From positions 1 to 63,073 of the forward strand of contig JAQMWT010000607.1 of the NCBI GenBank assembly GCA_029834535.1: a stretch of DNA of 63,073 bases, read 5' to 3'. Source of the stretch: Chrysophaeum taylorii. Its lineage: Eukaryota > Sar > Pelagophyceae > Pelagomonadales > Pelagomonadaceae. A program made the position numbers and the translations under genes. Under the pieces are notes generated by a model, which saw only the letters and a program-made list of their open reading frames with translations, had not been told where the DNA came from and made no database searches. The number at the start of each line of letters is the position of its first letter. Positions within the stretch are counted from its first letter, which is position 1. Positions 1-63,073 of this stretch are shown here, piece by piece.

Positions 1-182
1 GACTGCATAAATTTTCTTTAGTTGAGGCCACATAGCGAGAGCGGGCTTTTCCTGGGACTCGAGGTTAAAGAATATGTACAAAAAAACCAGCATAAGCTTC
101 GCAGTGTTTGATCCAATCGGCATTAGAGAGACCTGTAAAGGATATGTTAGTTAAAGATGAATCATACACAATAAATTTAGGA
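1..182 (-). pseudogene. Possible Copia RNase H fragment
   Basis: Read on the minus strand, this edge segment gives a stretch resembling the start of a Copia RNase H, with DSSLT, then SNADW in place of the usual SDADW, then a glycine-aromatic strand. A stop follows and the next stretch is only vaguely RNase H-like. It lies about 50 bases downstream of the small ORF at 230-646, on the same strand. The match is short and degenerate and the region leaves the window, so this is a weak call. It may belong to the same element as the small ORF or to an older insertion. Confidence 0.27.
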
Positions 183-229
183 AATCGGGTATTAATAAAG
201 TAAGGACATGTTTAACGTCCTCATTTTAT

Positions 230-646
230 TCAGGACGGACAAGGGTACGACTCTTGGTAGTAAAGTCGTTCAAGTCTATTACGGGCATCAACCGTTAGTT
301 GATGGGAAGAGTTGACGTGCCAAGTCTTTAAATGTTCGGGCAGGGCATCTTCATCAGGTAAGTTTAAATCGTTAACTTGTTCAGCTTTCCATTGAGCGAA
401 GATGATATCAACTTCTTGTTCAAGGATTTGATTATATTCCGGAGCATTCCGGGTGTAAGCTTCATATGAATCAAAGCAGAATAACGCGTCCACATATGGA
501 CTTGTCATATGCCTGCGAAGCGTTTCAATTTGCAAGGTCACCTTAGTTGAATTATCTTGGAAGCGCAATCCTGCGTTAATTTTATAAACGAGGATTTGTT
601 CTTGTTTGTAGATATCAGTGGTAGATATTGTTTTTTGTTTTGACAT
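230..646 (-). CDS. Small ORF of Copia-type element, DSYEAYTR family
   Basis: An intact 138-codon ORF starts at the ATG read leftwards from 646. I do not recognise a domain. The central part, with FDSYEAYTR followed by an acidic and hydrophobic helix ending in WKAEQ, is clearly homologous to the ORF at 13734-14159 (YDSYEAYTR ... WKTDR). It lies about 480 bases downstream of an LTR and primer site on the same strand, so it is the first ORF of an LTR element. It could be a short structural or regulatory protein, but the function is unknown. Conservation between two elements with unrelated LTRs argues that it is a real protein. Confidence 0.65.
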   Translation of the reverse strand: MSKQKTISTTDIYKQEQILVYKINAGLRFQDNSTKVTLQIETLRRHMTSPYVDALFCFDSYEAYTRNAPEYNQILEQEVDIIFAQWKAEQVNDLNLPDEDALPEHLKTWHVNSSHQLTVDARNRLERLYYQESYPCPS

Positions 647-1118
647 GATTGTGACCTATTATGGGATAGGTTAGAGGATTGATAGACAGATTCGACACAT
701 AAGAATGAAGGGTTTCTCAAGTGCGGGTTCTATGTACAGTACGCGATTTTTAAACGTAGGCTTATTGACAAGACTAAACAAATCAACATGCTATTTAAAA
801 CAGGGTGACTTGAGACTGAAGAATGGATTAGTTCTCGAGCAGTCAGTCTTTTGTTGGGGAATGGAAGTAAAAACCCGTACAAGTTTCCGCGGCTTGTATA
901 GGACAAAATTTTAATTTTATTAGTTATGCGAGTGCATGTGACCAGTGACCGACCCAACTCGGTCACACGCCATTTTAACTGGTGGACACATACCGTCACA
1001 CAACAAATATGTACAGTAGACCACCGCCAAACACATTGTCGCATTGTACTCGTGATCAGGCGTAAATTGATCATTCGATTTAGACGTACAACACAGTTGG
1101 GCTGACACACCTACGCAT

Positions 1119-1132
1119 CTGGGCCCATAACC
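1119..1132 (-). promoter_or_regulatory. Half-tRNA(iMet)-type primer binding site
   Basis: The minus strand reads GGTTATGGGCCCAG directly after an LTR ending in CA. These 14 bases are the exact complement of the anticodon arm and loop of eukaryotic initiator tRNA-Met (CTGGGCCCATAACC). Drosophila copia primes reverse transcription from a cleaved initiator tRNA in the same way. The same 14 bases occur at 13210-13223, also just after a CA. Confidence 0.8.
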
Positions 1133-1537
1133 TGGAGAGATTTGACCCTCTCCGGGTACATGGTAGAGACTGCGTGCAGTCTTAGGCGTGTACAGACCAT
1201 TCCGCTTGTCACATGCTACTACACAAGGTAGGGATTTAAGCCCTAACTCCTTAAGGACATTAGGTCCCATAGAAGCGTTTACACTGACAACGAGGAACGA
1301 AGTCTCTGTTAATTAAACAGAAAACCCCGTACCCGACGGTACGCACCTGGAGGCCTACTCCATGTTGGAAAAGAGCTTCAGATTGGGTTCTTCATAATCT
1401 GAGATAAAAAAGGACGGAAGGGGTAAGGGAAAAAGGAAGAAAGAGGGAAAGCCGTATTACGGAGAGAAAACCCTCGTGTAGAGATAGGTGTGAAAATGTT
1501 CCAGTGTCGTACACATAGTAGTGTAGCTCTCTGGACA
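1133..1537 (-). repeat. LTR, family L1 (5' LTR of Copia-type element)
   Basis: A 405-bp LTR on the minus strand runs from TGTCCAGAG (1537) to CTCTCCA (1133). It is closely similar along its length to 23960-24361 on the plus strand. Its last 96 bases are also present at 22926-23021. The primer site follows without a gap, so this is the 5' LTR and the element continues off the left end of the window. Confidence 0.8.
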
Positions 1538-1616
1538 GTCATCAGTACGAGTCTAAAATATGACAAGTTGGATGTGATTGTTCGAAATTCGATCACACCA
1601 AATTGAATGCCTCCAA

Positions 1617-2040
1617 GTTTGACCATACACGCGCATCAACATGCGAATACTCGCAGAAAAACATCCACAAACAAGGCCTGCGTAAGACAACGCTGATATC
1701 ACGCTGTTTCGTCGCCCAAGATTATTCGGATGCGCCTTATTAGTTCGATGTTTATGACAGACTACAGCAATCAGCGCCTTTTCATCCCTCGCCTCTACCC
1801 CAACTGTGTGATTTTGCTCTGTGATCCTGGACCGGCTCCTGCCGGCCCAGCCTGGCTCCCATGCCCCGGAGAGGTCCGAAGTTAGTTAGTTGGTTAGTTT
1901 GACCATACACGCGCATCAACATGCGAATACTCGCAGAACAACATCCACAGACAAGGCCTGCGTAAGACAACGCTGATATCGAACTAATAAGGCGCATCCG
2001 AATAATCACGAAACAGCGTGATGTTTGTGACAGATTACAG
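1617..2040. repeat. Direct repeat pair with an inverted 49-bp segment
   Basis: An 84-bp sequence occurs twice in direct orientation (1617-1700 and 1897-1980) with only a few mismatches. The next segment, 1701-1749, is present after the second copy as its reverse complement (1979-2020, missing 7 internal bases). Direct similarity then resumes on the far side (GACAGACTACAGC against GACAGATTACAGC). One copy has therefore undergone a precise small inversion. Confidence 0.8.
1821..1896 (+). repeat. LTR-end fragment related to Gypsy-3
   Basis: These 76 bases match 56345-56420 with few differences. The shared parts include CCTGGCTCCCATGC and the ending GAAGTTAGTTAGTTGGTTA. The Gypsy-3 copy is the last part of its putative 5' LTR, so this is a remnant of a related LTR. 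It sits between the two copies of the 84-bp repeat. Confidence 0.55.
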
Positions 2041-2717
2041 CGAACGACCCCGGTTCGTCATCTCGAGCCTTTAGCGGATGGCATTGTTGCAGATGTCTAT
2101 CAAACGCATATGCCGAGAGGAGCCGCCTGACTTGCCCTCCATAAAGCCCCTGATGAGGACCGACACGGCCTCGCATAAGTGCTTCGCGCGATAGCTGGAT
2201 CTTTGTCGGCAAGAAGGTTTGGAGCAGGTGTGCCTTTTAGCACACGTGACGGTATTGTCTACTTGCACATCACAACGAGCAGCACGCACATAAAAGCTGC
2301 ATCTTGCATATAGCACTTGAACGACAGCGCTGTCGCGCTGTAGACCATGTTGTACACGCCGTCAACTTGCCGCCCGTGTCGATCATCATCTGCTGCAATT
2401 CGGCCTCGAGAACTCACATGCTGAACTTGGCATCTTGGTTAGATCGAGTAAAGTGGAGCCTCGTATTTGAGCGCTCTGAGCTGCGACAGCGTACTCGGCG
2501 ATCTCTCATAGTCGCTTACCTTCGTCTGGGCACGCGACTTCTTGTTTTCTTCCTCGGCGTCGTGGTCAACCGACGTCAGCGTGTTACCACCACGCTCCCG
2601 CTCGACCTGAGCGAAGCCCGCATCGATACCGTGTTCGTTTCGAAGTCGAAGGACGCTCCGGAGTCTCAGTGCGACATGCAGAACCGCTGAAAGCTTGATC
2701 ACGGCGGCCCTTGTTTT
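2041..2717. other. No recognised feature
   Basis: Short open frames exist on both strands (for example 2304-2690 plus and 2071-2316 minus). None has a motif I recognise, and they overlap one another, so I do not call a gene. The segment lies between the inversion-bearing repeat and the Helitron-like element. Confidence 0.4.
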
Positions 2718-3060
2718 GTCTTCAAATGTCGACTGCTAAGAGGGGGGTGTGTGTGGGGAGCATGAAGGATGTGGGTGGGTTTGTGGGGTATGGTAAAAAA
2801 AAACGGCCTTTGTTTTGTCAGTGATCCCTTGTGTTTGCACTTTAAAGTACAAGTTTCCTAACTACTAATCGACAGATGTTTGTCTGTTTGTCTGTCTGTC
2901 TGTTCGTCTTTAAATGTCGACTGCTAAGAGGGGGGTGTGTGTGGGGAATCTGTCTGTTTGTCTTTAAATGTCGACTGCTAAGAGGGGGGTGTGTGTGGGG
3001 AGCATGAAGGATGTGGGTAGGTTTGTGGGGTATGAGGGATGTGCCTGACGGGCGGAGTCG
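2718..3060 (-). repeat. Repeated 3' ends of the non-LTR retrotransposon
   Basis: The sequence starting TTTAAATGTCGACTGCTAAG and continuing into a G/T-rich GGGGGGTGTGTGTGGGG tract occurs three times here (near 2718, 2909 and 2961). The last copy extends through GATGTGCCTGACGGGCGG. In reverse complement this is the 3' end of the non-LTR element at 37561-44697. The copies are 5'-truncated and embedded in TGTC/TGTT tetranucleotide repeats. Confidence 0.65.
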
Positions 3061-3127
3061 GGGTCATCGCCGGAGCTGTTTGTCCCTCGATTTAGGGTAA
3101 GGATCAGGTTGGCCCGCGAGCCAGACA

Positions 3128-3250
3128 GTGATCCTCCAAGCCGTCTACGGCGACCTCGCAGACTATTTCCACGACCCGCGGCGGCTCTTTCGGCGCGCCA
3201 TTCTCACGCCCCGTCGAGACGATGTTGTCGATGCTGACAACGCGCGCATG
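3128..3250 (+). pseudogene. Helitron-type helicase fragment (upstream part)
   Basis: The translation contains a tyrosine-rich segment followed by RAILTPRRDDVVDADN. This resembles the RAILxPxNxxVxxxN motif of PIF1-like helicases in Helitron Rep-helicase proteins. The reading frame is cut by Gypsy-1. The same segment occurs at 44819-44950 on the plus strand and, on the minus strand, at 26630-26500 and 25600-25450. Confidence 0.55.
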
Positions 3251-3258
3251 ACCGCGGC

Positions 3259-3616
3259 TGTGGCGGTAATAACCATCCCCCCCCCACTTATGTGCCTGTT
3301 ACCTGCCTGTTACCTCGAATTTGGCGGTGTCATGCTTGACACCCACACCTGCTTCTCCAAGGGATACTCCTGTACCGAGGACCTGTGTTGCTCTTGCCGA
3401 TCTAGCATATCTTGCTGGATCTCCCATTGGAATCTATCGATTCTTGCTGGTTCCTTGAAATTACCCTCAATTGAATGTTCGACAGCATGGCGTGAGCGGA
3501 GTGTGAGCGCTTGGTTGGACGTGTGGTGGAACCACCCGTGGTTCAGGACAGTTGAGCGGTCACGTTGTGACCGACGGTTAGGCGAAGAGGGGCGGGTGAG
3601 CTGAGTTTCCACCACA
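3259..3616 (+). repeat. Gypsy-1 5' LTR
   Basis: It starts TGTGGCGG and ends CCACCACA, near-perfect short inverted termini. A C-rich homopolymer follows the TAATAACC near its start. The presumed primer site (TGGTCTCAGAAACGG) begins two bases after the LTR. I cannot name the tRNA. Confidence 0.9.
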
Positions 3617-4077
3617 GGTGGTCTCAGAAACGGGAACTGACAGTTTCCGGGGTTGTTGTTACGCGAATCCCGGACTGTCAGTCTCCCGCGGTCGGCGGCG
3701 AATCGGTGTTCTGGCTTTGAGCGAGTGCAGAGCCGACGTGTTTGTGGGTGCGGTTCCGGCGAATCAAGGGTGTCACTCCGATACGCGAAGCGGAACAAAC
3801 GTTCGGCGTGTTCGAACGTGAGCGGACGTTGTCGTGAGTCTCGAAAAACAATCGCCTGGGGAGCGGGGAGTAAGCCATCGCCCCCAGAACGGCAGACCGG
3901 GGAGGACAACCATATCCTCAAGACAACCGGAAAAAAAAAGAGTTCGCCTGGGGGAGACAGCCATCTCCCAGAACAGGTAGGCCGGGGAGGACGACCATAT
4001 CCTCTAGCAAACCGGCTCAAGCGCGCAGTCAAGCAGTAGCCGGCAAATTGCTGCTTTGACGACAAAAACAAAATTAG

Positions 4078-4315
4078 ATGACGGCCCCGTGGTTTCGGGA
4101 CGCCCAGGAACGCCTGCGGCGAGTCATCACCCCAGTGATGGAGTCATCCCTGCGAAGACGGCTAGATGTCGGGACGGGTGGCGAACGAGTGGAGATACCA
4201 GTGGAGAGTGCGGCGGATACGGCTGTCCGGCCAGAAGTGAGCACTCCAGAAAGTGAAGAGGTGGGGGCCATGACAGCCCCAGAACCTATGCCTGCAACGG
4301 TAGTCGGGGGCCGAT
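4078..4315 (+). pseudogene. Gypsy-1 gag remnant
   Basis: The first ~80 codons of Gag are nearly identical to the start of the Gypsy-2 gag (27684). The frame then runs into the deletion junction at about 4315, and the following pol sequence is in another frame. It cannot encode a working capsid protein. Confidence 0.8.
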
Positions 4316-7300
4316 TAAGTTGTCGCCGTATCGGTTGTCAAAGGAGAAGATCGAGTGCTTGAGACTTCAAATCGAGGAATGGAGCCGAGACGGAGTTGTC
4401 CGTCCCGCGAACTCTCCTTGGGGTTTTCCTATCCTGATGCTGCCTAAGAAAGGGGCTGAGCCAGGCACTTCCAACGCTTACAGAGCGGCTGTCGACCTGC
4501 GGCGCCTCAACAAATTGCTCAAGGATGACAGTTGGCCGAGCGTGAGCACGACCGACGCGTTGATGTTTCTCACCGACAAGTTCCGTCGTTCTAGCATGGA
4601 CATCCGATGGGGTTACCACAATTTGCGATTGTCAGCGGACGCGCAGGATGTAGTGACCTTCACTAGTCCTTTGGGAGCATTCAGCTATATGCGTTTACCT
4701 TTGGGAGTCAAGCCTGCTGGCAGCCTGTTCTGCAAGCAACTCAACACCGATCTGTCGAAGTGGTTGTACCGTGACCTAGTGGCTTATATCGACGACATTT
4801 TGGCTGGGCATGCAGACACTAAGAGTCATTTGCAATGCCTTGTTCAAGTCATTCCCCACTTGGCGTCGAAAGGGCATAGCGGCAAGGTTAAGAAGATCCA
4901 CTCCATCAAGGAGGTCATTGAGTTCTTGGGGCATTTGTCTACCCCGAATGGACTTCTCCCGTCACCAAGATCGATGGAGGCCATCCGGCATATGCCAATC
5001 CCTGGTACTTTGTCAGATGCTGATCCCAAAAAGCAAGTCCGCTCCTTCCTTGGGATGGGGAGTTTTTGTCGTCGTTATGTGCGCAATTTCGCGCGAGTCG
5101 CGGAGCCGTTAAGACAGTCGACTTTGCCAGATGTTAAGTTCGAGTGGACGAAAGAGTGTCAAGAAGGCCTGGGATGCCATCATCGAAGCTATTGTTACTT
5201 CTAAGGGCATTTACCATCCGGACTACTCATTGCCGTTCTACATTCGGACAGATGCATCTGCGCATGGATTAGGCGCTTACTTGTTTCAGAAAGTGCCAGT
5301 CGTTGGTGACGATGGAAAAGAACGGGTGGAGGAGAGAGTTATTGAGTACTGGAGTCGAACTGTGCCCAAATCGATGAGGAAATATGATCCTCGGCGCCTG
5401 GAACTCCTGGCAGTGCTCGCAGCTCTTGAGAACTTTCGGTTTTACATCGAGGGTCACAGCACCAAGTTAGAGACGGATCACCGTAATCTGACGTTTCTTC
5501 GAAATTACAATCATTCTTCCGGACAGTTAGCGCGATGGGCCATGCGGCTTGCTGCCTTTGATAGGGAGCTCGGATACAAGCCTGGGAATTCCCCGGGCAT
5601 GCGCATCCCTAATTGCCTGTCGCGCAATCCAATCGACAAGTTAATCGAGCAGGACGAAGACGGAGAACCGATCAATGAAGCGTATCTGATCTTCCAGGAG
5701 ATCCCCACCGATGTTCCGGGCACAGCGTGCTTCACCTTCTCATCAGTGACGATGTCTCTGTTGCCAGACAGGGAGTATACTGCAGCTCTAGCAGCAGTTA
5801 GTACGCGTCGGAGCGCGCCGCCGCCTCAATTTGCGTACGAAGCCGAACCGGTAGACCCCGTTGAACGGCTCCCTTTTGCTGATCAAGCTGAGGATGAGAT
5901 CACTCTCGCGGAGATAGCTAAAGAACAGATTGAAGACAAGACTTGCACGCAGATCCGTCAGAGCCTCGATTCGGAGCAGAAGGATCCACGCGATAAGCCA
6001 CCCCTGTCGTACGAGATCGAGGACAACGTCTTGTACAAGGTTGACGAAACAGAATCTCGACGTCTGATTGTGGTCCCACAGTCGATGCAGGAGCTTGTGA
6101 TCACCATGCACCATCGAGGGCTGTTCGGAGGCCATGTGGGACGAGATTCGACAGCGAGCCAGATTTTGGAGCGATACTGGTGGCCCAACGTCATATCGTC
6201 GGTCACCGACTTCATCAAGGCCTGAATCATCTGTCAGAAAGTTCGATCCACTGTGCCGAAGCGCTATGGCCTCCTTTGCCAACCGAATCGCATTGGTGAT
6301 TGCTATGTCCTAGGAATGGATCTCTTTGGACCACTGAGAGGAGCCGACTTGCACACGTATATCCTCGCGATGTACGATGCTGCGTCGCATTTTCTCAAGC
6401 TGGCGTTGATAAATACCAAGCATGACTACGCGACCTTGAATGCATTTGTTGACAAGATTGTCCTCGAGGGATGTCTCCCGCGGTGTATAGTTGCGGATAA
6501 TGGTAGTGAGTTCGCGAACAAGTTGTTCCGGACGTTCGTTCGTCAATTCAACGTTCGATACCGCACGACCATTCCTTATCACCCACAGAGTAATCATACT
6601 GAGCGAGTCAATCGGTTCATCAAGGCCTTCCTCCGGGCCGCGATGGATGAGCAGCGCCAAACGGACTGGTCTATTTTTGTCCAGTACGTGGCTTTCATGT
6701 ACAACCGGATGTACATCCCCGGAACGAAGATCTCGCCGTTTATGATGCGTACCGGCAAGCAACCCCTGTTACCGCCTGATTATAACATCTTGGGCGAACA
6801 GCGTGGTCTGCCTCAATCGCATCAACAGATCCTGACGGATTTTAAGCACAAGTTTGAATTTTACAGTCAACTCGTCGCTCGGGCACATCAAAAGGCCCAG
6901 GAGACTCAGAAGATCAACTACGACGCCCATCAGATCGACATCCAGTTCTCTCCTGGCGATTATGTCTTGCGTTTTGTGCCTAAGACGCGTCACAAGTTGC
7001 GGCCTATTTGGCGTGGCCCATATATTGTTACCAAGAAGAAGTCTCCAGTCGTTTACGAAATTAAAGACGTGCACGACGACAATGCCGAACCCGTTGTGGT
7101 ATCCGTGCAGCAGATTGTGCCTTTGAAAGTGCCGATAATCGACACCTCTTCGGCCCCCCTGCACACGCCTTCAGACCGCGACCGCTTTAAGCACGGCAAA
7201 TTTGTCATTTTTCGGGTCAAAGCACGAGGTAATGCGTGGAAGAAACGTATCTATGTTGCCGAGGTCTATGAAGACTATGATCACGACAATGATACTGTGG

Positions 7301-7590
7301 CATTACACTATTATACTGATCTAGGTTCACGCGATGACCCCCGTGTTTTCGACCCTACCAAGCCTCTAACTGAGCGACAACTAAGACCAGAATACAAAGA
7401 CCGTGACGGATGCAGTTTCACTCGTTTTCGAGCGAACATGGATGGCTGTGAGCCTTGTGTCAACGATTTCCGCCCTGAGGAGATCGATACCCTTGTCACT
7501 AACTTCAGCCTCCACAGCAACAAAGTCCCTACGGACATCGCTGAACGCGCTTATCGTCTCATTCGTGAGCGCGACCTTCGTCGCCCTTGA
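4316..7590 (+). pseudogene. Gypsy-1 pol: reverse transcriptase, RNase H, integrase
   Basis: Domain order is RT (about 4316-5160), RNase H (about 5210-5480) and integrase (about 6090-7000), followed by a C-terminal extension. RT shows the MDIRWGYHNLRL strand and the AYIDDILAG active site. RNase H has YIRTDASAHGLGAY. The integrase has an HHCC zinc finger and the DDE residues in GMDLFG, ADNGSEF and HTERVN. Lesions seen by comparison with Gypsy-2 are one extra base near 5163 and a TGA at 6223-6225 where Gypsy-2 has a cysteine codon of the zinc finger. The last ~130 residues include a compact, strand-rich segment that may be a chromo- or Tudor-like targeting module. Confidence 0.9.
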
Positions 7591-7625
7591 AGTCGAGGAC
7601 GACTTCACCTTAAGTAGGGGGCTCC

Positions 7626-7982
7626 TGTCGCGGTAATAACCATCCCCCCCCCACTTATGTGCCTGTTACCTGCCTGTTACCTTGAATTTGGCGGTGTCAT
7701 GCTTGACACCCACACCTGCTTCTCCAAGGATACTCCTGTACCGAGGACCTGTGTTGCTCTTGCCGATCTAGCATATCTTGCTGGATCTCCCATTGGAATC
7801 TATCGATTCTTGCTGGTTCCTTGAAATTACCCTCAATTGAATGTTCGACAGCATGGCGTGAGCGGAGTGTGAGCGCTTGGTTGGACGTGTGGTGGAACCA
7901 CCCGTGGTTCAGGACAGTTGAGCGGTCACGTTGTGACCGACGGTTAGGCGAAGAGGGGTGGGTGAGCTGAGTTTCCACCACA
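7626..7982 (+). repeat. Gypsy-1 3' LTR
   Basis: A 357-bp LTR starting TGTCGCGG (one change from TGTGGCGG) and ending CCACCACA. The purine tract AAGTAGGGGG just upstream is the likely polypurine tract. Confidence 0.9.
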
Positions 7983-8092
7983 TTCAACTCCCTGACAACC
8001 AACGGGATGCTGACTTTGAGCGCGAGCTTAAGGTCTTCGAAACCTCGACCCGTCGCACGGCCACTGCAACGGTACCAGATACATGATCGATC

Positions 8093-8330
8093 GTGTCGTT
8101 GTCACCGAGGCTCCTCCAACCTGTATCCCTTAAGGCCCGCCTGCGCCAAACGATCAACAAGAGCCAGGGCCAGACGCCCCGCGAGGTCGGCGTCCTCTTT
8201 CCCAAGCCCGTCTTCTGCCACGTCCAGCTCTACGTGGCTCTCTGTCGATCGGCATCCCCGAGGATATACTCATCTTGGTCGACGACTCCACCCTACTCCA
8301 CACGTGCTGCGCAATACCTATAAGCCCCCT
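8093..8330 (+). pseudogene. Helitron-type helicase C-terminal fragment (A)
   Basis: The translation contains RQTINKSQGQTPREVGV, then PVFCHVQLYVALCRSASP. This is the hallmark C-terminal motif of PIF1/Helitron helicases (TINKSQGQT ... VFSHGQLYVALSR). The upstream helicase motifs are separated from it by Gypsy-1 and by frame changes, so the copy is dead. The tail to 8672 is rich in GGTGAACTTACTGGGACCA repeats. Confidence 0.75.
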
Positions 8331-8819
8331 CCCGGCGTCTACACGCGCACTGTAGGTGGGCTTACTGGGCCAGGTGAACTTACTGGGGTTTGAGATTGGG
8401 ACTAGGTGAGCTGAGTGACCAGGTGAACTTACTGCGACCAGGCGAACTTTCTGGGGGTTTTAGAGTAAAGGGTTTTTAGAGTAAAAAAAAAAGGTTGGCG
8501 GCGCGTGCGGATCAATGCAGCTTAGATTGGCGGAGGCGAGAGCGACGAGCTCAAAGGAGTTGGTGTGAGCTAGGTGAACTTACTGACCAGGTGAACTTAT
8601 ATGAAACTTACTGGGACCAGGTGAAGTTACTGGGGTTAGAGATTGGGACTAGGTGAACTTACTGGCCTGCACTTGTGCCTATTAATTTCGACCTTCTAAA
8701 ACCCTCAGCCCCATATTTTGCCTTGGGCACTCGCACACACTCGTACCCTCACCTTTTGGGAAGGACGTTGACGCAAGTCGATGTATATGGGTTGGGGTAG
8801 GGTATTATAGTACGTATTC

Positions 8820-11800
8820 ATGGAAAAGGAGGCCTCTGAATCGGACGAATCCCGCGAATCGTGGCCCAGCTTAGGTAGCGAGTTTCGGGGCGAAGTTTGG
8901 GTGCGGCGGGAAAACAAGAGACTTGGGTGGCGCCGGTGTTTGGCGGTGATACAGGATACTTTAAAGATTTGGGATCAGAAACGTGTCATTCACGAACTTT
9001 CACTCAATGAGTGGTTATCAGTCGAAGACAAAAAACCAAACCCCCAAAGGCCCGCTCATCGCCTCATCATGGGCGGCTATGATATTGGATTTTTTGGGGC
9101 GGATGCTAAAGAAAAAAGAGATGCGTGGCTCTCTGAACTGGTGTTGGCTGGTGCAGAAACGGCTCCGGAAATCGCAGCACTCGCCGTCCTTCCTTTGCCT
9201 CAAGAAGAAGAGCGATTAGTCCAAGCTCTAGAAGCGCTCGAACGTTCGTTTAAACATGAGGGTATTGCGGGCGAAGCGATCAAGGAAGCCGCAAGGCCTT
9301 TCTTTAGCTACCCACCAGACTGTTTGCTCCCTCGAGGTGCGTCAACTCGTTGTCTCGCAGCCGCTTGCAGAACCCGACCGCAAGAAGCCGCGGCTGTAGC
9401 CGCTGCAGTCGCCTACATGTGCATCGAGAACGACGACTGCGTTTCGGCACTCCGGAACCTTCTGCCTTTCGAGCCAGCGCTGAGGCGCAGAGATGGGAGA
9501 CCGTTAGCTGTGATTGCCTCTGATGCTTCTCGTGATTTTGAAGTAAGAACAGATGCTGCACATATCCTCGCGACCTGTGTTCCCGAGACCCTGACGCGGC
9601 TGCCACTGGGCGACCTCATGGTCGAGCCCCTGATCCGCGCGATGGCGGAACGTTGCCCCGATGTTCTTCGACGAGAGCTACCTGCGCAGAAAATTGTTGA
9701 CGCGATCTGTAATGGAATTGATTTGATTCCATCTCTCGCTAGGCTCCTGACGGAATTTTATCCAAGCAAACACGAAGACCCTGAAGTTGACCTTGACGTG
9801 CCTGAGGAGCAACCCCTGGAAAGAGAGGAGTCGTACGAGCTTACTTTTGAGTCTGGCGGGCAGAATGGGCTTGGCCTGGAACTTACAGCTGGACAGCAGA
9901 GGTCACTCATTTCACCGGCCGTGCACAGAACCAACCCCTTTACTCGGGCGTCGGGTGTTGCTCCGAAGGACGAACTTATCGCGGTCAATGGGCGAAGGTT
10001 AGAATACGAAGGGCCTGTCCGCGCGGCGATGATCGCTGCTTGTGAAACTGTGAGAGATGCCCCTTGGCCAAAGACGCTTAAGTTTGCTCGAAAAAGAGGA
10101 CTGGCAGCCAAGCCTCGAGACTGTCGAGAGCTCATCCGTGAACTTTTAAATGCTGGTCTGCTCGAGGAGATCCTCAAACGGCCGTCGCCAGAAAGCTGCG
10201 CCGTGCTGTCGGCGCTGGCACCGTTTCGGGCGACGAGTGCGGGTTTACAGTTTGCTATTTCGCAGGATTGTCCCGAAGGTATAGCCGCTTATGCAGCCCT
10301 AACGAGGCCACCTAAATCTGACCCACGCCCTCCTAGAGAAGAGTGGTGGTCTGATCCTACCGCCCAATACGAGACTCTCCATTTTACTGTTGAAGGTCCT
10401 CTGGGGTGTACGATTGGGTTCCGTGGCTTTTGCTGTGTGGAAAACTCTCACGACCCACTACGCAAAGGAGACATTATCATCTCTGCCAATGGCCGAAGGC
10501 CTGCGAAAGATATCCAAATTTTCTTTGCATCGTTAACCTTTCCCCTAGATCTTGATATTCTCCGACTCATTATCCCCGAGCCTATAACTCAAGAAAAAGA
10601 AGAGCTTTATGGAGACCACGAGCGGGTCGTGAAGGCTTGCGTTGACAAATATCTTTATGAAACCCCGGAAATCGCGGCGCGCGCCATTGAAGGAGCCGCG
10701 CGTCTCGCGCCCGAAATGACGAGAAACCATGTTATGGCAATTTCAACAGCAACTGCAGTCGCTCTGACTCCGGGCCTGGTCCAACGGTTATCTTCTTGGC
10801 AACCTCAAGACGGTCTTTCTAGAGAGGAGGCGGCCGCTTTGGTACCGCTCGCAGAGACGGTCATTTCTGATGCCCTACCTGTGAATCCGACCGCGACGAC
10901 CGGTTCAGCTCTTTCTAGACTCGTCGAGCTACAAACCGAAGCAGCGCTGGATGCACTGACAACGATCGGTCTCCCTGTAGACACCACGGCGATAACGCCA
11001 TTGCTGGGAGGTCACAAAGGACCTGAGGTCGCAGCCGCTGCGGTGAGATATCTTCTCTCGACAAAACAACATGTTGATGCGAGTGTGGTTTGGTTGATCA
11101 GAGGTGAAGAGCCCAGAGGACCATTCTCCATTGACGACATCCGCCCAGATGCTTTAAAGCTACTCCCTTACACCAATGACAAGAAGGCGGTCGCGCTTCT
11201 GAGACCGAATGACACAGATACTTTGCGAGCGGTCGCTCTGACTCGCTGGGAACATTTGACTGACGAGTGTCTCGATTCATTAGATACCGACATGCTAGCC
11301 TTGCTCGCCCCAAGAACCCAACGAATTGCTCCCTTTGCATCGAAACTGTTGAAAGCGCGTGCCGTGGAAGCCCTAGAATATATAGAGCTGAAAGATTCTC
11401 CTGAATTTCGGGAGTGCTGTCGATCGTGTATGGGCACTGCCTCTGAAGCGGCGTTCCTGCGAGCATCGAGGAACCTTGGGGCCGCCGTGGCATCTGCCGC
11501 TCCCGAGGCCCTAGCCAAAAGCGGGGCTGTCGACTTAATGCGCCAAGCGCACATCGTACCAGCGTTTTGGGAGGTTGTACCCTCCGAAGTTCTACCTGAG
11601 CTTCTTGTTTCCCCGGCGATTGACGCCGCAGCGCTAGCTTTGGCTCGCCGGCCGATGGCTATCGATCCAACTCCGCTATTCTACCATGACAGCGCCCCTG
11701 TCGCGCGCGCTCTAACGGCGTTGCTCCCGTTTGTTGATGAGAAGCGACTCAGGAGGCCGATCGCGCGACTCCTAGGCAAATTCCCTGAAGAATTTCTCGA

Positions 11801-12398
11801 TGTTTGTGGCCCTTTGTCGCTTTTATGCAAGGGTCTCAAACCATCAGGCGAAGTCCCAGTGCGAGACGCCCCTTTGGCTTTGCTCTGGAGAGCAGAAGTT
11901 GAACTGAAGGATGAACACCTGCTGGAGCTCGAGCGAAGACTCGACGGTCCTTGTGGAGCTATGGCCCTCGCTGTCTTGGCAACCAATAAACCGGATGCAG
12001 AGTTTGCGCGAGATGTGGCACAGCGCGCCCTTGCCCAACCTCACGACGTCATCGGCTTCGAGGCTGCGGCAAGGATGTCACGCTATCTCGACCTGGACGT
12101 TTCTGAAGCTGTAAGATTTGCGACGCGTCCAGCCTTAGTCTGGCTCTGCGAGGCTCTGGTCAGACGACCACAACCCGTTGATCTTGAACAGCAGCTGCAG
12201 AACCAGCCCGCGATGGAAGGACCTCTCATGGCAGCGCTCGCGGCTACAGCAACTCAAATACCAGACGTCACTCCCAAGACGCCCGAAGGTGCCGCCCTGC
12301 TTCACTTCCTCAAACTTCGACTTGGTATGTTTGATGACGGACCAAGAGCTACCGGCCACATAAGTGCAAGCTCTATATTGATTAAGGATAAGGTGTGA
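8820..12398 (+). CDS. PH, PDZ-like and helical-repeat protein
   Basis: A single open frame of 1192 codons without introns. The ATG at 8820 is followed by a short acidic leader and then a PH domain (residues about 20-112: GEVWVR start, final amphipathic helix containing the conserved tryptophan in DAWLSEL). An Armadillo/HEAT-like helical region covers about 125-325. A PDZ-like domain follows at about 340-430 (GLGLEL, then DELIAVNGRRL) and a second at about 525-600 (GCTIGF, then GDIIISANGRRP). The remaining ~590 residues are short Ala/Leu-rich helices, as in HEAT or Armadillo repeats. It is probably a membrane-associated scaffold that binds phosphoinositides and peptide C-termini. I do not know an ortholog with this order. 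Transposons flank it on both sides. The long intact frame argues for a live host gene. Confidence 0.85.
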   Translation: MEKEASESDESRESWPSLGSEFRGEVWVRRENKRLGWRRCLAVIQDTLKIWDQKRVIHELSLNEWLSVEDKKPNPQRPAHRLIMGGYDIGFFGADAKEKRDAWLSELVLAGAETAPEIAALAVLPLPQEEERLVQALEALERSFKHEGIAGEAIKEAARPFFSYPPDCLLPRGASTRCLAAACRTRPQEAAAVAAAVAYMCIENDDCVSALRNLLPFEPALRRRDGRPLAVIASDASRDFEVRTDAAHILATCVPETLTRLPLGDLMVEPLIRAMAERCPDVLRRELPAQKIVDAICNGIDLIPSLARLLTEFYPSKHEDPEVDLDVPEEQPLEREESYELTFESGGQNGLGLELTAGQQRSLISPAVHRTNPFTRASGVAPKDELIAVNGRRLEYEGPVRAAMIAACETVRDAPWPKTLKFARKRGLAAKPRDCRELIRELLNAGLLEEILKRPSPESCAVLSALAPFRATSAGLQFAISQDCPEGIAAYAALTRPPKSDPRPPREEWWSDPTAQYETLHFTVEGPLGCTIGFRGFCCVENSHDPLRKGDIIISANGRRPAKDIQIFFASLTFPLDLDILRLIIPEPITQEKEELYGDHERVVKACVDKYLYETPEIAARAIEGAARLAPEMTRNHVMAISTATAVALTPGLVQRLSSWQPQDGLSREEAAALVPLAETVISDALPVNPTATTGSALSRLVELQTEAALDALTTIGLPVDTTAITPLLGGHKGPEVAAAAVRYLLSTKQHVDASVVWLIRGEEPRGPFSIDDIRPDALKLLPYTNDKKAVALLRPNDTDTLRAVALTRWEHLTDECLDSLDTDMLALLAPRTQRIAPFASKLLKARAVEALEYIELKDSPEFRECCRSCMGTASEAAFLRASRNLGAAVASAAPEALAKSGAVDLMRQAHIVPAFWEVVPSEVLPELLVSPAIDAAALALARRPMAIDPTPLFYHDSAPVARALTALLPFVDEKRLRRPIARLLGKFPEEFLDVCGPLSLLCKGLKPSGEVPVRDAPLALLWRAEVELKDEHLLELERRLDGPCGAMALAVLATNKPDAEFARDVAQRALAQPHDVIGFEAAARMSRYLDLDVSEAVRFATRPALVWLCEALVRRPQPVDLEQQLQNQPAMEGPLMAALAATATQIPDVTPKTPEGAALLHFLKLRLGMFDDGPRATGHISASSILIKDKV

Positions 12399-13209
12399 TG
12401 TTATAAGATTTCTCCATTGGGCTCAAGCAAATCAGACGTACATGCTGGCCAGTGTACTAGAGATAGAAAATCCGAATTAGGGTTAGTACCCCCTATTCTA
12501 GGGTTAGTCCCTTAACTTCTTCCTTTTGATATAAGAAAACGCTGTGTTAATCACACCGGCTGTCCTCGTTCCAGGAGACAGACTCGAGGACAGACTACCA
12601 CTGTTCTCACGCTCGGCTGAAGGGTAACACAGTTGAAATTACTGTTCTCTAGGTATTGGGCACCAGTCCCGGTATCAGCAGAGCCTCAGGATTTCCTGAC
12701 GAGTCTCGCTCACTGACGTTCCTGAACCCAAGCAAAATGCCAACCTAGAGATAGAAAATCGGAACTAGGGTTAGTACCCCCTGTTTTAGGGTTAGTTCAC
12801 TTAACTTTGCCACCTTTGATTCAAGAAAACGCTGTGTTATTCTTCAGCAGAGCGTGAGAGCAGCGGTAGTCTGTCCTCGAATCTGTCTCTTAATCGTGCA
12901 GAGAAATCTGCTGCCTCTTACCCTTATCCGTCCGTTGAGAACGTGATCTCTTCCTTACCCTTCTTCTTCCTTTCTACACAATCTAATAGTCCTCTGATTT
13001 GTGCCTACGCTCATCATCATGGTCTAGCGCGTCCCGAGGTATGTAGCACTATACACTTAACCTTTCTCGTGTAGTTCTAGATGCCGCCTGTCGTGTTCTG
13101 AGGATATAGGGAACATAACCTTTCATTCCCCGAATTGACCTTCCAGACGTTCACGATGAGACGGGATGGTTTCCCAGGTGACTTACCACTGCTTGCTAAA
13201 TGCTCTGCA
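12399..13209 (+). repeat. Putative 5' LTR region of the second Copia-type locus
   Basis: This 811-bp stretch has no ORF. It ends in GCTCTGCA immediately before a primer site, so its right part is an LTR (family L2, unrelated to L1 in sequence). Its left limit is unclear because no second copy is in the window. It contains a ~95-bp direct repeat (about 12460-12555 and 12748-12842), each with TAGGGTTAGT twice. Each copy is followed by the same ~45-bp segment in opposite orientations (12575-12623 and 12843-12889). Confidence 0.5.
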
Positions 13210-13223
13210 GGTTATGGGCCCAG
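13210..13223 (+). promoter_or_regulatory. Half-tRNA(iMet)-type primer binding site
   Basis: GGTTATGGGCCCAG follows a CA at 13208-13209 and is complementary to the initiator tRNA-Met anticodon arm. It is identical to the site at 1119-1132, while the flanking sequence differs. It marks the plus strand as the sense strand of the element that starts here. Confidence 0.8.
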
Positions 13224-13733
13224 GCGGGTCCCTGAGAAACCATGTGTCAACATGCACGTAACCTATGGGTATTGGACTGCTACCGCGCCAGTCCAGCCTC
13301 GCCATGTGGCACGCTTGTCAATATATCGCCATTACCATTGGGCTGTATATAATATTTTTTTTTGCACACGTGATCGTGTAACCTTGAGTGCACCTGTTCA
13401 TAGCATCGTATTGTCATGTCAATGTTGATGTGTGTGTAATTGGCTAACCTGTACTCTTGCACACATGTTATGGAATATTTTGGGTACGTCCACTCGTACA
13501 TTCCACATGGCAATGCACTTAACAAGCTCCTTGAGAGCACCAAAACTAACCAGCTGCCTGAGTGACTACGCTTAGCGACACTACTCTGGACTCACAGCTT
13601 GCACAGTCGTCATATAGACACATCTTTCCATCGAAAACGATGAGTGTACATAGACACCGATAGACAGACCCCCTTAGAATGTCTACACAGTGTCAGCTGC
13701 GTGACTGAACCCACAGGTTCCCCGTCAACTGCT

Positions 13734-14159
13734 ATGGCAGAACACGCAGCACGAGCCGCACCCAAGGCGATCACAGGCGCGGATATATTGAAGCTCGAAG
13801 CTCCTGTAGTTGAGTTTCTTAACGAAGGAAATCGGTTTCAGCTTCAGAACCGCAAGGTATCCTTGCAAATCAAGCATATCAAGCAATTATTACGGTCCAG
13901 TCATGCCGATGCTTTCCTCGAGTACGACTCGTACGAAGCATATACTCGGTCATGCAAGGACTACGAAATCCTCCGGAATCAAATTCTCGATCGCGTTTTC
14001 CTGGAATGGAAGACCGATAGGGCTGCTGATCTCCGTTTAGCTGTTGAGCTGCTTATTAATAGCAATAGACTTTCCAAGGCGGAGGATTATAGCTCTGATG
14101 TGGGCCGCTGGATCGTTAAAGCAGGAAAGTTGGAAGGGCTGCTGACTGTTGCGAATTAA
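13734..14159 (+). CDS. Small ORF of Copia-type element, DSYEAYTR family
   Basis: A 141-codon ORF from the ATG at 13734. An in-frame ATG at 13644 exists, but the homolog at 230-646 starts nearer to 13734. The shared core runs from FQLQNRKVSLQI through YDSYEAYTR to EWKTDRAADL. The C-terminal ~40 residues have no counterpart in the other copy. The predicted protein is soluble with no known domain. It lies ~500 bases after the primer site on the same strand. The large pol ORF next to it (14253-16415) is on the opposite strand and converges on it with a 93-base gap. Confidence 0.65.
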   Translation: MAEHAARAAPKAITGADILKLEAPVVEFLNEGNRFQLQNRKVSLQIKHIKQLLRSSHADAFLEYDSYEAYTRSCKDYEILRNQILDRVFLEWKTDRAADLRLAVELLINSNRLSKAEDYSSDVGRWIVKAGKLEGLLTVAN

Positions 14160-14252
14160 AGCTATCCCATGATGTGACCGATCGCACATCGCACAAATCA
14201 ACAAGAAGAAAGGGCGCGGTACGTCGAAGTGGGGAGCGAAATCTGGATCAAA

Positions 14253-16415
14253 CTAAGCGGGGAGCGTCTTACCATCGACAAGAACATGGAGAGTGTTCTG
14301 GACAGAGTCGTACGGTGGAAGAGTAGCAGAAAGAGTAACTTGGCGAGATGGCGGTGGAGAAGAGGTTGAGTGAACACCGTAGGCGTTTTTGAACTTGTGG
14401 GATAAATTGCGTGGAAGGAGCTTCGAAAAATGATCAGCGACCTGGTAGAGAGTAGGACACCAGCGAGGTCTAATGATCGAGTTAGCTTGGTAGTCACGAA
14501 TGCGAAATTCTCGTAAGTTGATATGACGAGAAGGAGCACTGACTTTAGGATGATTAGCGACGTGTCGTGCGCTAGCGTTGTCAATAAGCAGGGGGATAGC
14601 GTGAGCTTGATCACACGAAAACAGATAGGGGTGGGAGGAGAAAAGCTTGTAGAACCAGTGACATTCAGCGGCTGCGCTGGCGGCGATGAGTTCAGCTTCC
14701 ATGGTGCTCTTGGCAGCGAGAGTCTGGCGTTTGCTAGACCAAAATACGAGACTGCCAAAGACGAATATACATGCACCAGAATTGGATCGTAAGCGAGGGT
14801 CAGAACGATCAGCAAAGCTTGCATCAGTAAAACACATAATAGGTGAACGAAGATGATGCAGTTCAGGATAGTGAGCGATCAGATGCTGAATAAAGGGGGT
14901 AATAGACGGGCTGTCGGATGAATAGTCAAGGGAATCATTCGGAGTGCCCTTTAAATAGCGAAGTAAAACATATAAGTGCAGAAGATGGGTTTGGTCAGGG
15001 TTGTGCATCCCTTTGCAGCATTTGTTGCACAAGGTGGTGATGTCCGGTCGACATGTGACAGACAAGTAAATGCTGGTGCCACAATAGAAAGGGAAGTTTT
15101 GGCGTAATACATATAAGGTAGTAGCCAAGTCTGAGAGAAGTTTAATAGAAGGTTTTTGGACGAGGATGTCCGAATAGGGGACGTCTAGGCTATGTAGATT
15201 GAGCTTATGCTCAGCAAGCATCTTGTTGATCTTCGCTGCAACATTCATAGTGAGATGACTAGCGGATACATTGTAGTGGACATCGATGCCAAGAAAGGAT
15301 CGGATGTTGTCATGCCATGTACCCTTGCCATATTCGGTCTCCAGTGTGGTGCGAAGAGACGCAATTTTGGCAGTGTTGGTACCAGTGATCAATAGGTCAT
15401 CGACTGAAACGGATAGTAATACCCATTGGTTGATAGATCGATCCCAATTGATATAAAGACAAGTATCGACTTGTGAGCGTTCGAACTCATGCTGTCGAAT
15501 AAATGAGTCGAGCTTAATATTCCATAACAAAGCTGACTGTTTGAGGCCATAGAGAGCCTTGCCGAGTCGGAGAGCGAGCTTCGACTCTGGATGGTTCTTC
15601 TGTATCTGCTGGACAAGATTTGGAGAGACACGTATTCCTCGAGGAAAGTCGATCCATACCAGGCGATCGAGTGCGGATTGGATGAATGCCTGAGGAATGT
15701 CCGCGTGCGCGACAGGGAGCTTGTGCTTCACAGCAATGGCGAGCAGTAGCCGGTTGGTAGCGAGCATTGCGGTTGGTGAGGATGTGGCATAAAAGTCAAT
15801 ACCTACACGTGCCAAGAAACCTCGGGCGACTAGACGAGCTTTATAGCGGTCTGGAGTGCCGTCAGCAAAATACTTGATCTTCAGCACGAGCTTTGTCGTG
15901 ATGGACGAACGGTCTGGTGGTAAAGGCTCAAGCTTGAATACACCATTGGAGCACAATCCTTCAATTTCCTGGCGAATCGAAGCGATGTGCTTTAACTTAT
16001 CTTCTTCGTTGTGTCCTTTAAGTTCGACAATCTTTGCAGGCTCATATACGATATCTTCGGCGGTCACAAGTTGTAACACGACGTGATCGATGTGCTGCAA
16101 ATCATAGTCCATGACTTCTTGTAGAATATCTTGATTTGGATCACTTTGACTTAGGAAGAGGTGTCCGAGTTCGCCAGAATCATGCATGAAGGCATGCCTG
16201 TGACGAGAAGCTAGATGGTAGTGTTGATGCGCGGAGATGTCCAATAAAAGAGAGGAGCCCATACAACAGAATTCTTTGTTCCATTGACGCGCAGAGTACT
16301 CTGCCGGTGACATTTCGTCATGGCACGTGTAGTTCTCGAGAACAGAATTGTCGTTGTCAAGGTGGTCAACCAACACAGACGAGTGGTATGGCTTCCTGGG
16401 GAAGTCAACGTACAA
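14253..16415 (-). CDS. Copia reverse transcriptase and RNase H
   Basis: An open frame of 720 codons. RT shows the Copia signatures KARLVARGF, HADIPQAF, LYGLKQSALLWN and the catalytic SVDDLLITG (usually YVDDLL). RNase H follows with CFTDASFAD, KRQTLAAKSTMEAELIA and HINLREFRIRD. The frame is intact and the active-site aspartates are present, so this part looks functional even though upstream parts of pol are broken. The stop at 14253 is close to the end of the converging small ORF. Confidence 0.92.
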   Translation of the reverse strand: MYVDFPRKPYHSSVLVDHLDNDNSVLENYTCHDEMSPAEYSARQWNKEFCCMGSSLLLDISAHQHYHLASRHRHAFMHDSGELGHLFLSQSDPNQDILQEVMDYDLQHIDHVVLQLVTAEDIVYEPAKIVELKGHNEEDKLKHIASIRQEIEGLCSNGVFKLEPLPPDRSSITTKLVLKIKYFADGTPDRYKARLVARGFLARVGIDFYATSSPTAMLATNRLLLAIAVKHKLPVAHADIPQAFIQSALDRLVWIDFPRGIRVSPNLVQQIQKNHPESKLALRLGKALYGLKQSALLWNIKLDSFIRQHEFERSQVDTCLYINWDRSINQWVLLSVSVDDLLITGTNTAKIASLRTTLETEYGKGTWHDNIRSFLGIDVHYNVSASHLTMNVAAKINKMLAEHKLNLHSLDVPYSDILVQKPSIKLLSDLATTLYVLRQNFPFYCGTSIYLSVTCRPDITTLCNKCCKGMHNPDQTHLLHLYVLLRYLKGTPNDSLDYSSDSPSITPFIQHLIAHYPELHHLRSPIMCFTDASFADRSDPRLRSNSGACIFVFGSLVFWSSKRQTLAAKSTMEAELIAASAAAECHWFYKLFSSHPYLFSCDQAHAIPLLIDNASARHVANHPKVSAPSRHINLREFRIRDYQANSIIRPRWCPTLYQVADHFSKLLPRNLSHKFKNAYGVHSTSSPPPSRQVTLSATLPPYDSVQNTLHVLVDGKTLPA

Positions 16416-16430
16416 GAGTTCCGCGTCGGT

Positions 16431-17051
16431 TTATCTCTGCAAATCCAGTGCGGTGCCGCCCATGATACCATAGTCTTGTGTGGTACTTGCTAGGAGACAT
16501 CCTTTCGGGACATCATTAGGCGGCTTGGCATCTCTTCGAATGTTGAGAGCAGAGGCAGTGCTGGCGGCGTGGCCCTGGTGCAGAGCGCTGACACTTATGA
16601 GGAACATCAATGTACTGGACATGTTGGCTGTGGCGTGAGCCGTGGATTGCTCCTGCTGGTATTTCCAGTTGCGACCATACTCGGAGGCGAGAATGCGTCT
16701 GGTGGAGAGTTTCCCATCGTCAACACGTTTCACGATGTAGAGTTGATCCTTAGGGATGCGGAATCCACGTTTGTCATTGAGATCTGCCTTGAGTTTATCG
16801 CTCTGGTTGCGATGCACGAGAACTGGAGTAAAACCTGAATCGTCGAGAACAACCTCTAGGCGATCTTTTCGTTTGGGCATCGGAATGCTACCTATCCGGT
16901 GGAGGTGGCCGGTTGAGGAACGAAAAATCCTGTTCAGGCGTCGCGTCGCTGACGGGACTTGAATCTGCAGCGGGAGTTGGATCCAGTTCTTTGTGGTTGT
17001 CGTCATCGCTAGGTTGGTCATCGTGCTCGTCTTCGTGAGTCTCGCCCTCAT
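16431..17051 (-). pseudogene. Copia pol: integrase C-terminal/linker region
   Basis: A 206-codon frame in the same phase as RT, separated from it by a stop near 16431 and from the integrase core by another near 17091. It is Pro/Ser/Thr-rich at the start. It then has a lysine- and aspartate-rich stretch (KDRLEVVLDDSGFTPVLVH) like the integrase C-terminal region of Copia. It connects integrase to RT. Confidence 0.6.
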
Positions 17052-17090
17052 TTTTTGATTCCTGTCTAATTTCCGGCATTTGCTGTTCGC

Positions 17091-18185
17091 TTATGCCTGG
17101 TAGTGGATCCTCTTGTCTGCCTTTGGTGGGATCTGTGCAAGTGCTTTGATCCGTTCGAACTCATTGTTTCGGTTGACTGGCATGTCCGCGTCGACGTGAA
17201 AGTCGTTTGAGGTGACGTTTTTTCCATATCGCCCTTGATGTACAAGCAGGATAGTGCTGTGAACATCACGGATAAATCGGTCCGTACCGGGGAGGATCGG
17301 GCGATAGTTGTTACTATGAAAGTAAGAGGCAGAGACGCTGGAAGGTTCCAGTTTGCGACTTTGAGGGTAGACAAAAGTGACAGGTTCGCCAAAGGGGGGA
17401 AGCTTCAAGAGCGGTGCCGTGGGCGACATGATACGCCGGGGAACGGTGCGTGGCATGTGCGTGCGCGAAGGCGGTCCGTGAGAGCGCTGGTTGTCGGCTT
17501 GGATCTTATGCAGGAGAGCAAATGGGTGATAATACTCAGCTGCAATAGACTTTCCTTCGACGCGTACACTGCGAAGGTTGAGAAGACGAACCACAGTGCC
17601 GCGGGTGTTTTCCTTTATGATGTTTTCGGCAAAGTTCCGCTGGTGGAGGTGGCGACCAAGGATTTGGAATTGGAGACGAAGCTGCACCTTGAGAGGGTGG
17701 AAGGCTTCGGTGCGAAAAGTCGAGAATGCGTCAGAGGATATGATGTTCACATGGACATCGAGTTCGACTTTGATGACGTTAACCACATAGAGGATGCCGG
17801 CCATAACATCTTGTGCGTCTAATTTCCGTAGGAAATAGACCCATTTGTGTGCTGAGATGATACACACGAATTGCACGATATAGCGAAATCCGCCGTAGCA
17901 CTTGTGGATGCTCGGGTAGGATACATCCATGTGGAGGTGCTGGCCAGGAGCGTGGGCCAGTTCGTCCTGTGACCAGGAAATGTTCTTGTGACGGAAGCTG
18001 ACATGCGATTGACAGCGCTTGCATTCGCTGCAGTCTTGCAGATACCGATCATCACCTGGGCGGAGATTCGTTACATTAGCGGCAATCGTGCGGCGAAGAA
18101 TCTCTGGTTGCTGGTGGTGTGTGCGGTGCCAGCGAGTGACCAAGAGCACTCTTTTGGCGTGCTGAGTGGTGCCGGGCTGGTGCAA
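17091..18185 (-). pseudogene. Copia integrase
   Basis: The N-terminal zinc finger is visible as an H-x3-H-like start followed by CSECKRCQ. The catalytic core has the three acidic residues: HMDVSYP, then IISSDAFSTFRTEAF, then RNFAENIIKE. Stops at both ends separate it from the preceding methyltransferase region and from the linker to RT. Confidence 0.8.
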
Positions 18186-18287
18186 GGGAGGCAGTGCGGC
18201 AGTCGAAGCGCTGGGGGGGCTGGGTCGCTTGTCGACTCGGATCTTAGCAACTGTTGCCTTGGCAAGAAGCGTCTCGAGGTTTGTCGA

Positions 18288-20568
18288 TTAGCTTGGTTTG
18301 CGGATCGCATCATGGTGAGCATCTGCAACGGCATTGAAGAGGGAGGTGAGGTTTAGGTCTTCCTCTGCTAGGAGACGGCTGGAGATGGCTGAGAAGAATT
18401 CTGCAACCTGGTAGATGTCTCCAGGGCTGGGGATGCCATTGCGTATTGTAGCCCATTCGACGTGAAGGTTCACGTGGTGGTGCGATTCGTGGAATGCGAG
18501 GACCGCGCTGTACTTTGCCTGCAACATGTGGTGCGGGACGGCGTTGGCCAGTGCCTTGAACGCGAAGTACGGCGGGTGCTGTTTGAACAGGCGGAGCAGT
18601 TCCGGGTCCGAGTGGTGTCCAAATTTGGCGATTTCGTTGAGGGTCGCGTAACGTATGTGGTCTGGCGAGATCAGCAGCAAGGCATTGGAGTAGCTCGTGT
18701 TGGTTGGGTACGAGCCAGTGACCGAGTAGCACTTGGTGCTCTTCTGAAGTGTGTCTCCGATGTGGCCGACATAGTCCGCGTAAGTGGGACGTGCTTTGGA
18801 CATTACGAGTCCCCTGGGGTCATCGAGAGAAATTCGCCCTTGTGAGTCGATCGCGGCAAAGCCAGGATGCGAACGATTCATATAGTGGACCCAAGTGGAC
18901 GGGCGCGAACAGCTGTGAGCGGCGGCCAAGGAGGTGGTGTAAGCGACGACCAGAAAGGCGGTGCCCTTGGGAACATCCAGGGAAAAGGGGTGCGTTGGGG
19001 AGAAGACTACGGGTTGATGGGAACAGTCGAAAGTCTTAGGGGGCCTGGAATGGAGGGTGAGGGAGGCGCGGGAAGTAGCCGCAGGCGACGGCAGTAGCGG
19101 CGGTGCTGGTGATGGCTCCATCCAAATGGTAAGCACATTGAGACTCTGATGCATAAAAACAGCGGATGGTGTTCCAAGCGGCGAGAGTGGGGTGTTGCGA
19201 CAAATGGTTGTGCAGGAGCGTGAAAACCAGTAGGTTGGAAATGGACGCCATGGTGGCGTAGGGGGTGCCGTCGGCATCGAGACCGAGGTCCGTGAAGGGC
19301 TTGTGGAGACGTGCGAGCATTTGGCAGATGCGGGCATTCTCGGAAATCGAGAGTTTCGAGGCGTTTGCGGGCTTGTAGGAGTAGGTGGCCTTGTGCTGGT
19401 AGTAGTCCAATGTGGAAGGGGACACTGTACCACGAAGGGCGGGTTTGGCGATCCAGAGATCGTCAGGGGTGGTGTGACTGGGATCCAGGAGAGGAACCAT
19501 GCTCGGAGGCGAGGTTAACCAAGGGGAGGCGGTTTTCTCGAGGTTGTAGCCGGTGAGCGGGTGCCGGGCATACACAGCGAGATAGCGTGTCTTGCTGATG
19601 ACATCACCAAAAGCAGAAGCATTGTAGACGCCGGAATGGCGGAAGTAGCCTAAGCGGTGATAACCTGTGGCGAGTTGAGCATACTCATGTTGAGTTCGGG
19701 GGTTGGGAGGGGCGTTCTCGACAATGGTATAGGTCGGGAGCGTGCAACGAACGAAGCGGAGTTGTTCTTTGACAAAAAGGTCGGCGGTGACCGGAGTGGC
19801 ATAACCGTCGTAGTCCTTCATTACACTGAGGTGTTGGCAGGGCAATGTAAAAACTGTCAGGCCGAATGTAGGGAGTCGGATTTTGCCGGTTTGGAGTGCA
19901 GCATTGAGTTTTCTGAGGTCCGCATAGTGCTTGGCAAGCGGGAAGAGGTGTTGCGCACGGGTGCGCAGGATATCGTTGATTTCACAGGTGACTACGACAG
20001 TTAGGCGTTTGTCGAAGCGTTTGCGAAAAGTGTCGAAACCTTCCTGGTGAAGTCCACCTGCAATAATGGCTGTTTTGAGCAGAGGGGTTTGTGTTTGCAC
20101 AGAGAGGTCTGCGGAGCCATTGAAGGCGTAGTGGACGACAGGAGGTTTGATGTTGAGCAGTTCGGTAAGATACGTGGAATGATTTTGTAACTTCGCGAAG
20201 TCAAGCGTGTGCGATTGTGAGCGTGTCTTTGCGATATGCTGTGTGATGTGTGCAATCTCACCGTGGAGTGGCAATCGTGTTCTTGTGAGAAAGCTAACCA
20301 CAGTGGCGAATGTTTTTCGGGGCTGGGATGGCAGGGACAACAGGCCGCTAGGCTTGCGAGCGGCAAGTACGACGGCGGTCTTTCCTAGAAGTGTTGCGTA
20401 ATTGTTGGGGTCTGAGGTCGAGGATTTTAAGAGCTCATACAGGTAGGGCTCGTGGGGCAGTGGCGGATCTGCTGCTTGTACATGCAGAGCTTTGAGCTGG
20501 GATGTTGCAAGAACTCGAAGACCTTGTCGAAATTGCGGGACTACCATAACTACGAGATATACAAGCAA
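18288..20568 (-). pseudogene. Cytosine-C5 methyltransferase-like domain in Copia pol
   Basis: About 700 residues separate protease from integrase, far more than in normal Copia. In 20568-19036 I see a degenerate motif I (YAFNGSADLS, 20101-20130), motif IV with the catalytic cysteine (TLPCQHLS, 19825-19848), motif VI (YTIVENAPP, ~19705-19731) and motif VIII (AFGDVISKTRYLAV, 19573-19614). The frame then shifts. In 19433-18288 the end of the domain appears as IRYATLNEIAKFG and AFKALANAVPHHML (18522-18563), matching motifs IX and X (E..R.QGFP; GNAVPP). The order and spacing fit a DNA methyltransferase with a long target-recognition region. The shift near 19040 makes this copy defective. Confidence 0.75.
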
Positions 20569-20957
20569 CCTGTGTCGTCTTTTGTATCCTTTGAAGAGAG
20601 ACCTGCAGCCTGCAGATACAACGGTTTAACACCGATAAAGTGACTGGAAAGATTGCCTTGTCCCATATGAATGGTGTGTTCGGGAATTCGGCGAATGGTC
20701 TCGGGAACAAAATTTAGAATTGTGCGCGCAAAGCAGAAAGATGCGCCAGCGTCAATCAATGAGGTTTTAGTGCCGGGGCCATTGCAGCCGTGCAAGGAGC
20801 TAGTTTTCTTTGAGGTCTTGTTTGGAGTGTAAGTTGCACAAAGAAAATCTGCGACTCGTGTGGAACTAGTGGATGAAGTCGGGAAGTTCGACATCTGGAG
20901 GTTTGGTGCCTGATGAAGTAAGGTGTGGTTGTCGGCACAGGCGTCGTCGGCAACCAT
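20550..20957 (-). pseudogene. Copia aspartic protease
   Basis: The motif SLIDAGASFCF fits a retropepsin active site, with DAG in place of D(S/T)G. An LPETIRR-like strand and a glycine-rich flap-like GQGNL follow. The frame then shifts to 20568-19036, whose start (VPQFRQGLRVLATSQL) resembles the post-protease segment of Copia (VP...NLLS..QL). The domain is short and partly decayed. Confidence 0.6.
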
Positions 20958-21146
20958 CAGGGGAAAAGCCGACTCTTGTGGAGAGCACGCAGGTAGTCAT
21001 TGTGACGTTTGGCGTAGTCTTCGTCGGAATCTTCTTCATCTTGGGTTTCGGGAATGGCGTCGGCGTAGAGGTCTAGCTGGCCTTTGTCGTCATATAAGCC
21101 GAGATGTCCTTTGTCGTCTTGTTCATCGGCTTCGGCTTCGTCCTCA

Positions 21147-22883
21147 TCAGGTTGATCGTCTGGGGGAGCGGACGTTAACATCTGGAGGAATTCGGGCGGA
21201 CGTTAACATCTGGAGGAATTCGGCGGCGTCAGTTTCGGCTTCGGAAAGAAGTATCTCGTCGGAAATGGTGGTGATGAGGTTGATGAGCTTGTTCGTATGC
21301 TCGGAGCTGGACGTATGTTGGCGACCGGCTTGGCTAAGGTTCCGTGTGGTTTGGAGCTTGCGACGGACTTCACGAAGGGGGACCTTGACGCGTTGGTCTG
21401 GAGTAGACGGTTTGGGTGGATGAGGTTGTGTTGGGAAGGTGACCTTGCGAAGATGCGGGTGCTCGCGTTTGTCAGGGGTGACAGGAGGAGCGCGGGGACG
21501 GTGCTTGTTCTTCGGTGGGGTGACAGGGGTGGCCTTGGGTTTAGGACTGTCATTGACGTCGTAGTAAGACGGGGAGCAAGGATTTGGTGGCTTTTTGCCT
21601 GGAGGGTGCTTTTTGACGTGTCGCGAAATTTGCTTCTTGCGGTAGTCGTGGAGTTGGTGAATAAGGTCATTGTCTTCCTCTTGATCAAGATTGGCCTCCG
21701 TGAGAAAAACGGCGGCGGGGTCGGTGTCTTCAATGGGGTCCGGTGGGGTGTCGTCTTCAGATGGAGTGGTGTCATCATCGTCTTCGGTGAGGTGGAGACC
21801 ATGACGGCGGGAGCGAAAGCGGGGGTTGTTTTTATCCTTTGCTGGCAGACGACCAAAGTCCGCAACGAAGCGCAATGGCTTGAAGTTAAGAGTGGGGTGA
21901 GGCTTGAGGTGAGCCCAAAAGTTGCGCTCAAACGCTGAGATGACGGTGATGCGAGCGACGAGCTTAGGAAGGTGGTGGATGGCGTCCTTGTCTTCGTCGA
22001 GTAACAGCGAATCGTTGGGAGTGCGCAGACAGCTAGCAAGACGTGCAAAGCCCTTGATGTGTGTTGGGGCGCGGGAGTCAAGCAAGCTTGGGGGGTACTC
22101 GAAGCGGAGAGTTTGGTGAATTTCTTTGAGGATCTTGTCATCAGGAAGTTGGAGAGAAGCGTCCGTGGTGATCTGGCGGCGTTGCTGTTGGACATGGCGC
22201 ATGTAGTCGATGTAGTGAGCTGGCTCATGGATTTCAGGGTTGAACGGCGTGTCCATAAAGGCATTGTAAACATAATGCGCATGATGGATGTGGTTCTGGC
22301 CCGCATGCTTGTCGTGCGCGAGGCGAACTTGAAGCACGAATTCGAGTCCTATCGGGTAGGAGGATCCGAGTGCGTCGATTTCGTCGTATGCTGGGTGCTT
22401 GACGGAGTCGCTACCGGCATGTAGGAAACGGCGAAAGAGGGGGTGTGCGGTCTCGCGGAGATATACGATGAAGTCGGCTTCTTTTCCTTGGAGATGCGGT
22501 TGAGTGATCGGATATAACTTGCCTTTTGTCATATCGGTTGGGCCCTTGTCTTGGGCTTTGAGTTCTTGGAGCTTTGGCTCGTAGACGTTGTCCAGGAAGT
22601 GCTTGCCGAACTTGCGGTAGACACCCTTGTAGTAGACGTAACGGCCTTGGGAATCTTGCGTGTTCCCGGCGGTAGAGTGGTTGTCGGGGTCCTTGTCGTA
22701 TTCGTCGATACTATGGCTTAGGAGAGCGCCAGCGAGATCGTTAGATCCGCGCAGGACGGATTCCCACGTGTAGAAGCCCTGTAGGAAGTACTGAGTTATA
22801 CCTGTTTCAGGCACCAGATGTTCGAGGAACAATTGCACGACACGAAACGAAAGCATTGGCGGTGTGATTTGCGCCGAGTCCAT
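21147..22883 (-). pseudogene. Copia Gag
   Basis: The ATG at 22883-22881 starts a ~570-codon Gag with a helical N-terminal half and a basic, proline-rich C-terminal third (PPGKKPPNP, KPKATPVTPPKNK). I see no CCHC zinc knuckle. A 28-bp tandem duplication at about 21170-21225 (GGACGTTAACATCTGGAGGA repeated) shifts the frame, and the acidic tail continues in the frame of 21181-20957. An upstream in-frame ATG at 23030 lies inside an LTR fragment and is unlikely to be the real start. Confidence 0.65.
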
Positions 22884-22925
22884 GGACTTTAGAACGGCAC
22901 TTGGTGGGTCACTAAAGGTGCTGAT

Positions 22926-23021
22926 CCTTGTGTAGTAGCATGTGGCAAGCGGAATGGTCTGTACACGCCTAAGACTGCACGCAGTCTCTACCATGTACCC
23001 GGAGAGGGTCAAATCTCTCCA
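22926..23021 (+). repeat. 3' terminal fragment of LTR family L1
   Basis: These 96 bases match the last part of the LTR at 23960-24361 (CTTGTGTAGTAGCATGTGGC to AAATCTCTCCA) and the equivalent part at 1133-1229 on the minus strand. The sequence to its left is the Copia gag leader. No initiator-tRNA primer site follows. Confidence 0.8.
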
Positions 23022-23045
23022 GAACATCAATCCTCTTTTAAAAAC

Positions 23046-23828
23046 GTGCTAGTCCAGGTTGGCTATCCCTCCGCCATAATCGATGCCTTTTCAGATAATA
23101 CATTATCGGAAGGTGTAACACCAGCACCAGCCGAAACCCCATCCGCTGAGTCCACGCCAGACACATCTAATGACAACATGGTTGAATCTCTACGCCAGTT
23201 AAAAGAAGAGATTCAATCGTTATCCTCACGTCTCACTAACAGTGAACAGCAATTGATGGCAAAAGATCAACAGCTATCGGTTACACTAAAGCACTTAACC
23301 CAGGTACAATAAGCTTACGACGATCTACATACTCAAGTAACTGAAAACATCAAGCATGTCGCGCTCTTGGATAACATACTATCAAGCCTACAGATGAATC
23401 AAGATAACATTGTACCAACCTTAGCTGTCTTTGTCCACATAATTTCACGATCGCTTATTTCGTCTATTGGACAGTTTCCTCCAAATACCTATAATGAATC
23501 ACAGCAAGCTCTAATCGACGATGCAGCGCATAATGTACATGCAGCTATGTCTAATGCACAGGATCGTGTTATCCCGGCACTTGAACTGCATACACAAACA
23601 CCGGACGCAGCTATGTCCTTCCTCTCGTCTGTTATGCCCCCCCTGGTCACCTTAAGTGATGCTATGACTACGAACAATACTGTCGATGACCAATCCTCCG
23701 AAGATCACGATTCTTCCTCTCCAGAGTTGAAGGAACTGGAAGATAATAGCGAGGATGAATTGGACCATACATCTGATGTTGTGGATACCGCTTCTTTACG
23801 CAATATCACGACACGCCCGACCTCTTAA
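23046..23828 (+). pseudogene. Coiled-coil ORF of a small L1-family LTR element
   Basis: Two open segments in one frame (23046-23309 and 23367-23828) are joined by readable sequence and separated by a single TAA at 23310. The first half has a heptad-like helix (SLRQLKEEIQSLSSRL) and the end is strongly acidic (SPELKELEDNSEDELD). No enzyme motif is visible. It lies between L1-type LTR sequences on the same strand, so it is probably the product of the L1 element. No homolog is recognised. Confidence 0.5.
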
Positions 23829-23959
23829 ATTAATCTGTCGTGATACCTCCCCATGTCTTGTTGTTGTTTGTTCACCTGTTCGCAGCTCCTATGTACATTA
23901 CCCAATTTCGCCCTCAAAAAAGGCTGAAATTCATACACCCGTCTTTCACACGTTGAGGG

Positions 23960-24361
23960 GGTCCAGAGAGCTACACTATTGTGTGTACGGCACTGGAACT
24001 TCTCACTCCTTTCACACCTATCTCCACAAGAGGGTTTTCTCTCCGTAATGCGGCTTTCCCTCTTTCCTTCCTTACCCTTCCGCCCTTATATCTCAGATTA
24101 TGAAGAATTAGACCTGCAGTTCACTTCCAACAAGGACTAGACCTCCAGGTGCGTACCGTCAGGTATGGAGTTGTCTGTTTAATTAATGGAGGCTTCATTC
24201 CTCATTGTCAGTGTGAACGCTTCTATGGGACTTAATGTCCTTAAGGAGTTAGGCCTAAATCCCTACCTTGTGTAGTAGCATGTGGCAAGCGGAATGGTCT
24301 GTACACGCCTAAGACTGCACGCAGTCTCTACCATGTACCCGGAGAGGGTCAAATCTCTCCA
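23960..24361 (+). repeat. LTR, family L1 (3' LTR)
   Basis: A full-length partner of the LTR at 1133-1537. It is preceded by TTGAGGGGG, a likely polypurine tract, which makes it a 3' LTR on the plus strand. It ends in CTCTCCA. Confidence 0.75.
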
Positions 24362-24681
24362 CCGCCGAAGTCGGCAAAGTGCGAAACTTTCTGGGGTTTG
24401 AGATTTGGGACCAAGTGGATATGGGGTTTGAGATTGGGACCAGGTGAACTTACTGGCCTGCACTTGACTCATTCGTGCCGGACAGAGAACGAAGACGTGG
24501 GGCACCCTTAGAAGGACGACTGTTCGCGATGGTCCGACGAAGCAGCACGAAAGGGGTTTGAGATTTGGGGCCGAGTGGATGTGGGGTTTGGGATTTGGGA
24601 CCAGGTGAACTTACTGGCCCGCACTTGTACTTGTAAGCCTTAATTAAGCCCCTGGTAAAGAACCAGATCTTAATCTAGACA
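24362..24681. repeat. Opposed Helitron-like right ends
   Basis: Two partial right-terminal segments on the plus strand end at about 24469 (GGCCTGCACTTG) and 24626 (GGCCCGCACTTG). Copy B begins as the reverse complement at about 24682 (ACAAGTGCAGGCCAG). I see no gene here. Confidence 0.6.
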
Positions 24682-25690
24682 AGTGCAGGCCAGTAAGTTC
24701 ACCTAGTCCCAATTTCTAACCCCAGCAAGTTCACCTGGTCCCAGTAAGTTTCATATAAGTTCACCTGGTCAGTAAGTTCACCTAGCTCACACCAACTCCT
24801 TTGAGCTCGTCGCTCTCGCCTCCGCCAATCTAAGCTGCTTTGATCCGCACGCGCCGCCAACCTTTGAGTTTACTCTAAAAACCCTTTACTCTAAAAACCC
24901 CAGTATGTTCACCTGGTCCCAGTTTCACCTGGTCACTCAGTTCACCTAGTCCCAATCTCAAACCCCAGTAAGTCCACGTGGTCCCAGTAAGTTCACCTAT
25001 AGTGCGCGTGTAGACACCGGGAGGGGGCTTATCGGTATTGCGCAGCACGTGTGGGGTAGGGTGGAGTCGTCGACCCAGATGAGTATATCCTCGGGGATGC
25101 CGATCGACAGAGAGACACGTAGAGCTGGACGTGGCAGAAGACGGGCTTGGGAAAGAGGACGCCGACCTCGCGGGGCGTCTGGCCCTGGCTCTTGTTGATC
25201 GTTTGGCGTAGGCGGGCCTTACGGGATACAGGTTGGAGGAGCCTCGGTGACAACGACACGATCGATCATGTAGCTGGTACCGTTGCAGTGGCCGTGCGAC
25301 GGGTCGAGGTTTCGAAGACCTTAAGCTCGTGCTCAAAGTCAGCATCCCGTTGGTTGTCAGGGAGTTGAAAACTCTACTGTAAGAGCGAGGCGTCGTCTTC
25401 CGACCCCGCCTAGTCAGCCGAAAAGAACTCCGACGCCTCGTCTCCGGGAAAAAAAGACCGCGGTCATGCGCGCGTTGTCAGCATCGACAACATCGTTTCG
25501 ACGGGGCGTGAGAATGGCGCGCTGAAAGAGCCGCCGCGGGACGTGGAAATAGTCTGCGAGGTCGCCGTAGACGGCTTGGAGGATCACTGTCTGGCTCTCG
25601 CGCCTACCTGATCCTTACTCTCGCGCCTACCTGATCCTTACCCTAAATCGGGGGACAAACAGACAAACAAACATCTGTCGATTAGTAGTA
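24682..25690 (-). mobile_element. Helitron-like element B
   Basis: Minus-strand copy of the same element type. It runs from CCTTACTACTAATCGACAG (read leftwards from 25690) to the GCCTGCACTTGT end at 24682. It carries helicase fragments including RQTINKSQGQTPREVGV and VQLYVSLCRSASP (25259-25029). The tail consists of CAGTAAGTTCACCTGGTCC repeats. Its right border abuts element C directly. Confidence 0.65.
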
Positions 25691-26790
25691 AGGACAAGTG
25701 CAGGCCAGTAAGTTCACCTAGTCCGAATCTCTAACCCCAGTAAGTTCACCTGGTCACCTGGTCCCAGTAAGTCCACCTGGTCAGTAAGTTCACCTTGTCC
25801 AAATCTCTAACCCCAGTAAGTTCGGCGTAAACCCACTCGTGCTCACACCCACTCCTTTGAGCTCGTCGCTCTCACCCCCGCCAATCCAAGCTGCTTTGAT
25901 CCGCACGCGCCGCCAGCCCTTGAGTTTACTCTAAAAACCCCAGTAAGTTCACCTGGTCTCAGTAAGCTCACCTGGTCACTATATTCACATAGTCCCAATC
26001 TCTAACCCCAGTAAGTTCACCTTGTCCCAGTAAGTTCACCTACAGTGCGCGTGTAGACGCCGGGAGGGGGCTTATCGGTATTGCGCAGCACGTGTGGGGT
26101 AGGTGGAGTCGTCGACCCTAACGAGGATATCCTCGGGGTTGCCGATCGACAGAGAGCCACGTAGAGCTGGACGTGGCAGAAGACGGGCTTCGCCAAGAGG
26201 ACGCCGACCTCGCGGGGCGTCTGGCCCTGGCTCTTGGTGATCGTTTGGCGTCGGCGGGCCTTAAGGGATACAGGTTGGAGGAGCCTCGGTGACAACGACA
26301 CGATCGATCATGTATCTGGTACCGTTGCAGTGGCCGTGCGACGGGTCGAGGTTGCGAAGACTTTAAGCTCGCGATCAAAGTCAGCATGCCGTTGGTTGTC
26401 AGGGAGTTCAAAACTCGACTCTTGAGAGCGAGGCGTCGTCGTCCGACCCAACCTAGTCGGCCGAAAAGAACTCCGACGCCTCGTCTCCGGGAAAAAAAGG
26501 CCGCGGTCATGCGCGCGTTGTCAGCATCGACAACATCGTTTCGACGGGGCGTGAGAATGGCGCGCTGAAAGAGCCGCCGCGGGTCGTGGAAACAGTCTGC
26601 GAGGTCGCCGTAGACGGCTTGGAGGATCAATGGCTGGCTGGCTCGCGGGCCTACCTGATCCTTACCCTAAATCGAGGGACAAACAAACAAACATGCTCCC
26701 CACACACACCCCCCTCTTAGCAGTCGACATTTAAAGACAAACAAACAAACAAACAGACAGACAGACAAACATCGGTCGATTAGTAGTAAG
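25691..26790 (-). mobile_element. Helitron-like element C
   Basis: A minus-strand copy in direct tandem with B, with the same junction sequence (TTAGTAGTAAGGACAAGTGC) at both borders. Helicase fragments lie at 26630-26500 (RAILTPRRNDVVDADN) and 26301-26100 (RQTITKSQGQTPREVGV). A piece of the non-LTR element 3' end (26693-26740) sits in the CAAA/CAGA repeats near its start. Confidence 0.65.
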
Positions 26791-26862
26791 GACAAGTGCA
26801 GGCCAGTAAGTTCGCCAGTAAGTTCACCTAGTCCCAATCTCTAACCCCAGTAAGTTCACCTG

Positions 26863-27219
26863 TGTGGCGGTAATAACCATCCCCCCCCCACTTATGTGCC
26901 TGTTACCTGCCTGTTACCTTGAATTTGGCGGTGTCATGCTTGACACCCACACCTGCTTCTCCAAGGATACTCCTGTACCGAGGACCTGTGTTGCTCTTGC
27001 CGATCTAGCATATCTTGCTGGATCTCCCATTGGAATCTATCGATTCTTGCTGGTTCCTTGAAATTACCCTCAATTGAATGTTCGACAGCATGGCGTGAGC
27101 GGAGTGTGAGCGCTTGGTTGGACGTGTGGTGGAACCACCCGTGGTTCAGGACAGTTGAGCGGTCACGTTGTGACCGACGGTTAGACGAAGAGGGGCGGGT
27201 GAGATGAGTTTCCACCACA
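26863..27219 (+). repeat. Gypsy-2 5' LTR
   Basis: A 357-bp LTR, TGTGGCGG to CCACCACA, nearly identical to the Gypsy-1 LTRs. The presumed primer site starts at TGGTCTCAGAAACGG two bases downstream. Confidence 0.92.
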
Positions 27220-27683
27220 GGTGGTCTCAGAAACGGGAACTGATAGTTTCCGGGGTTGTTGTTACGCGAATCCCGGACTGTCAGTCTCCCGCGCCCGGCG
27301 GCGAATCGGTGTTCAGGCTTTGAGCGAGTGCAGAGCCGACGTGTTTGTGAGTGCGGTTCCGGCGAATCGAGGGTGTCACTCCGATACGCGAAGCGGAACA
27401 AGCGTTCGGCGTGTTCGAACGTGAGCGGACGTTGTCGTGAGTCTCGAAAAACAATCGCCTGGGGAGCGGGGAGTAAGCCATCGCTCCCAGAACGGCAGAC
27501 CGGGGAGGACAACCATATCCTCAAGACAACCGAGAAAAAAAAAAAGAGTTCGCCTGGGGGAGACAGCCATCTCCCAGAACAGGTAGGCCGGGGAGGACGA
27601 CCATATCCTCTAGCAAACCGGCTCAAGCGCGCAGTCAAGCAGTAGCCGGCAAATTGCTGCTTTGACGACAAAAACAAAATTAG

Positions 27684-29288
27684 ATGACGGCCCCGTGGTT
27701 TCGGGACGCCCAGGAACGCCTGCGGCGAGTCATCACCCCAGTGATGGAGTCATCCCTCCGAAGACGGCTAGATGTCGGGACGGGTGGCGAACGAGTGGAG
27801 ATACCAGTGGAGAGTGCGGCGGATACGGCTGTCCGGCCAGAAGTGCGCACTCCAGAAAGTGAAGAAGTGGGGACCATGACAGCCCCAGAACCTATGCCTG
27901 CAACGGTAGTCGGGGGCGAGCCAACGCCTATGCCCGTGCACGTACGAGAAGACGAGACGATCCGTACGGAACGACTACGGTCCGACCCAGGAACTCCAGC
28001 TGCAATCCGGGAGCCGGTGACTCGAGCACCGCCGGCCCCACCTTACTCTGCGATTGCTGGAGAAGAAAAGATAGAGGGGGATCCCGCGCTTATGCGCACC
28101 CTTCTCGAAAAAGTTGAAGAATACCGCTCTAAGATCCACTATCTCGAAGGGACGATGGAATACGAGCGAGAAGAGTCTCAACGCCAATACCGAGACGCTG
28201 AGCTTCAGCGTCGAACAGTTCAGCATGAACGAGCCGAGAATGAACGGCTTCGACGAGAAATCGAAGACACGAGACGAGCTCGAGAAGAATATCCACCATC
28301 TCTCGATGCTACCCTCGTCGAGCAACATCGTCGAGAGGCCGAGGTTCAGCGGCACGAGGCCGAGAAGCTGCGGCGTGAGCTCAAAGAGGCCACACGAATC
28401 CGAAACAAGCGACCATCATCACCTGACGTTGATCGCGCCAGACCGGAATTAGCGGACGACGCCGCGGCGAATCGTGCAGACGACCCCCCGCCTCGAAAGC
28501 ATCCCGAACCAATACGGCGGAGGCCCTCTGCACCTGACTTCGATCCTTCTGGCGACGATGATGAGTTCGATGATACCATCAGCATCGATAGAGGTCCGAC
28601 GGGGATGCACAGGTTGAACTTCCCGACACTCCAAGGCCCTATTGTCAAGACGCGTGACGAAGTACGGACGTGGTGGAACCAACTGATGCGGATCATCGAG
28701 CTAAGGCTCGACCGTCCTTCATGCGCCATGAACATGATCGGTGGCGAATATCAACTCGCTCCCATGACTGTTTATAACAAGTGGGAAGACGAGCACAAGC
28801 CACTATGGAAAGGGTATTTACGCGGACGTGTTTCGAAGGCGGAAATCCGTAAGCACGACGAGGAGTACTTGGCCAAAATCGAGGAAGCACTCCTATTGCC
28901 CTGCCCTCCTCGAGCTACTACAGAGCAACTGGAGTACGAGTGGTACACGATGACGCAAGGCAACCTTCCGCTCTCCAAGTACGTCAGCAAGTGGGTCCAA
29001 AAATTTGGACTATGGCGAGCTGCTTCTAAGAACCCGGTGGAACCCGAAGCTTTTCGGATGCACTTTCTCCGAGGGTTATCGTCTGAAAAGCTCCGACACG
29101 ACATTCACCTTGCGCGGATCTCGGCCCCGGACCAAACGCTAGACCAGACGTTCCAACTTGCCTTGCAATTGGACGCGATGCCAGAGGTGGGGACGTCCAG
29201 CGACAAGCATGAAGATCCAAAAAGACCAAAGTCCCAAAAGACAAGCCCCACCGTACGCGTAAGGAATGGTATCAGCAGCAGCAGCTAG
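27684..29288 (+). CDS. Gypsy-2 Gag
   Basis: An open frame of 534 codons. The N-terminal ~90 residues match Gypsy-1. Residues about 135-250 form a long charged coiled coil (REESQRQYRDAELQRR and similar). The capsid-like core is at about 310-510 (LNFPTLQGP, DEVRTWWNQL, YVSKWVQKFGLWR, FRMHFLRGLSSEKLR). The frame ends at TAG in CAGCAGCAGCTAG, but homologous sequence continues in the -1 frame (KEWYQQQQLAGY and on to the zinc knuckle at 29360). The real Gag therefore extends further and a shift lies in the A-rich stretch near 29215-29240. Confidence 0.8.
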   Translation: MTAPWFRDAQERLRRVITPVMESSLRRRLDVGTGGERVEIPVESAADTAVRPEVRTPESEEVGTMTAPEPMPATVVGGEPTPMPVHVREDETIRTERLRSDPGTPAAIREPVTRAPPAPPYSAIAGEEKIEGDPALMRTLLEKVEEYRSKIHYLEGTMEYEREESQRQYRDAELQRRTVQHERAENERLRREIEDTRRAREEYPPSLDATLVEQHRREAEVQRHEAEKLRRELKEATRIRNKRPSSPDVDRARPELADDAAANRADDPPPRKHPEPIRRRPSAPDFDPSGDDDEFDDTISIDRGPTGMHRLNFPTLQGPIVKTRDEVRTWWNQLMRIIELRLDRPSCAMNMIGGEYQLAPMTVYNKWEDEHKPLWKGYLRGRVSKAEIRKHDEEYLAKIEEALLLPCPPRATTEQLEYEWYTMTQGNLPLSKYVSKWVQKFGLWRAASKNPVEPEAFRMHFLRGLSSEKLRHDIHLARISAPDQTLDQTFQLALQLDAMPEVGTSSDKHEDPKRPKSQKTSPTVRVRNGISSSS

Positions 29289-29359
29289 CAGGTTATGTCA
29301 CCAGCTCTGACGCGTCAGGTCGGCTGCCGGAGAACCTCGACTCTGAGTTACACTATGCG

Positions 29360-29956
29360 TTGATGACGTGCTTGAAATGTGGGAAGCATATTTATTACGG
29401 GCACGATGGTGGAGTGTGTCCTAAGCCTGGAAATTCTGATCGGAAAGCTCGCGCTGCCCGAACGTTGAAGGCTGCAGGCTTCCCACCGACGGCAGAAGGA
29501 CAGGCCCAATGTCGACAAACGGTCACGGCTAATCAAGCTGCCGTGACGCGGCGCGTTCAAGCACCATTTACGCCACCCCCACAGGTCGTCTACACTGCTG
29601 CGCAGGGCACAGGTGCAGGTCCCCAACAGGTAATCGCAGCCGCTCCGCAGCAGATGGTTCAGCAACCAGTGGTGCAGCAGCAGAGTGCATCGCGCACGCT
29701 GAGATCGGAGGACGTTGCGCAGGCACTAAACACCCTGTCGTTGCTACGCCAAGCTACCCAGTCGACACAGCAGCAGGCCAACCCCAGCCAGTGCAGTGCC
29801 GGCGCCGCCTCCCAGTGGCTCGATGTGCTTGATGAAGATCAGGGCGGCCCTAGGCGATTCAATGGATGCACGGTGCAGAATGCGGCGCTGATTGACGGCA
29901 ATGTGATCAGCGGAGACGACGAGGATGAGAGCCGTGTTGATGTAACACCAGAGTAG
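29360..29956 (+). CDS. Gypsy-2 nucleocapsid region
   Basis: A segment with a zinc-knuckle-like pattern at its start (TCLKCGKHIYYGHDGGVC, C-x2-C then H and C with unusual spacing), followed by Gln/Ala/Pro-rich sequence. It is in the same frame as the protease segment and separated from it by a TAG at 29954-29956. It is the C-terminal part of Gag or the start of pol. Gypsy-3 has the same knuckle style (TCPHCG ... HGNRVVC). Confidence 0.65.
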   Translation: MMTCLKCGKHIYYGHDGGVCPKPGNSDRKARAARTLKAAGFPPTAEGQAQCRQTVTANQAAVTRRVQAPFTPPPQVVYTAAQGTGAGPQQVIAAAPQQMVQQPVVQQQSASRTLRSEDVAQALNTLSLLRQATQSTQQQANPSQCSAGAASQWLDVLDEDQGGPRRFNGCTVQNAALIDGNVISGDDEDESRVDVTPE

Positions 29957-29977
29957 CACTCCTTTTGTGATGAACCC

Positions 29978-30700
29978 ATGGAACCGCCCTCCCTTTTGGT
30001 GATCACCGAGGACGCATGGACGGCAGAAGAGAGTCGGAGTGCTGAGGTGCGCAAAGTCGCGTCTATCATCTCCAGTCAAGACGGAGGGGAGATGTCGAAA
30101 GACGAGGACCCAAGCTGGTTTACTGGTCGAGACCAATTGATGGCCATCGCTGTGGAGCCGTCATCAGACGATCTTGCCACTGGCTCCGCTGCATGCCCGA
30201 GCATTAGCTCTGATTTCGATGAGTTCTGCCCGCAGACAGCGATGAATACAGCTAGTCATCCCGATCATCGTGAGAACAAAGCAGTGACATACGACGGGAC
30301 GAAGTTGACATGTTTGACGTATATCCCTGTCGCCGTTGTGTCTCAGGATGGTGCATCTTATTCGGTCCTTGCAGCTGGGCTGGATGGTATGGCTGACTCG
30401 CCATACATCGATCACGTGCTCTACAACAAGCTCAGACGTGAAAATAAGATCATTTATCGCCAGGCGCTGCCCTCTACTCGCACTCTTAGCGGATCAGGTG
30501 GTTCGGGAGCGGCTATTCGCGAATGGATTATCTTGCGCGTTTCTATGACGCCTGGAACTTCCACTCTGCTGATGTTTTTCGGGCAGACGAATGGGCAGCT
30601 ACTACTAGGAGCGCGAGAATTACGACTTTGGGTTCTATCATGGATTACGCTTCCGAGTTGGCCATTTTCCGTCGCTCTGAAGTTACCATTGGAGTTCTGA
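29978..30700 (+). pseudogene. Gypsy-2 protease
   Basis: A retropepsin-like domain. The active-site strand is AGLDGMADSPYI (DGMAD at 30383-30397), where DSGAD or DTGAD would be expected. The C-terminal strand is QLLLGARELRLW, matching the LLGxDxL of retropepsins. After ~30625 the sequence continues in another frame (GSIMDYASELAIFRR from ~30634), so one indel lies there. The same DGMAD is found in Gypsy-3. Confidence 0.7.
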
Positions 30701-31467
30701 AAAGTAGAGATCCCGATGCGCTTCAGGACCACCAGGGCGTTGTCCTCTTCAACGAAGCGTTCGATGCGACTCCAACAGTGGTTCCTATGTTCCCGACGGC
30801 GAAGCTCGCAATACACGACGGGAACCAGAAGCAGTGGCAGCCATTTGCTACTCCTTGGCGGTATGATAGCTTGCTTCGGTCCATCCAGGCTAGAGCCGAG
30901 CACCATCGCACTGACCCAGAGCATCCTCCGCTAGACGCGCATGGTTGTGAGATTTCTGCGGGTACGGGCGGACAAAGTCAGGTTTCCCGTGAGGATCCCA
31001 CCGTCGTCCCTCACTTCGCGTTTGTGACTAAGACCCACTATCTCGCACCCGGCCATCCTTATGTGCTGGAGCTTGTCTGTGACGCGCCACTGATGAGAGG
31101 TCAGGCCTACCGCCCTTATCGCTCGCTCTACCCTGATTTGCGTGTGATACCAAACTCTTTGTCGTCATATTGCTTCCACGAGCCGAACGAAGTTTACGTG
31201 GCTGTGGAGCATGTTGGCACAGGACCTATTGGACTCGACCCTGAGGTACCCATGATCGAGGGAGAGATCATACCACATGAAGGTTGCGTCAAAGTACAGC
31301 TGGAAGCCGCTGAAGAGGATACAAGAGTCTGTTTTGCGACTGCTTCAGCTGACGAAGATGAGACGGAAGTCGAGGAGGAGGTCTTAGCTGTGAGACCCCC
31401 TCCTGAACCTCCTCCAGAAGAAGGAACAAAAAAATGTCGAAGGAAGAAGCCACGACTCAGGAGCTGA
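30634..31467 (+). CDS. Gypsy-2 pol linker, beta-rich domain
   Basis: Continuation of pol between protease and methyltransferase. The part around residues HYLAPGHPYVLELVC to GCVKVQLEAAEED resembles the strand-rich segment after the protease in many Ty3/gypsy polyproteins. An acidic and proline-rich stretch (EDETEVEEEV, PPPEPPPEE) leads into the methyltransferase. The frame runs past an A7 run at ~31427 where the next domain takes over in the -1 frame. Confidence 0.6.
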   Translation, partial: SIMDYASELAIFRRSEVTIGVLKSRDPDALQDHQGVVLFNEAFDATPTVVPMFPTAKLAIHDGNQKQWQPFATPWRYDSLLRSIQARAEHHRTDPEHPPLDAHGCEISAGTGGQSQVSREDPTVVPHFAFVTKTHYLAPGHPYVLELVCDAPLMRGQAYRPYRSLYPDLRVIPNSLSSYCFHEPNEVYVAVEHVGTGPIGLDPEVPMIEGEIIPHEGCVKVQLEAAEEDTRVCFATASADEDETEVEEEVLAVRPPPEPPPEEGTKKCRRKKPRLRS

Positions 31468-32363
31468 TTGCTAGGCATGCTTCTTTGGTTTGGATTCCAA
31501 TCACCTATATCAGCGTCGTCGTTTATTTCGCCGGCGCTGGTGGATCGAGTTTGGGGATCCAACGATGCAATGAGATCTATGGAACCTCTTTTCGCATTGT
31601 GTTGGCTTTGGACTCATGTCCACAAGCGCGAGCTGTTTTCCAGCTCAACTTTCCTAAGATCCCGTACGTGCTTCATGACCTGGGGAAATCTCATCGTCGT
31701 ACGTACGATGTGGTCTTGTCATACCTACATAAGGATCATTGGAGACATTCGTACTTCCACGCCAGTCCTCCTTGTATTTATGGCTCGACCGCGAACCTGC
31801 ACTACAGGGACGCGCGCAAGGGTGCTGCCATCACCTCGTGGGTTCTGCGTCATTTCCGCAATGCACCTCACGTGATTGGACGATGGACGTTGGAGCAGGA
31901 GCCATCCGTGATTCCCTTTATCCATCACAAGTTCTACATTCCGCGTGTGGTTGACTTTTACAGTATCACCCCGGAATTGCTGTGTTCGCGCACGCGCCTA
32001 CTTGGCAGCAATGTGCGCTTGTCATTGCCACTACTGACGCGAGTGCCACCCAATTTGCAGGACCGTTTCGGGCCAGCGTTAGGCTTTCCGAGTGGTCACC
32101 CTCTGATTGTGGTGAACAGTTTTTCATCTACGCGACCAGCCATCGGCCCCACTTTCACGGTGACGCGCAATAAGTTGCAGATGGGCCCTCACTTTTCCAA
32201 TGTGCGACCACTGTCCGTGGAAATGCATCAGGAGATCATGACCGTCCCCACGACGTGGAAATGGGGTAGCATTTCGCAATCAGCGGCTATGAAGATGCTG
32301 GGGAGCATGGTACCTCCTGCGACTATGATGCGCATCGCACTCGCAGTGCATAATTCATTTGAT
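31434..32363 (+). CDS. Cytosine-C5 DNA methyltransferase domain of Gypsy-2
   Basis: The domain occupies about residues 18-310 of an open frame beginning with ATG at 31434 and running on into RT. Visible motifs are motif I VVVYFAGAGGSSLGIQ (31515-31562), IVLALDS for the motif II region, and motif IV HASPPCIYGS (PPC at 31767-31775, the catalytic cysteine). Next are RDARKG, motif VI as WTLEQ (Glu at 31893) instead of ENV, motif VIII SRTRLL (31986-32003), and a motif X-like MKMLGSMVPP (32289-32318). Motif order and spacing are those of DNMT/Dcm enzymes, with a short target-recognition region. It would transfer a methyl group from S-adenosylmethionine to cytosine. DNA as substrate is inferred. The sequence of this domain is open in this copy. 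Confidence 0.88.
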
Positions 32364-35300
32364 CATGTGATTCGCAATCAGGGTCAACTACGGAATATCA
32401 CTACCGCGACGATGGCCAATCCCGATTACCGTCTTCTACGGTTTTCATCTTTTGCTATCGACTCGCGTATTCCCACGCTCGACCCTGACACCCGATGTGT
32501 GTCATGGATCCATCAAGACGACCTCTACTCCAGCCAAACTTCAAACGTCACCGCTGTTCCCACCGCCACCCCACCACCACCGTTGGTTGTATCGCCTGGG
32601 ACGGCTCAATCTTTTTCAGGGGGCACCGTCGCCACTGCTGTGATGCAGAGCAACCAAGTCTCTACGACCGCTGAAGAGGAAGGCACATTGAAGGAGCGAC
32701 CAGCGTATTTCAAGACGTACGCAGTTCCGTGGGCGGACGCGCCTAACGACGAACATGGTTATCCTGTACCAGTGGTGCCTCCTCATTTAGCTGATCAAGA
32801 GAGCATGCAAGTCATCCCTCCGACCGTCGCGCAGGTCGAAGAGGTGATGGCTGCGCTGGGCATTACATACCATCCCGCTTTAAATGAGGATGAAAAACGG
32901 ATGATGCGACACTTGCTTTCCTACTCGTGGGCATTCTTTGATGACGTGATGAGACCCGTTGATTCGCCCGAGGTCACCCTCCGGTTCAAAGAGGACAATC
33001 CGAGCCCGATTAAGTTGTCGCCGTATCGGTTGTCAAAGGAGAAGATCGAGTGCTTGAGACTTCAAATCGAGGAATGGAGCCGAGACGGAGTTGTCCGTCC
33101 CGCGAACTCTCCTTGGGGTTTTCCTATCCTGAGCCAGGCACTTCCAACGCTTACAGAGCGGCTGTCGACCTGCGGCGCCTCAACAAATTGCTCAAGGATG
33201 ACAGTTGGCCGAGCGTGAGCATGACCGACGCGTCGATGTTTCTCACCGACAAGTTCCGTCGTTCTAGCATGGACATCCGATGGGGTTACCACAATTTGCG
33301 ATTGTCAGCGGACGCGCAGGATGTAGTGACCTTCACTAGTCCTTTGGGAGCATTCAGCTATATGCGTTTACCTTTGGGAGTCAAGCCTGCTGGCAGCCTG
33401 TTCTGCAAGCAACTCAACACCGATCTGTCGAAGTGGTTGTACCGTGACCTAGTGGCTTATATCGACGACATTTTGGCTGGGCATGCAGACACTAAGAGTC
33501 ATTTGCAATGCCTTGTTCAAGTCATTCCCCACTTGGCGTCGAAAGGGTATAGCGGCAAGGTTAAGAAGATCCACTTCATGAAGGAGGTCATTGAATTCTT
33601 GGGGCATTTGTCTACCCCGAATGGACTTCTCCCGTCACCAAGATCGACGGAGGCCATCCGGCATATGCCAATCCCTGGTACTTTGTCAGATGCTGATCCC
33701 AAAAGCAAGTCCGCTCCTTCCTTGGGATGGGGAGTTTTTGTCGTCGTTATGTGCGCAATTTCGCGCGAGTCGCGGAGCCGTTAAGACAGTTGACTTTGCC
33801 AGATGTTAAGTTCGAGTGGACGAAAGAGTGTCAAGAGGCCTGGGATGCCATCATCGAAGCTATTGTTACTTCTAAGGGCATTTACCATCCGGACTACTCA
33901 TTGCCGTTCTACATTCGGACAGATGCATCTGCGCATGGATTAGGCGCTTACTTGTTTCAGAAAGTGCCAGTCGTTGGTGACGATGGAAAAGAACGGGTGG
34001 AGGAGAGAGTTATTGAGTACTGGAGTCGAACTGTGCCCAAATCGATGAGGAAATATGATCCTCGGCGCTTGGAACTCCTCGCAGTACTCTCTGCTCTCGA
34101 AAATTTCCGATTTTATATCGAAGGTCATCAGACAAAGTTAGAGACGGATCATCGTAACTTAACGTTTCTGCGGGATTCGAATCATACGTCTGGACAGTTA
34201 GCACGATGGGCTATGCGGCTTGCTGCGTTCGACCGGGAGCTCGGATACAAACCTGGAAGCTCCCCGGGCATGCGCATCCCTGATTGCCTGTCGCGCAATC
34301 CAATCGACAAGTTAATCGAGCAGGACGAAGACGGAGAACCGATCAATGAAGCGTATCTGATCTTCCAGGAGATCCCCACCGATGTTCCGGGCACAGCGTG
34401 CTTCACCTTCTCATCAGTGACGATGTCTCTGTTGGCAGACAGGGAGTATACTGCAGCTCTAGCAGCAGTTAGTACGCGTCGGAGCGCGCCGCCGCCTCAA
34501 TTTGCGTACGAAGCCGAACCGGTAGACCCCGTTGAACGGCTCCCTTTTGCTGATCAAGCTGAGGATGAGATCACTCTCGAGGAGATAGCTAAAGAACAGA
34601 TTGAAGACAAGACTTGCACGCAGATCCGTCAGAGCCTCGATTCGGAGCAGAAGGATCCACGCGATAAGCCACCCCTGCCGTACGAGATCGAAGACAACGT
34701 CTTGTACAAGGTTGACGAGTCAGAATCTCGACGTCTGATTGTGGTCCCACAGTCGATGCAGGAGCGTGTGATCACCATGCACCATCGAGGGCTGTTCGGA
34801 GGCCATGTGGGACGAGATTCGACAGCGAGCCAGATTTTGGAGCGATACTGGTGGCCCAACGTCATATCGTCGGTCACCGACTTCATCAAGGCCTGCATCA
34901 TCTGTCAGAAAGTTCGATCCACTGTGCCGAAGCGCTATGGCCTCCTTTGCCAACCGAATCGCATTGGTGATTGCTATGTCCTAGGAATGGATCTCTTTGG
35001 ACCACTGAGAGGAGCCGACTTGCACACGTATATCCTCGCGATGTACGATGCTGCGTCGCATTTTCTCAAGCTGGCGTTGATAAATACCAAGCATGACTAC
35101 GCGATCTTGAATGCATTTGTTGACAAGATTGTCCTCGAGGGATGTCTCCCGCGGTGTATAGTTACGGATAATGGTAGTGAGTTCGCGAACAAGTTGTTCC
35201 GGACGTTCGTTCGTCAATTCAACGTTCGATACCGCACGACCATTCCTTATCACCCACAGAGTAATCATACTGAGCGAGTCAATCGGTTCATCAAGGCCTT

Positions 35301-36261
35301 CCTCCGGGCCGCGATGGATGAGCAGCGCCAAACGGACTGGTCTATTTTTGTCCAGTACGTGGCTTTCATGTACAACCGGATGTACATCCCCGGAACGAAG
35401 ATCTCGCCGTTTATGATGCGTACCGGCAAGCAACCCCTGTTACCGCCTGATTACAACATCTTGGGCGAACAGCGTGGTCTGCCTCAATCGCGTCAACAGA
35501 TCCTGACGGACTTTAAGCACAAGTTTGAATTTTACAGTCAACTCGTCGCTCGGGCACATCAAAAGGCCCAGGAGACTCAGAAGATCAACTACGACGCCCA
35601 TCAGATCGACATCCAGTTCTCTCCTGGCGATTATGTCTTGCGTTTTGTGCCTAAGACGCGTCACAAGTTGCGGCCTATTTGGCGTGGCCCATATATTGTT
35701 ACCAAGAAGAAGTCTCCAGTCGTTTACGAAATTAAAGACGTGCACGACGACAATGCCGAACCCGTTGTGGTATCCGTGCAGCAGATTGTGCCTTTGAAAG
35801 TGCCGATAATCGACACCTCTTCGGCCCCCCTGCACACGCCTTCAGACCGCGACCGCTTTAAGCACGGCAAATTTGTCATTTTTCGGGTCAAAGCACGAGG
35901 TAATGCGTGGAAGAAACGTATCTATGTTGCCGAGGTCTATGAAGACTATGATCACGACAATGATACTGTGGCATTACACTATTATACTGATCTAGGTTCA
36001 CGCGATGACCCCCGTGTTTTCGACCCTACCAAGCCTCTAACTGAGCGACAGCTCAGACCAGAATACAAAGATCGTGACGGATGCAGTTTCACTCGTTTTC
36101 GAGCGAACATGGATGGCTGTGAGCCTTGTGTCAACGATTTCCACCCTGACGAGATCGACACCCTTGTCACTAACTTCAGCCTCCACAGCAACAAAGTCCC
36201 TACGGACATCGCTGAACGCGCTTATCGTCTCATTCGTGAGCGCGACCTTCGTCACCCTTGA
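32364..36261 (+). pseudogene. Gypsy-2 RT, RNase H, integrase
   Basis: RT begins near 33005 (IKLSPYRLSKEKIE) after a ~210-residue linker. It loses frame at ~33132, where 20 bases present in Gypsy-1 are missing. It continues in 33133-33705 (YIDDILAG active site), then shifts once more because one A is missing at ~33704. From 33727 to 36261 one open frame of 844 codons holds the end of RT, RNase H (YIRTDASAHGLGAY), the HHCC finger, the integrase core (GMDLFG, TDNGSEF, HTERVN) and a C-terminal extension with KRIYVAEVYEDYDHDND. Confidence 0.92.
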
Positions 36262-36296
36262 AGTCGAGGACGACTTCACCTTAAGTAGGGGGCTCC

Positions 36297-36653
36297 TGTG
36301 GCGGTAATAACCACCCCCCCCCCACTTATGTGCCTGTTACCTGCCTGTTACCTTGAATTTGGCGGTGTCATGCTTGACACCCACACCTGCTTCTCCAAGG
36401 ATACTCCTGTACCGAGGACCTGTGTTGCTCTTGCCGATCTAGCATATCTTGCTGGATCTCCCATTGGAATCTATCGATTCTTGCTGGTTCCTTGAAATTA
36501 CCCTCAATTGAATGTTCGACAGCATGGCGTGAGCGGAGTGTGAGCGCTTGGTTGGACGTGTGGTGGAACCACCCGTGGTTCAGGACAGTTGAGCGGTCAC
36601 GTTGTGACCGACGGTTAGACGAAGAGGGGCGGGTGAGATGAGTTTCCACCACA
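36297..36653 (+). repeat. Gypsy-2 3' LTR
   Basis: A 357-bp LTR, nearly identical to 26863-27219. The likely polypurine tract AAGTAGGGGG lies just upstream. The CCTG after the LTR repeats the CCTG before the 5' LTR. Confidence 0.92.
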
Positions 36654-37387
36654 CCTGGTCCCAGTAAGTTCACCTGGTCAGTAAGCTCACCTAGTCCAAA
36701 TCTCTAACCCCGGTAAGTTCGGCGTAAACCCACTCGTGCTCACGCACACTTCTTTGAGCTCGTCGCTCTCACCCCCGCCAATCCAAGCTGCTTTGATCCG
36801 CTCACTCCGCCAACCCTTGAGTTTACTATAAAACCCCCAGTAAGCTCACCTGGTCCCAGTAAGTTCACCTGGTCACTATAATCACCTAGTCCCAATCTCA
36901 AACCCCAGTAAGCTCACCTGGTTCCAGTAAGCTAACCTACAGTGCGCGTGTAGACGCCGGGAGGGGGCTTATTGGTATTGCGCAGCACGTGTGGGGTAGG
37001 GTGGAGTCGTCGACTCAGAAGAGCATATTCTCGGGGTTGCCGATCGACAGAGAGCCACGTAGAGCTGGACGTGACAGAAGACGGGCTTGTGGGCAAGAGG
37101 ACGCGGACCTCGCGGGGCGTCTGGTCCTGGCTCGTCGTCTTCCGACCCAACCTAGTCGGCCGAAAAGAACTCCGACGCCTCGTCTCCGGGAAAAAAAGGC
37201 CGCGGTCACGCGCGCGTTGTCAGCATCGACAACATCGTTTCGACGGGGCGTGAGAATGGCGCGCTGGCTAAAAAGAGCCGCCGCGGGTCGTGGAAATAGT
37301 CTGCGAGGTCGCCGTAGACGGCTTGGAGGATCAATGTCTGGCTCGTGGACCTACCTGATCCTTACCCTAAATCGAGGGACAGACGAA

Positions 37388-37540
37388 CAACGCCTGCCCC
37401 ACGCCTCGGCGATGACCCCGACTAGGTCCCGCGTACTTATCTCCGCCCGTCAGGCACATCCCTCCTACCCCACAAACCCACCCACATCCTTCATGGTCCC
37501 CACACACACCCCCCCCTCTTAGCAGTCGACATTTAAAGAC
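37388..37540 (+). repeat. 5'-truncated copy of the non-LTR element
   Basis: This matches 44560-44697, the 3' end of the full-length element (CGCCTGCCCCACGCCTCGG to CCTCTTAGCAG), and continues GTCGACATTTAAAGAC. It is followed by ACAGACGAACAAACAGACAG and then directly by the full-length copy. The two copies are therefore in tandem. Confidence 0.7.
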
Positions 37541-37909
37541 AGACGAACAAACAGACAGACATGAAAACAATGTGAGCTCAGTGTGCACGTCGACACGGGT
37601 TGTCATAGCTGACGCACGTCCCGCCACCATGGCTTCGGGCAGTCGGGGACTGGCTTTCTCGTGCTTCCGGCGTCTCCTGCTCCTTTCCACCATCTTCGCT
37701 ATTTTTCTCATTGTCGGCTCGCCATCAGCCCCCGCGAGTCATCCATTCCGTGTTTGGTCTTCGCTCTCGGTCCAGGTCTCCTGCGGCGTCACGCGGCTCG
37801 ATGTCTTCCCCACCGACGTCGATTACTTTTGGTCCCAGCGTCGCATGTTCCTCATAGGCTTTACTGTGCTTACGTTAGTGCGGCTCTTGACTCTTCTCCT
37901 GGTTAAGCG

Positions 37910-40900
37910 TTGTATGGTCACTATCTCGCAAGCTGCTGCTGCCGGCTCATCTGTAGCCACCGCCTGCAACTCTTTGCCTTGCGCACCCTTCAAGGCCGCT
38001 TGCATTGGACCTCTTACCGCCCTCTGCAACTTGGTCAGCACGCTCGTGCTCGCCACCGCCTCGCCCACCGCAATCATCGTTGCCACCGCCATTGCTGCTA
38101 CTCGCGGGCGGCCCAGCTGCGTCTCATGCGCGGCTTCTGGTCGCTCCGCCGTGCGGTTCAGCGTGATCCTTTGCATCGATCCGCCCGATGCCCTGCCATC
38201 TATGGTTGCCTTATTCTCACGCACGCCGAGGCACGCAGAGTCTACGGTCATGTCCCGCAGCCTTTCGCCACCTTCTTCAAACGCGTCGCTTTTGTTTCGC
38301 GCCATGCCACTTCCGTGGCCCTTGGCCTTGCTCTTGACGCGTTTCTCCCTTACGAGCAACATCGCGATCCCTGTGGAGCTGCCTCGGAGTCCGCCCCTCG
38401 TGCGGCGTCACCTGCAACCTCGGAGCCACCCCCAGGCACACCCGCTCGTCGGCCTCGCCATCGACGCCGACAGGAGTCCGCCCCTCGTGTGGAATCACCG
38501 GCACCCTCGGTTGCGCCCCAGCCACGCCTGCTCCTCATCCTCCCCACCGGCACCAACAGGAGTCCGCCCCTCGTGCGGAGTCTCCTGCAACCTCGGATAC
38601 GTCCTCAGGTCCGCATGCTCCGCGTCCTCGTCGTCAGCGCCGACAGGAGCTCACCACTTCACCGTCCACGGACATGGGGCTGGATTCCCCTCCTCCCGCA
38701 CCCGGACCAGACCGACACCACTCCTGTCGCCGCAGGTCTTCCCCCACGCCCACTGACACCACACCTCCTGGGCCTGTGGCTCTGGACCTGGAGTCATCGG
38801 AGGCAGGGTCCGCTACCCCCCCCCCTCGCCGACGGGAACCCACCAATGCGACTCCCCCCCGCCCCCTGCGACACCGGCACCGCGCCGCCATGGCCCCGCC
38901 GCCGCGCGCCACCATCCGGGTCTGTTGCTACGGACATCGCGCCTCCACCGATCGCGGGGAACGCCAATACCACCGCGCCCCTCCCAATACCCACCACGGC
39001 GCCAGCCACCCACCCTCCCGGCCCCTCTGCCGAAAACTCTCCTGCATCGCGTCGCCGCCGCCCACACCGCCAGCGGTCCTCCGCCACAGTTCATGACCCC
39101 GTCCCACTTGAGCCTGCGCCTATGGACCTCGAACCGTCCTTCATGTACACCCACATTGCCGCCGAGAACCTCCCATCGTCTGGCACACACCCTCTTCCCA
39201 CCGGCACGGACATGGACCTTGAGGTCGACCATCCTCCGCCACCGGTTCCCGCGCACACCGCTGCCCCTGACATCTCTCCGCCATCTCCCGCATCCACGCC
39301 AACGGCTTCGCCCTCTGTCGAGGCTCCTGGCTCGTCGCACGCCCCCCTACCGCGTCTCCACGCCTTGCCTACCGATCGTGCTCGAGCCTGCACCCATCCC
39401 ACTTTGCCAGCGGTCGCCCGCGCTGCACGCACCCAACATCTACACGCCCAGGCGCGTGCAGCCCGGCTGAGCCTCGTCGCAGCTCGGCGCCACGATCCTG
39501 GTGAGTCTCGCCACCACGCTGCGACTCGTCTCCAGCGCCGCTTTCGCGCACGGACTCAACCCCAGGGAGCTCTCGCTACCGACAGCCCTCCATCGTCTGC
39601 TGCGGCCACACCGGCTCACTCGCCGCCCGCCTCCGCGACCCAGATCTCGCCAACTCCCCCTCCGCCACCACAACCGGCTCTGCCTCCGACCCTGCCCGCA
39701 CTCTACTTTCTCGTCCACCGCTCGTGCTGCCCGAAGTCGCGCTCATCATACTCTTGCACGTGCTGCTCGACAGAACCTCGTTGCGACCCTGCGCCGCGCT
39801 CCTGGTCAGCCACGTCACACCGCCGCGCTCCGTCTTCAGCGCTTTGTTCGCGCTCGGCAGCACCTCCGTGCCCGTCGCTCACCTGCTACGCCCACACAGT
39901 CCGTCACACCCACTGCCACCAATACTTCCCGGCGTCTGCCACACCCACGCCAAATTCCTCGCCACCCTCGGGCCCGTCACCTACCCCTCAGCCGCCGCTA
40001 TCTGCCTCGCCTTCACGCGCATGCACCAACTCTGCACATCCGGATGTCGCCCGCGTCATACGCACCCGCGCTCAACACGCTCAAGCACGTGCTGCCCGGC
40101 AAAACCGCGTCGCGGCCTTGCGCCAGACTCCTGGCCCGCCACTCCACTACGCAGCGGCCCTTCTTCAGCACCAATTTCGAGCCTGGAAGCGATTACGTGC
40201 TCGTCGATCCCTGGCAATAATCCGCCGCTTCCTGCGCCACACGGCCGGCCGCTATGTCAGCTACCTCCGGGACCGCGCTTGTCCTATATGCTCCAGCCCT
40301 TGCTTTACCCGTTGCCAAGTCCGCTGCTGTCGCGTGGTCCTGCACCACGCCTGCGTTGGTCAGTGGGCGCTAAGCAACCTCGCCGGCGACCAAGGCGACC
40401 CTGACGTGGCGCCCACCAACCGCGCGCGCCTTCCGCCGTGCCCCAACTGCCGCAGTCCTATACGCATGGTCCGCCCTCATCAACGCTGGGTGTCTGTGCA
40501 CTCTCTCCCCAGGTCCGCGCTGCCGCACCCCACCGCATTTTCCCACTTGCTGCAGCCCTTGCCGCCACTACCGCCCGATATCGCATTCGAGCGCGTATGC
40601 GCGACGCCGCCCTTGCCGCTCGAGCCGCTGCTGCTGCGGAACGCCATCTCGCCGCTATGCACGCTGCTGCTGCCGCTGCTGCGGCACTCCAACTCGACAC
40701 GGGACGGGCCGCCGCCGCTGCTGCCAGCGCCGACGCTTACCTCGCCCATCGCGCTGCCGCCCACGCTGCTCAAGCTGCCCGTGCCGCCCGCCTCTCCCAC
40801 ATTGGCTCCCGCACGCGATCCACTGGCACCCGCAACACCCCTACCACCCCTCCCGCTGGCAACCGCCGCACCACTGCGTCTGGCAACCGCACTGCGAATG

Positions 40901-41908
40901 CAACAGCCAGCCGCCACACCCCTGCCGCTGGCACCCGGACCACCCCCACTACTAGCACCTCCACCCCCGCCGCTGCCGCCGGCAACCGCCGCGCCCCTGC
41001 CCCTGCCACAGCCACCGCAACACCCCTGTCATGGCTGCAGCCCCCACGAGCGCGTCTCCTGGCATTTCTCCCATTGGGCCTCGGTCACATTCGGCGCCAC
41101 CGTCTGTTGCCCCCGCCCACCCTACGTCATCCGGGCCAGCCCCTCCCTCCCGACACGCCGTCCACGTGACCTGAGCGATTTGCGCTCTGCGATCGACGAG
41201 GTCTCCATCAAAGACCTCATTATATCGCCGTGCTCTTGCATTCGCACCATTCCCGCCCAATTCCGCGAGGCATGGGCGAGCGCAATGGCCGAGGTGTGTT
41301 CATGGTTTGAAGACGCCACTTCCGATAACGCTCGTGACCGTGCCCTCCTTTGGTACATGAGCCTTCACAGCCTACTTCTTCGGCGAGCACCACGAGGCGG
41401 CGCCCGTCGGCCCGACGTGCTCACTGACCGCTTTACAGCCTTCGCCGCAGGGCGTTACGACCTCCTCATTGACGGCTACCTCCACGACGTGACTCGCGTG
41501 CGCTCCCATGTACGCTCACGGGCGGCCCCCGACGATGACGCGGACGCACTTCGTGCATTGCGACTCGCTGAATCTGGCGACCTCTCTCGGGCGTGCCGTA
41601 TTCTCACCAGCCTGGGCATCGCCGACCCATGCCACCCAGACGTCATGCGCCAACTCGTGTCCAAACATCCTGCTCGCAAGGAGGACCTTCACACTTTCCC
41701 CAACCACCCGCAAGGGCTCGCCACACTCTCGGTCGCCCTGCGTGAAACTTACCGCACGCTCCGGCCGAAGGCTGGTGTGGGCCCCGACCAGTGCCGCAAT
41801 GAATTCCTCTCCGTTTTCGCCCAGCCCTTCCCGAGCAACGTCAAGGCACGCTCGGCGATGGACAAAATCGACAACCTTGAGACCTTGTTCGTTCGGGGCT
41901 CTTCATGA
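37910..41908 (+). pseudogene. Non-LTR ORF, N-terminal part with RING-like finger
   Basis: An open frame of 1332 codons, mostly low complexity until about 40200. It then has a zinc-binding pattern CPICSSPCFTRC ... LHHACVGQWA ... LPPCPNCRSPI, a RING-like arrangement of Cys and His. Two Ala-rich segments follow, and from ~41170 a globular region typical of the part before RT (LRALRLAESGDLSRACRIL, then LVSKHPARKED and LRPKAGVGPDQCRNEF). The frame stops at 41908 just where RT should start. Sequence continues in the next frame, so a frameshift lies near 41890. Confidence 0.65.
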
Positions 41909-42800
41909 CTGGTATTACTTCATCACCACCACGGTAACCCTCATTCATTTTTTTAAACGACGCGCCGCTGACGCTAACCAAGCACCTGACGTTCGACCTA
42001 TCGGCATTGGCACCGTCCGCCGCCGTGCCACTGGACGGTGCCTTGTGCGTAGCCTCCACTCCGAGCTCTCTGAGGCACTGTACCCGATCAACGTTGCCGT
42101 CGGGGTCAAGGGCGGCCCCTCGCGCCTCGTCTTTGGCGTCCGCACCCACGCGGAGCAGTACCCCGACCAGGTCATCATCAAGCTGGACAAACGCAACGCC
42201 TTCAACGAGCTCAAGCGCCGGACCGTCGTGGACAAACTCGCAAACCACGCCAACGCTAAGCTGCGTGCCTTTGGCCACTTTATGTTCAAGCAATTGCGGC
42301 CGGCATCCTGGGTGGCCCTCCACGGCCCCACCGGCCTCGATCGTGCCCCCTTCGACTCTCAAGAAGGCGGCCAGCAAGGCGACCCCACCTATCCACCGGC
42401 GTACTGTCTGGCAACGCATGACGCCGCTCAGGCCCTTGACACCCGCTTACGTTCATGTGCCGGCTACGCCCGATTTGGCATGGACGACGGCGTCATCTCT
42501 GGTTCCCCTCGTGAGGTTGTCGACGCCCTCCTGCAGTACGCCCGCGACATCCAAGCTAGCGGCGAGGAGCTCCGCCTCGACAAGTGCGAGGCGTTCTGTC
42601 CGGCACTTGGCATGGGGCTTCTCGACCACCCCGATGTTCACGACCACGTCCAAGTTGCGCCTGACGGCACGCGTACTCTTGCTGGTATCCCCGTTGTCGC
42701 CGACGGCCTCGTAATCTACGGTGTGCCCATCGGCTCCCCGGCCACGCCGGAGATGCCTATGTCGAAGCTACCTTGCAACGCGAGGTTGACGCTCAGGTGA
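41890..42800 (+). pseudogene. Non-LTR reverse transcriptase core
   Basis: Motifs in order: VRPIGIGTVRRRATG, IIKLDKRNAFNELKRR (first catalytic Asp), SQEGGQQGDP, FGMDDGVISG (YxDD region, 42469-42498, with both Asp present) and LDKCEAFCP. IYGVPIGSP comes next. The frame is lost at ~42770 and the thumb region continues in another frame (42773-43225: SYMSRIRTKLQNVSLH and following). Confidence 0.8.
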
Positions 42801-43225
42801 GCTACATGAGCCGTATTCGCACCAAGCTCCAGAACGTCTCCCTCCACTGCATGTACTCGTTGGGCCGCTACTGCATCGCCCCGCGCATGGACTACATCGC
42901 GCAACACTGCTACCCCACCAATGCCTTGAGCGCGCTCCGCCGCTTCGACGTTGCCGCCCTCAGCTTCGTCGCCACAGCACTTGGCGCAGATCCGCGTCAG
43001 GTTTTTGACTCCAACGGCATCGTCCTCCAACGCCTCCGTCTTCCTGCTCGAAGTGGGGGTGGCGGCATTCGCTCCTGCGCCGACCTCAGCCCCGCCGCCT
43101 TTGTTGGCACGGCGGCCCAGGCCCTCCCACACCTCGTCGACCTTCGCGATCCTACGGGTGCCTTGGAGGTCCCTGGCTACCTCCCCGCCTCGCCTCGGTC
43201 CTGGGTGCCACTTCTTTTCGCACAG
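42773..43225 (+). pseudogene. Non-LTR thumb region
   Basis: Continuation after the RT core, with CIAPRMDYIAQHCYPTNAL, a typical segment of this RT family after the active site, followed by RLPARSGGGGIRS. The frame shifts again near 43225 to that of the C-terminal domain. Confidence 0.6.
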
Positions 43226-43233
43226 GTAACGAC

Positions 43234-44595
43234 TTGCACCGTTGGCACCACCTCCTCGCATCCGGTTGCCGCCTGGGGCGGGCACTCGAGACTGCGTGGG
43301 ACGGACTTCGGGCTGATCTCCGTACCACGCTGGCTTCCCACGGCGGCGCTGGTTCCGGCGACCCCGCCAACGTTCATCTCGTCGACGGTCCTCTCTCCCA
43401 CGAATTCGTCTCCATGGGCGTCCTCGTCGACCCCACCATCTCGACACCCGTGCTCATACCCCAACTCCAGCGTGCTCTAACCTCCCAGCGCGAGACAGCT
43501 CGGGCCACTGCACTCCAGCGCCTTGCGGCCACCCTTCCCATCACCGAAGCACTTCGAGTAGCGGCGTCCTCATGGGGTCGCTTCTCGACCACGTTCATCA
43601 GCTCGTGGCCCAGCTCTGGCCTTCAAATCCCCAACCGCTGCTGGGCTGAGATGTGTGCCCAGTACTTTGGCTACCCCTCTCCAGCTTGTTTGGGCCTCGT
43701 GGGCACTCGCATTCTGGGCACTGACGTCGTTCTCGACGCTCACGGCAAGGTGCTTCTCACGCAGGCCAACCTTGTCAACCGCGGAGGAGCGCGGACCACC
43801 TGGCATGACGGCCAGCTCGACTGCGTCCACGGCAGCGACGCCAGCGTCAAAGAGGCCGGCATCCCAGCCCTGTCCGAGGTTTTCGGCATCTTTGCTGACG
43901 TCGTCGCCCCTACCATTCGCACGCGCCTCTACGGCCGGTACCGAGGCAATCTCGCCCGACGTCAAGTCGTCCCAGACATCCTCACCACGCTCGACAACAA
44001 GGAGCAACTCTACGACATCAAAACCCTCGCTTGGGGTTCGTTGTACACCGCCCACGCCCTCCATCCCTCCCACCCGTCGCCTGTCGATCGGCGCGCAGCG
44101 CAAGTCCACTCCGAATACCTCGCTCACGCCCGCGGCATCGACGCCATCATCCCCCAGCCGGGTACAGCACCACCGCCTGGCTTCTTGGGCCCTGTCGAAC
44201 AGCGGCTACGTAGCTACGGCACCGTCGCCGGCCTCGTCTTTGGTGCCTTCGGTGAGGCCAGCGCGGCGTGCCACGCTCTCGCCCAAACATGCGCAGAGCG
44301 CATCGCTGCGCGAACCTGGGTGACAAGCGGCTGCGCCAACTTCACAGAGGCAAAGGCGGCCCAAACTCGCCGCATCTACCGTGAGTGGGGGATCGCCAAC
44401 GCATTAGGCCGGGCTCGCTGTGCCCTCACCGCCCTCACCCATGTCGCCGCCTCGGGGAACCCCGCCCAGGCCGCCCGATCCCAGCAGGACGTCACCCTTC
44501 GTCGCACATACGTCCGGCGGCAGCATGCGTACGACCTACGGGCGGGGCCCGTCCTCTCTTCGCCTGCCCCACGCCTCGGCGATGACCCCGACTAG
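43234..44595 (+). CDS. Non-LTR C-terminal domain with PD-(D/E)XK-like nuclease motif
   Basis: A 453-codon open frame. The segment RRQVVPDILTTLDNK ... LYDIKTL (about 43961-44029) has PD followed ~13 residues later by D-x-K, the core of PD-(D/E)XK nucleases. Conserved downstream blocks are VHSEYLAHARGIDA and RSYGTVAGLVFGAFGEAS. A restriction-like endonuclease after RT would nick the target DNA. The last codons overlap the ~140-bp end that is repeated at 37388-37540. Confidence 0.65.
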   Translation: MHRWHHLLASGCRLGRALETAWDGLRADLRTTLASHGGAGSGDPANVHLVDGPLSHEFVSMGVLVDPTISTPVLIPQLQRALTSQRETARATALQRLAATLPITEALRVAASSWGRFSTTFISSWPSSGLQIPNRCWAEMCAQYFGYPSPACLGLVGTRILGTDVVLDAHGKVLLTQANLVNRGGARTTWHDGQLDCVHGSDASVKEAGIPALSEVFGIFADVVAPTIRTRLYGRYRGNLARRQVVPDILTTLDNKEQLYDIKTLAWGSLYTAHALHPSHPSPVDRRAAQVHSEYLAHARGIDAIIPQPGTAPPPGFLGPVEQRLRSYGTVAGLVFGAFGEASAACHALAQTCAERIAARTWVTSGCANFTEAKAAQTRRIYREWGIANALGRARCALTALTHVAASGNPAQAARSQQDVTLRRTYVRRQHAYDLRAGPVLSSPAPRLGDDPD

Positions 44596-44696
44596 GTCCC
44601 GCGTACTTATCTCCGCCCGTCAGGCACATCCCTCATACCCCACAAACCCACCCACATCCTTCATGCTCCCCACACACACCCCCCCCTCTTAGCAGT

Positions 44697-44716
44697 CCTA
44701 ACTACTAATCGACAGA

Positions 44717-44756
<40 letters not shown>

Positions 44757-45797
44757 GATTTAGGGTAAGGATCAGGTAGGCGCGAGAGTAAGGATCAGGT
44801 AGGCGCGAGAGCCAGACAGTGATCTTCCAAGCCGTCTACGGCGACCTCGCAGACTATTTCCACGACCCGCGGCGGCTCTTTCGGCGCGCCATTCTCACGC
44901 CCCGTCGAAACGATGTTGTCGATGCTGACAACGCGCGCATGACCGCGGCCTTTTTTTCCCGAAGACGAGGCGTCGGAGTTCTTTTCGGCCGACTAGGTTG
45001 GGTCGGAAGCCGACGCCTCGCTCTTTACAGTCGAGTTTTCAACTCCCTGACAACCAACGGCATGCTGACTTTGATCGCGAGCTTAAAGTCTTCGCAACCT
45101 CGACCCGTCGCACGGCCACTGCAACGGTACCAGATACATGATCGATCGTGTCGTGTCGCCGAGGCTCCTCCAACCTGTATCCCGTAAGGCCCGCCGACGC
45201 CAAACGATCACCAAGAGCCAGGGCCAGACGCCCCGCGAGGTCGGCGTCCTCTTGCCCACAAGCCCGTCTTCTGTCACGTCCAGCTCTACGTGGCTCTCTG
45301 TCGATCGGCAACCCCGAGAATATGCTCTTCTGAGTCGACGACTCCACCCTACCTCACACGTGCTCCGCAATACCGATAAGCCCCCTCCTGGCGTCTACAC
45401 GCGCACTGTAGGTGAACATACTGGGACCAGGTGAACTTACTGGGGTTTGAGATTGGGATAGGTGAATATAGTGACCAGGTGAACTTACTGGGACCAGGTG
45501 AACTTACTGGGGGTTTTAGAGTAAACTCAAAGGTTAGGGGCGCGTGCGGATCAAAGCAGCTTAGATTGGCGGAGGCGAGAGCGACGAGCTCGAAGGAGAG
45601 TGGGGTGAGTGGGTGTGAGCACGAGTGGGCTTACGCCGAACTTACTGGGGTTAGAGATTGGGACTAGGTGAGCTTACTGGGACCAGGTGAACTTACTGGG
45701 GTTAGAGATATGTGAACTTACTGGCTGGCCTGCACTTGTCGACATTTAAAGACAGACAAACAAACAAACAAACATCTGTCGATTAGTAGGTAGGACT
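44697..45797 (+). mobile_element. Helitron-like element E
   Basis: The most complete uninterrupted copy. The left end is TCCTAACTACTAATCGACAG followed by (TGTC)n. Helicase fragments lie at 44819-44950 (RAILTPRRNDVVDADN) and 45138-45330 (RQTITKSQGQTPREVGV). The tail repeats the GGTGAACTTACTGGGACCA unit and ends GGCCTGCACTTGT at ~45739. A reverse-complement copy of the left end (CATCTGTCGATTAGTAGG) follows at 45773-45790, so inverted ends flank the copy. Frames are broken and no full helicase is encoded. Confidence 0.65.
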
Positions 45798-45847
45798 ATA
45801 CCCAGATTATCTCTAGACTTTATACCCCGTTTATCGGTACAAGCAAA

Positions 45848-45859
45848 ATGACAAAATGA
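45848..45859 (+). promoter_or_regulatory. Minimal upstream ORF overlapping the APC1 start
   Basis: ATG ACA AAA TGA ends inside the APC1 start: the A of the last AAA and the TGA form ATGA with the main ATG at 45856. If the transcript includes it, ribosomes starting at the first ATG would stop on top of the main start codon. This could tune APC1 translation by re-initiation. Confidence 0.4.
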
Positions 45860-48800
45860 TAAAGCATGTTTTCTCACAACAGTCTCCGATAGGGAAGACC
45901 GTGCTACGACGTCTAAGACATTTTCCGGTCGATGAGCATGCTCTAGAACCACAGCCGGATGACGCCGTTGTAGAAAGCGTTCTTTATGCATCCGGGCGCC
46001 GAGTGGTGCATTGCAATCTCAGTGCGAATTATATCTACAAATCCTGGCAGTTCTCGACAACGGAGACAGCGAAAGTTTTGCAAGCGGAATGGGTGTCATT
46101 CAATGACCGCCGCCAGTACTGGCTTGCAGTTCTTGTGAATTCCGAATTGCTTGCACTGTTTGGTCCTGAAGGATCACATGTTGATATACCGCTGCCAATG
46201 CAAACAGAGTCTATCTGGCCATTAGGTACAGGAATTTTATTACAGCCACGGGAGCACCCTGCGGGTTCATCGGGTGCTGGCTTGATGCTTTCAAAGGTTG
46301 GAATCCTATCTCTTAGCCATCCACTAGATGAGCTCAAGCTGGTAGTGTGTGAAGATGGGACGTGGGCTTTCAGTAGCAGTGGCGAGCGTTTGCTTTATGC
46401 TGATGGAGATCAGCTTGTGACATGCAATGGTATCGTGCATTCCTTCTGGCTGATATATAGACAGAATGTCTTACACGGTGAAAACAATTACATGGAGGAA
46501 AAAGATGACATGGGTGATGATGAAAGGGCATCGCTCAAATCATCTGACTCTGGGTGTTTGCAGAGGCTGCCAAACCATGTCAGTTCCTGGCGTGGGGCTC
46601 GGGTACGCTCCGAGCATCATGAAGTCGACGTGACTTCGGTACATGATGCTGCTGATTACATTGTACGCCACTCGCACCGGTGCGGGCTGTCTGAACCAGC
46701 TCGGAAGATTTTTACAGCAACTGATATACAGGGAGCACAGCTTCTTTGCCTCCTTGTAGGTACTACGTTGATGGCTGTTGATCGGACGGGACAGTGTTGC
46801 TTCAAAATGACTGGTTGCTTGGATGCTGCGCCGGTCACTGCGATGCTTGACACGCCAATAGTTGATATCATCTTTTTACGAGATTGTGACAAGGACCTGC
46901 ATCTTACACGTGGAGACATCCCCATCGCCCGCCTGGATCCACCTGAAGGTGATTGGCACTTAGAAATGCAATTGTGTCGTAGTGGTGTGACTTCACGAGA
47001 TACCTGGAGTGAGTTAGAAGATGTCTTAGCACCAACTCCTGTTGCGTTGACTAACGTAGTGGCAGTGGGTGATGCAGTTGGCTCACGTGTTACACTCTTC
47101 GTGTGTGGTGATTCTACTCATGAGGGAAATGATTATGTTACTGGCTCAAATGAGTTCCGTATGATTCGAGTTGAAGTCTCTCTGAAATCGCCGAATCCTG
47201 GAGTACAGGTTTGCCTAGATGCGCTAGAAACTGAACTGGAGCCTTCCGTCTCTCTCGCAATACGGGTGGCCACGGTCACAGCTCGTGCAGAGGCATGGCA
47301 AACTTTCCGTTGCACAATGTTCATCTTGTTGGGGTTGCAAAAGCCATTACACTCGACTGATCCTTGGCAGGCCTTGCTCAGCAGTGATTATCACGCTCAG
47401 TTCGCTGGAGATTGTGACTGGCTCTTCCGTGATAATCCACATGGATGCAACAGTCCCTCCATGGTTCCCAATGTTCGCGAGCACACGCATGAAAGTGGTG
47501 AAGATATCATGCGATGCCTAAACTTCTGTGGCATTCAAAATGCTATCTTGGACTCGAGTGTCATTGTTCGATCTCTCCACCTTGTCTACGAAGAATGGAA
47601 GTTGAACCTGCTCACATGGAGACATGTTCGACCACTGGGTGTTTTCCTTTCAAAAATAAGTCTCGATTCTACTTACATTGTGCGATACAGACGGGATGTT
47701 CTTGGTGTAGATGTGATTGACACTATGGCTGACAAAGAATATTTCTTCTTACGATCTGATGTTCATGAATGGTTCAGCGCACTCATTAAGCACGGCCGGC
47801 CATCGTATGGACTAGAGACGTTACCGGAAACCTTACCTTGTGGGGCCAAAGCACCAGGAAACCGAGCACGGCGACTGGCGTCCATTTTCTCTGTGCTGGA
47901 TCAAGAAATCTTGGTTGATGGTGGCAATGTTGGTGAATTGGACACGGCGCGGAAACTTACGCAAGCCCTCGTGTATCAGAACTTCAATCAAACAGAGCTC
48001 GCGACATGGCCACCGGGCTTCTCATTGCCTATACATGATGCACTCATGGCGTGTCGGCTGTGCCCAGCCTCGTGTTGGCCGGTGTCTGCTTACATGCTCA
48101 TCGGGAGGCATGACCTGGCTTGCATACAGCGCAATGATGTCTGTGGTTGCGAATGGCTACCTCAGGAACAAATGCAGCAAGGGTATACGCAGTGTACACA
48201 AGTTACAGGGATGCGAGAATCGATCGAATTTCTAAAACGTACCAGTTCTCACAACAGGTGCGCGGCTTGTTGTTTCATGTGCTCGCTGTGGGCTTGCTGT
48301 CACTTCGACTCAACCTTAGGGATGCTAACGACCCACCAGGCATCCTCAAACCTTCGTGTGTTGATGATAAATACGATGAAGCTACTCCCCCGCATGGTGA
48401 CGATGACGGCTTGCGATTTGCAGTTTTGTCGTCATCATACGTAGCAGACCCTCAAATGGCAGAAGTTTGTCGACTATTTCAGTCTTGGCGTCCTGTTTTT
48501 TTTCGTGTCGAGAGGGCACCCGAGATGTCAGATCACGATTTTGAAATGCGCAAGCAAGAAAGACTACTGCAGGTTTGTATGCGTTCTTGTGCCACCCCAT
48601 GTGGCAGAGCCATGCTGACTATTGGCTCTGTGTCGCCTAAGCGGACTCTAACAGAACCTCTTCCAATTCCAAGAATGTGCCTCTCCGGCCGGACACCACC
48701 TTCCAGCGCTGTGGTGTCGTTGGATGCATCTGCTGTTGAGAGGCTTGGCAACTGGTTCCATTTTCACAATGGTGTAGCTGCTGGTCTCAGACTGTGTGAG

Positions 48801-51482
48801 AAGAGTACCAACATCGCGATGTTTGAACAGGTGTCAGCTCTTGACGCGGAATCTACATCAAGAACGAGGTCAGTAACACGAACTTGGGTCCTGTACAACC
48901 GACCAGAAGTACCATCTTCCGAACACGGCGGGCTTCTTTTAGCCCTCGGACTACAGCAGCAGCTACATGTCCTAACGATGACAGATCTTTATGAGTATTT
49001 AACTTTGGGTCACGATCCAACGACAGTTGGCATCCTATTAGGGATGGCTGCTTCCAAGATCGGGTCTGGTGATACTGCCGTTTCAAAAATGCTGTGTCTG
49101 CACATCCCTGCACTTCTGCCGCAGCCATTTGCAGACATGGAGGTGTCAGCAGTGGCGCAAACAGCTGCACTTGCTGGTGTGGGTCTCCTCTATCAGGGTA
49201 CCGCGCACCGGCTGATGGCTGAGTTTCTTCTGGGCGAGATATCGAGGCGTATCCCGTGTGATCACTCACGTGATCGTGAAGCCTATTCTCTTGCCGCTGG
49301 CATTGCACTGGGCATGGTCATCCTGGGCCTTGGCACCTCTCTTGACGCTGCAGGCCTTGGAGACATTGACATAGCTGAGCGTTTACATCACGCTATAACT
49401 GGTGGCAGAGAGAGAGCTCGGCTAACCTCTGATACCTCGCTACGCGATGGCACACGTCCGCACAGATGGCAGCATTATGCCAGAAACCATGATCCGATGT
49501 CCCTTGCGACGAGTAGAGTCCTACTTAGCCGTTCTTCTGGGGCGATCTATCAGGCCCGCGGTAGCTCAACGAGTCAGGATATTGGAAATAACGCGCGTTC
49601 CTCACGAATCAGTGAAGGTGAGTTCGTGAACACAGACATCACTGCCCCAGGTGCCATTTTGGCTCTTGGCTTATTCTTTATCCAGACTAATTGCCAGTCC
49701 GCGGCCAAGCGTCTTGATCTTCCGGACACACGCGTTCTCCTCGACACTGTACGGCCTGATTTTCTCTTGCTTCGTGTCGTGGCGCGGTCACTTATAATGT
49801 GGGATCATGTCTTCGCGTCACCTAATTGGGTCGAAAAGCAAGTGCCACGCGTAATTCTATCGTCAGTGAGTTCGCTTGTCTCCGACAATAGTATTGTTCA
49901 TTGTCCCATTGATGGTGTGGCACGACAGCGTGCCGAAAAAAGTAAGCTGAAAGCTTTCGATTGGGATAGTGTGCGCCAGGCTCACGCAAATATCCTTGCT
50001 GGAGCATGTTTTGCAATGGGCTTGCGATTTGCCGGTACCGGCAATGAAGCAGCAGCATTAACCCTGCAGCACTATTTGATGCATTTTAAGGCTCTTCGTT
50101 CAACGTTTGGCACAGGTGAAAACGCAAACATCCACCGTGCAGGTGACAGTGCTAACGTCCCAAGCAAATTTGCGCCTTCGGAAGCATATGCCGCTGAACC
50201 ACTTTTTGATCTTAGTGCCAGCACGAGGGCTCATACATCGGAGGCGAAAGCGCGTGCTTTGCGACCAGACCGCCCAACGGTCGAGATTGCATTAGGCACA
50301 ACAGCGATCGCACTTGGACTAGTCATGTGTGGTACTGGTGACAGTGGCTCTCTTCGCTTGCTTAGACAACTGCGGCGCCGACTAGACAAAGGTACAACGT
50401 TTGGCACGCACCAGGCACTTCATACTGCAATTGGCCTGTTGTTTATGGGCTGTGGACAGGCAAGCTTGGCTCGAACTAAAGAAGCTGTAGCTGCGCTTTT
50501 GTGTGCGTTCTTCCCAAGATTCCCTAAGAGTCCGGATGACAACCAGTACCATTTACAACCACTCAGACACCTCTGGGTTCTCGCTGTGAGTTGGCGAGGT
50601 CTTCGGACCTTGGACGTGGATAGTGGTCACGTCGTACAGGTTCCTTTGGATATTACGTTGAGACAAAGTGTGGACTGGGCGGCGCCGGCTTCAACTATAA
50701 GATGCATAGCCCCGTGTCTCATGCCCCCTCTGTGTGACATAGCTTCGCTCAGTGTAGCTTCAGCAAAGTACTACCCCTTTCACTTGGAAGTTGTTGAGAA
50801 CCAACAGCATGCAAGGGCCCTGCTTCGCCTCATAGTATTTGTTAAGCGTCGCGCCGGCCATCTGTCTTGTACTCTCAGTCCAGTTTCGTCGCGTGCGCCG
50901 TTGTCTGCTCCCGTGAACTATGCCGACATACCACTGCGTGTTTCGTGTGAAACCTCATGTGCAGCGGTGCTTGCCCGGTGCACGAATGATCCTGCAACAT
51001 TAATGTTTGCGCGTCTATTCTGCAATGAAGAAATACATCGACTTACCTCGGCCCACATTCGACCGCTTGGTGGTGCGCTGAGTGCCAGTACCTTAAATTG
51101 GAACGTGCATGTGCTTTATGAGTGTGTTGCTGCGGACAAGCAACACGCACTCACAATATACCTCCAATTACATCATTATGCGCAGCAACTCCGAACTTCT
51201 GCTTGCTCGATGCAAGCTTGGTCACTTCGTTTGTGTCTAGAATATTTTGATCCTGAAGCCCAACTGCGCCAACGTCTCTCGACACAATGGATTCTCCGGC
51301 CTGAATTTGTACAAACTTTGCGTGTCCATTTAGGTCGCGCATTTGAGGACGCAATCCAGGAACGGGCTATCTACACGCAGGAGACTTTGACGCGCCTGAT
51401 CGGTTGTCATCGAATTCTTGCATCAACGCTCATTCCTCGCTTCTCAGGTGGTTTGCGAAGTAGTCTCCGACCAAGCGGGTGA
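45856..51482 (+). CDS. APC1: APC1, anaphase-promoting complex scaffold subunit
   Basis: The largest scaffold subunit of the APC/C ubiquitin ligase, which triggers mitotic exit. The N-terminal part (residues about 75-210) has the APC1 beta-propeller signatures ESIWPLGTGILLQ and LSLSHPLDELKLV. The middle contains LSLPIHDALMACRLCPAS, AYMLIGRHDL, and after the intron APEMSDHDFEMRKQERLLQ, TEPLPIPRMCLSGRTPP and FHNGVAAGL. The PC-repeat core reads LGHDPTTVGILLGMAASKIG, HIPALLPQ, GVGLLYQGTAHR and REAYSLAAGIALGMV. The C-terminal part has NQYHLQPLRHLWVLAV and AGHLSC. Length (~1800 residues) is near that of other APC1 proteins. Coding is in two frames, 45856 to ~48190 and from ~48320 to 51482. Confidence 0.93.
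48143..48339 (+). other. Likely APC1 intron (limits uncertain)
   Basis: The APC1 frame changes between AYMLIGRHDL (~48090-48120) and the conserved APEMSDHDFEM (~48520). Two GT-AG solutions keep the reading frame. One is 48183-48319 (GTATAC ... CTCAACCTTAG). The other is 48194-48339 (GTACAC ... TGCTAACGACCCACCAG, with a yeast-like branch sequence). The region is a poorly conserved loop, so a plain frameshift cannot be ruled out, but a host gene this well conserved is probably spliced. Confidence 0.5.
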
Positions 51483-52374
51483 GATGCCGCGTGCTGCTCT
51501 GATTATTAACCTTCGTGTTTGTATGCTGTCCTTCGGAATAGTACGCGTGCCACAAACTGGGGTTTTCATAATGCACACTGTTATTGGACGGTAACCCCAA
51601 AAATGTTCTGAGCGTGCCGGAGGCCCGGCACTGCTCACATGACACATGGTGCGCACGGAGTACAGAGGACAAAGCAACGCGTGTGCCAGGATTAAAAGGG
51701 TGCAAATCATTGATGGATCCGAGATGCCACGTTTCAGCTGACTCAAGATCTTATGGTACCATCATTACCCGTGTTAAGTGAGGCTATGGGCGCCTCCATA
51801 TTGTGAAGAGGGCTTCAGCTGGTGTTACTTTCGATACTACAGGCGTGAGGAACCAGCCCTTTATCTCCAGTGTGTCCCTCGTGATGTTGATCCTACTCCA
51901 ACGAGCGAGCGGTTGCTTCAAAGGCACGTCGAAGCAGGTGTTTAGGTCATCTGTCAAGCCGGCTAATAAGCGCAAAAACCCAGCTTATGATTTGGGAGAA
52001 ATTTGGCCATCCGATACCAAACATAGAGCTTATAGAGTGCGCATGAGGCGAAATCTTATTTGACGTGAATGATTTTCTGGAGAATGGTCGGTTAACAAAT
52101 TTGGGGCTTGTTCTCAAGCGAAGAGATAGTAATTCTGCGTGCACGATGAATTCAAAGAGTGCAGCGCCCTGATGTCTGTCGCAGACATGTATGGGTGCCT
52201 CTCCTCGGAAGCTTTACACTGCATTCAAGATAACCAACCACGATGTGAGAGATATTAGCAGCGGTGACGAACTCGGCCACATATGCGAGAACGTGATTTT
52301 TGAGGCTGAGTCGGCTCGTCTGTGGACAGTGTGGGCGTCCATCACGGCTGTTTCAAACCGCAAATTTCGGCGGC
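51483..52374. other. No recognised feature downstream of APC1
   Basis: Only short, unremarkable frames are present (for example 51803-52063 and 52191-52394 plus). None resembles a known protein. The first ~200 bases are presumably the APC1 3' UTR. Confidence 0.4.
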
Positions 52375-52767
52375 TTAATGAGAGCTCACATTAGAAACCC
52401 TCATTCGCTTTTTTACCTCACCCTCTACGACGTTGCCTCGGCCTCCGACTCTAGGGCGACGTGTTAGGCGTCTTGGGGTCACGTCCGCGCGCCCGACGCT
52501 GGCGGCGAGAGGGCCGGTTGTCCTGGAGGTCCTGCCGGTCCTGGACTTCAAGGCTTTGAGCGCCGACTCCTGCTTGCCAGCGCCCTTGGCGCGTACGCAG
52601 GGTCGGTTCAGCTCGTTGGCGACCTTGTGTATCGCCTCGCAGGCGTCCTCGGTGAAGAATCCGACCGTGTGCCAGCGTGTGGCGGCGTACTTGACATGAT
52701 CATCGATGATGTGAAGCTTGAGCTGCACGTGGATGGTCGGGTACACCTGGTGTGCGGCGGTTGACAC
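52375..52767 (-). pseudogene. Possible transposase C-terminal fragment
   Basis: A 130-codon minus-strand frame. The first half reads VQLKLHIIDDHVKYAATRWH, TVGFFTEDACEAIHKVANEL. The pattern K-x-H-x2-x-x-H-V, then G-x-F-x-E-x-x-x-E-x-I-H, is seen at the C-terminus of some uncharacterised DNA-transposon proteins. The second half is basic low-complexity sequence (RRLTRRPRVGGRG). It has no complete gene around it. Confidence 0.35.
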
Positions 52768-53481
52768 GGTGTCACAGGCGGCGCAGAGCCTCTCAACCTC
52801 GGAGTCCGCAAGGAGATTCGCAGCGCGGATGAGATGGAAGAGAGACGTGTTCGCGGGTTAGAGCGGATCGGCGCGCTAGATGACGGCCCCGATCTCTTCC
52901 TTTGCCCTTGTCATCGTGTGACCATCCGTCTCCATGTGCTCATCCGGGGGTAATCTAGTCCGCATGCCGTCGATGTCATCCAGAAAGAGGCCCTCGTGGT
53001 TGCTCACGAGGCCACGCTGTAGTACGCCCGACGCGCAACCTGCGATGTATCAAATGAGATCAAAGCAACTAATTATCAAGCTACATGCGAGCGCAATGCA
53101 CGGGGGGTATGCTAATCCCAGCGCCTTGACGCGCGGGATAAAACGGCATAAAACGGCACGGCGCTCAGAGGAGGGCTGCAGAGAGGAGAATTGAAAGGGC
53201 GTTGGTATCCTGTCGCAATTTGTCACGGTCTTGAGCGAGGAAGTAAGAGATCGTTAGTCAGCGGGCGCTGATTTTATTACTCGGGCTCTAGAAAATTTTA
53301 TTAAGCGCCGCCGAAGGCGGCGTTTTTAGGCCGTTTCCCGCGTCACCGGAGGTGGCGGGCCTTCAGCGCGCCTTCCCCATCAGCCCGCCATCGTCCCAGC
53401 CCCCCCCGCCTGTGCGTTTCCCACGTTTTTAATACTTGATACGTATATAGTGATAAAGCACACAACAAAGAACAGTGATGA
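52768..53481. other. No gene; contains GC-rich hairpins
   Basis: I see no convincing coding sequence. The stretch contains the repeated block AAAACGGCATAAAACGGCAC near 53140 and two adjacent hairpins at 53304-53360. Confidence 0.4.
53304..53360 (+). repeat. Twin GC-rich hairpins with T run
   Basis: CGCCGCC-GAA-GGCGGCG is followed by TTTTT, and about 20 bases later CGTCACC-GGA-GGTGGCG. Stems of seven bases with three-base loops would form strongly. The first looks like a transcription terminator, or the terminal hairpin of a mobile element. Confidence 0.6.
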
Positions 53482-54115
53482 TTATTGTGGAGTCGAGCTA
53501 TTTGGTGCATTCATAGCCTGCCAAGGGGAAACCTGGCTTCCTGTCGCTTTCACCGACGCGGCAGAAGGCGCGGGATCTTTCTTTACCCGGCTCCCATGCT
53601 TTCCAATAGCAATAGGGTCGCTTTTCTTGCAGCGGCCACAGCGGCGACATACGGTTCGTATGAGTGTTAGCCAGATTCTGGCCGGGCCGCCGGGGCACGG
53701 ACAGACTATGTGTGGGAGCAGCTGGCGGAGTAGGCTCAGGCTCATGTCGCAGCTGACTACGGGCGACCTGAATGTCGGGCACGGTGATGCGACAGGAAAT
53801 TGGTAGCTGTGGAGGCACCACGGCGGCTTCAGTGGCAGTGGACGTACCGGCATGCTCCTCGATGAACCGCGAATCCACATCATTCCTTGGCTCCTCCGAT
53901 CCGCCACGGGCCAATGGCAGTCGGGGTGCGGGATCTTGAAAGGCGGCGCACCCTTCACGTGAGGGATCACGTAGCTCGGCTTGGAGCCGGACATTCTCGT
54001 CACGCACAGTGGTGGACGTCGGCTTGTTCGGCGCAGGACCAGCGATTGTGCATGCAATATTCAAAACCCGCTGCCGCTCCTTGCCATATTTGCGCAAGAG
54101 GCCAACGGGCAGCAA
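53482..54115 (-). other. Uncertain minus-strand coding region
   Basis: Two overlapping frames (53482-54057 and 53498-54115) are open on the minus strand. The first contains CPCPGG, then CRRCGRCKK, a possible zinc-binding cluster. The second begins with a helical segment. I cannot tell which, if either, is real. The TACCTACCTACGTGG sequence just upstream (54124-54148) may be a repeat end. Confidence 0.25.
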
Positions 54116-54182
54116 AAAAGCAATCTCCTACGCCACGTAGGTAGGTAAGCGCCCCCGCTAGGGCCGGATTCAAGTTATTATA

Positions 54183-54902
54183 TTACAAAAATGTTTTTTC
54201 GAGTGGTACTGACGGCGCGCCTACGCTTGGTCGCGCGATGGCGCTGCGCCCAGAGTACGAAGAGGGCCGCTCGCGTGTCGATGTGACCATGGTCTCCGTG
54301 CCGAACGCTTGGCGCCAGGACGCAACCCGTGCTGCGGAATTTCTACTTGCAGCCGACGCTGGGGAGTCGCCATTGTACGACGCATTTCCAGCGGCCCCAT
54401 CCAGGGAAAGAAATTCCAGAACAACTGGCGCTCGACATTGCGGGGACAGGAAACGAAATCGAGTCTTGGTCCCGCCGTTGTTGTCGAGTCTTCTGGCAGT
54501 ATCGAAGCAGAGCCGGACACGGCGGGAAATAGCAAGAGCGACACGATCTTGAGGAGGGTGGCTTGCAGTCGAACCCGCCTCACCGGACGACAATGCGTCG
54601 TCGTCGTCGTCGTCGTCGTCACTGCAGAGGTCGACGACGACGTCGTCGAATTCGTGGGACCCAGTCAGGGCCGAGACCTCGCCCGAGGAAGCGATTTGTT
54701 GCCGCCCTTGCATGAGAACGTCGTTGTCGTCGGCGTCTTCGTCGTCCCCGACATCCTTCATCTCCTCATCGTCACGAGCGCCACCAAATGGAACTGTTGC
54801 CAGTTCGTTCACTGCGGTCGATTCGTTCACCTTAGGGCGTTTAGGTTGTGGCTGGAAGAAACTTGTGATCGAGCGCGCCGCAGTCGTCTTCTTCGCCGGC
54901 AA
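54183..54902 (-). CDS. PIP-box and SUMO-interaction-motif protein
   Basis: A 239-codon frame starting at 54902. The N-terminus has RSITSFFQPQPKRPK, a PCNA-interacting (PIP) box of the QxxI/LxxFF type without the leading Gln, followed by a basic stretch. It is strikingly like the N-terminus of DNA ligase I (RSIMSFF). At about residues 87-100, VVVDLCSDDDDDDDD is a textbook SUMO-interaction motif (hydrophobic core plus acidic run). The rest has no domain I recognise. It could be a small replication or repair factor, the first exon of a larger one such as a ligase or clamp-bound factor, or a transposon-encoded protein. The aspartate run is encoded by a GAC/GTC trinucleotide repeat. Confidence 0.5.
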   Translation of the reverse strand: MPAKKTTAARSITSFFQPQPKRPKVNESTAVNELATVPFGGARDDEEMKDVGDDEDADDNDVLMQGRQQIASSGEVSALTGSHEFDDVVVDLCSDDDDDDDDALSSGEAGSTASHPPQDRVALAISRRVRLCFDTARRLDNNGGTKTRFRFLSPQCRAPVVLEFLSLDGAAGNASYNGDSPASAASRNSAARVASWRQAFGTETMVTSTRERPSSYSGRSAIARPSVGAPSVPLEKTFL

Positions 54903-55349
54903 GTGCCTTGACTCAGTATGTAGCAGTGGAACAGAGGCGCCGTCGTGCTGGCGCCGTCCGCGGCGTTCGACTCGCTGAAATCACTTGACGTGCACCCGGA
55001 CTCTCAGCGTCGGACCCCACGGCTCGTCACTTCGAAAGGTACGGTCACAGCGCCATGCACACAAGCCTGTTCCCAGTCCGACATCGCCGCCTTCACAAAA
55101 AACTTTGAACCCGCGGCCACCGGCGGCCACGTCGCCTGCTTCTTTCCCTTCTCATAACCGCAACAAGGCAGCTCCGCGCTCATTTGGCACCCTTGGTCAG
55201 CGCTGGGGCCAGCCTTCGAGAGCTGCAATGCCGAAACCTAGGGTTAGCGTTGACCTATAATTAAAATCAGTATGTATGTACGTAGAGAGGTAGGTAGGTA
55301 GGTAGCTGCCGGAGGGCGGATTTTGAAATAGGGGTCGTCGCAATTAGAG
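54903..55349. other. No recognised gene
   Basis: Short frames exist on both strands (for example 55004-55228 minus) without recognisable motifs. A GTATGTATGTACGTAG and (GGTA)n tract lies at 55270-55303. If the PIP-box gene is real, this holds its promoter. Confidence 0.35.
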
Positions 55350-55604
55350 CAACGACATTGACTTAAATGGGTTCATTTTAGCTTAATTTGATTCATATTG
55401 GCTTAATTCAGAAACTTAGTTAGATGTGACTTAAGTAGAGCAACCTTTTGTCTTAGATAGAGCAATAATGACTTAGTTACATCGATTATTTGTGCTTAGT
55501 TAGAACCATTTAGTTGGTGCATGATAATAACCCTCAAGTTGATTCTAACTTAGTTTTGTGATGCATCAAATTAAGCTAAATAGGTCACACTTAAGTCGTT
55601 GTTG
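55350..55604. mobile_element. MITE-like AT-rich element
   Basis: A 255-bp AT-rich block with imperfect terminal inverted repeats of ~44 bp. The left begins CAACGACATTGACTTAA. The right, in reverse complement, begins CAACAACGACTTAAG. Both contain TTTAGCTTAATTTGAT. Shorter copies of CTTAGTTAGA and AGAGCAA lie inside. No coding sequence. It abuts the start of Gypsy-3 and I see no clear target duplication. Confidence 0.65.
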
Positions 55605-56420
55605 TCAGCGCGGGGTAGCTGGCTCCCTTGCCCAGGTGGCTTTCTGCATGGTTGCTGTGGTGGATGTGGCGGCAACTCCTGATCGCTAAGGCTTACCATC
55701 TCTCTCTCGAGGCTTGATACCCGTTCAACGGGACACCTTTCCCTATCTTCTTAGTGACATCATACCTCTCTCTTGTGAGAAGCATTCTTGCTGTATTCTT
55801 GTAGTATTCTTGCTATCATATACCATCTCTCCATCTTGTTGAGAGGCTTGGTGAGCGTGAGCAAGGTGTGTGGCGAGCATATCCGACCCCGAGTCCGTGT
55901 TTTCCTCGTTCAGTGACGTCTAGGACGAGTCGGTGAGTACCCCCTTTGTCACCCGGGGGTCGGGAAGGTTTTTCTGTGCCGCCATACGTGGTGGAATACA
56001 CGAGATCGTGCGACTACACCGGTCGCCGACGAGCGAGTGCTGCCGTACGTGTTGTATTACGTGGTCCGGATTTGTACGTGCACCCTGATCAAGCACACGG
56101 AGTTCTATTGGACCGGTTTGCGTTGGGAATATACGCGAACGTAGGTTGGCACCTATTCGCCTCTCGGGCGGGCCGGTTGGCAGCCGGAACGTTCGCAGTG
56201 GGACGGGGTATGGCCGGGGGGCGCAGACGGAAGGTTATCGACGAGTTGGTTGTCAGTCACATCGCGGTCTCCTCGTCGCATGGCGACAAGCTTGATGATC
56301 ACTCTCCGCCGACCCACCTTTCGGCGCCCCTCGTCTACAGGCCCGTGATTCCGGACTGGCTCCTGTCGGTCCGGCCTGGCTCCCATGCTCGGGAGAGGTC
56401 TGAAGTTAGTTAGTTGGTTA
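55603..56420 (+). repeat. Putative Gypsy-3 5' LTR
   Basis: The region from TGTCAGCGCGGGG to GTTAGTTAGTTGGTTA precedes the Gypsy-3 gag. Its last 76 bases recur at 1821-1896. The other LTR is outside the window, so both limits are estimates. I cannot identify the primer site. Confidence 0.45.
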
Positions 56421-56708
56421 TATACGCGAACGTTGTTTGTGTTCGTACGATCTGAGTGACGACGAACACGCGTGCGAGTTGGAAATCGTAGCGCATTCTC
56501 CCGGGAATTGATTTTGGTATGGCTGAATGGTGGAAGCTGTTTAGCGAGTGGGATCGCCACCCACGGGCATTTTTGAATTGCCAGCGGATTGGAATTCCGC
56601 GAGTGCTGTTTTTACAGCGACAGATAGCGTTGTTGGAATCAACGTGAATTACTTCGAGCGATCGGATCCGGACGTGTTTCAAGATTCTTGATCGATATTT
56701 GATACAGT

Positions 56709-58265
56709 ATGGAGATAAACGCAGACGTGCGTGAGGAAGAACCTCCTCCAGTTCTTCCCGCCGCCCCTGAGATAGGCCGCGAGGAAGGTGAATTGAGAGA
56801 GGCCGAGGCAGTCGATGTTGCTGACGTGCCCCCTGATGTGCCTCCGGATACTGCCATTTTTTCGCCGTTGAGTCCAACGACTCCGGACCGTGGCGAGCGT
56901 GTTACAATTGAGCGCGGATCTGCAGCCCGAAGTCGACTTCGTGAAGACCTCGAGCGGAGACGTCGCGAAAATGAGCGATTAGCTGAGCTTTTTGCTCGTG
57001 AAAGGGCTGAAGCGAAAGAAGAAGCGGCTCGACGAGAAGCTGATATGCTCAATGATGCATTACAGCAATGGATTGAGACCTCGAAGACCCTACGTGGAGA
57101 GGTTGAACGATTTCGTCGTGAACGAGATGAATTGTTAGCCGAACGTACGCGTCGGGAGAGTAGCCGCGAACGACCCGTGAGTCGACCCGAACCGGAAACG
57201 CCCGTGAGGCCGCCTGAACCGGAAAGGAACACTGAAACGGGGAATGTACCTCCGCCCCGAGTCGATACAGAGACTGAGGGTAGGGCGGACGTTGAGAATG
57301 AAGGTACGAAAATTTTACGGGAATTATCGCTGGGAATATCGCAGACGGTTGCCAACGCCTTCGAAAAGGGCAACTTGAGCCGATCCCGTCGACCCACTTC
57401 CAGTTTGAAGCCTGATAACTTCAAACTCGTCATCGACGGCCGAGACCAACGGCAATTCAATTTGGATTCGGCGGCGATGATGCATACTTTAGCAGATGAC
57501 CATTACTCGGTCGAGAAATTACGTTACCTACCACCTGTGCATCTACGGGACACCGTTGCACCAATTTTTGAGGGGCACTTGCAGAAATACGATGAGCTCT
57601 GCGATGAGCTACCACACGGTCCGTCGTTTTACTTGAAATTGGATACTGACGATGAAGAGCATGGAGCCTCGGTTCGTCGTATCCGTCGTCTTAACAAGAC
57701 GTATTGCGACAAGTTTTTGGATTATTTTAGATCGACTTGCCGACCTCCGCGCACGCAGCAGGAGCTGCTCTACAAGCTGCGGAAGGTCACCCAGGCTTCA
57801 GTTCCGAAGAAGTCTGGGGAGCGGCACGTCCAGACGTATTGTACCAGATTCCAATCGGGAGCCTTGGAGTTTTGTTCCGTGTCCAGCCGCACGATGGATG
57901 ATGTCGATATCCTCGACCAGCTTATCAGTGGATTGACGTCAAAGGAGTTGAGGACCCGTATGCGAACTATGAGGAGCGGACATCCTGATAGTTACGTGAC
58001 TATTAAGTCGATGGTAGCGCTTATTACGCGGCTCGAGAACGACTTACGAAAGTTGATGGAGGAGGAGAAGGACCAAGGCCCTCCTAATCCGAAATCGAAT
58101 AAACCGCCGAGAGGGCGGGGGGGTCGAGCTATGGCCTCCGATCAACAAGCCAAGCAAGATGCGGATAAACCGTCTGGGAATACGGATCCGCTGATCTTAC
58201 GAGATCTTTTTTTTGTGGGGCAAGAGAACGTGCCCGCACTGTGGGTTCTTCTGGACCACCCATGA
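56709..58265 (+). CDS. Gypsy-3 Gag
   Basis: A 518-codon frame from the ATG at 56709. It has an acidic, proline-rich N-terminus, then a long charged coiled coil (about residues 75-150: REDLERRRRENERLAEL and following). The capsid-like core is at about 235-440 (LKPDNFKLVIDGRDQRQF, YCTRFQSGALEF, LISGLTSKELRTRM). A basic GRGGR stretch precedes the frame end. The zinc knuckle is reached only by a frame change at a run of eight T (58207-58214). Confidence 0.8.
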   Translation: MEINADVREEEPPPVLPAAPEIGREEGELREAEAVDVADVPPDVPPDTAIFSPLSPTTPDRGERVTIERGSAARSRLREDLERRRRENERLAELFARERAEAKEEAARREADMLNDALQQWIETSKTLRGEVERFRRERDELLAERTRRESSRERPVSRPEPETPVRPPEPERNTETGNVPPPRVDTETEGRADVENEGTKILRELSLGISQTVANAFEKGNLSRSRRPTSSLKPDNFKLVIDGRDQRQFNLDSAAMMHTLADDHYSVEKLRYLPPVHLRDTVAPIFEGHLQKYDELCDELPHGPSFYLKLDTDDEEHGASVRRIRRLNKTYCDKFLDYFRSTCRPPRTQQELLYKLRKVTQASVPKKSGERHVQTYCTRFQSGALEFCSVSSRTMDDVDILDQLISGLTSKELRTRMRTMRSGHPDSYVTIKSMVALITRLENDLRKLMEEEKDQGPPNPKSNKPPRGRGGRAMASDQQAKQDADKPSGNTDPLILRDLFFVGQENVPALWVLLDHP

Positions 58266-59166
58266 TGAAGATGAACACGGAAATCGCGTAGTTTGCAACC
58301 GCGATCCGGATCGTTACTACTGTGCGATGTGGAAGCGAATTCGTAAGCAGAAGAAGCAGCCCATATCGCGGTCCGATTGGGCGAAGCGTGATGATGCGTC
58401 TCATGCGAACGCCACGCGCTGGTCGGAGTCTTCTAATGAAATTCAAACGGCCCTCACCGATCTTGGAACCACAATGGCGACCATGGTGAGCGAGGTCAGA
58501 GGCATCAAGGATACTACGTCGTTTTCTACACGACAGGGAGACGGACGATCACCCTCTAGACGATCGTCGCGCCGACATCGAAGCCAGAGCCCTGATCGAA
58601 AAGCCCATACTGCTCAAGGCAGCCCGAGTCCTTGCCGTCACCGAAGCTCTAGTCGCAATTCGCGCCGGCGCCGACGTCATCGACGTTACGATGACGAGTA
58701 TGACGGAGGCAGATATCAGGATAGTTCGGGACATTCGAGCGCAACTTTCGCGTTCCAATCTTTATGCGACGCGCCGCCATTGCCGGGGGTTGTCTTTTAC
58801 CCGACGGCGCGCCCCGCCCGAGTCTCCGATGATGTTGCCGATGTCGCTGTGACGAGCAGCCATCGTTTGCAACAGGAACAAAATACCACCAACGCTCGGG
58901 TCGTTCGGTGGCCTTCTACATTGTATGTGGAAGCAATATCCGATGCTACTTTGGATTCTCCGCACTACTGGGAAGACTCAGATTCGGAGACCGACGAACC
59001 CATGCCGCAGGTTCCAGTGTCCCCCCATTCGTCAATGTGCATGTCTTGCAGGGCAGTTCACGATGATGGCGTTAGACCTTTTGAGTTGACGTCGGGGACG
59101 ACGTCTTCTTTTCCTATGGGGCCCCCCGAGCCCGTTTTAGCCGAGCCGATGTCGAGCCCGTTTTAG
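58215..59166 (+). CDS. Gypsy-3 nucleocapsid region
   Basis: Starts after the T8 run with RTCPHCGFFW and HGNRVVC, a zinc-knuckle-like pattern matching that of Gypsy-2. Arg/Ser-rich sequence (RRSSRRHRSQSPDRK, RRRRRHRRY) follows and probably binds RNA. It has no good ATG of its own near the start, so it was most likely part of Gag or Gag-Pol. Confidence 0.65.
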
Positions 59167-59189
59167 CCGATGTTTTAGCCGATACAGTT

Positions 59190-60374
59190 TTGGTCGCAGC
59201 AGAGCAGACCACAGCGGCGCCGATGAAGGAGAAGTTGACGGGAATGTCCGATTTGATGGGCGAGAAACGACCATTGCCAGAAGAGATAAAGGAGGAAGTA
59301 TATGTACCTCCGATTGAGAAGTGTCAGAATTTGTTGTCAGCGAAACTGGGGAATGAGGAAGCAGCCGAAGCGTCGAGCGCCAATATAGATTCAGAGGCGA
59401 GATGTGGAACGCGAGATATGGCAGCAGTGACGATGCAGATGCCGGGCGATGCGAAACCGGAGATACGATGTCATCACACTGCACTGTCGCCGAGCGATGG
59501 GGAAAAGATCGAGCAAGACCTCATCACCATTGGCTGCCTGGACCCTGGTACCCTTACGTTTATCGTTGGTCATATTTATAGACGACGAGACGGTCCGAAG
59601 TTTGCAAAGACTTTAGGCGTGGATGGAATGGCGGATGTCTCTTATATTTGTCGTGGGATGGTCGAAAAACTGGAAAAGGATAGCATCATCCTTGACCGGG
59701 GCGATCTTCCAATCGAGCGCACCTTGTACGGGTCAGGATTGAACAAGACGACTATCCACAAAAGGGTTGCATTGCGGATTGCGCTTGCGGACGACGTTGC
59801 CGTTCCAGTTGTTGCTATTGTGGCCGATACTAATCATCTATTTTTGCTGGGAGCGCGCGATATTCGGGTGTTTGGAGCCATAGTGGATTACCCGCGGAAT
59901 CGCATTGCGCTTCTACGCACACAAGTCGCTTACGGGCGCAAGAAGTTAAAGGTGCAGGATCGACGAGTAGATTCTCCGATTTTGACGTTCAGAACAACTT
60001 ATGACGAGAGCAATCCCGTGGTAGTTCAGGTTTATGGACAACAGCACCATGCGATGCAACAAAGCCTGAGCACAGTTGAGAACCGAGTCTACGCTCGCTT
60101 GTGCAAGATTGAAGACCTCCAGCGTCCACCGCCGAAACGAGCGGGAGCTTCGACGACTTGGGGAGTTCCTCCAGTTACGCCTTCTCAAAGTTCGAACAGC
60201 GATGCCTATGAAAGTGATAGCCTATGCTGCGCGCACGATGAAGGTCGAGCCTGGGCGCACCTACTGCGTGCCAGTCGCTCTTTCAGAGCCCGTGGAAACT
60301 GGGCAAGTTTTCGTTGCTACGTCTTCTGGGTACGAGCAACTCGGGGTAGTCGATGGAACGTGTTCTTCTCCTGA
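59190..60374 (+). CDS. Gypsy-3 protease
   Basis: The active-site strand is LGVDGMADVSYI (DGMAD at 59622-59636). Further features are the flap region (ERTLYGSGLNKTTIHKRV) and the C-terminal strand LFLLGARDIRVFGAIVDY, as in retropepsins. As in Gypsy-2, DGM replaces D(S/T)G. After ~60190 the homologous sequence passes to the next frame (60076-61689). Confidence 0.75.
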   Translation: MVAAEQTTAAPMKEKLTGMSDLMGEKRPLPEEIKEEVYVPPIEKCQNLLSAKLGNEEAAEASSANIDSEARCGTRDMAAVTMQMPGDAKPEIRCHHTALSPSDGEKIEQDLITIGCLDPGTLTFIVGHIYRRRDGPKFAKTLGVDGMADVSYICRGMVEKLEKDSIILDRGDLPIERTLYGSGLNKTTIHKRVALRIALADDVAVPVVAIVADTNHLFLLGARDIRVFGAIVDYPRNRIALLRTQVAYGRKKLKVQDRRVDSPILTFRTTYDESNPVVVQVYGQQHHAMQQSLSTVENRVYARLCKIEDLQRPPPKRAGASTTWGVPPVTPSQSSNSDAYESDSLCCAHDEGRAWAHLLRASRSFRARGNWASFRCYVFWVRATRGSRWNVFFS

Positions 60375-61689
60375 GGATCATGATAAATTCGCAGCTCGAG
60401 TGGCGATATCCTCTACCCAGGATGTGCCGACCGTGATCACTCAAGGTGAAGTTCTTGCTTTGGGCGATATTGTTCGTTTCGATGACGAGCTGAATGCTGA
60501 GACGGTCGCCGATTTAACGAAGGATGGTGAAGCTGAATCTAACAAGGCTAACCTATCATTCACTGTTTCGGTCGCAAGCCACCTTGCTCAAGGCAATGCG
60601 GCTCCCGAACTAATGCTTTTGAGCTCAGTGCAGAAGGCGTCTCCTTCTGCCGATAAGAAGAAGAATTCTCGTCAAGAATCGCTCGGTAACGACGATTTTG
60701 ACCGACGAACTGACGAGGAGGAAAAGAAATGCCGAGAAGTGACAGAAGGCGAGATTCGCCGAAGGTTTGAAAAGGTCCACTGGGTGCCGATCACGTATCG
60801 CAAGGTTGTGATGCTCTTCAGCGGCGCCGGAGGAAGTACTTTAGGACTGCAACGAGCGAACGAGTTGTGCGGGACGTCGTTTCGAGTCGTCCTTGCTCTT
60901 GACTCTTCAACAGCTGCCAACAAGGTTCATCAGAATAATTTTCCGAAGATACCTGTGGTCCAGCACACGCTCTGCGGACGATATGACTCGACCCTCCGGT
61001 TGATCAAGGCCTATTTGCCTGAAGCGGAATGGTCATCGTCGATGTGTATAGCGTCTCCACCCTGCGTTCATTCAGCACTCTGCAACTTGACATACAGAGA
61101 TGTTGGCAAGGGTGTTACGGCCACTAGCTGGACGATGAAGCTGTGCAAAATGGCTGGCTCCATGATGTGGCTGATTGAACAGGCGGCGTCCATTATTTCG
61201 TATATAGCGCGCTTACACCCTTACGTGTACGTCGTCAATTTTCATGATATCACACCCACTTTGATTAGCTCTCGCGCGCGATTGTTGGTTTCCAGTCACC
61301 CACTGCACTTGCATGAGGCTCCGAAGACATGTGTGAACATGCTACAAAAATTTGCTGCAGCTTTAGGTTATGCTCATGAACGCCACCTTCTCCAGCTGAA
61401 TAGTCTTGGCTCGTCCCGAGAAGCAACAGATACGGCTTACACAGTTACTCGGGTTCCTCTTCGTTTGGGGCCGCATCGCTCGGACACTCAGCATTTGACT
61501 CTCAAGATGACGGCCGAGTTGCTCACGATGCCGGTGGATCACGATTGGGCTAGCTTGTCTAAGACAGATTCGTTCAAACATTTGGCGTCTGTCGTCCCTC
61601 CAGATACTCTTGCGATTTTAGCAGTCGATCTGCACAACTCCGTGACCAGAGGTTTCCGCCAAGTGGTGAAGTCCGGCCGACCGCGTTGA
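60076..61689 (+). CDS. Gypsy-3 beta-rich domain and cytosine-C5 methyltransferase
   Basis: Residues about 45-140 form a strand-rich linker (VEPGRTYCVPVALS, VITQGEVLALGDIVRF). The methyltransferase spans about residues 235-525. Motif I is VVMLFSGAGGSTLGLQ (60802-60849), the motif II region VVLALDS, and motif IV IASPPCVHSA (PPC 61057-61065). Next come YRDVGKG, motif VI as MWLIEQA (Glu at 61177), motif VIII SSRARLLVS (RAR 61273-61281) and motif X-like FKHLASVVPPDTL (61573-61611). Identity to the Gypsy-2 domain is high around motif I (NELCGTSFRVVLALDS against NEIYGTSFRIVLALDS) and low elsewhere, with catalytic residues kept. The frame is fully open and ends with a TGA at 61687, whereas in Gypsy-2 it continues into RT. 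Confidence 0.9.
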   Translation: MRTESTLACARLKTSSVHRRNERELRRLGEFLQLRLLKVRTAMPMKVIAYAARTMKVEPGRTYCVPVALSEPVETGQVFVATSSGYEQLGVVDGTCSSPEDHDKFAARVAISSTQDVPTVITQGEVLALGDIVRFDDELNAETVADLTKDGEAESNKANLSFTVSVASHLAQGNAAPELMLLSSVQKASPSADKKKNSRQESLGNDDFDRRTDEEEKKCREVTEGEIRRRFEKVHWVPITYRKVVMLFSGAGGSTLGLQRANELCGTSFRVVLALDSSTAANKVHQNNFPKIPVVQHTLCGRYDSTLRLIKAYLPEAEWSSSMCIASPPCVHSALCNLTYRDVGKGVTATSWTMKLCKMAGSMMWLIEQAASIISYIARLHPYVYVVNFHDITPTLISSRARLLVSSHPLHLHEAPKTCVNMLQKFAAALGYAHERHLLQLNSLGSSREATDTAYTVTRVPLRLGPHRSDTQHLTLKMTAELLTMPVDHDWASLSKTDSFKHLASVVPPDTLAILAVDLHNSVTRGFRQVVKSGRPR

Positions 61690-61785
61690 GCCCGACAGAT
61701 CGATCCTTTGGTATTACGAATCTCCGACACCACCTTTCGTCACGCGTAAGATTCCGCTGTTAAATACGCGTACTCGTGTCGTTAA

Positions 61786-62220
61786 GTGGGTGTCAGCGAT
61801 GATCTCAGGATCCCACTAAATGGGAACCGCCAGAAGTTCCTATGCTTCCGCTTCCAACAGATGCGCCGGGGACGGCTCCTGCTTCTGCTGCCCCCCGACA
61901 ATCAAAGTGGACGTTCCGCGGATCCTGAACCTGAACAGGAGCCGAAAAGGAGCGAGCCGAATGTGCGCGTCAAAGGTGAAAAGATCAATAAGAGCCACCC
62001 TGAGGTGAGGTTCAAATACGAAGAAAGTTCGATGTGCCATGGAAGGATGCGCCGCGCGATGCACGGTGTCCCGTTACCGCAGACTCCCGAGCACGTCAAG
62101 GACAATGATGCGATGAAAGTCGTAATTCCGACGAAGGAAGTTGAAGCGTCGTTGTTCGAGATCTGGAATTCCCGACAACCCGCATCTGGAGCGCGTGGGC
62201 TTTCTTTGATCCGATTATGA
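61786..62220 (+). pseudogene. Gypsy-3 linker before RT
   Basis: Weakly similar to the linker of Gypsy-2 (the region before RT with RPVDSP is found here at 62220-62236 in another frame). Basic and Pro/Glu-rich. It connects methyltransferase and RT in a decayed pol. Confidence 0.4.
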
Positions 62221-62259
62221 GACCCGTGGACTCGCCACCGGTTTCTACGATTTAAAGAC

Positions 62260-63073
62260 GCAAACCCACGACCGATCAAGATGACGCTCGCGGTTTGACG
62301 CCAGCAAAGCCGAGTGTCTCAGAAAGCAGATCACTGAGTGGTGTCGCGATGGAGTCATCCGACCGGCGAACTCTCCGTGGGGATTCCCTGTACTGATGCT
62401 GCCTAAGAAGGGAGCAGAGGCCGGGACGTCGAATGCTCGTGCTGCAGTTGACTTGCGTCAGCTCAATGATCAGCTGGTCAATGACATTTGGCCGAATATT
62501 CGTCAAGATGATGCTTTGGCTTTTCTTGCCATGCGCCGTTGGCGGACGTGCATTGATATTCGATGGGGTTATCATAACTTACGTTTGGACGCCGCTAGTC
62601 AGGACGCTGTTACGATGGTTAGTCCACTTGGAGCCCCACGTTTTTGCGCTTGCTCTTGGAGTAAAAACAGCAGGAGCTCTCTTTGTAAGCAGATGGCTAG
62701 CGATTTGTCCACATGGATGTATAGGACTTGGTCGCGTTTGTCGACGATATTATGATGGGATCGGATGAACTCCATCGACATTTACAAGTCTTGATTGAAG
62801 CTGCAGCCATTTAGCACAGCGAGGATATGGTGGACGAATTTCGAAGTTCCACCTCCTCAAGGATGAAATCGAGTTTTGGGACATATTTCGACTCCGGAGG
62901 CTTGAAGCCGAATCCCCACGACGTTAGTGCGTTACAGCAGATGCCGATTCCCGGTACGTTGCCCGCGTCCCTGAAGACCCATTCGATCTTTCTCGCAACT
63001 TTGCCGCCGTATGAGAAAACTATTCGAAGATTGTGGAGCCAGCAATAGGCGTAGACTGAACGAAGTGGTTTGG
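62260..63073 (+). pseudogene. Gypsy-3 reverse transcriptase fragment
   Basis: Pieces of RT in several frames: DGVIRPANSPWGFPVLMLPKKGAEAGTS-like start (62350-62430), AVDLRQLNDQL, CIDIRWGYHNLRLDA (first catalytic Asp), a TWMYRTW segment near 62720 and the VDDIMMG-like active site near 62740. Small indels break it at least three times. The window ends inside the domain. Confidence 0.8.

Follow-up and report, generated by a model that had tools for sequence, protein, structure and literature searches.

Background

Retrotransposons carrying a DNA methyltransferase (DNMT) are already known among LINE, DIRS and Gypsy elements, and such captures, which are rare, have been described from dinoflagellates and one green alga (de Mendoza 2018, PMC5890265). 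In the yeast assay reported there two SymbioDIRS DNMTs performed de novo CG methylation, while no methylation was seen with those of KnitGypsy and SymbioLINE, a result that the authors termed inconclusive. Here we analyze a contig of the stramenopile alga Chrysophaeum taylorii (JAQMWT010000607.1; 63,073 nucleotides, hereafter the window), in which three Gypsy elements and one Copia element are found (Table 1). With the 2018 elements the DNMT carriers among them share a C5 domain within the coding region, catalytic residues and purifying selection. Among the closest counterparts is KnitGypsy-Dnmt3 of Klebsormidium nitens (Ka/Ks < 0.2), which likewise has a C5 DNMT with conserved key residues inside a Gypsy-type Pol (PMC5890265). 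However, it belongs to another host lineage, its domain is a DNMT3, whereas ours has no DNMT3 affinity by sequence, and its repeats are described as DIRS-like, whereas ours are plain LTRs with TG..CA ends and a 4-bp target duplication. The Symbiodinium elements SymbioDIRS-Dnmt3 and SymbioLINE-Dnmt resemble the present ones in reaching hundreds of copies in a single protist and in spanning more than one element class, but they are DIRS and LINE rather than LTR Gypsy/Copia elements, and their host, unlike ours, has several exon-rich DNMT5/6 paralogues (PMC5890265).

A DNMT in a Copia-type element, as in our Copia, has been mentioned in passing ('LTR Copia' DNMT3 elements; PMC12344493); this may be a slip, because the statement refers to the 2018 paper, where the element described is a Gypsy, and the passage itself, unlike the present case, describes no stramenopile Copia. 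Among stramenopiles, the Ectocarpus transposon Sola1-1 also bears a DNA methyltransferase, but it is a DNA transposon with a predicted N4C/N6A bacterial-type N-methyltransferase (PMC12477816), in contrast to the C5 retrotransposon domains reported here. Within the literature searched, both the stramenopile host and the RVT_2 Copia carrier look new.

Results and discussion

Architecture of the elements

Table 1. Coordinates of the retrotransposon features in the window
Feature	Position	Strand	Evidence
Gypsy-1 LTR retrotransposon, internally deleted, without DNMT	3258..7982	+	self-BLAST; repeats; RT/RH/INT Pfam
Gypsy-1 LTRs	3258-3616 and 7625-7982		
Copia copy, frames broken	~14231..22920	-	93% identical to L071 over 8.7 kb
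Copia reverse transcriptase (RVT_2)	15201..15944	-	PF07727 E 2.1e-40, residues 163-410 of ORF 14253-16430
Copia integrase region	17091..18287	-	read by eye, without Pfam match
Copia C5 methyltransferase domain, catalytic PCQ retained	19198..20181	-	PF00145 E 4.3e-5; alignment; motif counts
Gypsy-2 whole element	26863..36653	+	LTRs 26863-27219 and 36297-36653
Gypsy-2 protease region, DGMAD motif	29957..30700	+	read by eye, without Pfam match
Gypsy-2 C5 methyltransferase domain, catalytic SPPC retained	31440..32369	+	PF00145 E 1.4e-9; alignment; motif counts
Gypsy-2 RT, RNase H, integrase	33014..36261	+	PF00078, PF17917, PF17919, PF17921, PF00665
Gypsy-3, truncated by contig end	56703..63073	+	ORFs; 129 related matches
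Gypsy-3 C5 methyltransferase domain	60733..61653	+	PF00145 E 4.7e-5, in ORF 60070-61689; alignment
Gypsy-3 RT fragment	62285..62755	+	by eye against L067 RT

Gypsy-2 is a young insertion, as its LTRs differ at 1 position in 357; it ends in TG..CA and is flanked by the target duplication CCTG. A related copy with a single open frame of 3,000 aa (L067) gives the Pol order PR-DNMT-RT-RH-INT, so that the PR-RT-RH-INT order, with the protease read by eye, the LTR pair and the target duplication identify these as Ty3/Gypsy elements. The Gypsy-3 RT fragment matches the Gypsy-1 RT at 72% of DNA positions across 163 bases. In self-BLAST comparisons 3259-4311 of Gypsy-1 matches 26863-27917 of Gypsy-2, and 4311-7982 matches 33006-36653. 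These two flanking alignments indicate that Gypsy-1 has no counterpart of bases 27918-33005 (5,088 bp, including the DNMT), in agreement with the preliminary description, which had attributed the absence of the domain to a deletion of about 5.1 kb.

For the Copia element the order gag / PR-DNMT-INT-RT is seen in a relative with a single open frame of 1,952 aa (L071; PR and INT read by eye); in the window copy, the frame that encodes the DNMT does not include the protease. The location of RVT_2 downstream of the integrase, as read by eye in L071, assigns it to Ty1/Copia. A repeat search around the window copy found no flanking LTR pair; a same-orientation repeat of 196 nt (94%) on the 5' side of another copy, L072, and on the 3' side of L071 suggests a putative LTR-like repeat of about 195 nt.

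The methyltransferase domains are widespread and under selection

PF00145 was detected in the domains of Gypsy-2, Gypsy-3 and Copia, and no other Pfam family was, which bears out their initial recognition as C5 methyltransferase domains. Although the scores of the window copies are low (22-38 bits), the family matches 13/13 aligned Gypsy rows and 14/14 aligned Copia rows, and these 27/27 matches together with purifying selection rule out chance or artefact. A survey of the 70.8-Mb host genome recovered at least 252 Gypsy-type and at least 122 Copia-type places, both counts being lower bounds that include duplicate contigs. The catalytic cysteine is present in all 30 copies examined of each type, and the arginine of motif VIII in 30/30 Gypsy and 28/30 Copia copies. 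Motifs I, VI and VIII are almost invariant within both types, as is motif X in the Gypsy domain and less so in Copia. Motif VI, canonically EN in C5 methyltransferases, is EN in the Copia domain and EQ in the Gypsy domain; the Copia domain has an altered motif I, AGGLHQEG.

Both domain types are under purifying selection, with a median dN/dS of 0.10 for Gypsy (24/30 copies intact) and 0.25 for Copia (22/30 intact). In the Gypsy set the DNMT gave 0.157 (102 pairs), while the 900 nt that follow it gave 0.28 (18 pairs), and the Copia value climbs to 0.59 in the six closest pairs. The domain is nevertheless dispensable for the elements, since it is absent from the deleted Gypsy-1 and from L070, a Copia of another family, which coexist with the carriers.

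Affinities and number of captures

The Gypsy profile scored human DNMT2 highest among the references (8.9 bits), and in the tree the domain adjoins DNMT2, with support of 92/93 on long branches; its SPPC motif is as in DNMT2. The Copia profile inclines towards DNMT1 (5.3 bits); in the tree, the neighbor of this domain is Dcm. Human DNMT3A reached -2.0 bits with the Gypsy profile and -0.3 bits with the Copia profile. DNMT3 ranked first in a Foldseek search with a low-confidence model of the Gypsy domain (pLDDT 40), and the Copia model was uninformative. Among 5.8 billion proteins, including those of MMETSP/EukProt, a search dependent on shared words and length found no relatives of either ORF at E<=0.001 (2114 and 2361 candidates). 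Pattern scans of IMG/VR for viral relatives gave 25 and 6 stretches, none of which was confirmed.

The preliminary description had proposed independent capture at different pol positions. The Gypsy-2 and Gypsy-3 domains are 40% identical and stem from one capture, so the three carriers do not amount to three captures. Between the Gypsy and Copia domains no similarity beyond PF00145 was detected with hhalign, using shallow profiles, or with hmmsearch, which makes two captures likely and excludes one recent transfer between the superfamilies, in line with the best topology, which keeps them apart. Thus, independence holds as the favored view for Copia versus Gypsy. The argument from position falls away, because in both superfamilies the domain follows the protease directly on its C-terminal side, and the supposed difference merely reflects the differing domain order of the two superfamilies. 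This shared location would also be expected if both domains descended from a single ancient retrotransposon DNMT and diverged beyond recognition, and the AU test does not reject a topology grouping the 11 transposon rows (p 0.113). Nevertheless, given the missing profile similarity, the best tree and the EN versus EQ forms of motif VI, we regard a common origin of this kind as rather doubtful.

Host methylation machinery and the proposed role of the domains

The host encodes DNMT2, a probable DNMT5 and an SRA protein. Its DNMT5 candidate, an open frame of 2,086 aa, aligns over the DNMT and the following Cys-rich part with PDB 7r76 (482 bits), filed as 'DNA repair protein Rad8', which we take to be Cryptococcus Dnmt5. 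DNMT1 and DNMT3 were not found in a genome search run without a positive control, and a search for DNMT1-RFD was empty, its control being uninformative. One DNMT3-like candidate (C587; 12 bits, E 2.8) contained no methyltransferase when its frames were read. There is no CpG depletion (o/e ~1.0-1.3) and no CG periodicity was seen; the CpG transition excess is small (1.2-1.4). Relative to pooled CpH it is significant (p 0.007 and 1e-4), yet it roughly equals that at CpT. The host possesses 5mC machinery (DNMT5, SRA), but the lack of depletion or of a strong mutation footprint leaves unsupported the earlier suggestion that the advantage lies in cytosine methylation in host defence or mutation.

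The observations comprise the full-length domains, their placement behind the protease, the retained catalytic positions, the abundance of copies and the purifying selection; the likeliest role would be methylation of the element's own cDNA. The domain, freed from Pol or retained in it beside reverse transcriptase and integrase, would methylate cytosines of the cDNA while this is still within the particle or the pre-integration complex, so that a new copy would bear a mark like that of host DNA by the time it enters the genome, and host DNMT5 could then retain the mark. We favor this reading on account of the Pfam matches, motifs, dN/dS, intact long frames, young Gypsy-2, host DNMT5 and SRA, and SymbioDIRS activity; against it count the CpG data, the changes in motifs VI and I, the DNMT-less elements, the Copia dN/dS of 0.59, and the KnitGypsy and SymbioLINE DNMTs that gave no methylation in the published assay (PMC5890265). 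Taken whole, with two element lineages, probably separate captures and cDNA methylation, we give the explanation an even chance.

The DNMT2-like features of the Gypsy domain, namely its top-scoring reference, tree neighbor and SPPC motif, could instead point to methylation of RNA (primer tRNA or the element's genomic RNA) that aids priming or RNA stability, as RNA methylation was suggested for SymbioLINE (PMC5890265). This is fairly improbable in our view, as the DNMT2 placement depends on long branches and the Copia domain leans elsewhere, to DNMT1 and Dcm. The low Pfam scores, changed motifs and unclear mutation footprint might also indicate domains that have lost methyltransferase activity and contribute to Pol by binding nucleic acid or as a structural component; with the invariant catalytic cysteine, the conserved motif VIII arginine and purifying selection on both domains, we consider this quite unlikely. 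Finally, as only DNMT2 and the maintenance-type DNMT5 were found, the host may have lost its own de novo methyltransferases and only copy a mark that the Gypsy and Copia elements, as its sole de novo source, would write on their cDNA, a proposal that we think unlikely.

Conclusions

Within the literature searched, this is the third eukaryotic lineage with retrotransposons bearing C5 DNMTs, and a single genome here has them in both LTR superfamilies. With a probable DNMT5 present and DNMT1/3 undetected, the host offers a system in which to test whether methylation can be written by transposons and maintained by the host. It also raises the question of why elements would want a mark usually used for silencing them.

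Element structure and genomic abundance

Stop-to-stop frames combined with Pfam searches (30 frames scanned among the 79 listed) gave the features tabulated here.

Features of the window
Feature	Position	Strand	Observation
Gypsy-1	3258-7982		RT, RNase H and integrase present, DNMT absent (Pfam)
Open frame	8811-12398		1,195 aa; no Pfam family
LTR-like Copia repeat	12457-12896		195-290 nt; also flanks L071/L072 (Copia relatives); direct and inverted parts nested; adjoins Copia in opposite orientation
Copia	~14231-22920	minus	RVT_2 E 2.1e-40; PF00145 E 1.2e-4 in ORF 19036-20625
96-nt exact repeat	22926-23021, 24266-24361		upstream of Copia gag; inverted matches (87-99%) near contig start, 1132-1536
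~1 kb repeat	7983-8684, 24672-26862, 36652-37555, 44561-45746		tandem and dispersed copies (82-98%); Gypsy-2 inserted within it
Gypsy-2	26863-36653		PF00145 E 1e-8 in ORF 31407-33218, then RT, RNase H, integrase
C-skewed region	37907-44595		GC-rich (64-68%); long overlapping frames; no Pfam match in 4 frames scanned
APC1 (host gene)	45817-51482
Gypsy-3	56703 to contig end		PF00145 E 4.7e-5 in ORF 60070-61689; truncated by contig end

Self-BLAST placed the termini of both Gypsy-1 and Gypsy-2 and bore out the deletion proposed for the methyltransferase (DNMT) of Gypsy-1, from which Gypsy-2 bases 27918-33005 are missing. The Gypsy-2 LTRs (TG..CA) differ at 1 of 357 positions and have CCTG at either flank; those of Gypsy-1 show four differences, one a gap and two C/T at CpG. 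The target duplication seen in Gypsy-2 has no matching counterpart in Gypsy-1 (3258-3262, 7982), which suggests recombination at one side of the latter. A search for the Copia element's own LTRs in the window found none.

Searching the 70.8-Mb Chrysophaeum taylorii genome, with only the best candidates scored per search, recovered at least 136 Gypsy-2 type (best 128 of 921 candidates), 129 Gypsy-3 type (best 129 of 1015) and 131 Copia type DNMT matches (best 122 of 586). With no overlap between them, the two Gypsy lists collapse to at least 123 and 129 places respectively, and the Copia matches to at least 122. Matches lie at nearly identical positions on the paired contigs C10/C297 and C25/C521, suggesting uncollapsed alleles in the assembly, and the copy counts therefore include alleles. 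Among the DNMT matches listed, 80 of the best 150 Gypsy RNase H matches have a DNMT 1.6-2.8 kb upstream and 70 do not, while two of the best 150 of 1670 RVT_2 candidates are located 4.0 and 6.6 kb behind a Copia DNMT (C58, C613). Signals for RT and integrase are present in a Copia of another family (L070, on C9), whose two long frames lack PF00145; thus, at least one DNMT-less Copia coexists with the DNMT-bearing lineage.

Domain identity, constraint and placement

The preliminary description had assigned C5 methyltransferases to both superfamilies, and this holds: PF00145, and no other Pfam family, was recovered in 13/13 Gypsy and 14/14 Copia alignment rows, picked from 30 + 30 copies plus Gypsy-3 and L067 (a Gypsy-3 type copy) with stop-containing copies excluded. 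Motifs, named after their canonical forms, were counted over 30 Gypsy and 30 Copia copies with stops masked. The catalytic cysteine is kept in all copies of both groups, the motif VI glutamate in 29/30 Gypsy and 29/29 Copia, and in motif VIII the second arginine in 30/30 Gypsy and an arginine in 28/30 Copia. Motif VI reads Glu-Gln in the Gypsy domain, the norm of the family at this site being Glu-Asn; the Copia domain has an unusual motif I relative to the canonical form and a variable motif X (22-30 of 30 depending on position). AlphaFold models were of low confidence (pLDDT 40 for Gypsy, 31 for Copia). Among 350,542 chains, Foldseek with this poor Gypsy model placed DNMT3 and DNMT2 on top (best E 5.5e-5; six matches at E <= 0.001), and with the Copia model gave no match at E <= 0.001.

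Pairwise Nei-Gojobori dN/dS, for pairs with dS above 0.02, had a median of 0.10 in the Gypsy-2 type (255 pairs; 24/30 copies stop-free) and 0.25 in Copia (231 pairs; 22/30 stop-free), rising to 0.59 in the six closest Copia pairs. In co-linear Gypsy copies the DNMT gave 0.157 (15 copies, 102 pairs) versus 0.28 for the next 900 nt (8 copies, 18 pairs); in this small comparison the domain is constrained at least as tightly as its neighbor.

In L067 the protease motif lies at residue 993 and DNMT motif I at 1391, followed by RT; in L071 the corresponding positions are 81 and 314, with integrase at 1023 (proteases and the Copia integrase being identified by eye). Independent capture had been argued from different pol positions. 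The order of the later enzymes does differ, but this is the only difference between the superfamilies, both domains lying directly behind the protease; position therefore lends no support and is not used as an argument for independence.

Host methylation machinery and footprint

The host APC1 protein has as its first four database matches MMETSP and metagenome proteins (46-50% identical); among the top 20 of the 120 rows listed, those with names come from diatoms (Odontella, Fistulifera), Bolidomonas and Tetraparma, and lower down Ectocarpus and Phytophthora appear together with plants, animals and other groups. These matches make a stramenopile host likely. PF00145 gave at least 57 genomic matches (best 123 of 474 candidates): two host genes, 51 coinciding with Copia-type matches, and four that are also Copia domains (75-94% identical). 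The host genes are a DNMT2 (E 3.9e-39 to PDB 1g55) and a probable DNMT5 (482 bits to PDB 7r76, taken to be Cryptococcus Dnmt5). Human DNMT1 and DNMT3A catalytic domains as queries found no convincing host DNMT1 or DNMT3, in searches that also missed the host DNMT2 and DNMT5 and had no positive control. The single SRA-domain protein found (C594:64137; L068, 511-3240) combines an AlkB-like 2OG-Fe(II) oxygenase, SRA and PHD-like zinc fingers, and could be a 5mC reader-eraser. With DNMT5 and an SRA protein, the host thus has maintenance-type machinery. Cryptococcus DNMT5 reportedly has no de novo activity, preferences elsewhere being unsettled (PMC9246332), and methylation in a diatom falls on DNMT5a loss (PMC9998398).

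The CpG depletion looked for in the elements did not appear: observed/expected ratios are 0.98-1.34 (one short LTR 0.68), and 0.88-1.46 in other stretches tested. In nearest-neighbor pairs the frequency of C/T differences at CpG is 1.24 and 1.36 times that at other positions; for disjoint pairs the factor is 1.2-1.3 (Gypsy, p 0.007; Copia, p 1e-4), and the excess about equals that at CpT. CG positions showed no periodicity. Because much of the examined sequence is coding, this footprint leaves methylation neither shown nor excluded.

Origin and possible role

The Gypsy-2 and Gypsy-3 domains are ~40% identical. Gypsy and Copia profiles did not detect one another: hhalign, run with shallow profiles, gave a probability of 0.1%, and hmmsearch scored below 0 bits. 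In a tree of 17 rows (6 references, plus 5 Gypsy and 6 Copia of the 27 aligned), each group forms one side of a branch, with Gypsy next to DNMT2 (92/93) and Copia next to E. coli Dcm (83/86); branches are very long, and the program warns of possible false joining. The best tree agrees with the earlier proposal of independent capture; uniting all transposon rows, as a single ancient capture would have it, costs 6.5 log units and is not rejected (AU p 0.113). Two separate captures are hence favored on sequence grounds, short of proof. Neither IMG/VR nor 5.8 billion proteins, the latter search bounded by shared words and length, yielded confirmed relatives.

DNMT-bearing retrotransposons are a known kind: PMC5890265 describes LINE and DIRS elements in Symbiodinium, unlike the Gypsy and Copia elements here, and Gypsy in Klebsormidium, as here. 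Titles and abstracts of the literature searched, with subscription papers and preprints mostly outside coverage, contained none from a stramenopile or an RVT_2 Copia; a 2025 paper names 'LTR Copia' in passing (PMC12344493).

As to function, the domains might methylate RNA or have a non-catalytic role. The double-stranded DNA of LTR elements arises within a particle that contains Pol. For this reason, and because two SymbioDIRS DNMTs are described as methylating CG in yeast (PMC5890265), the best reading is that the DNMT would methylate the element's own cDNA. The gains proposed there, a self-like appearance and a shield from deaminases, would be compatible with a host that maintains methylation.
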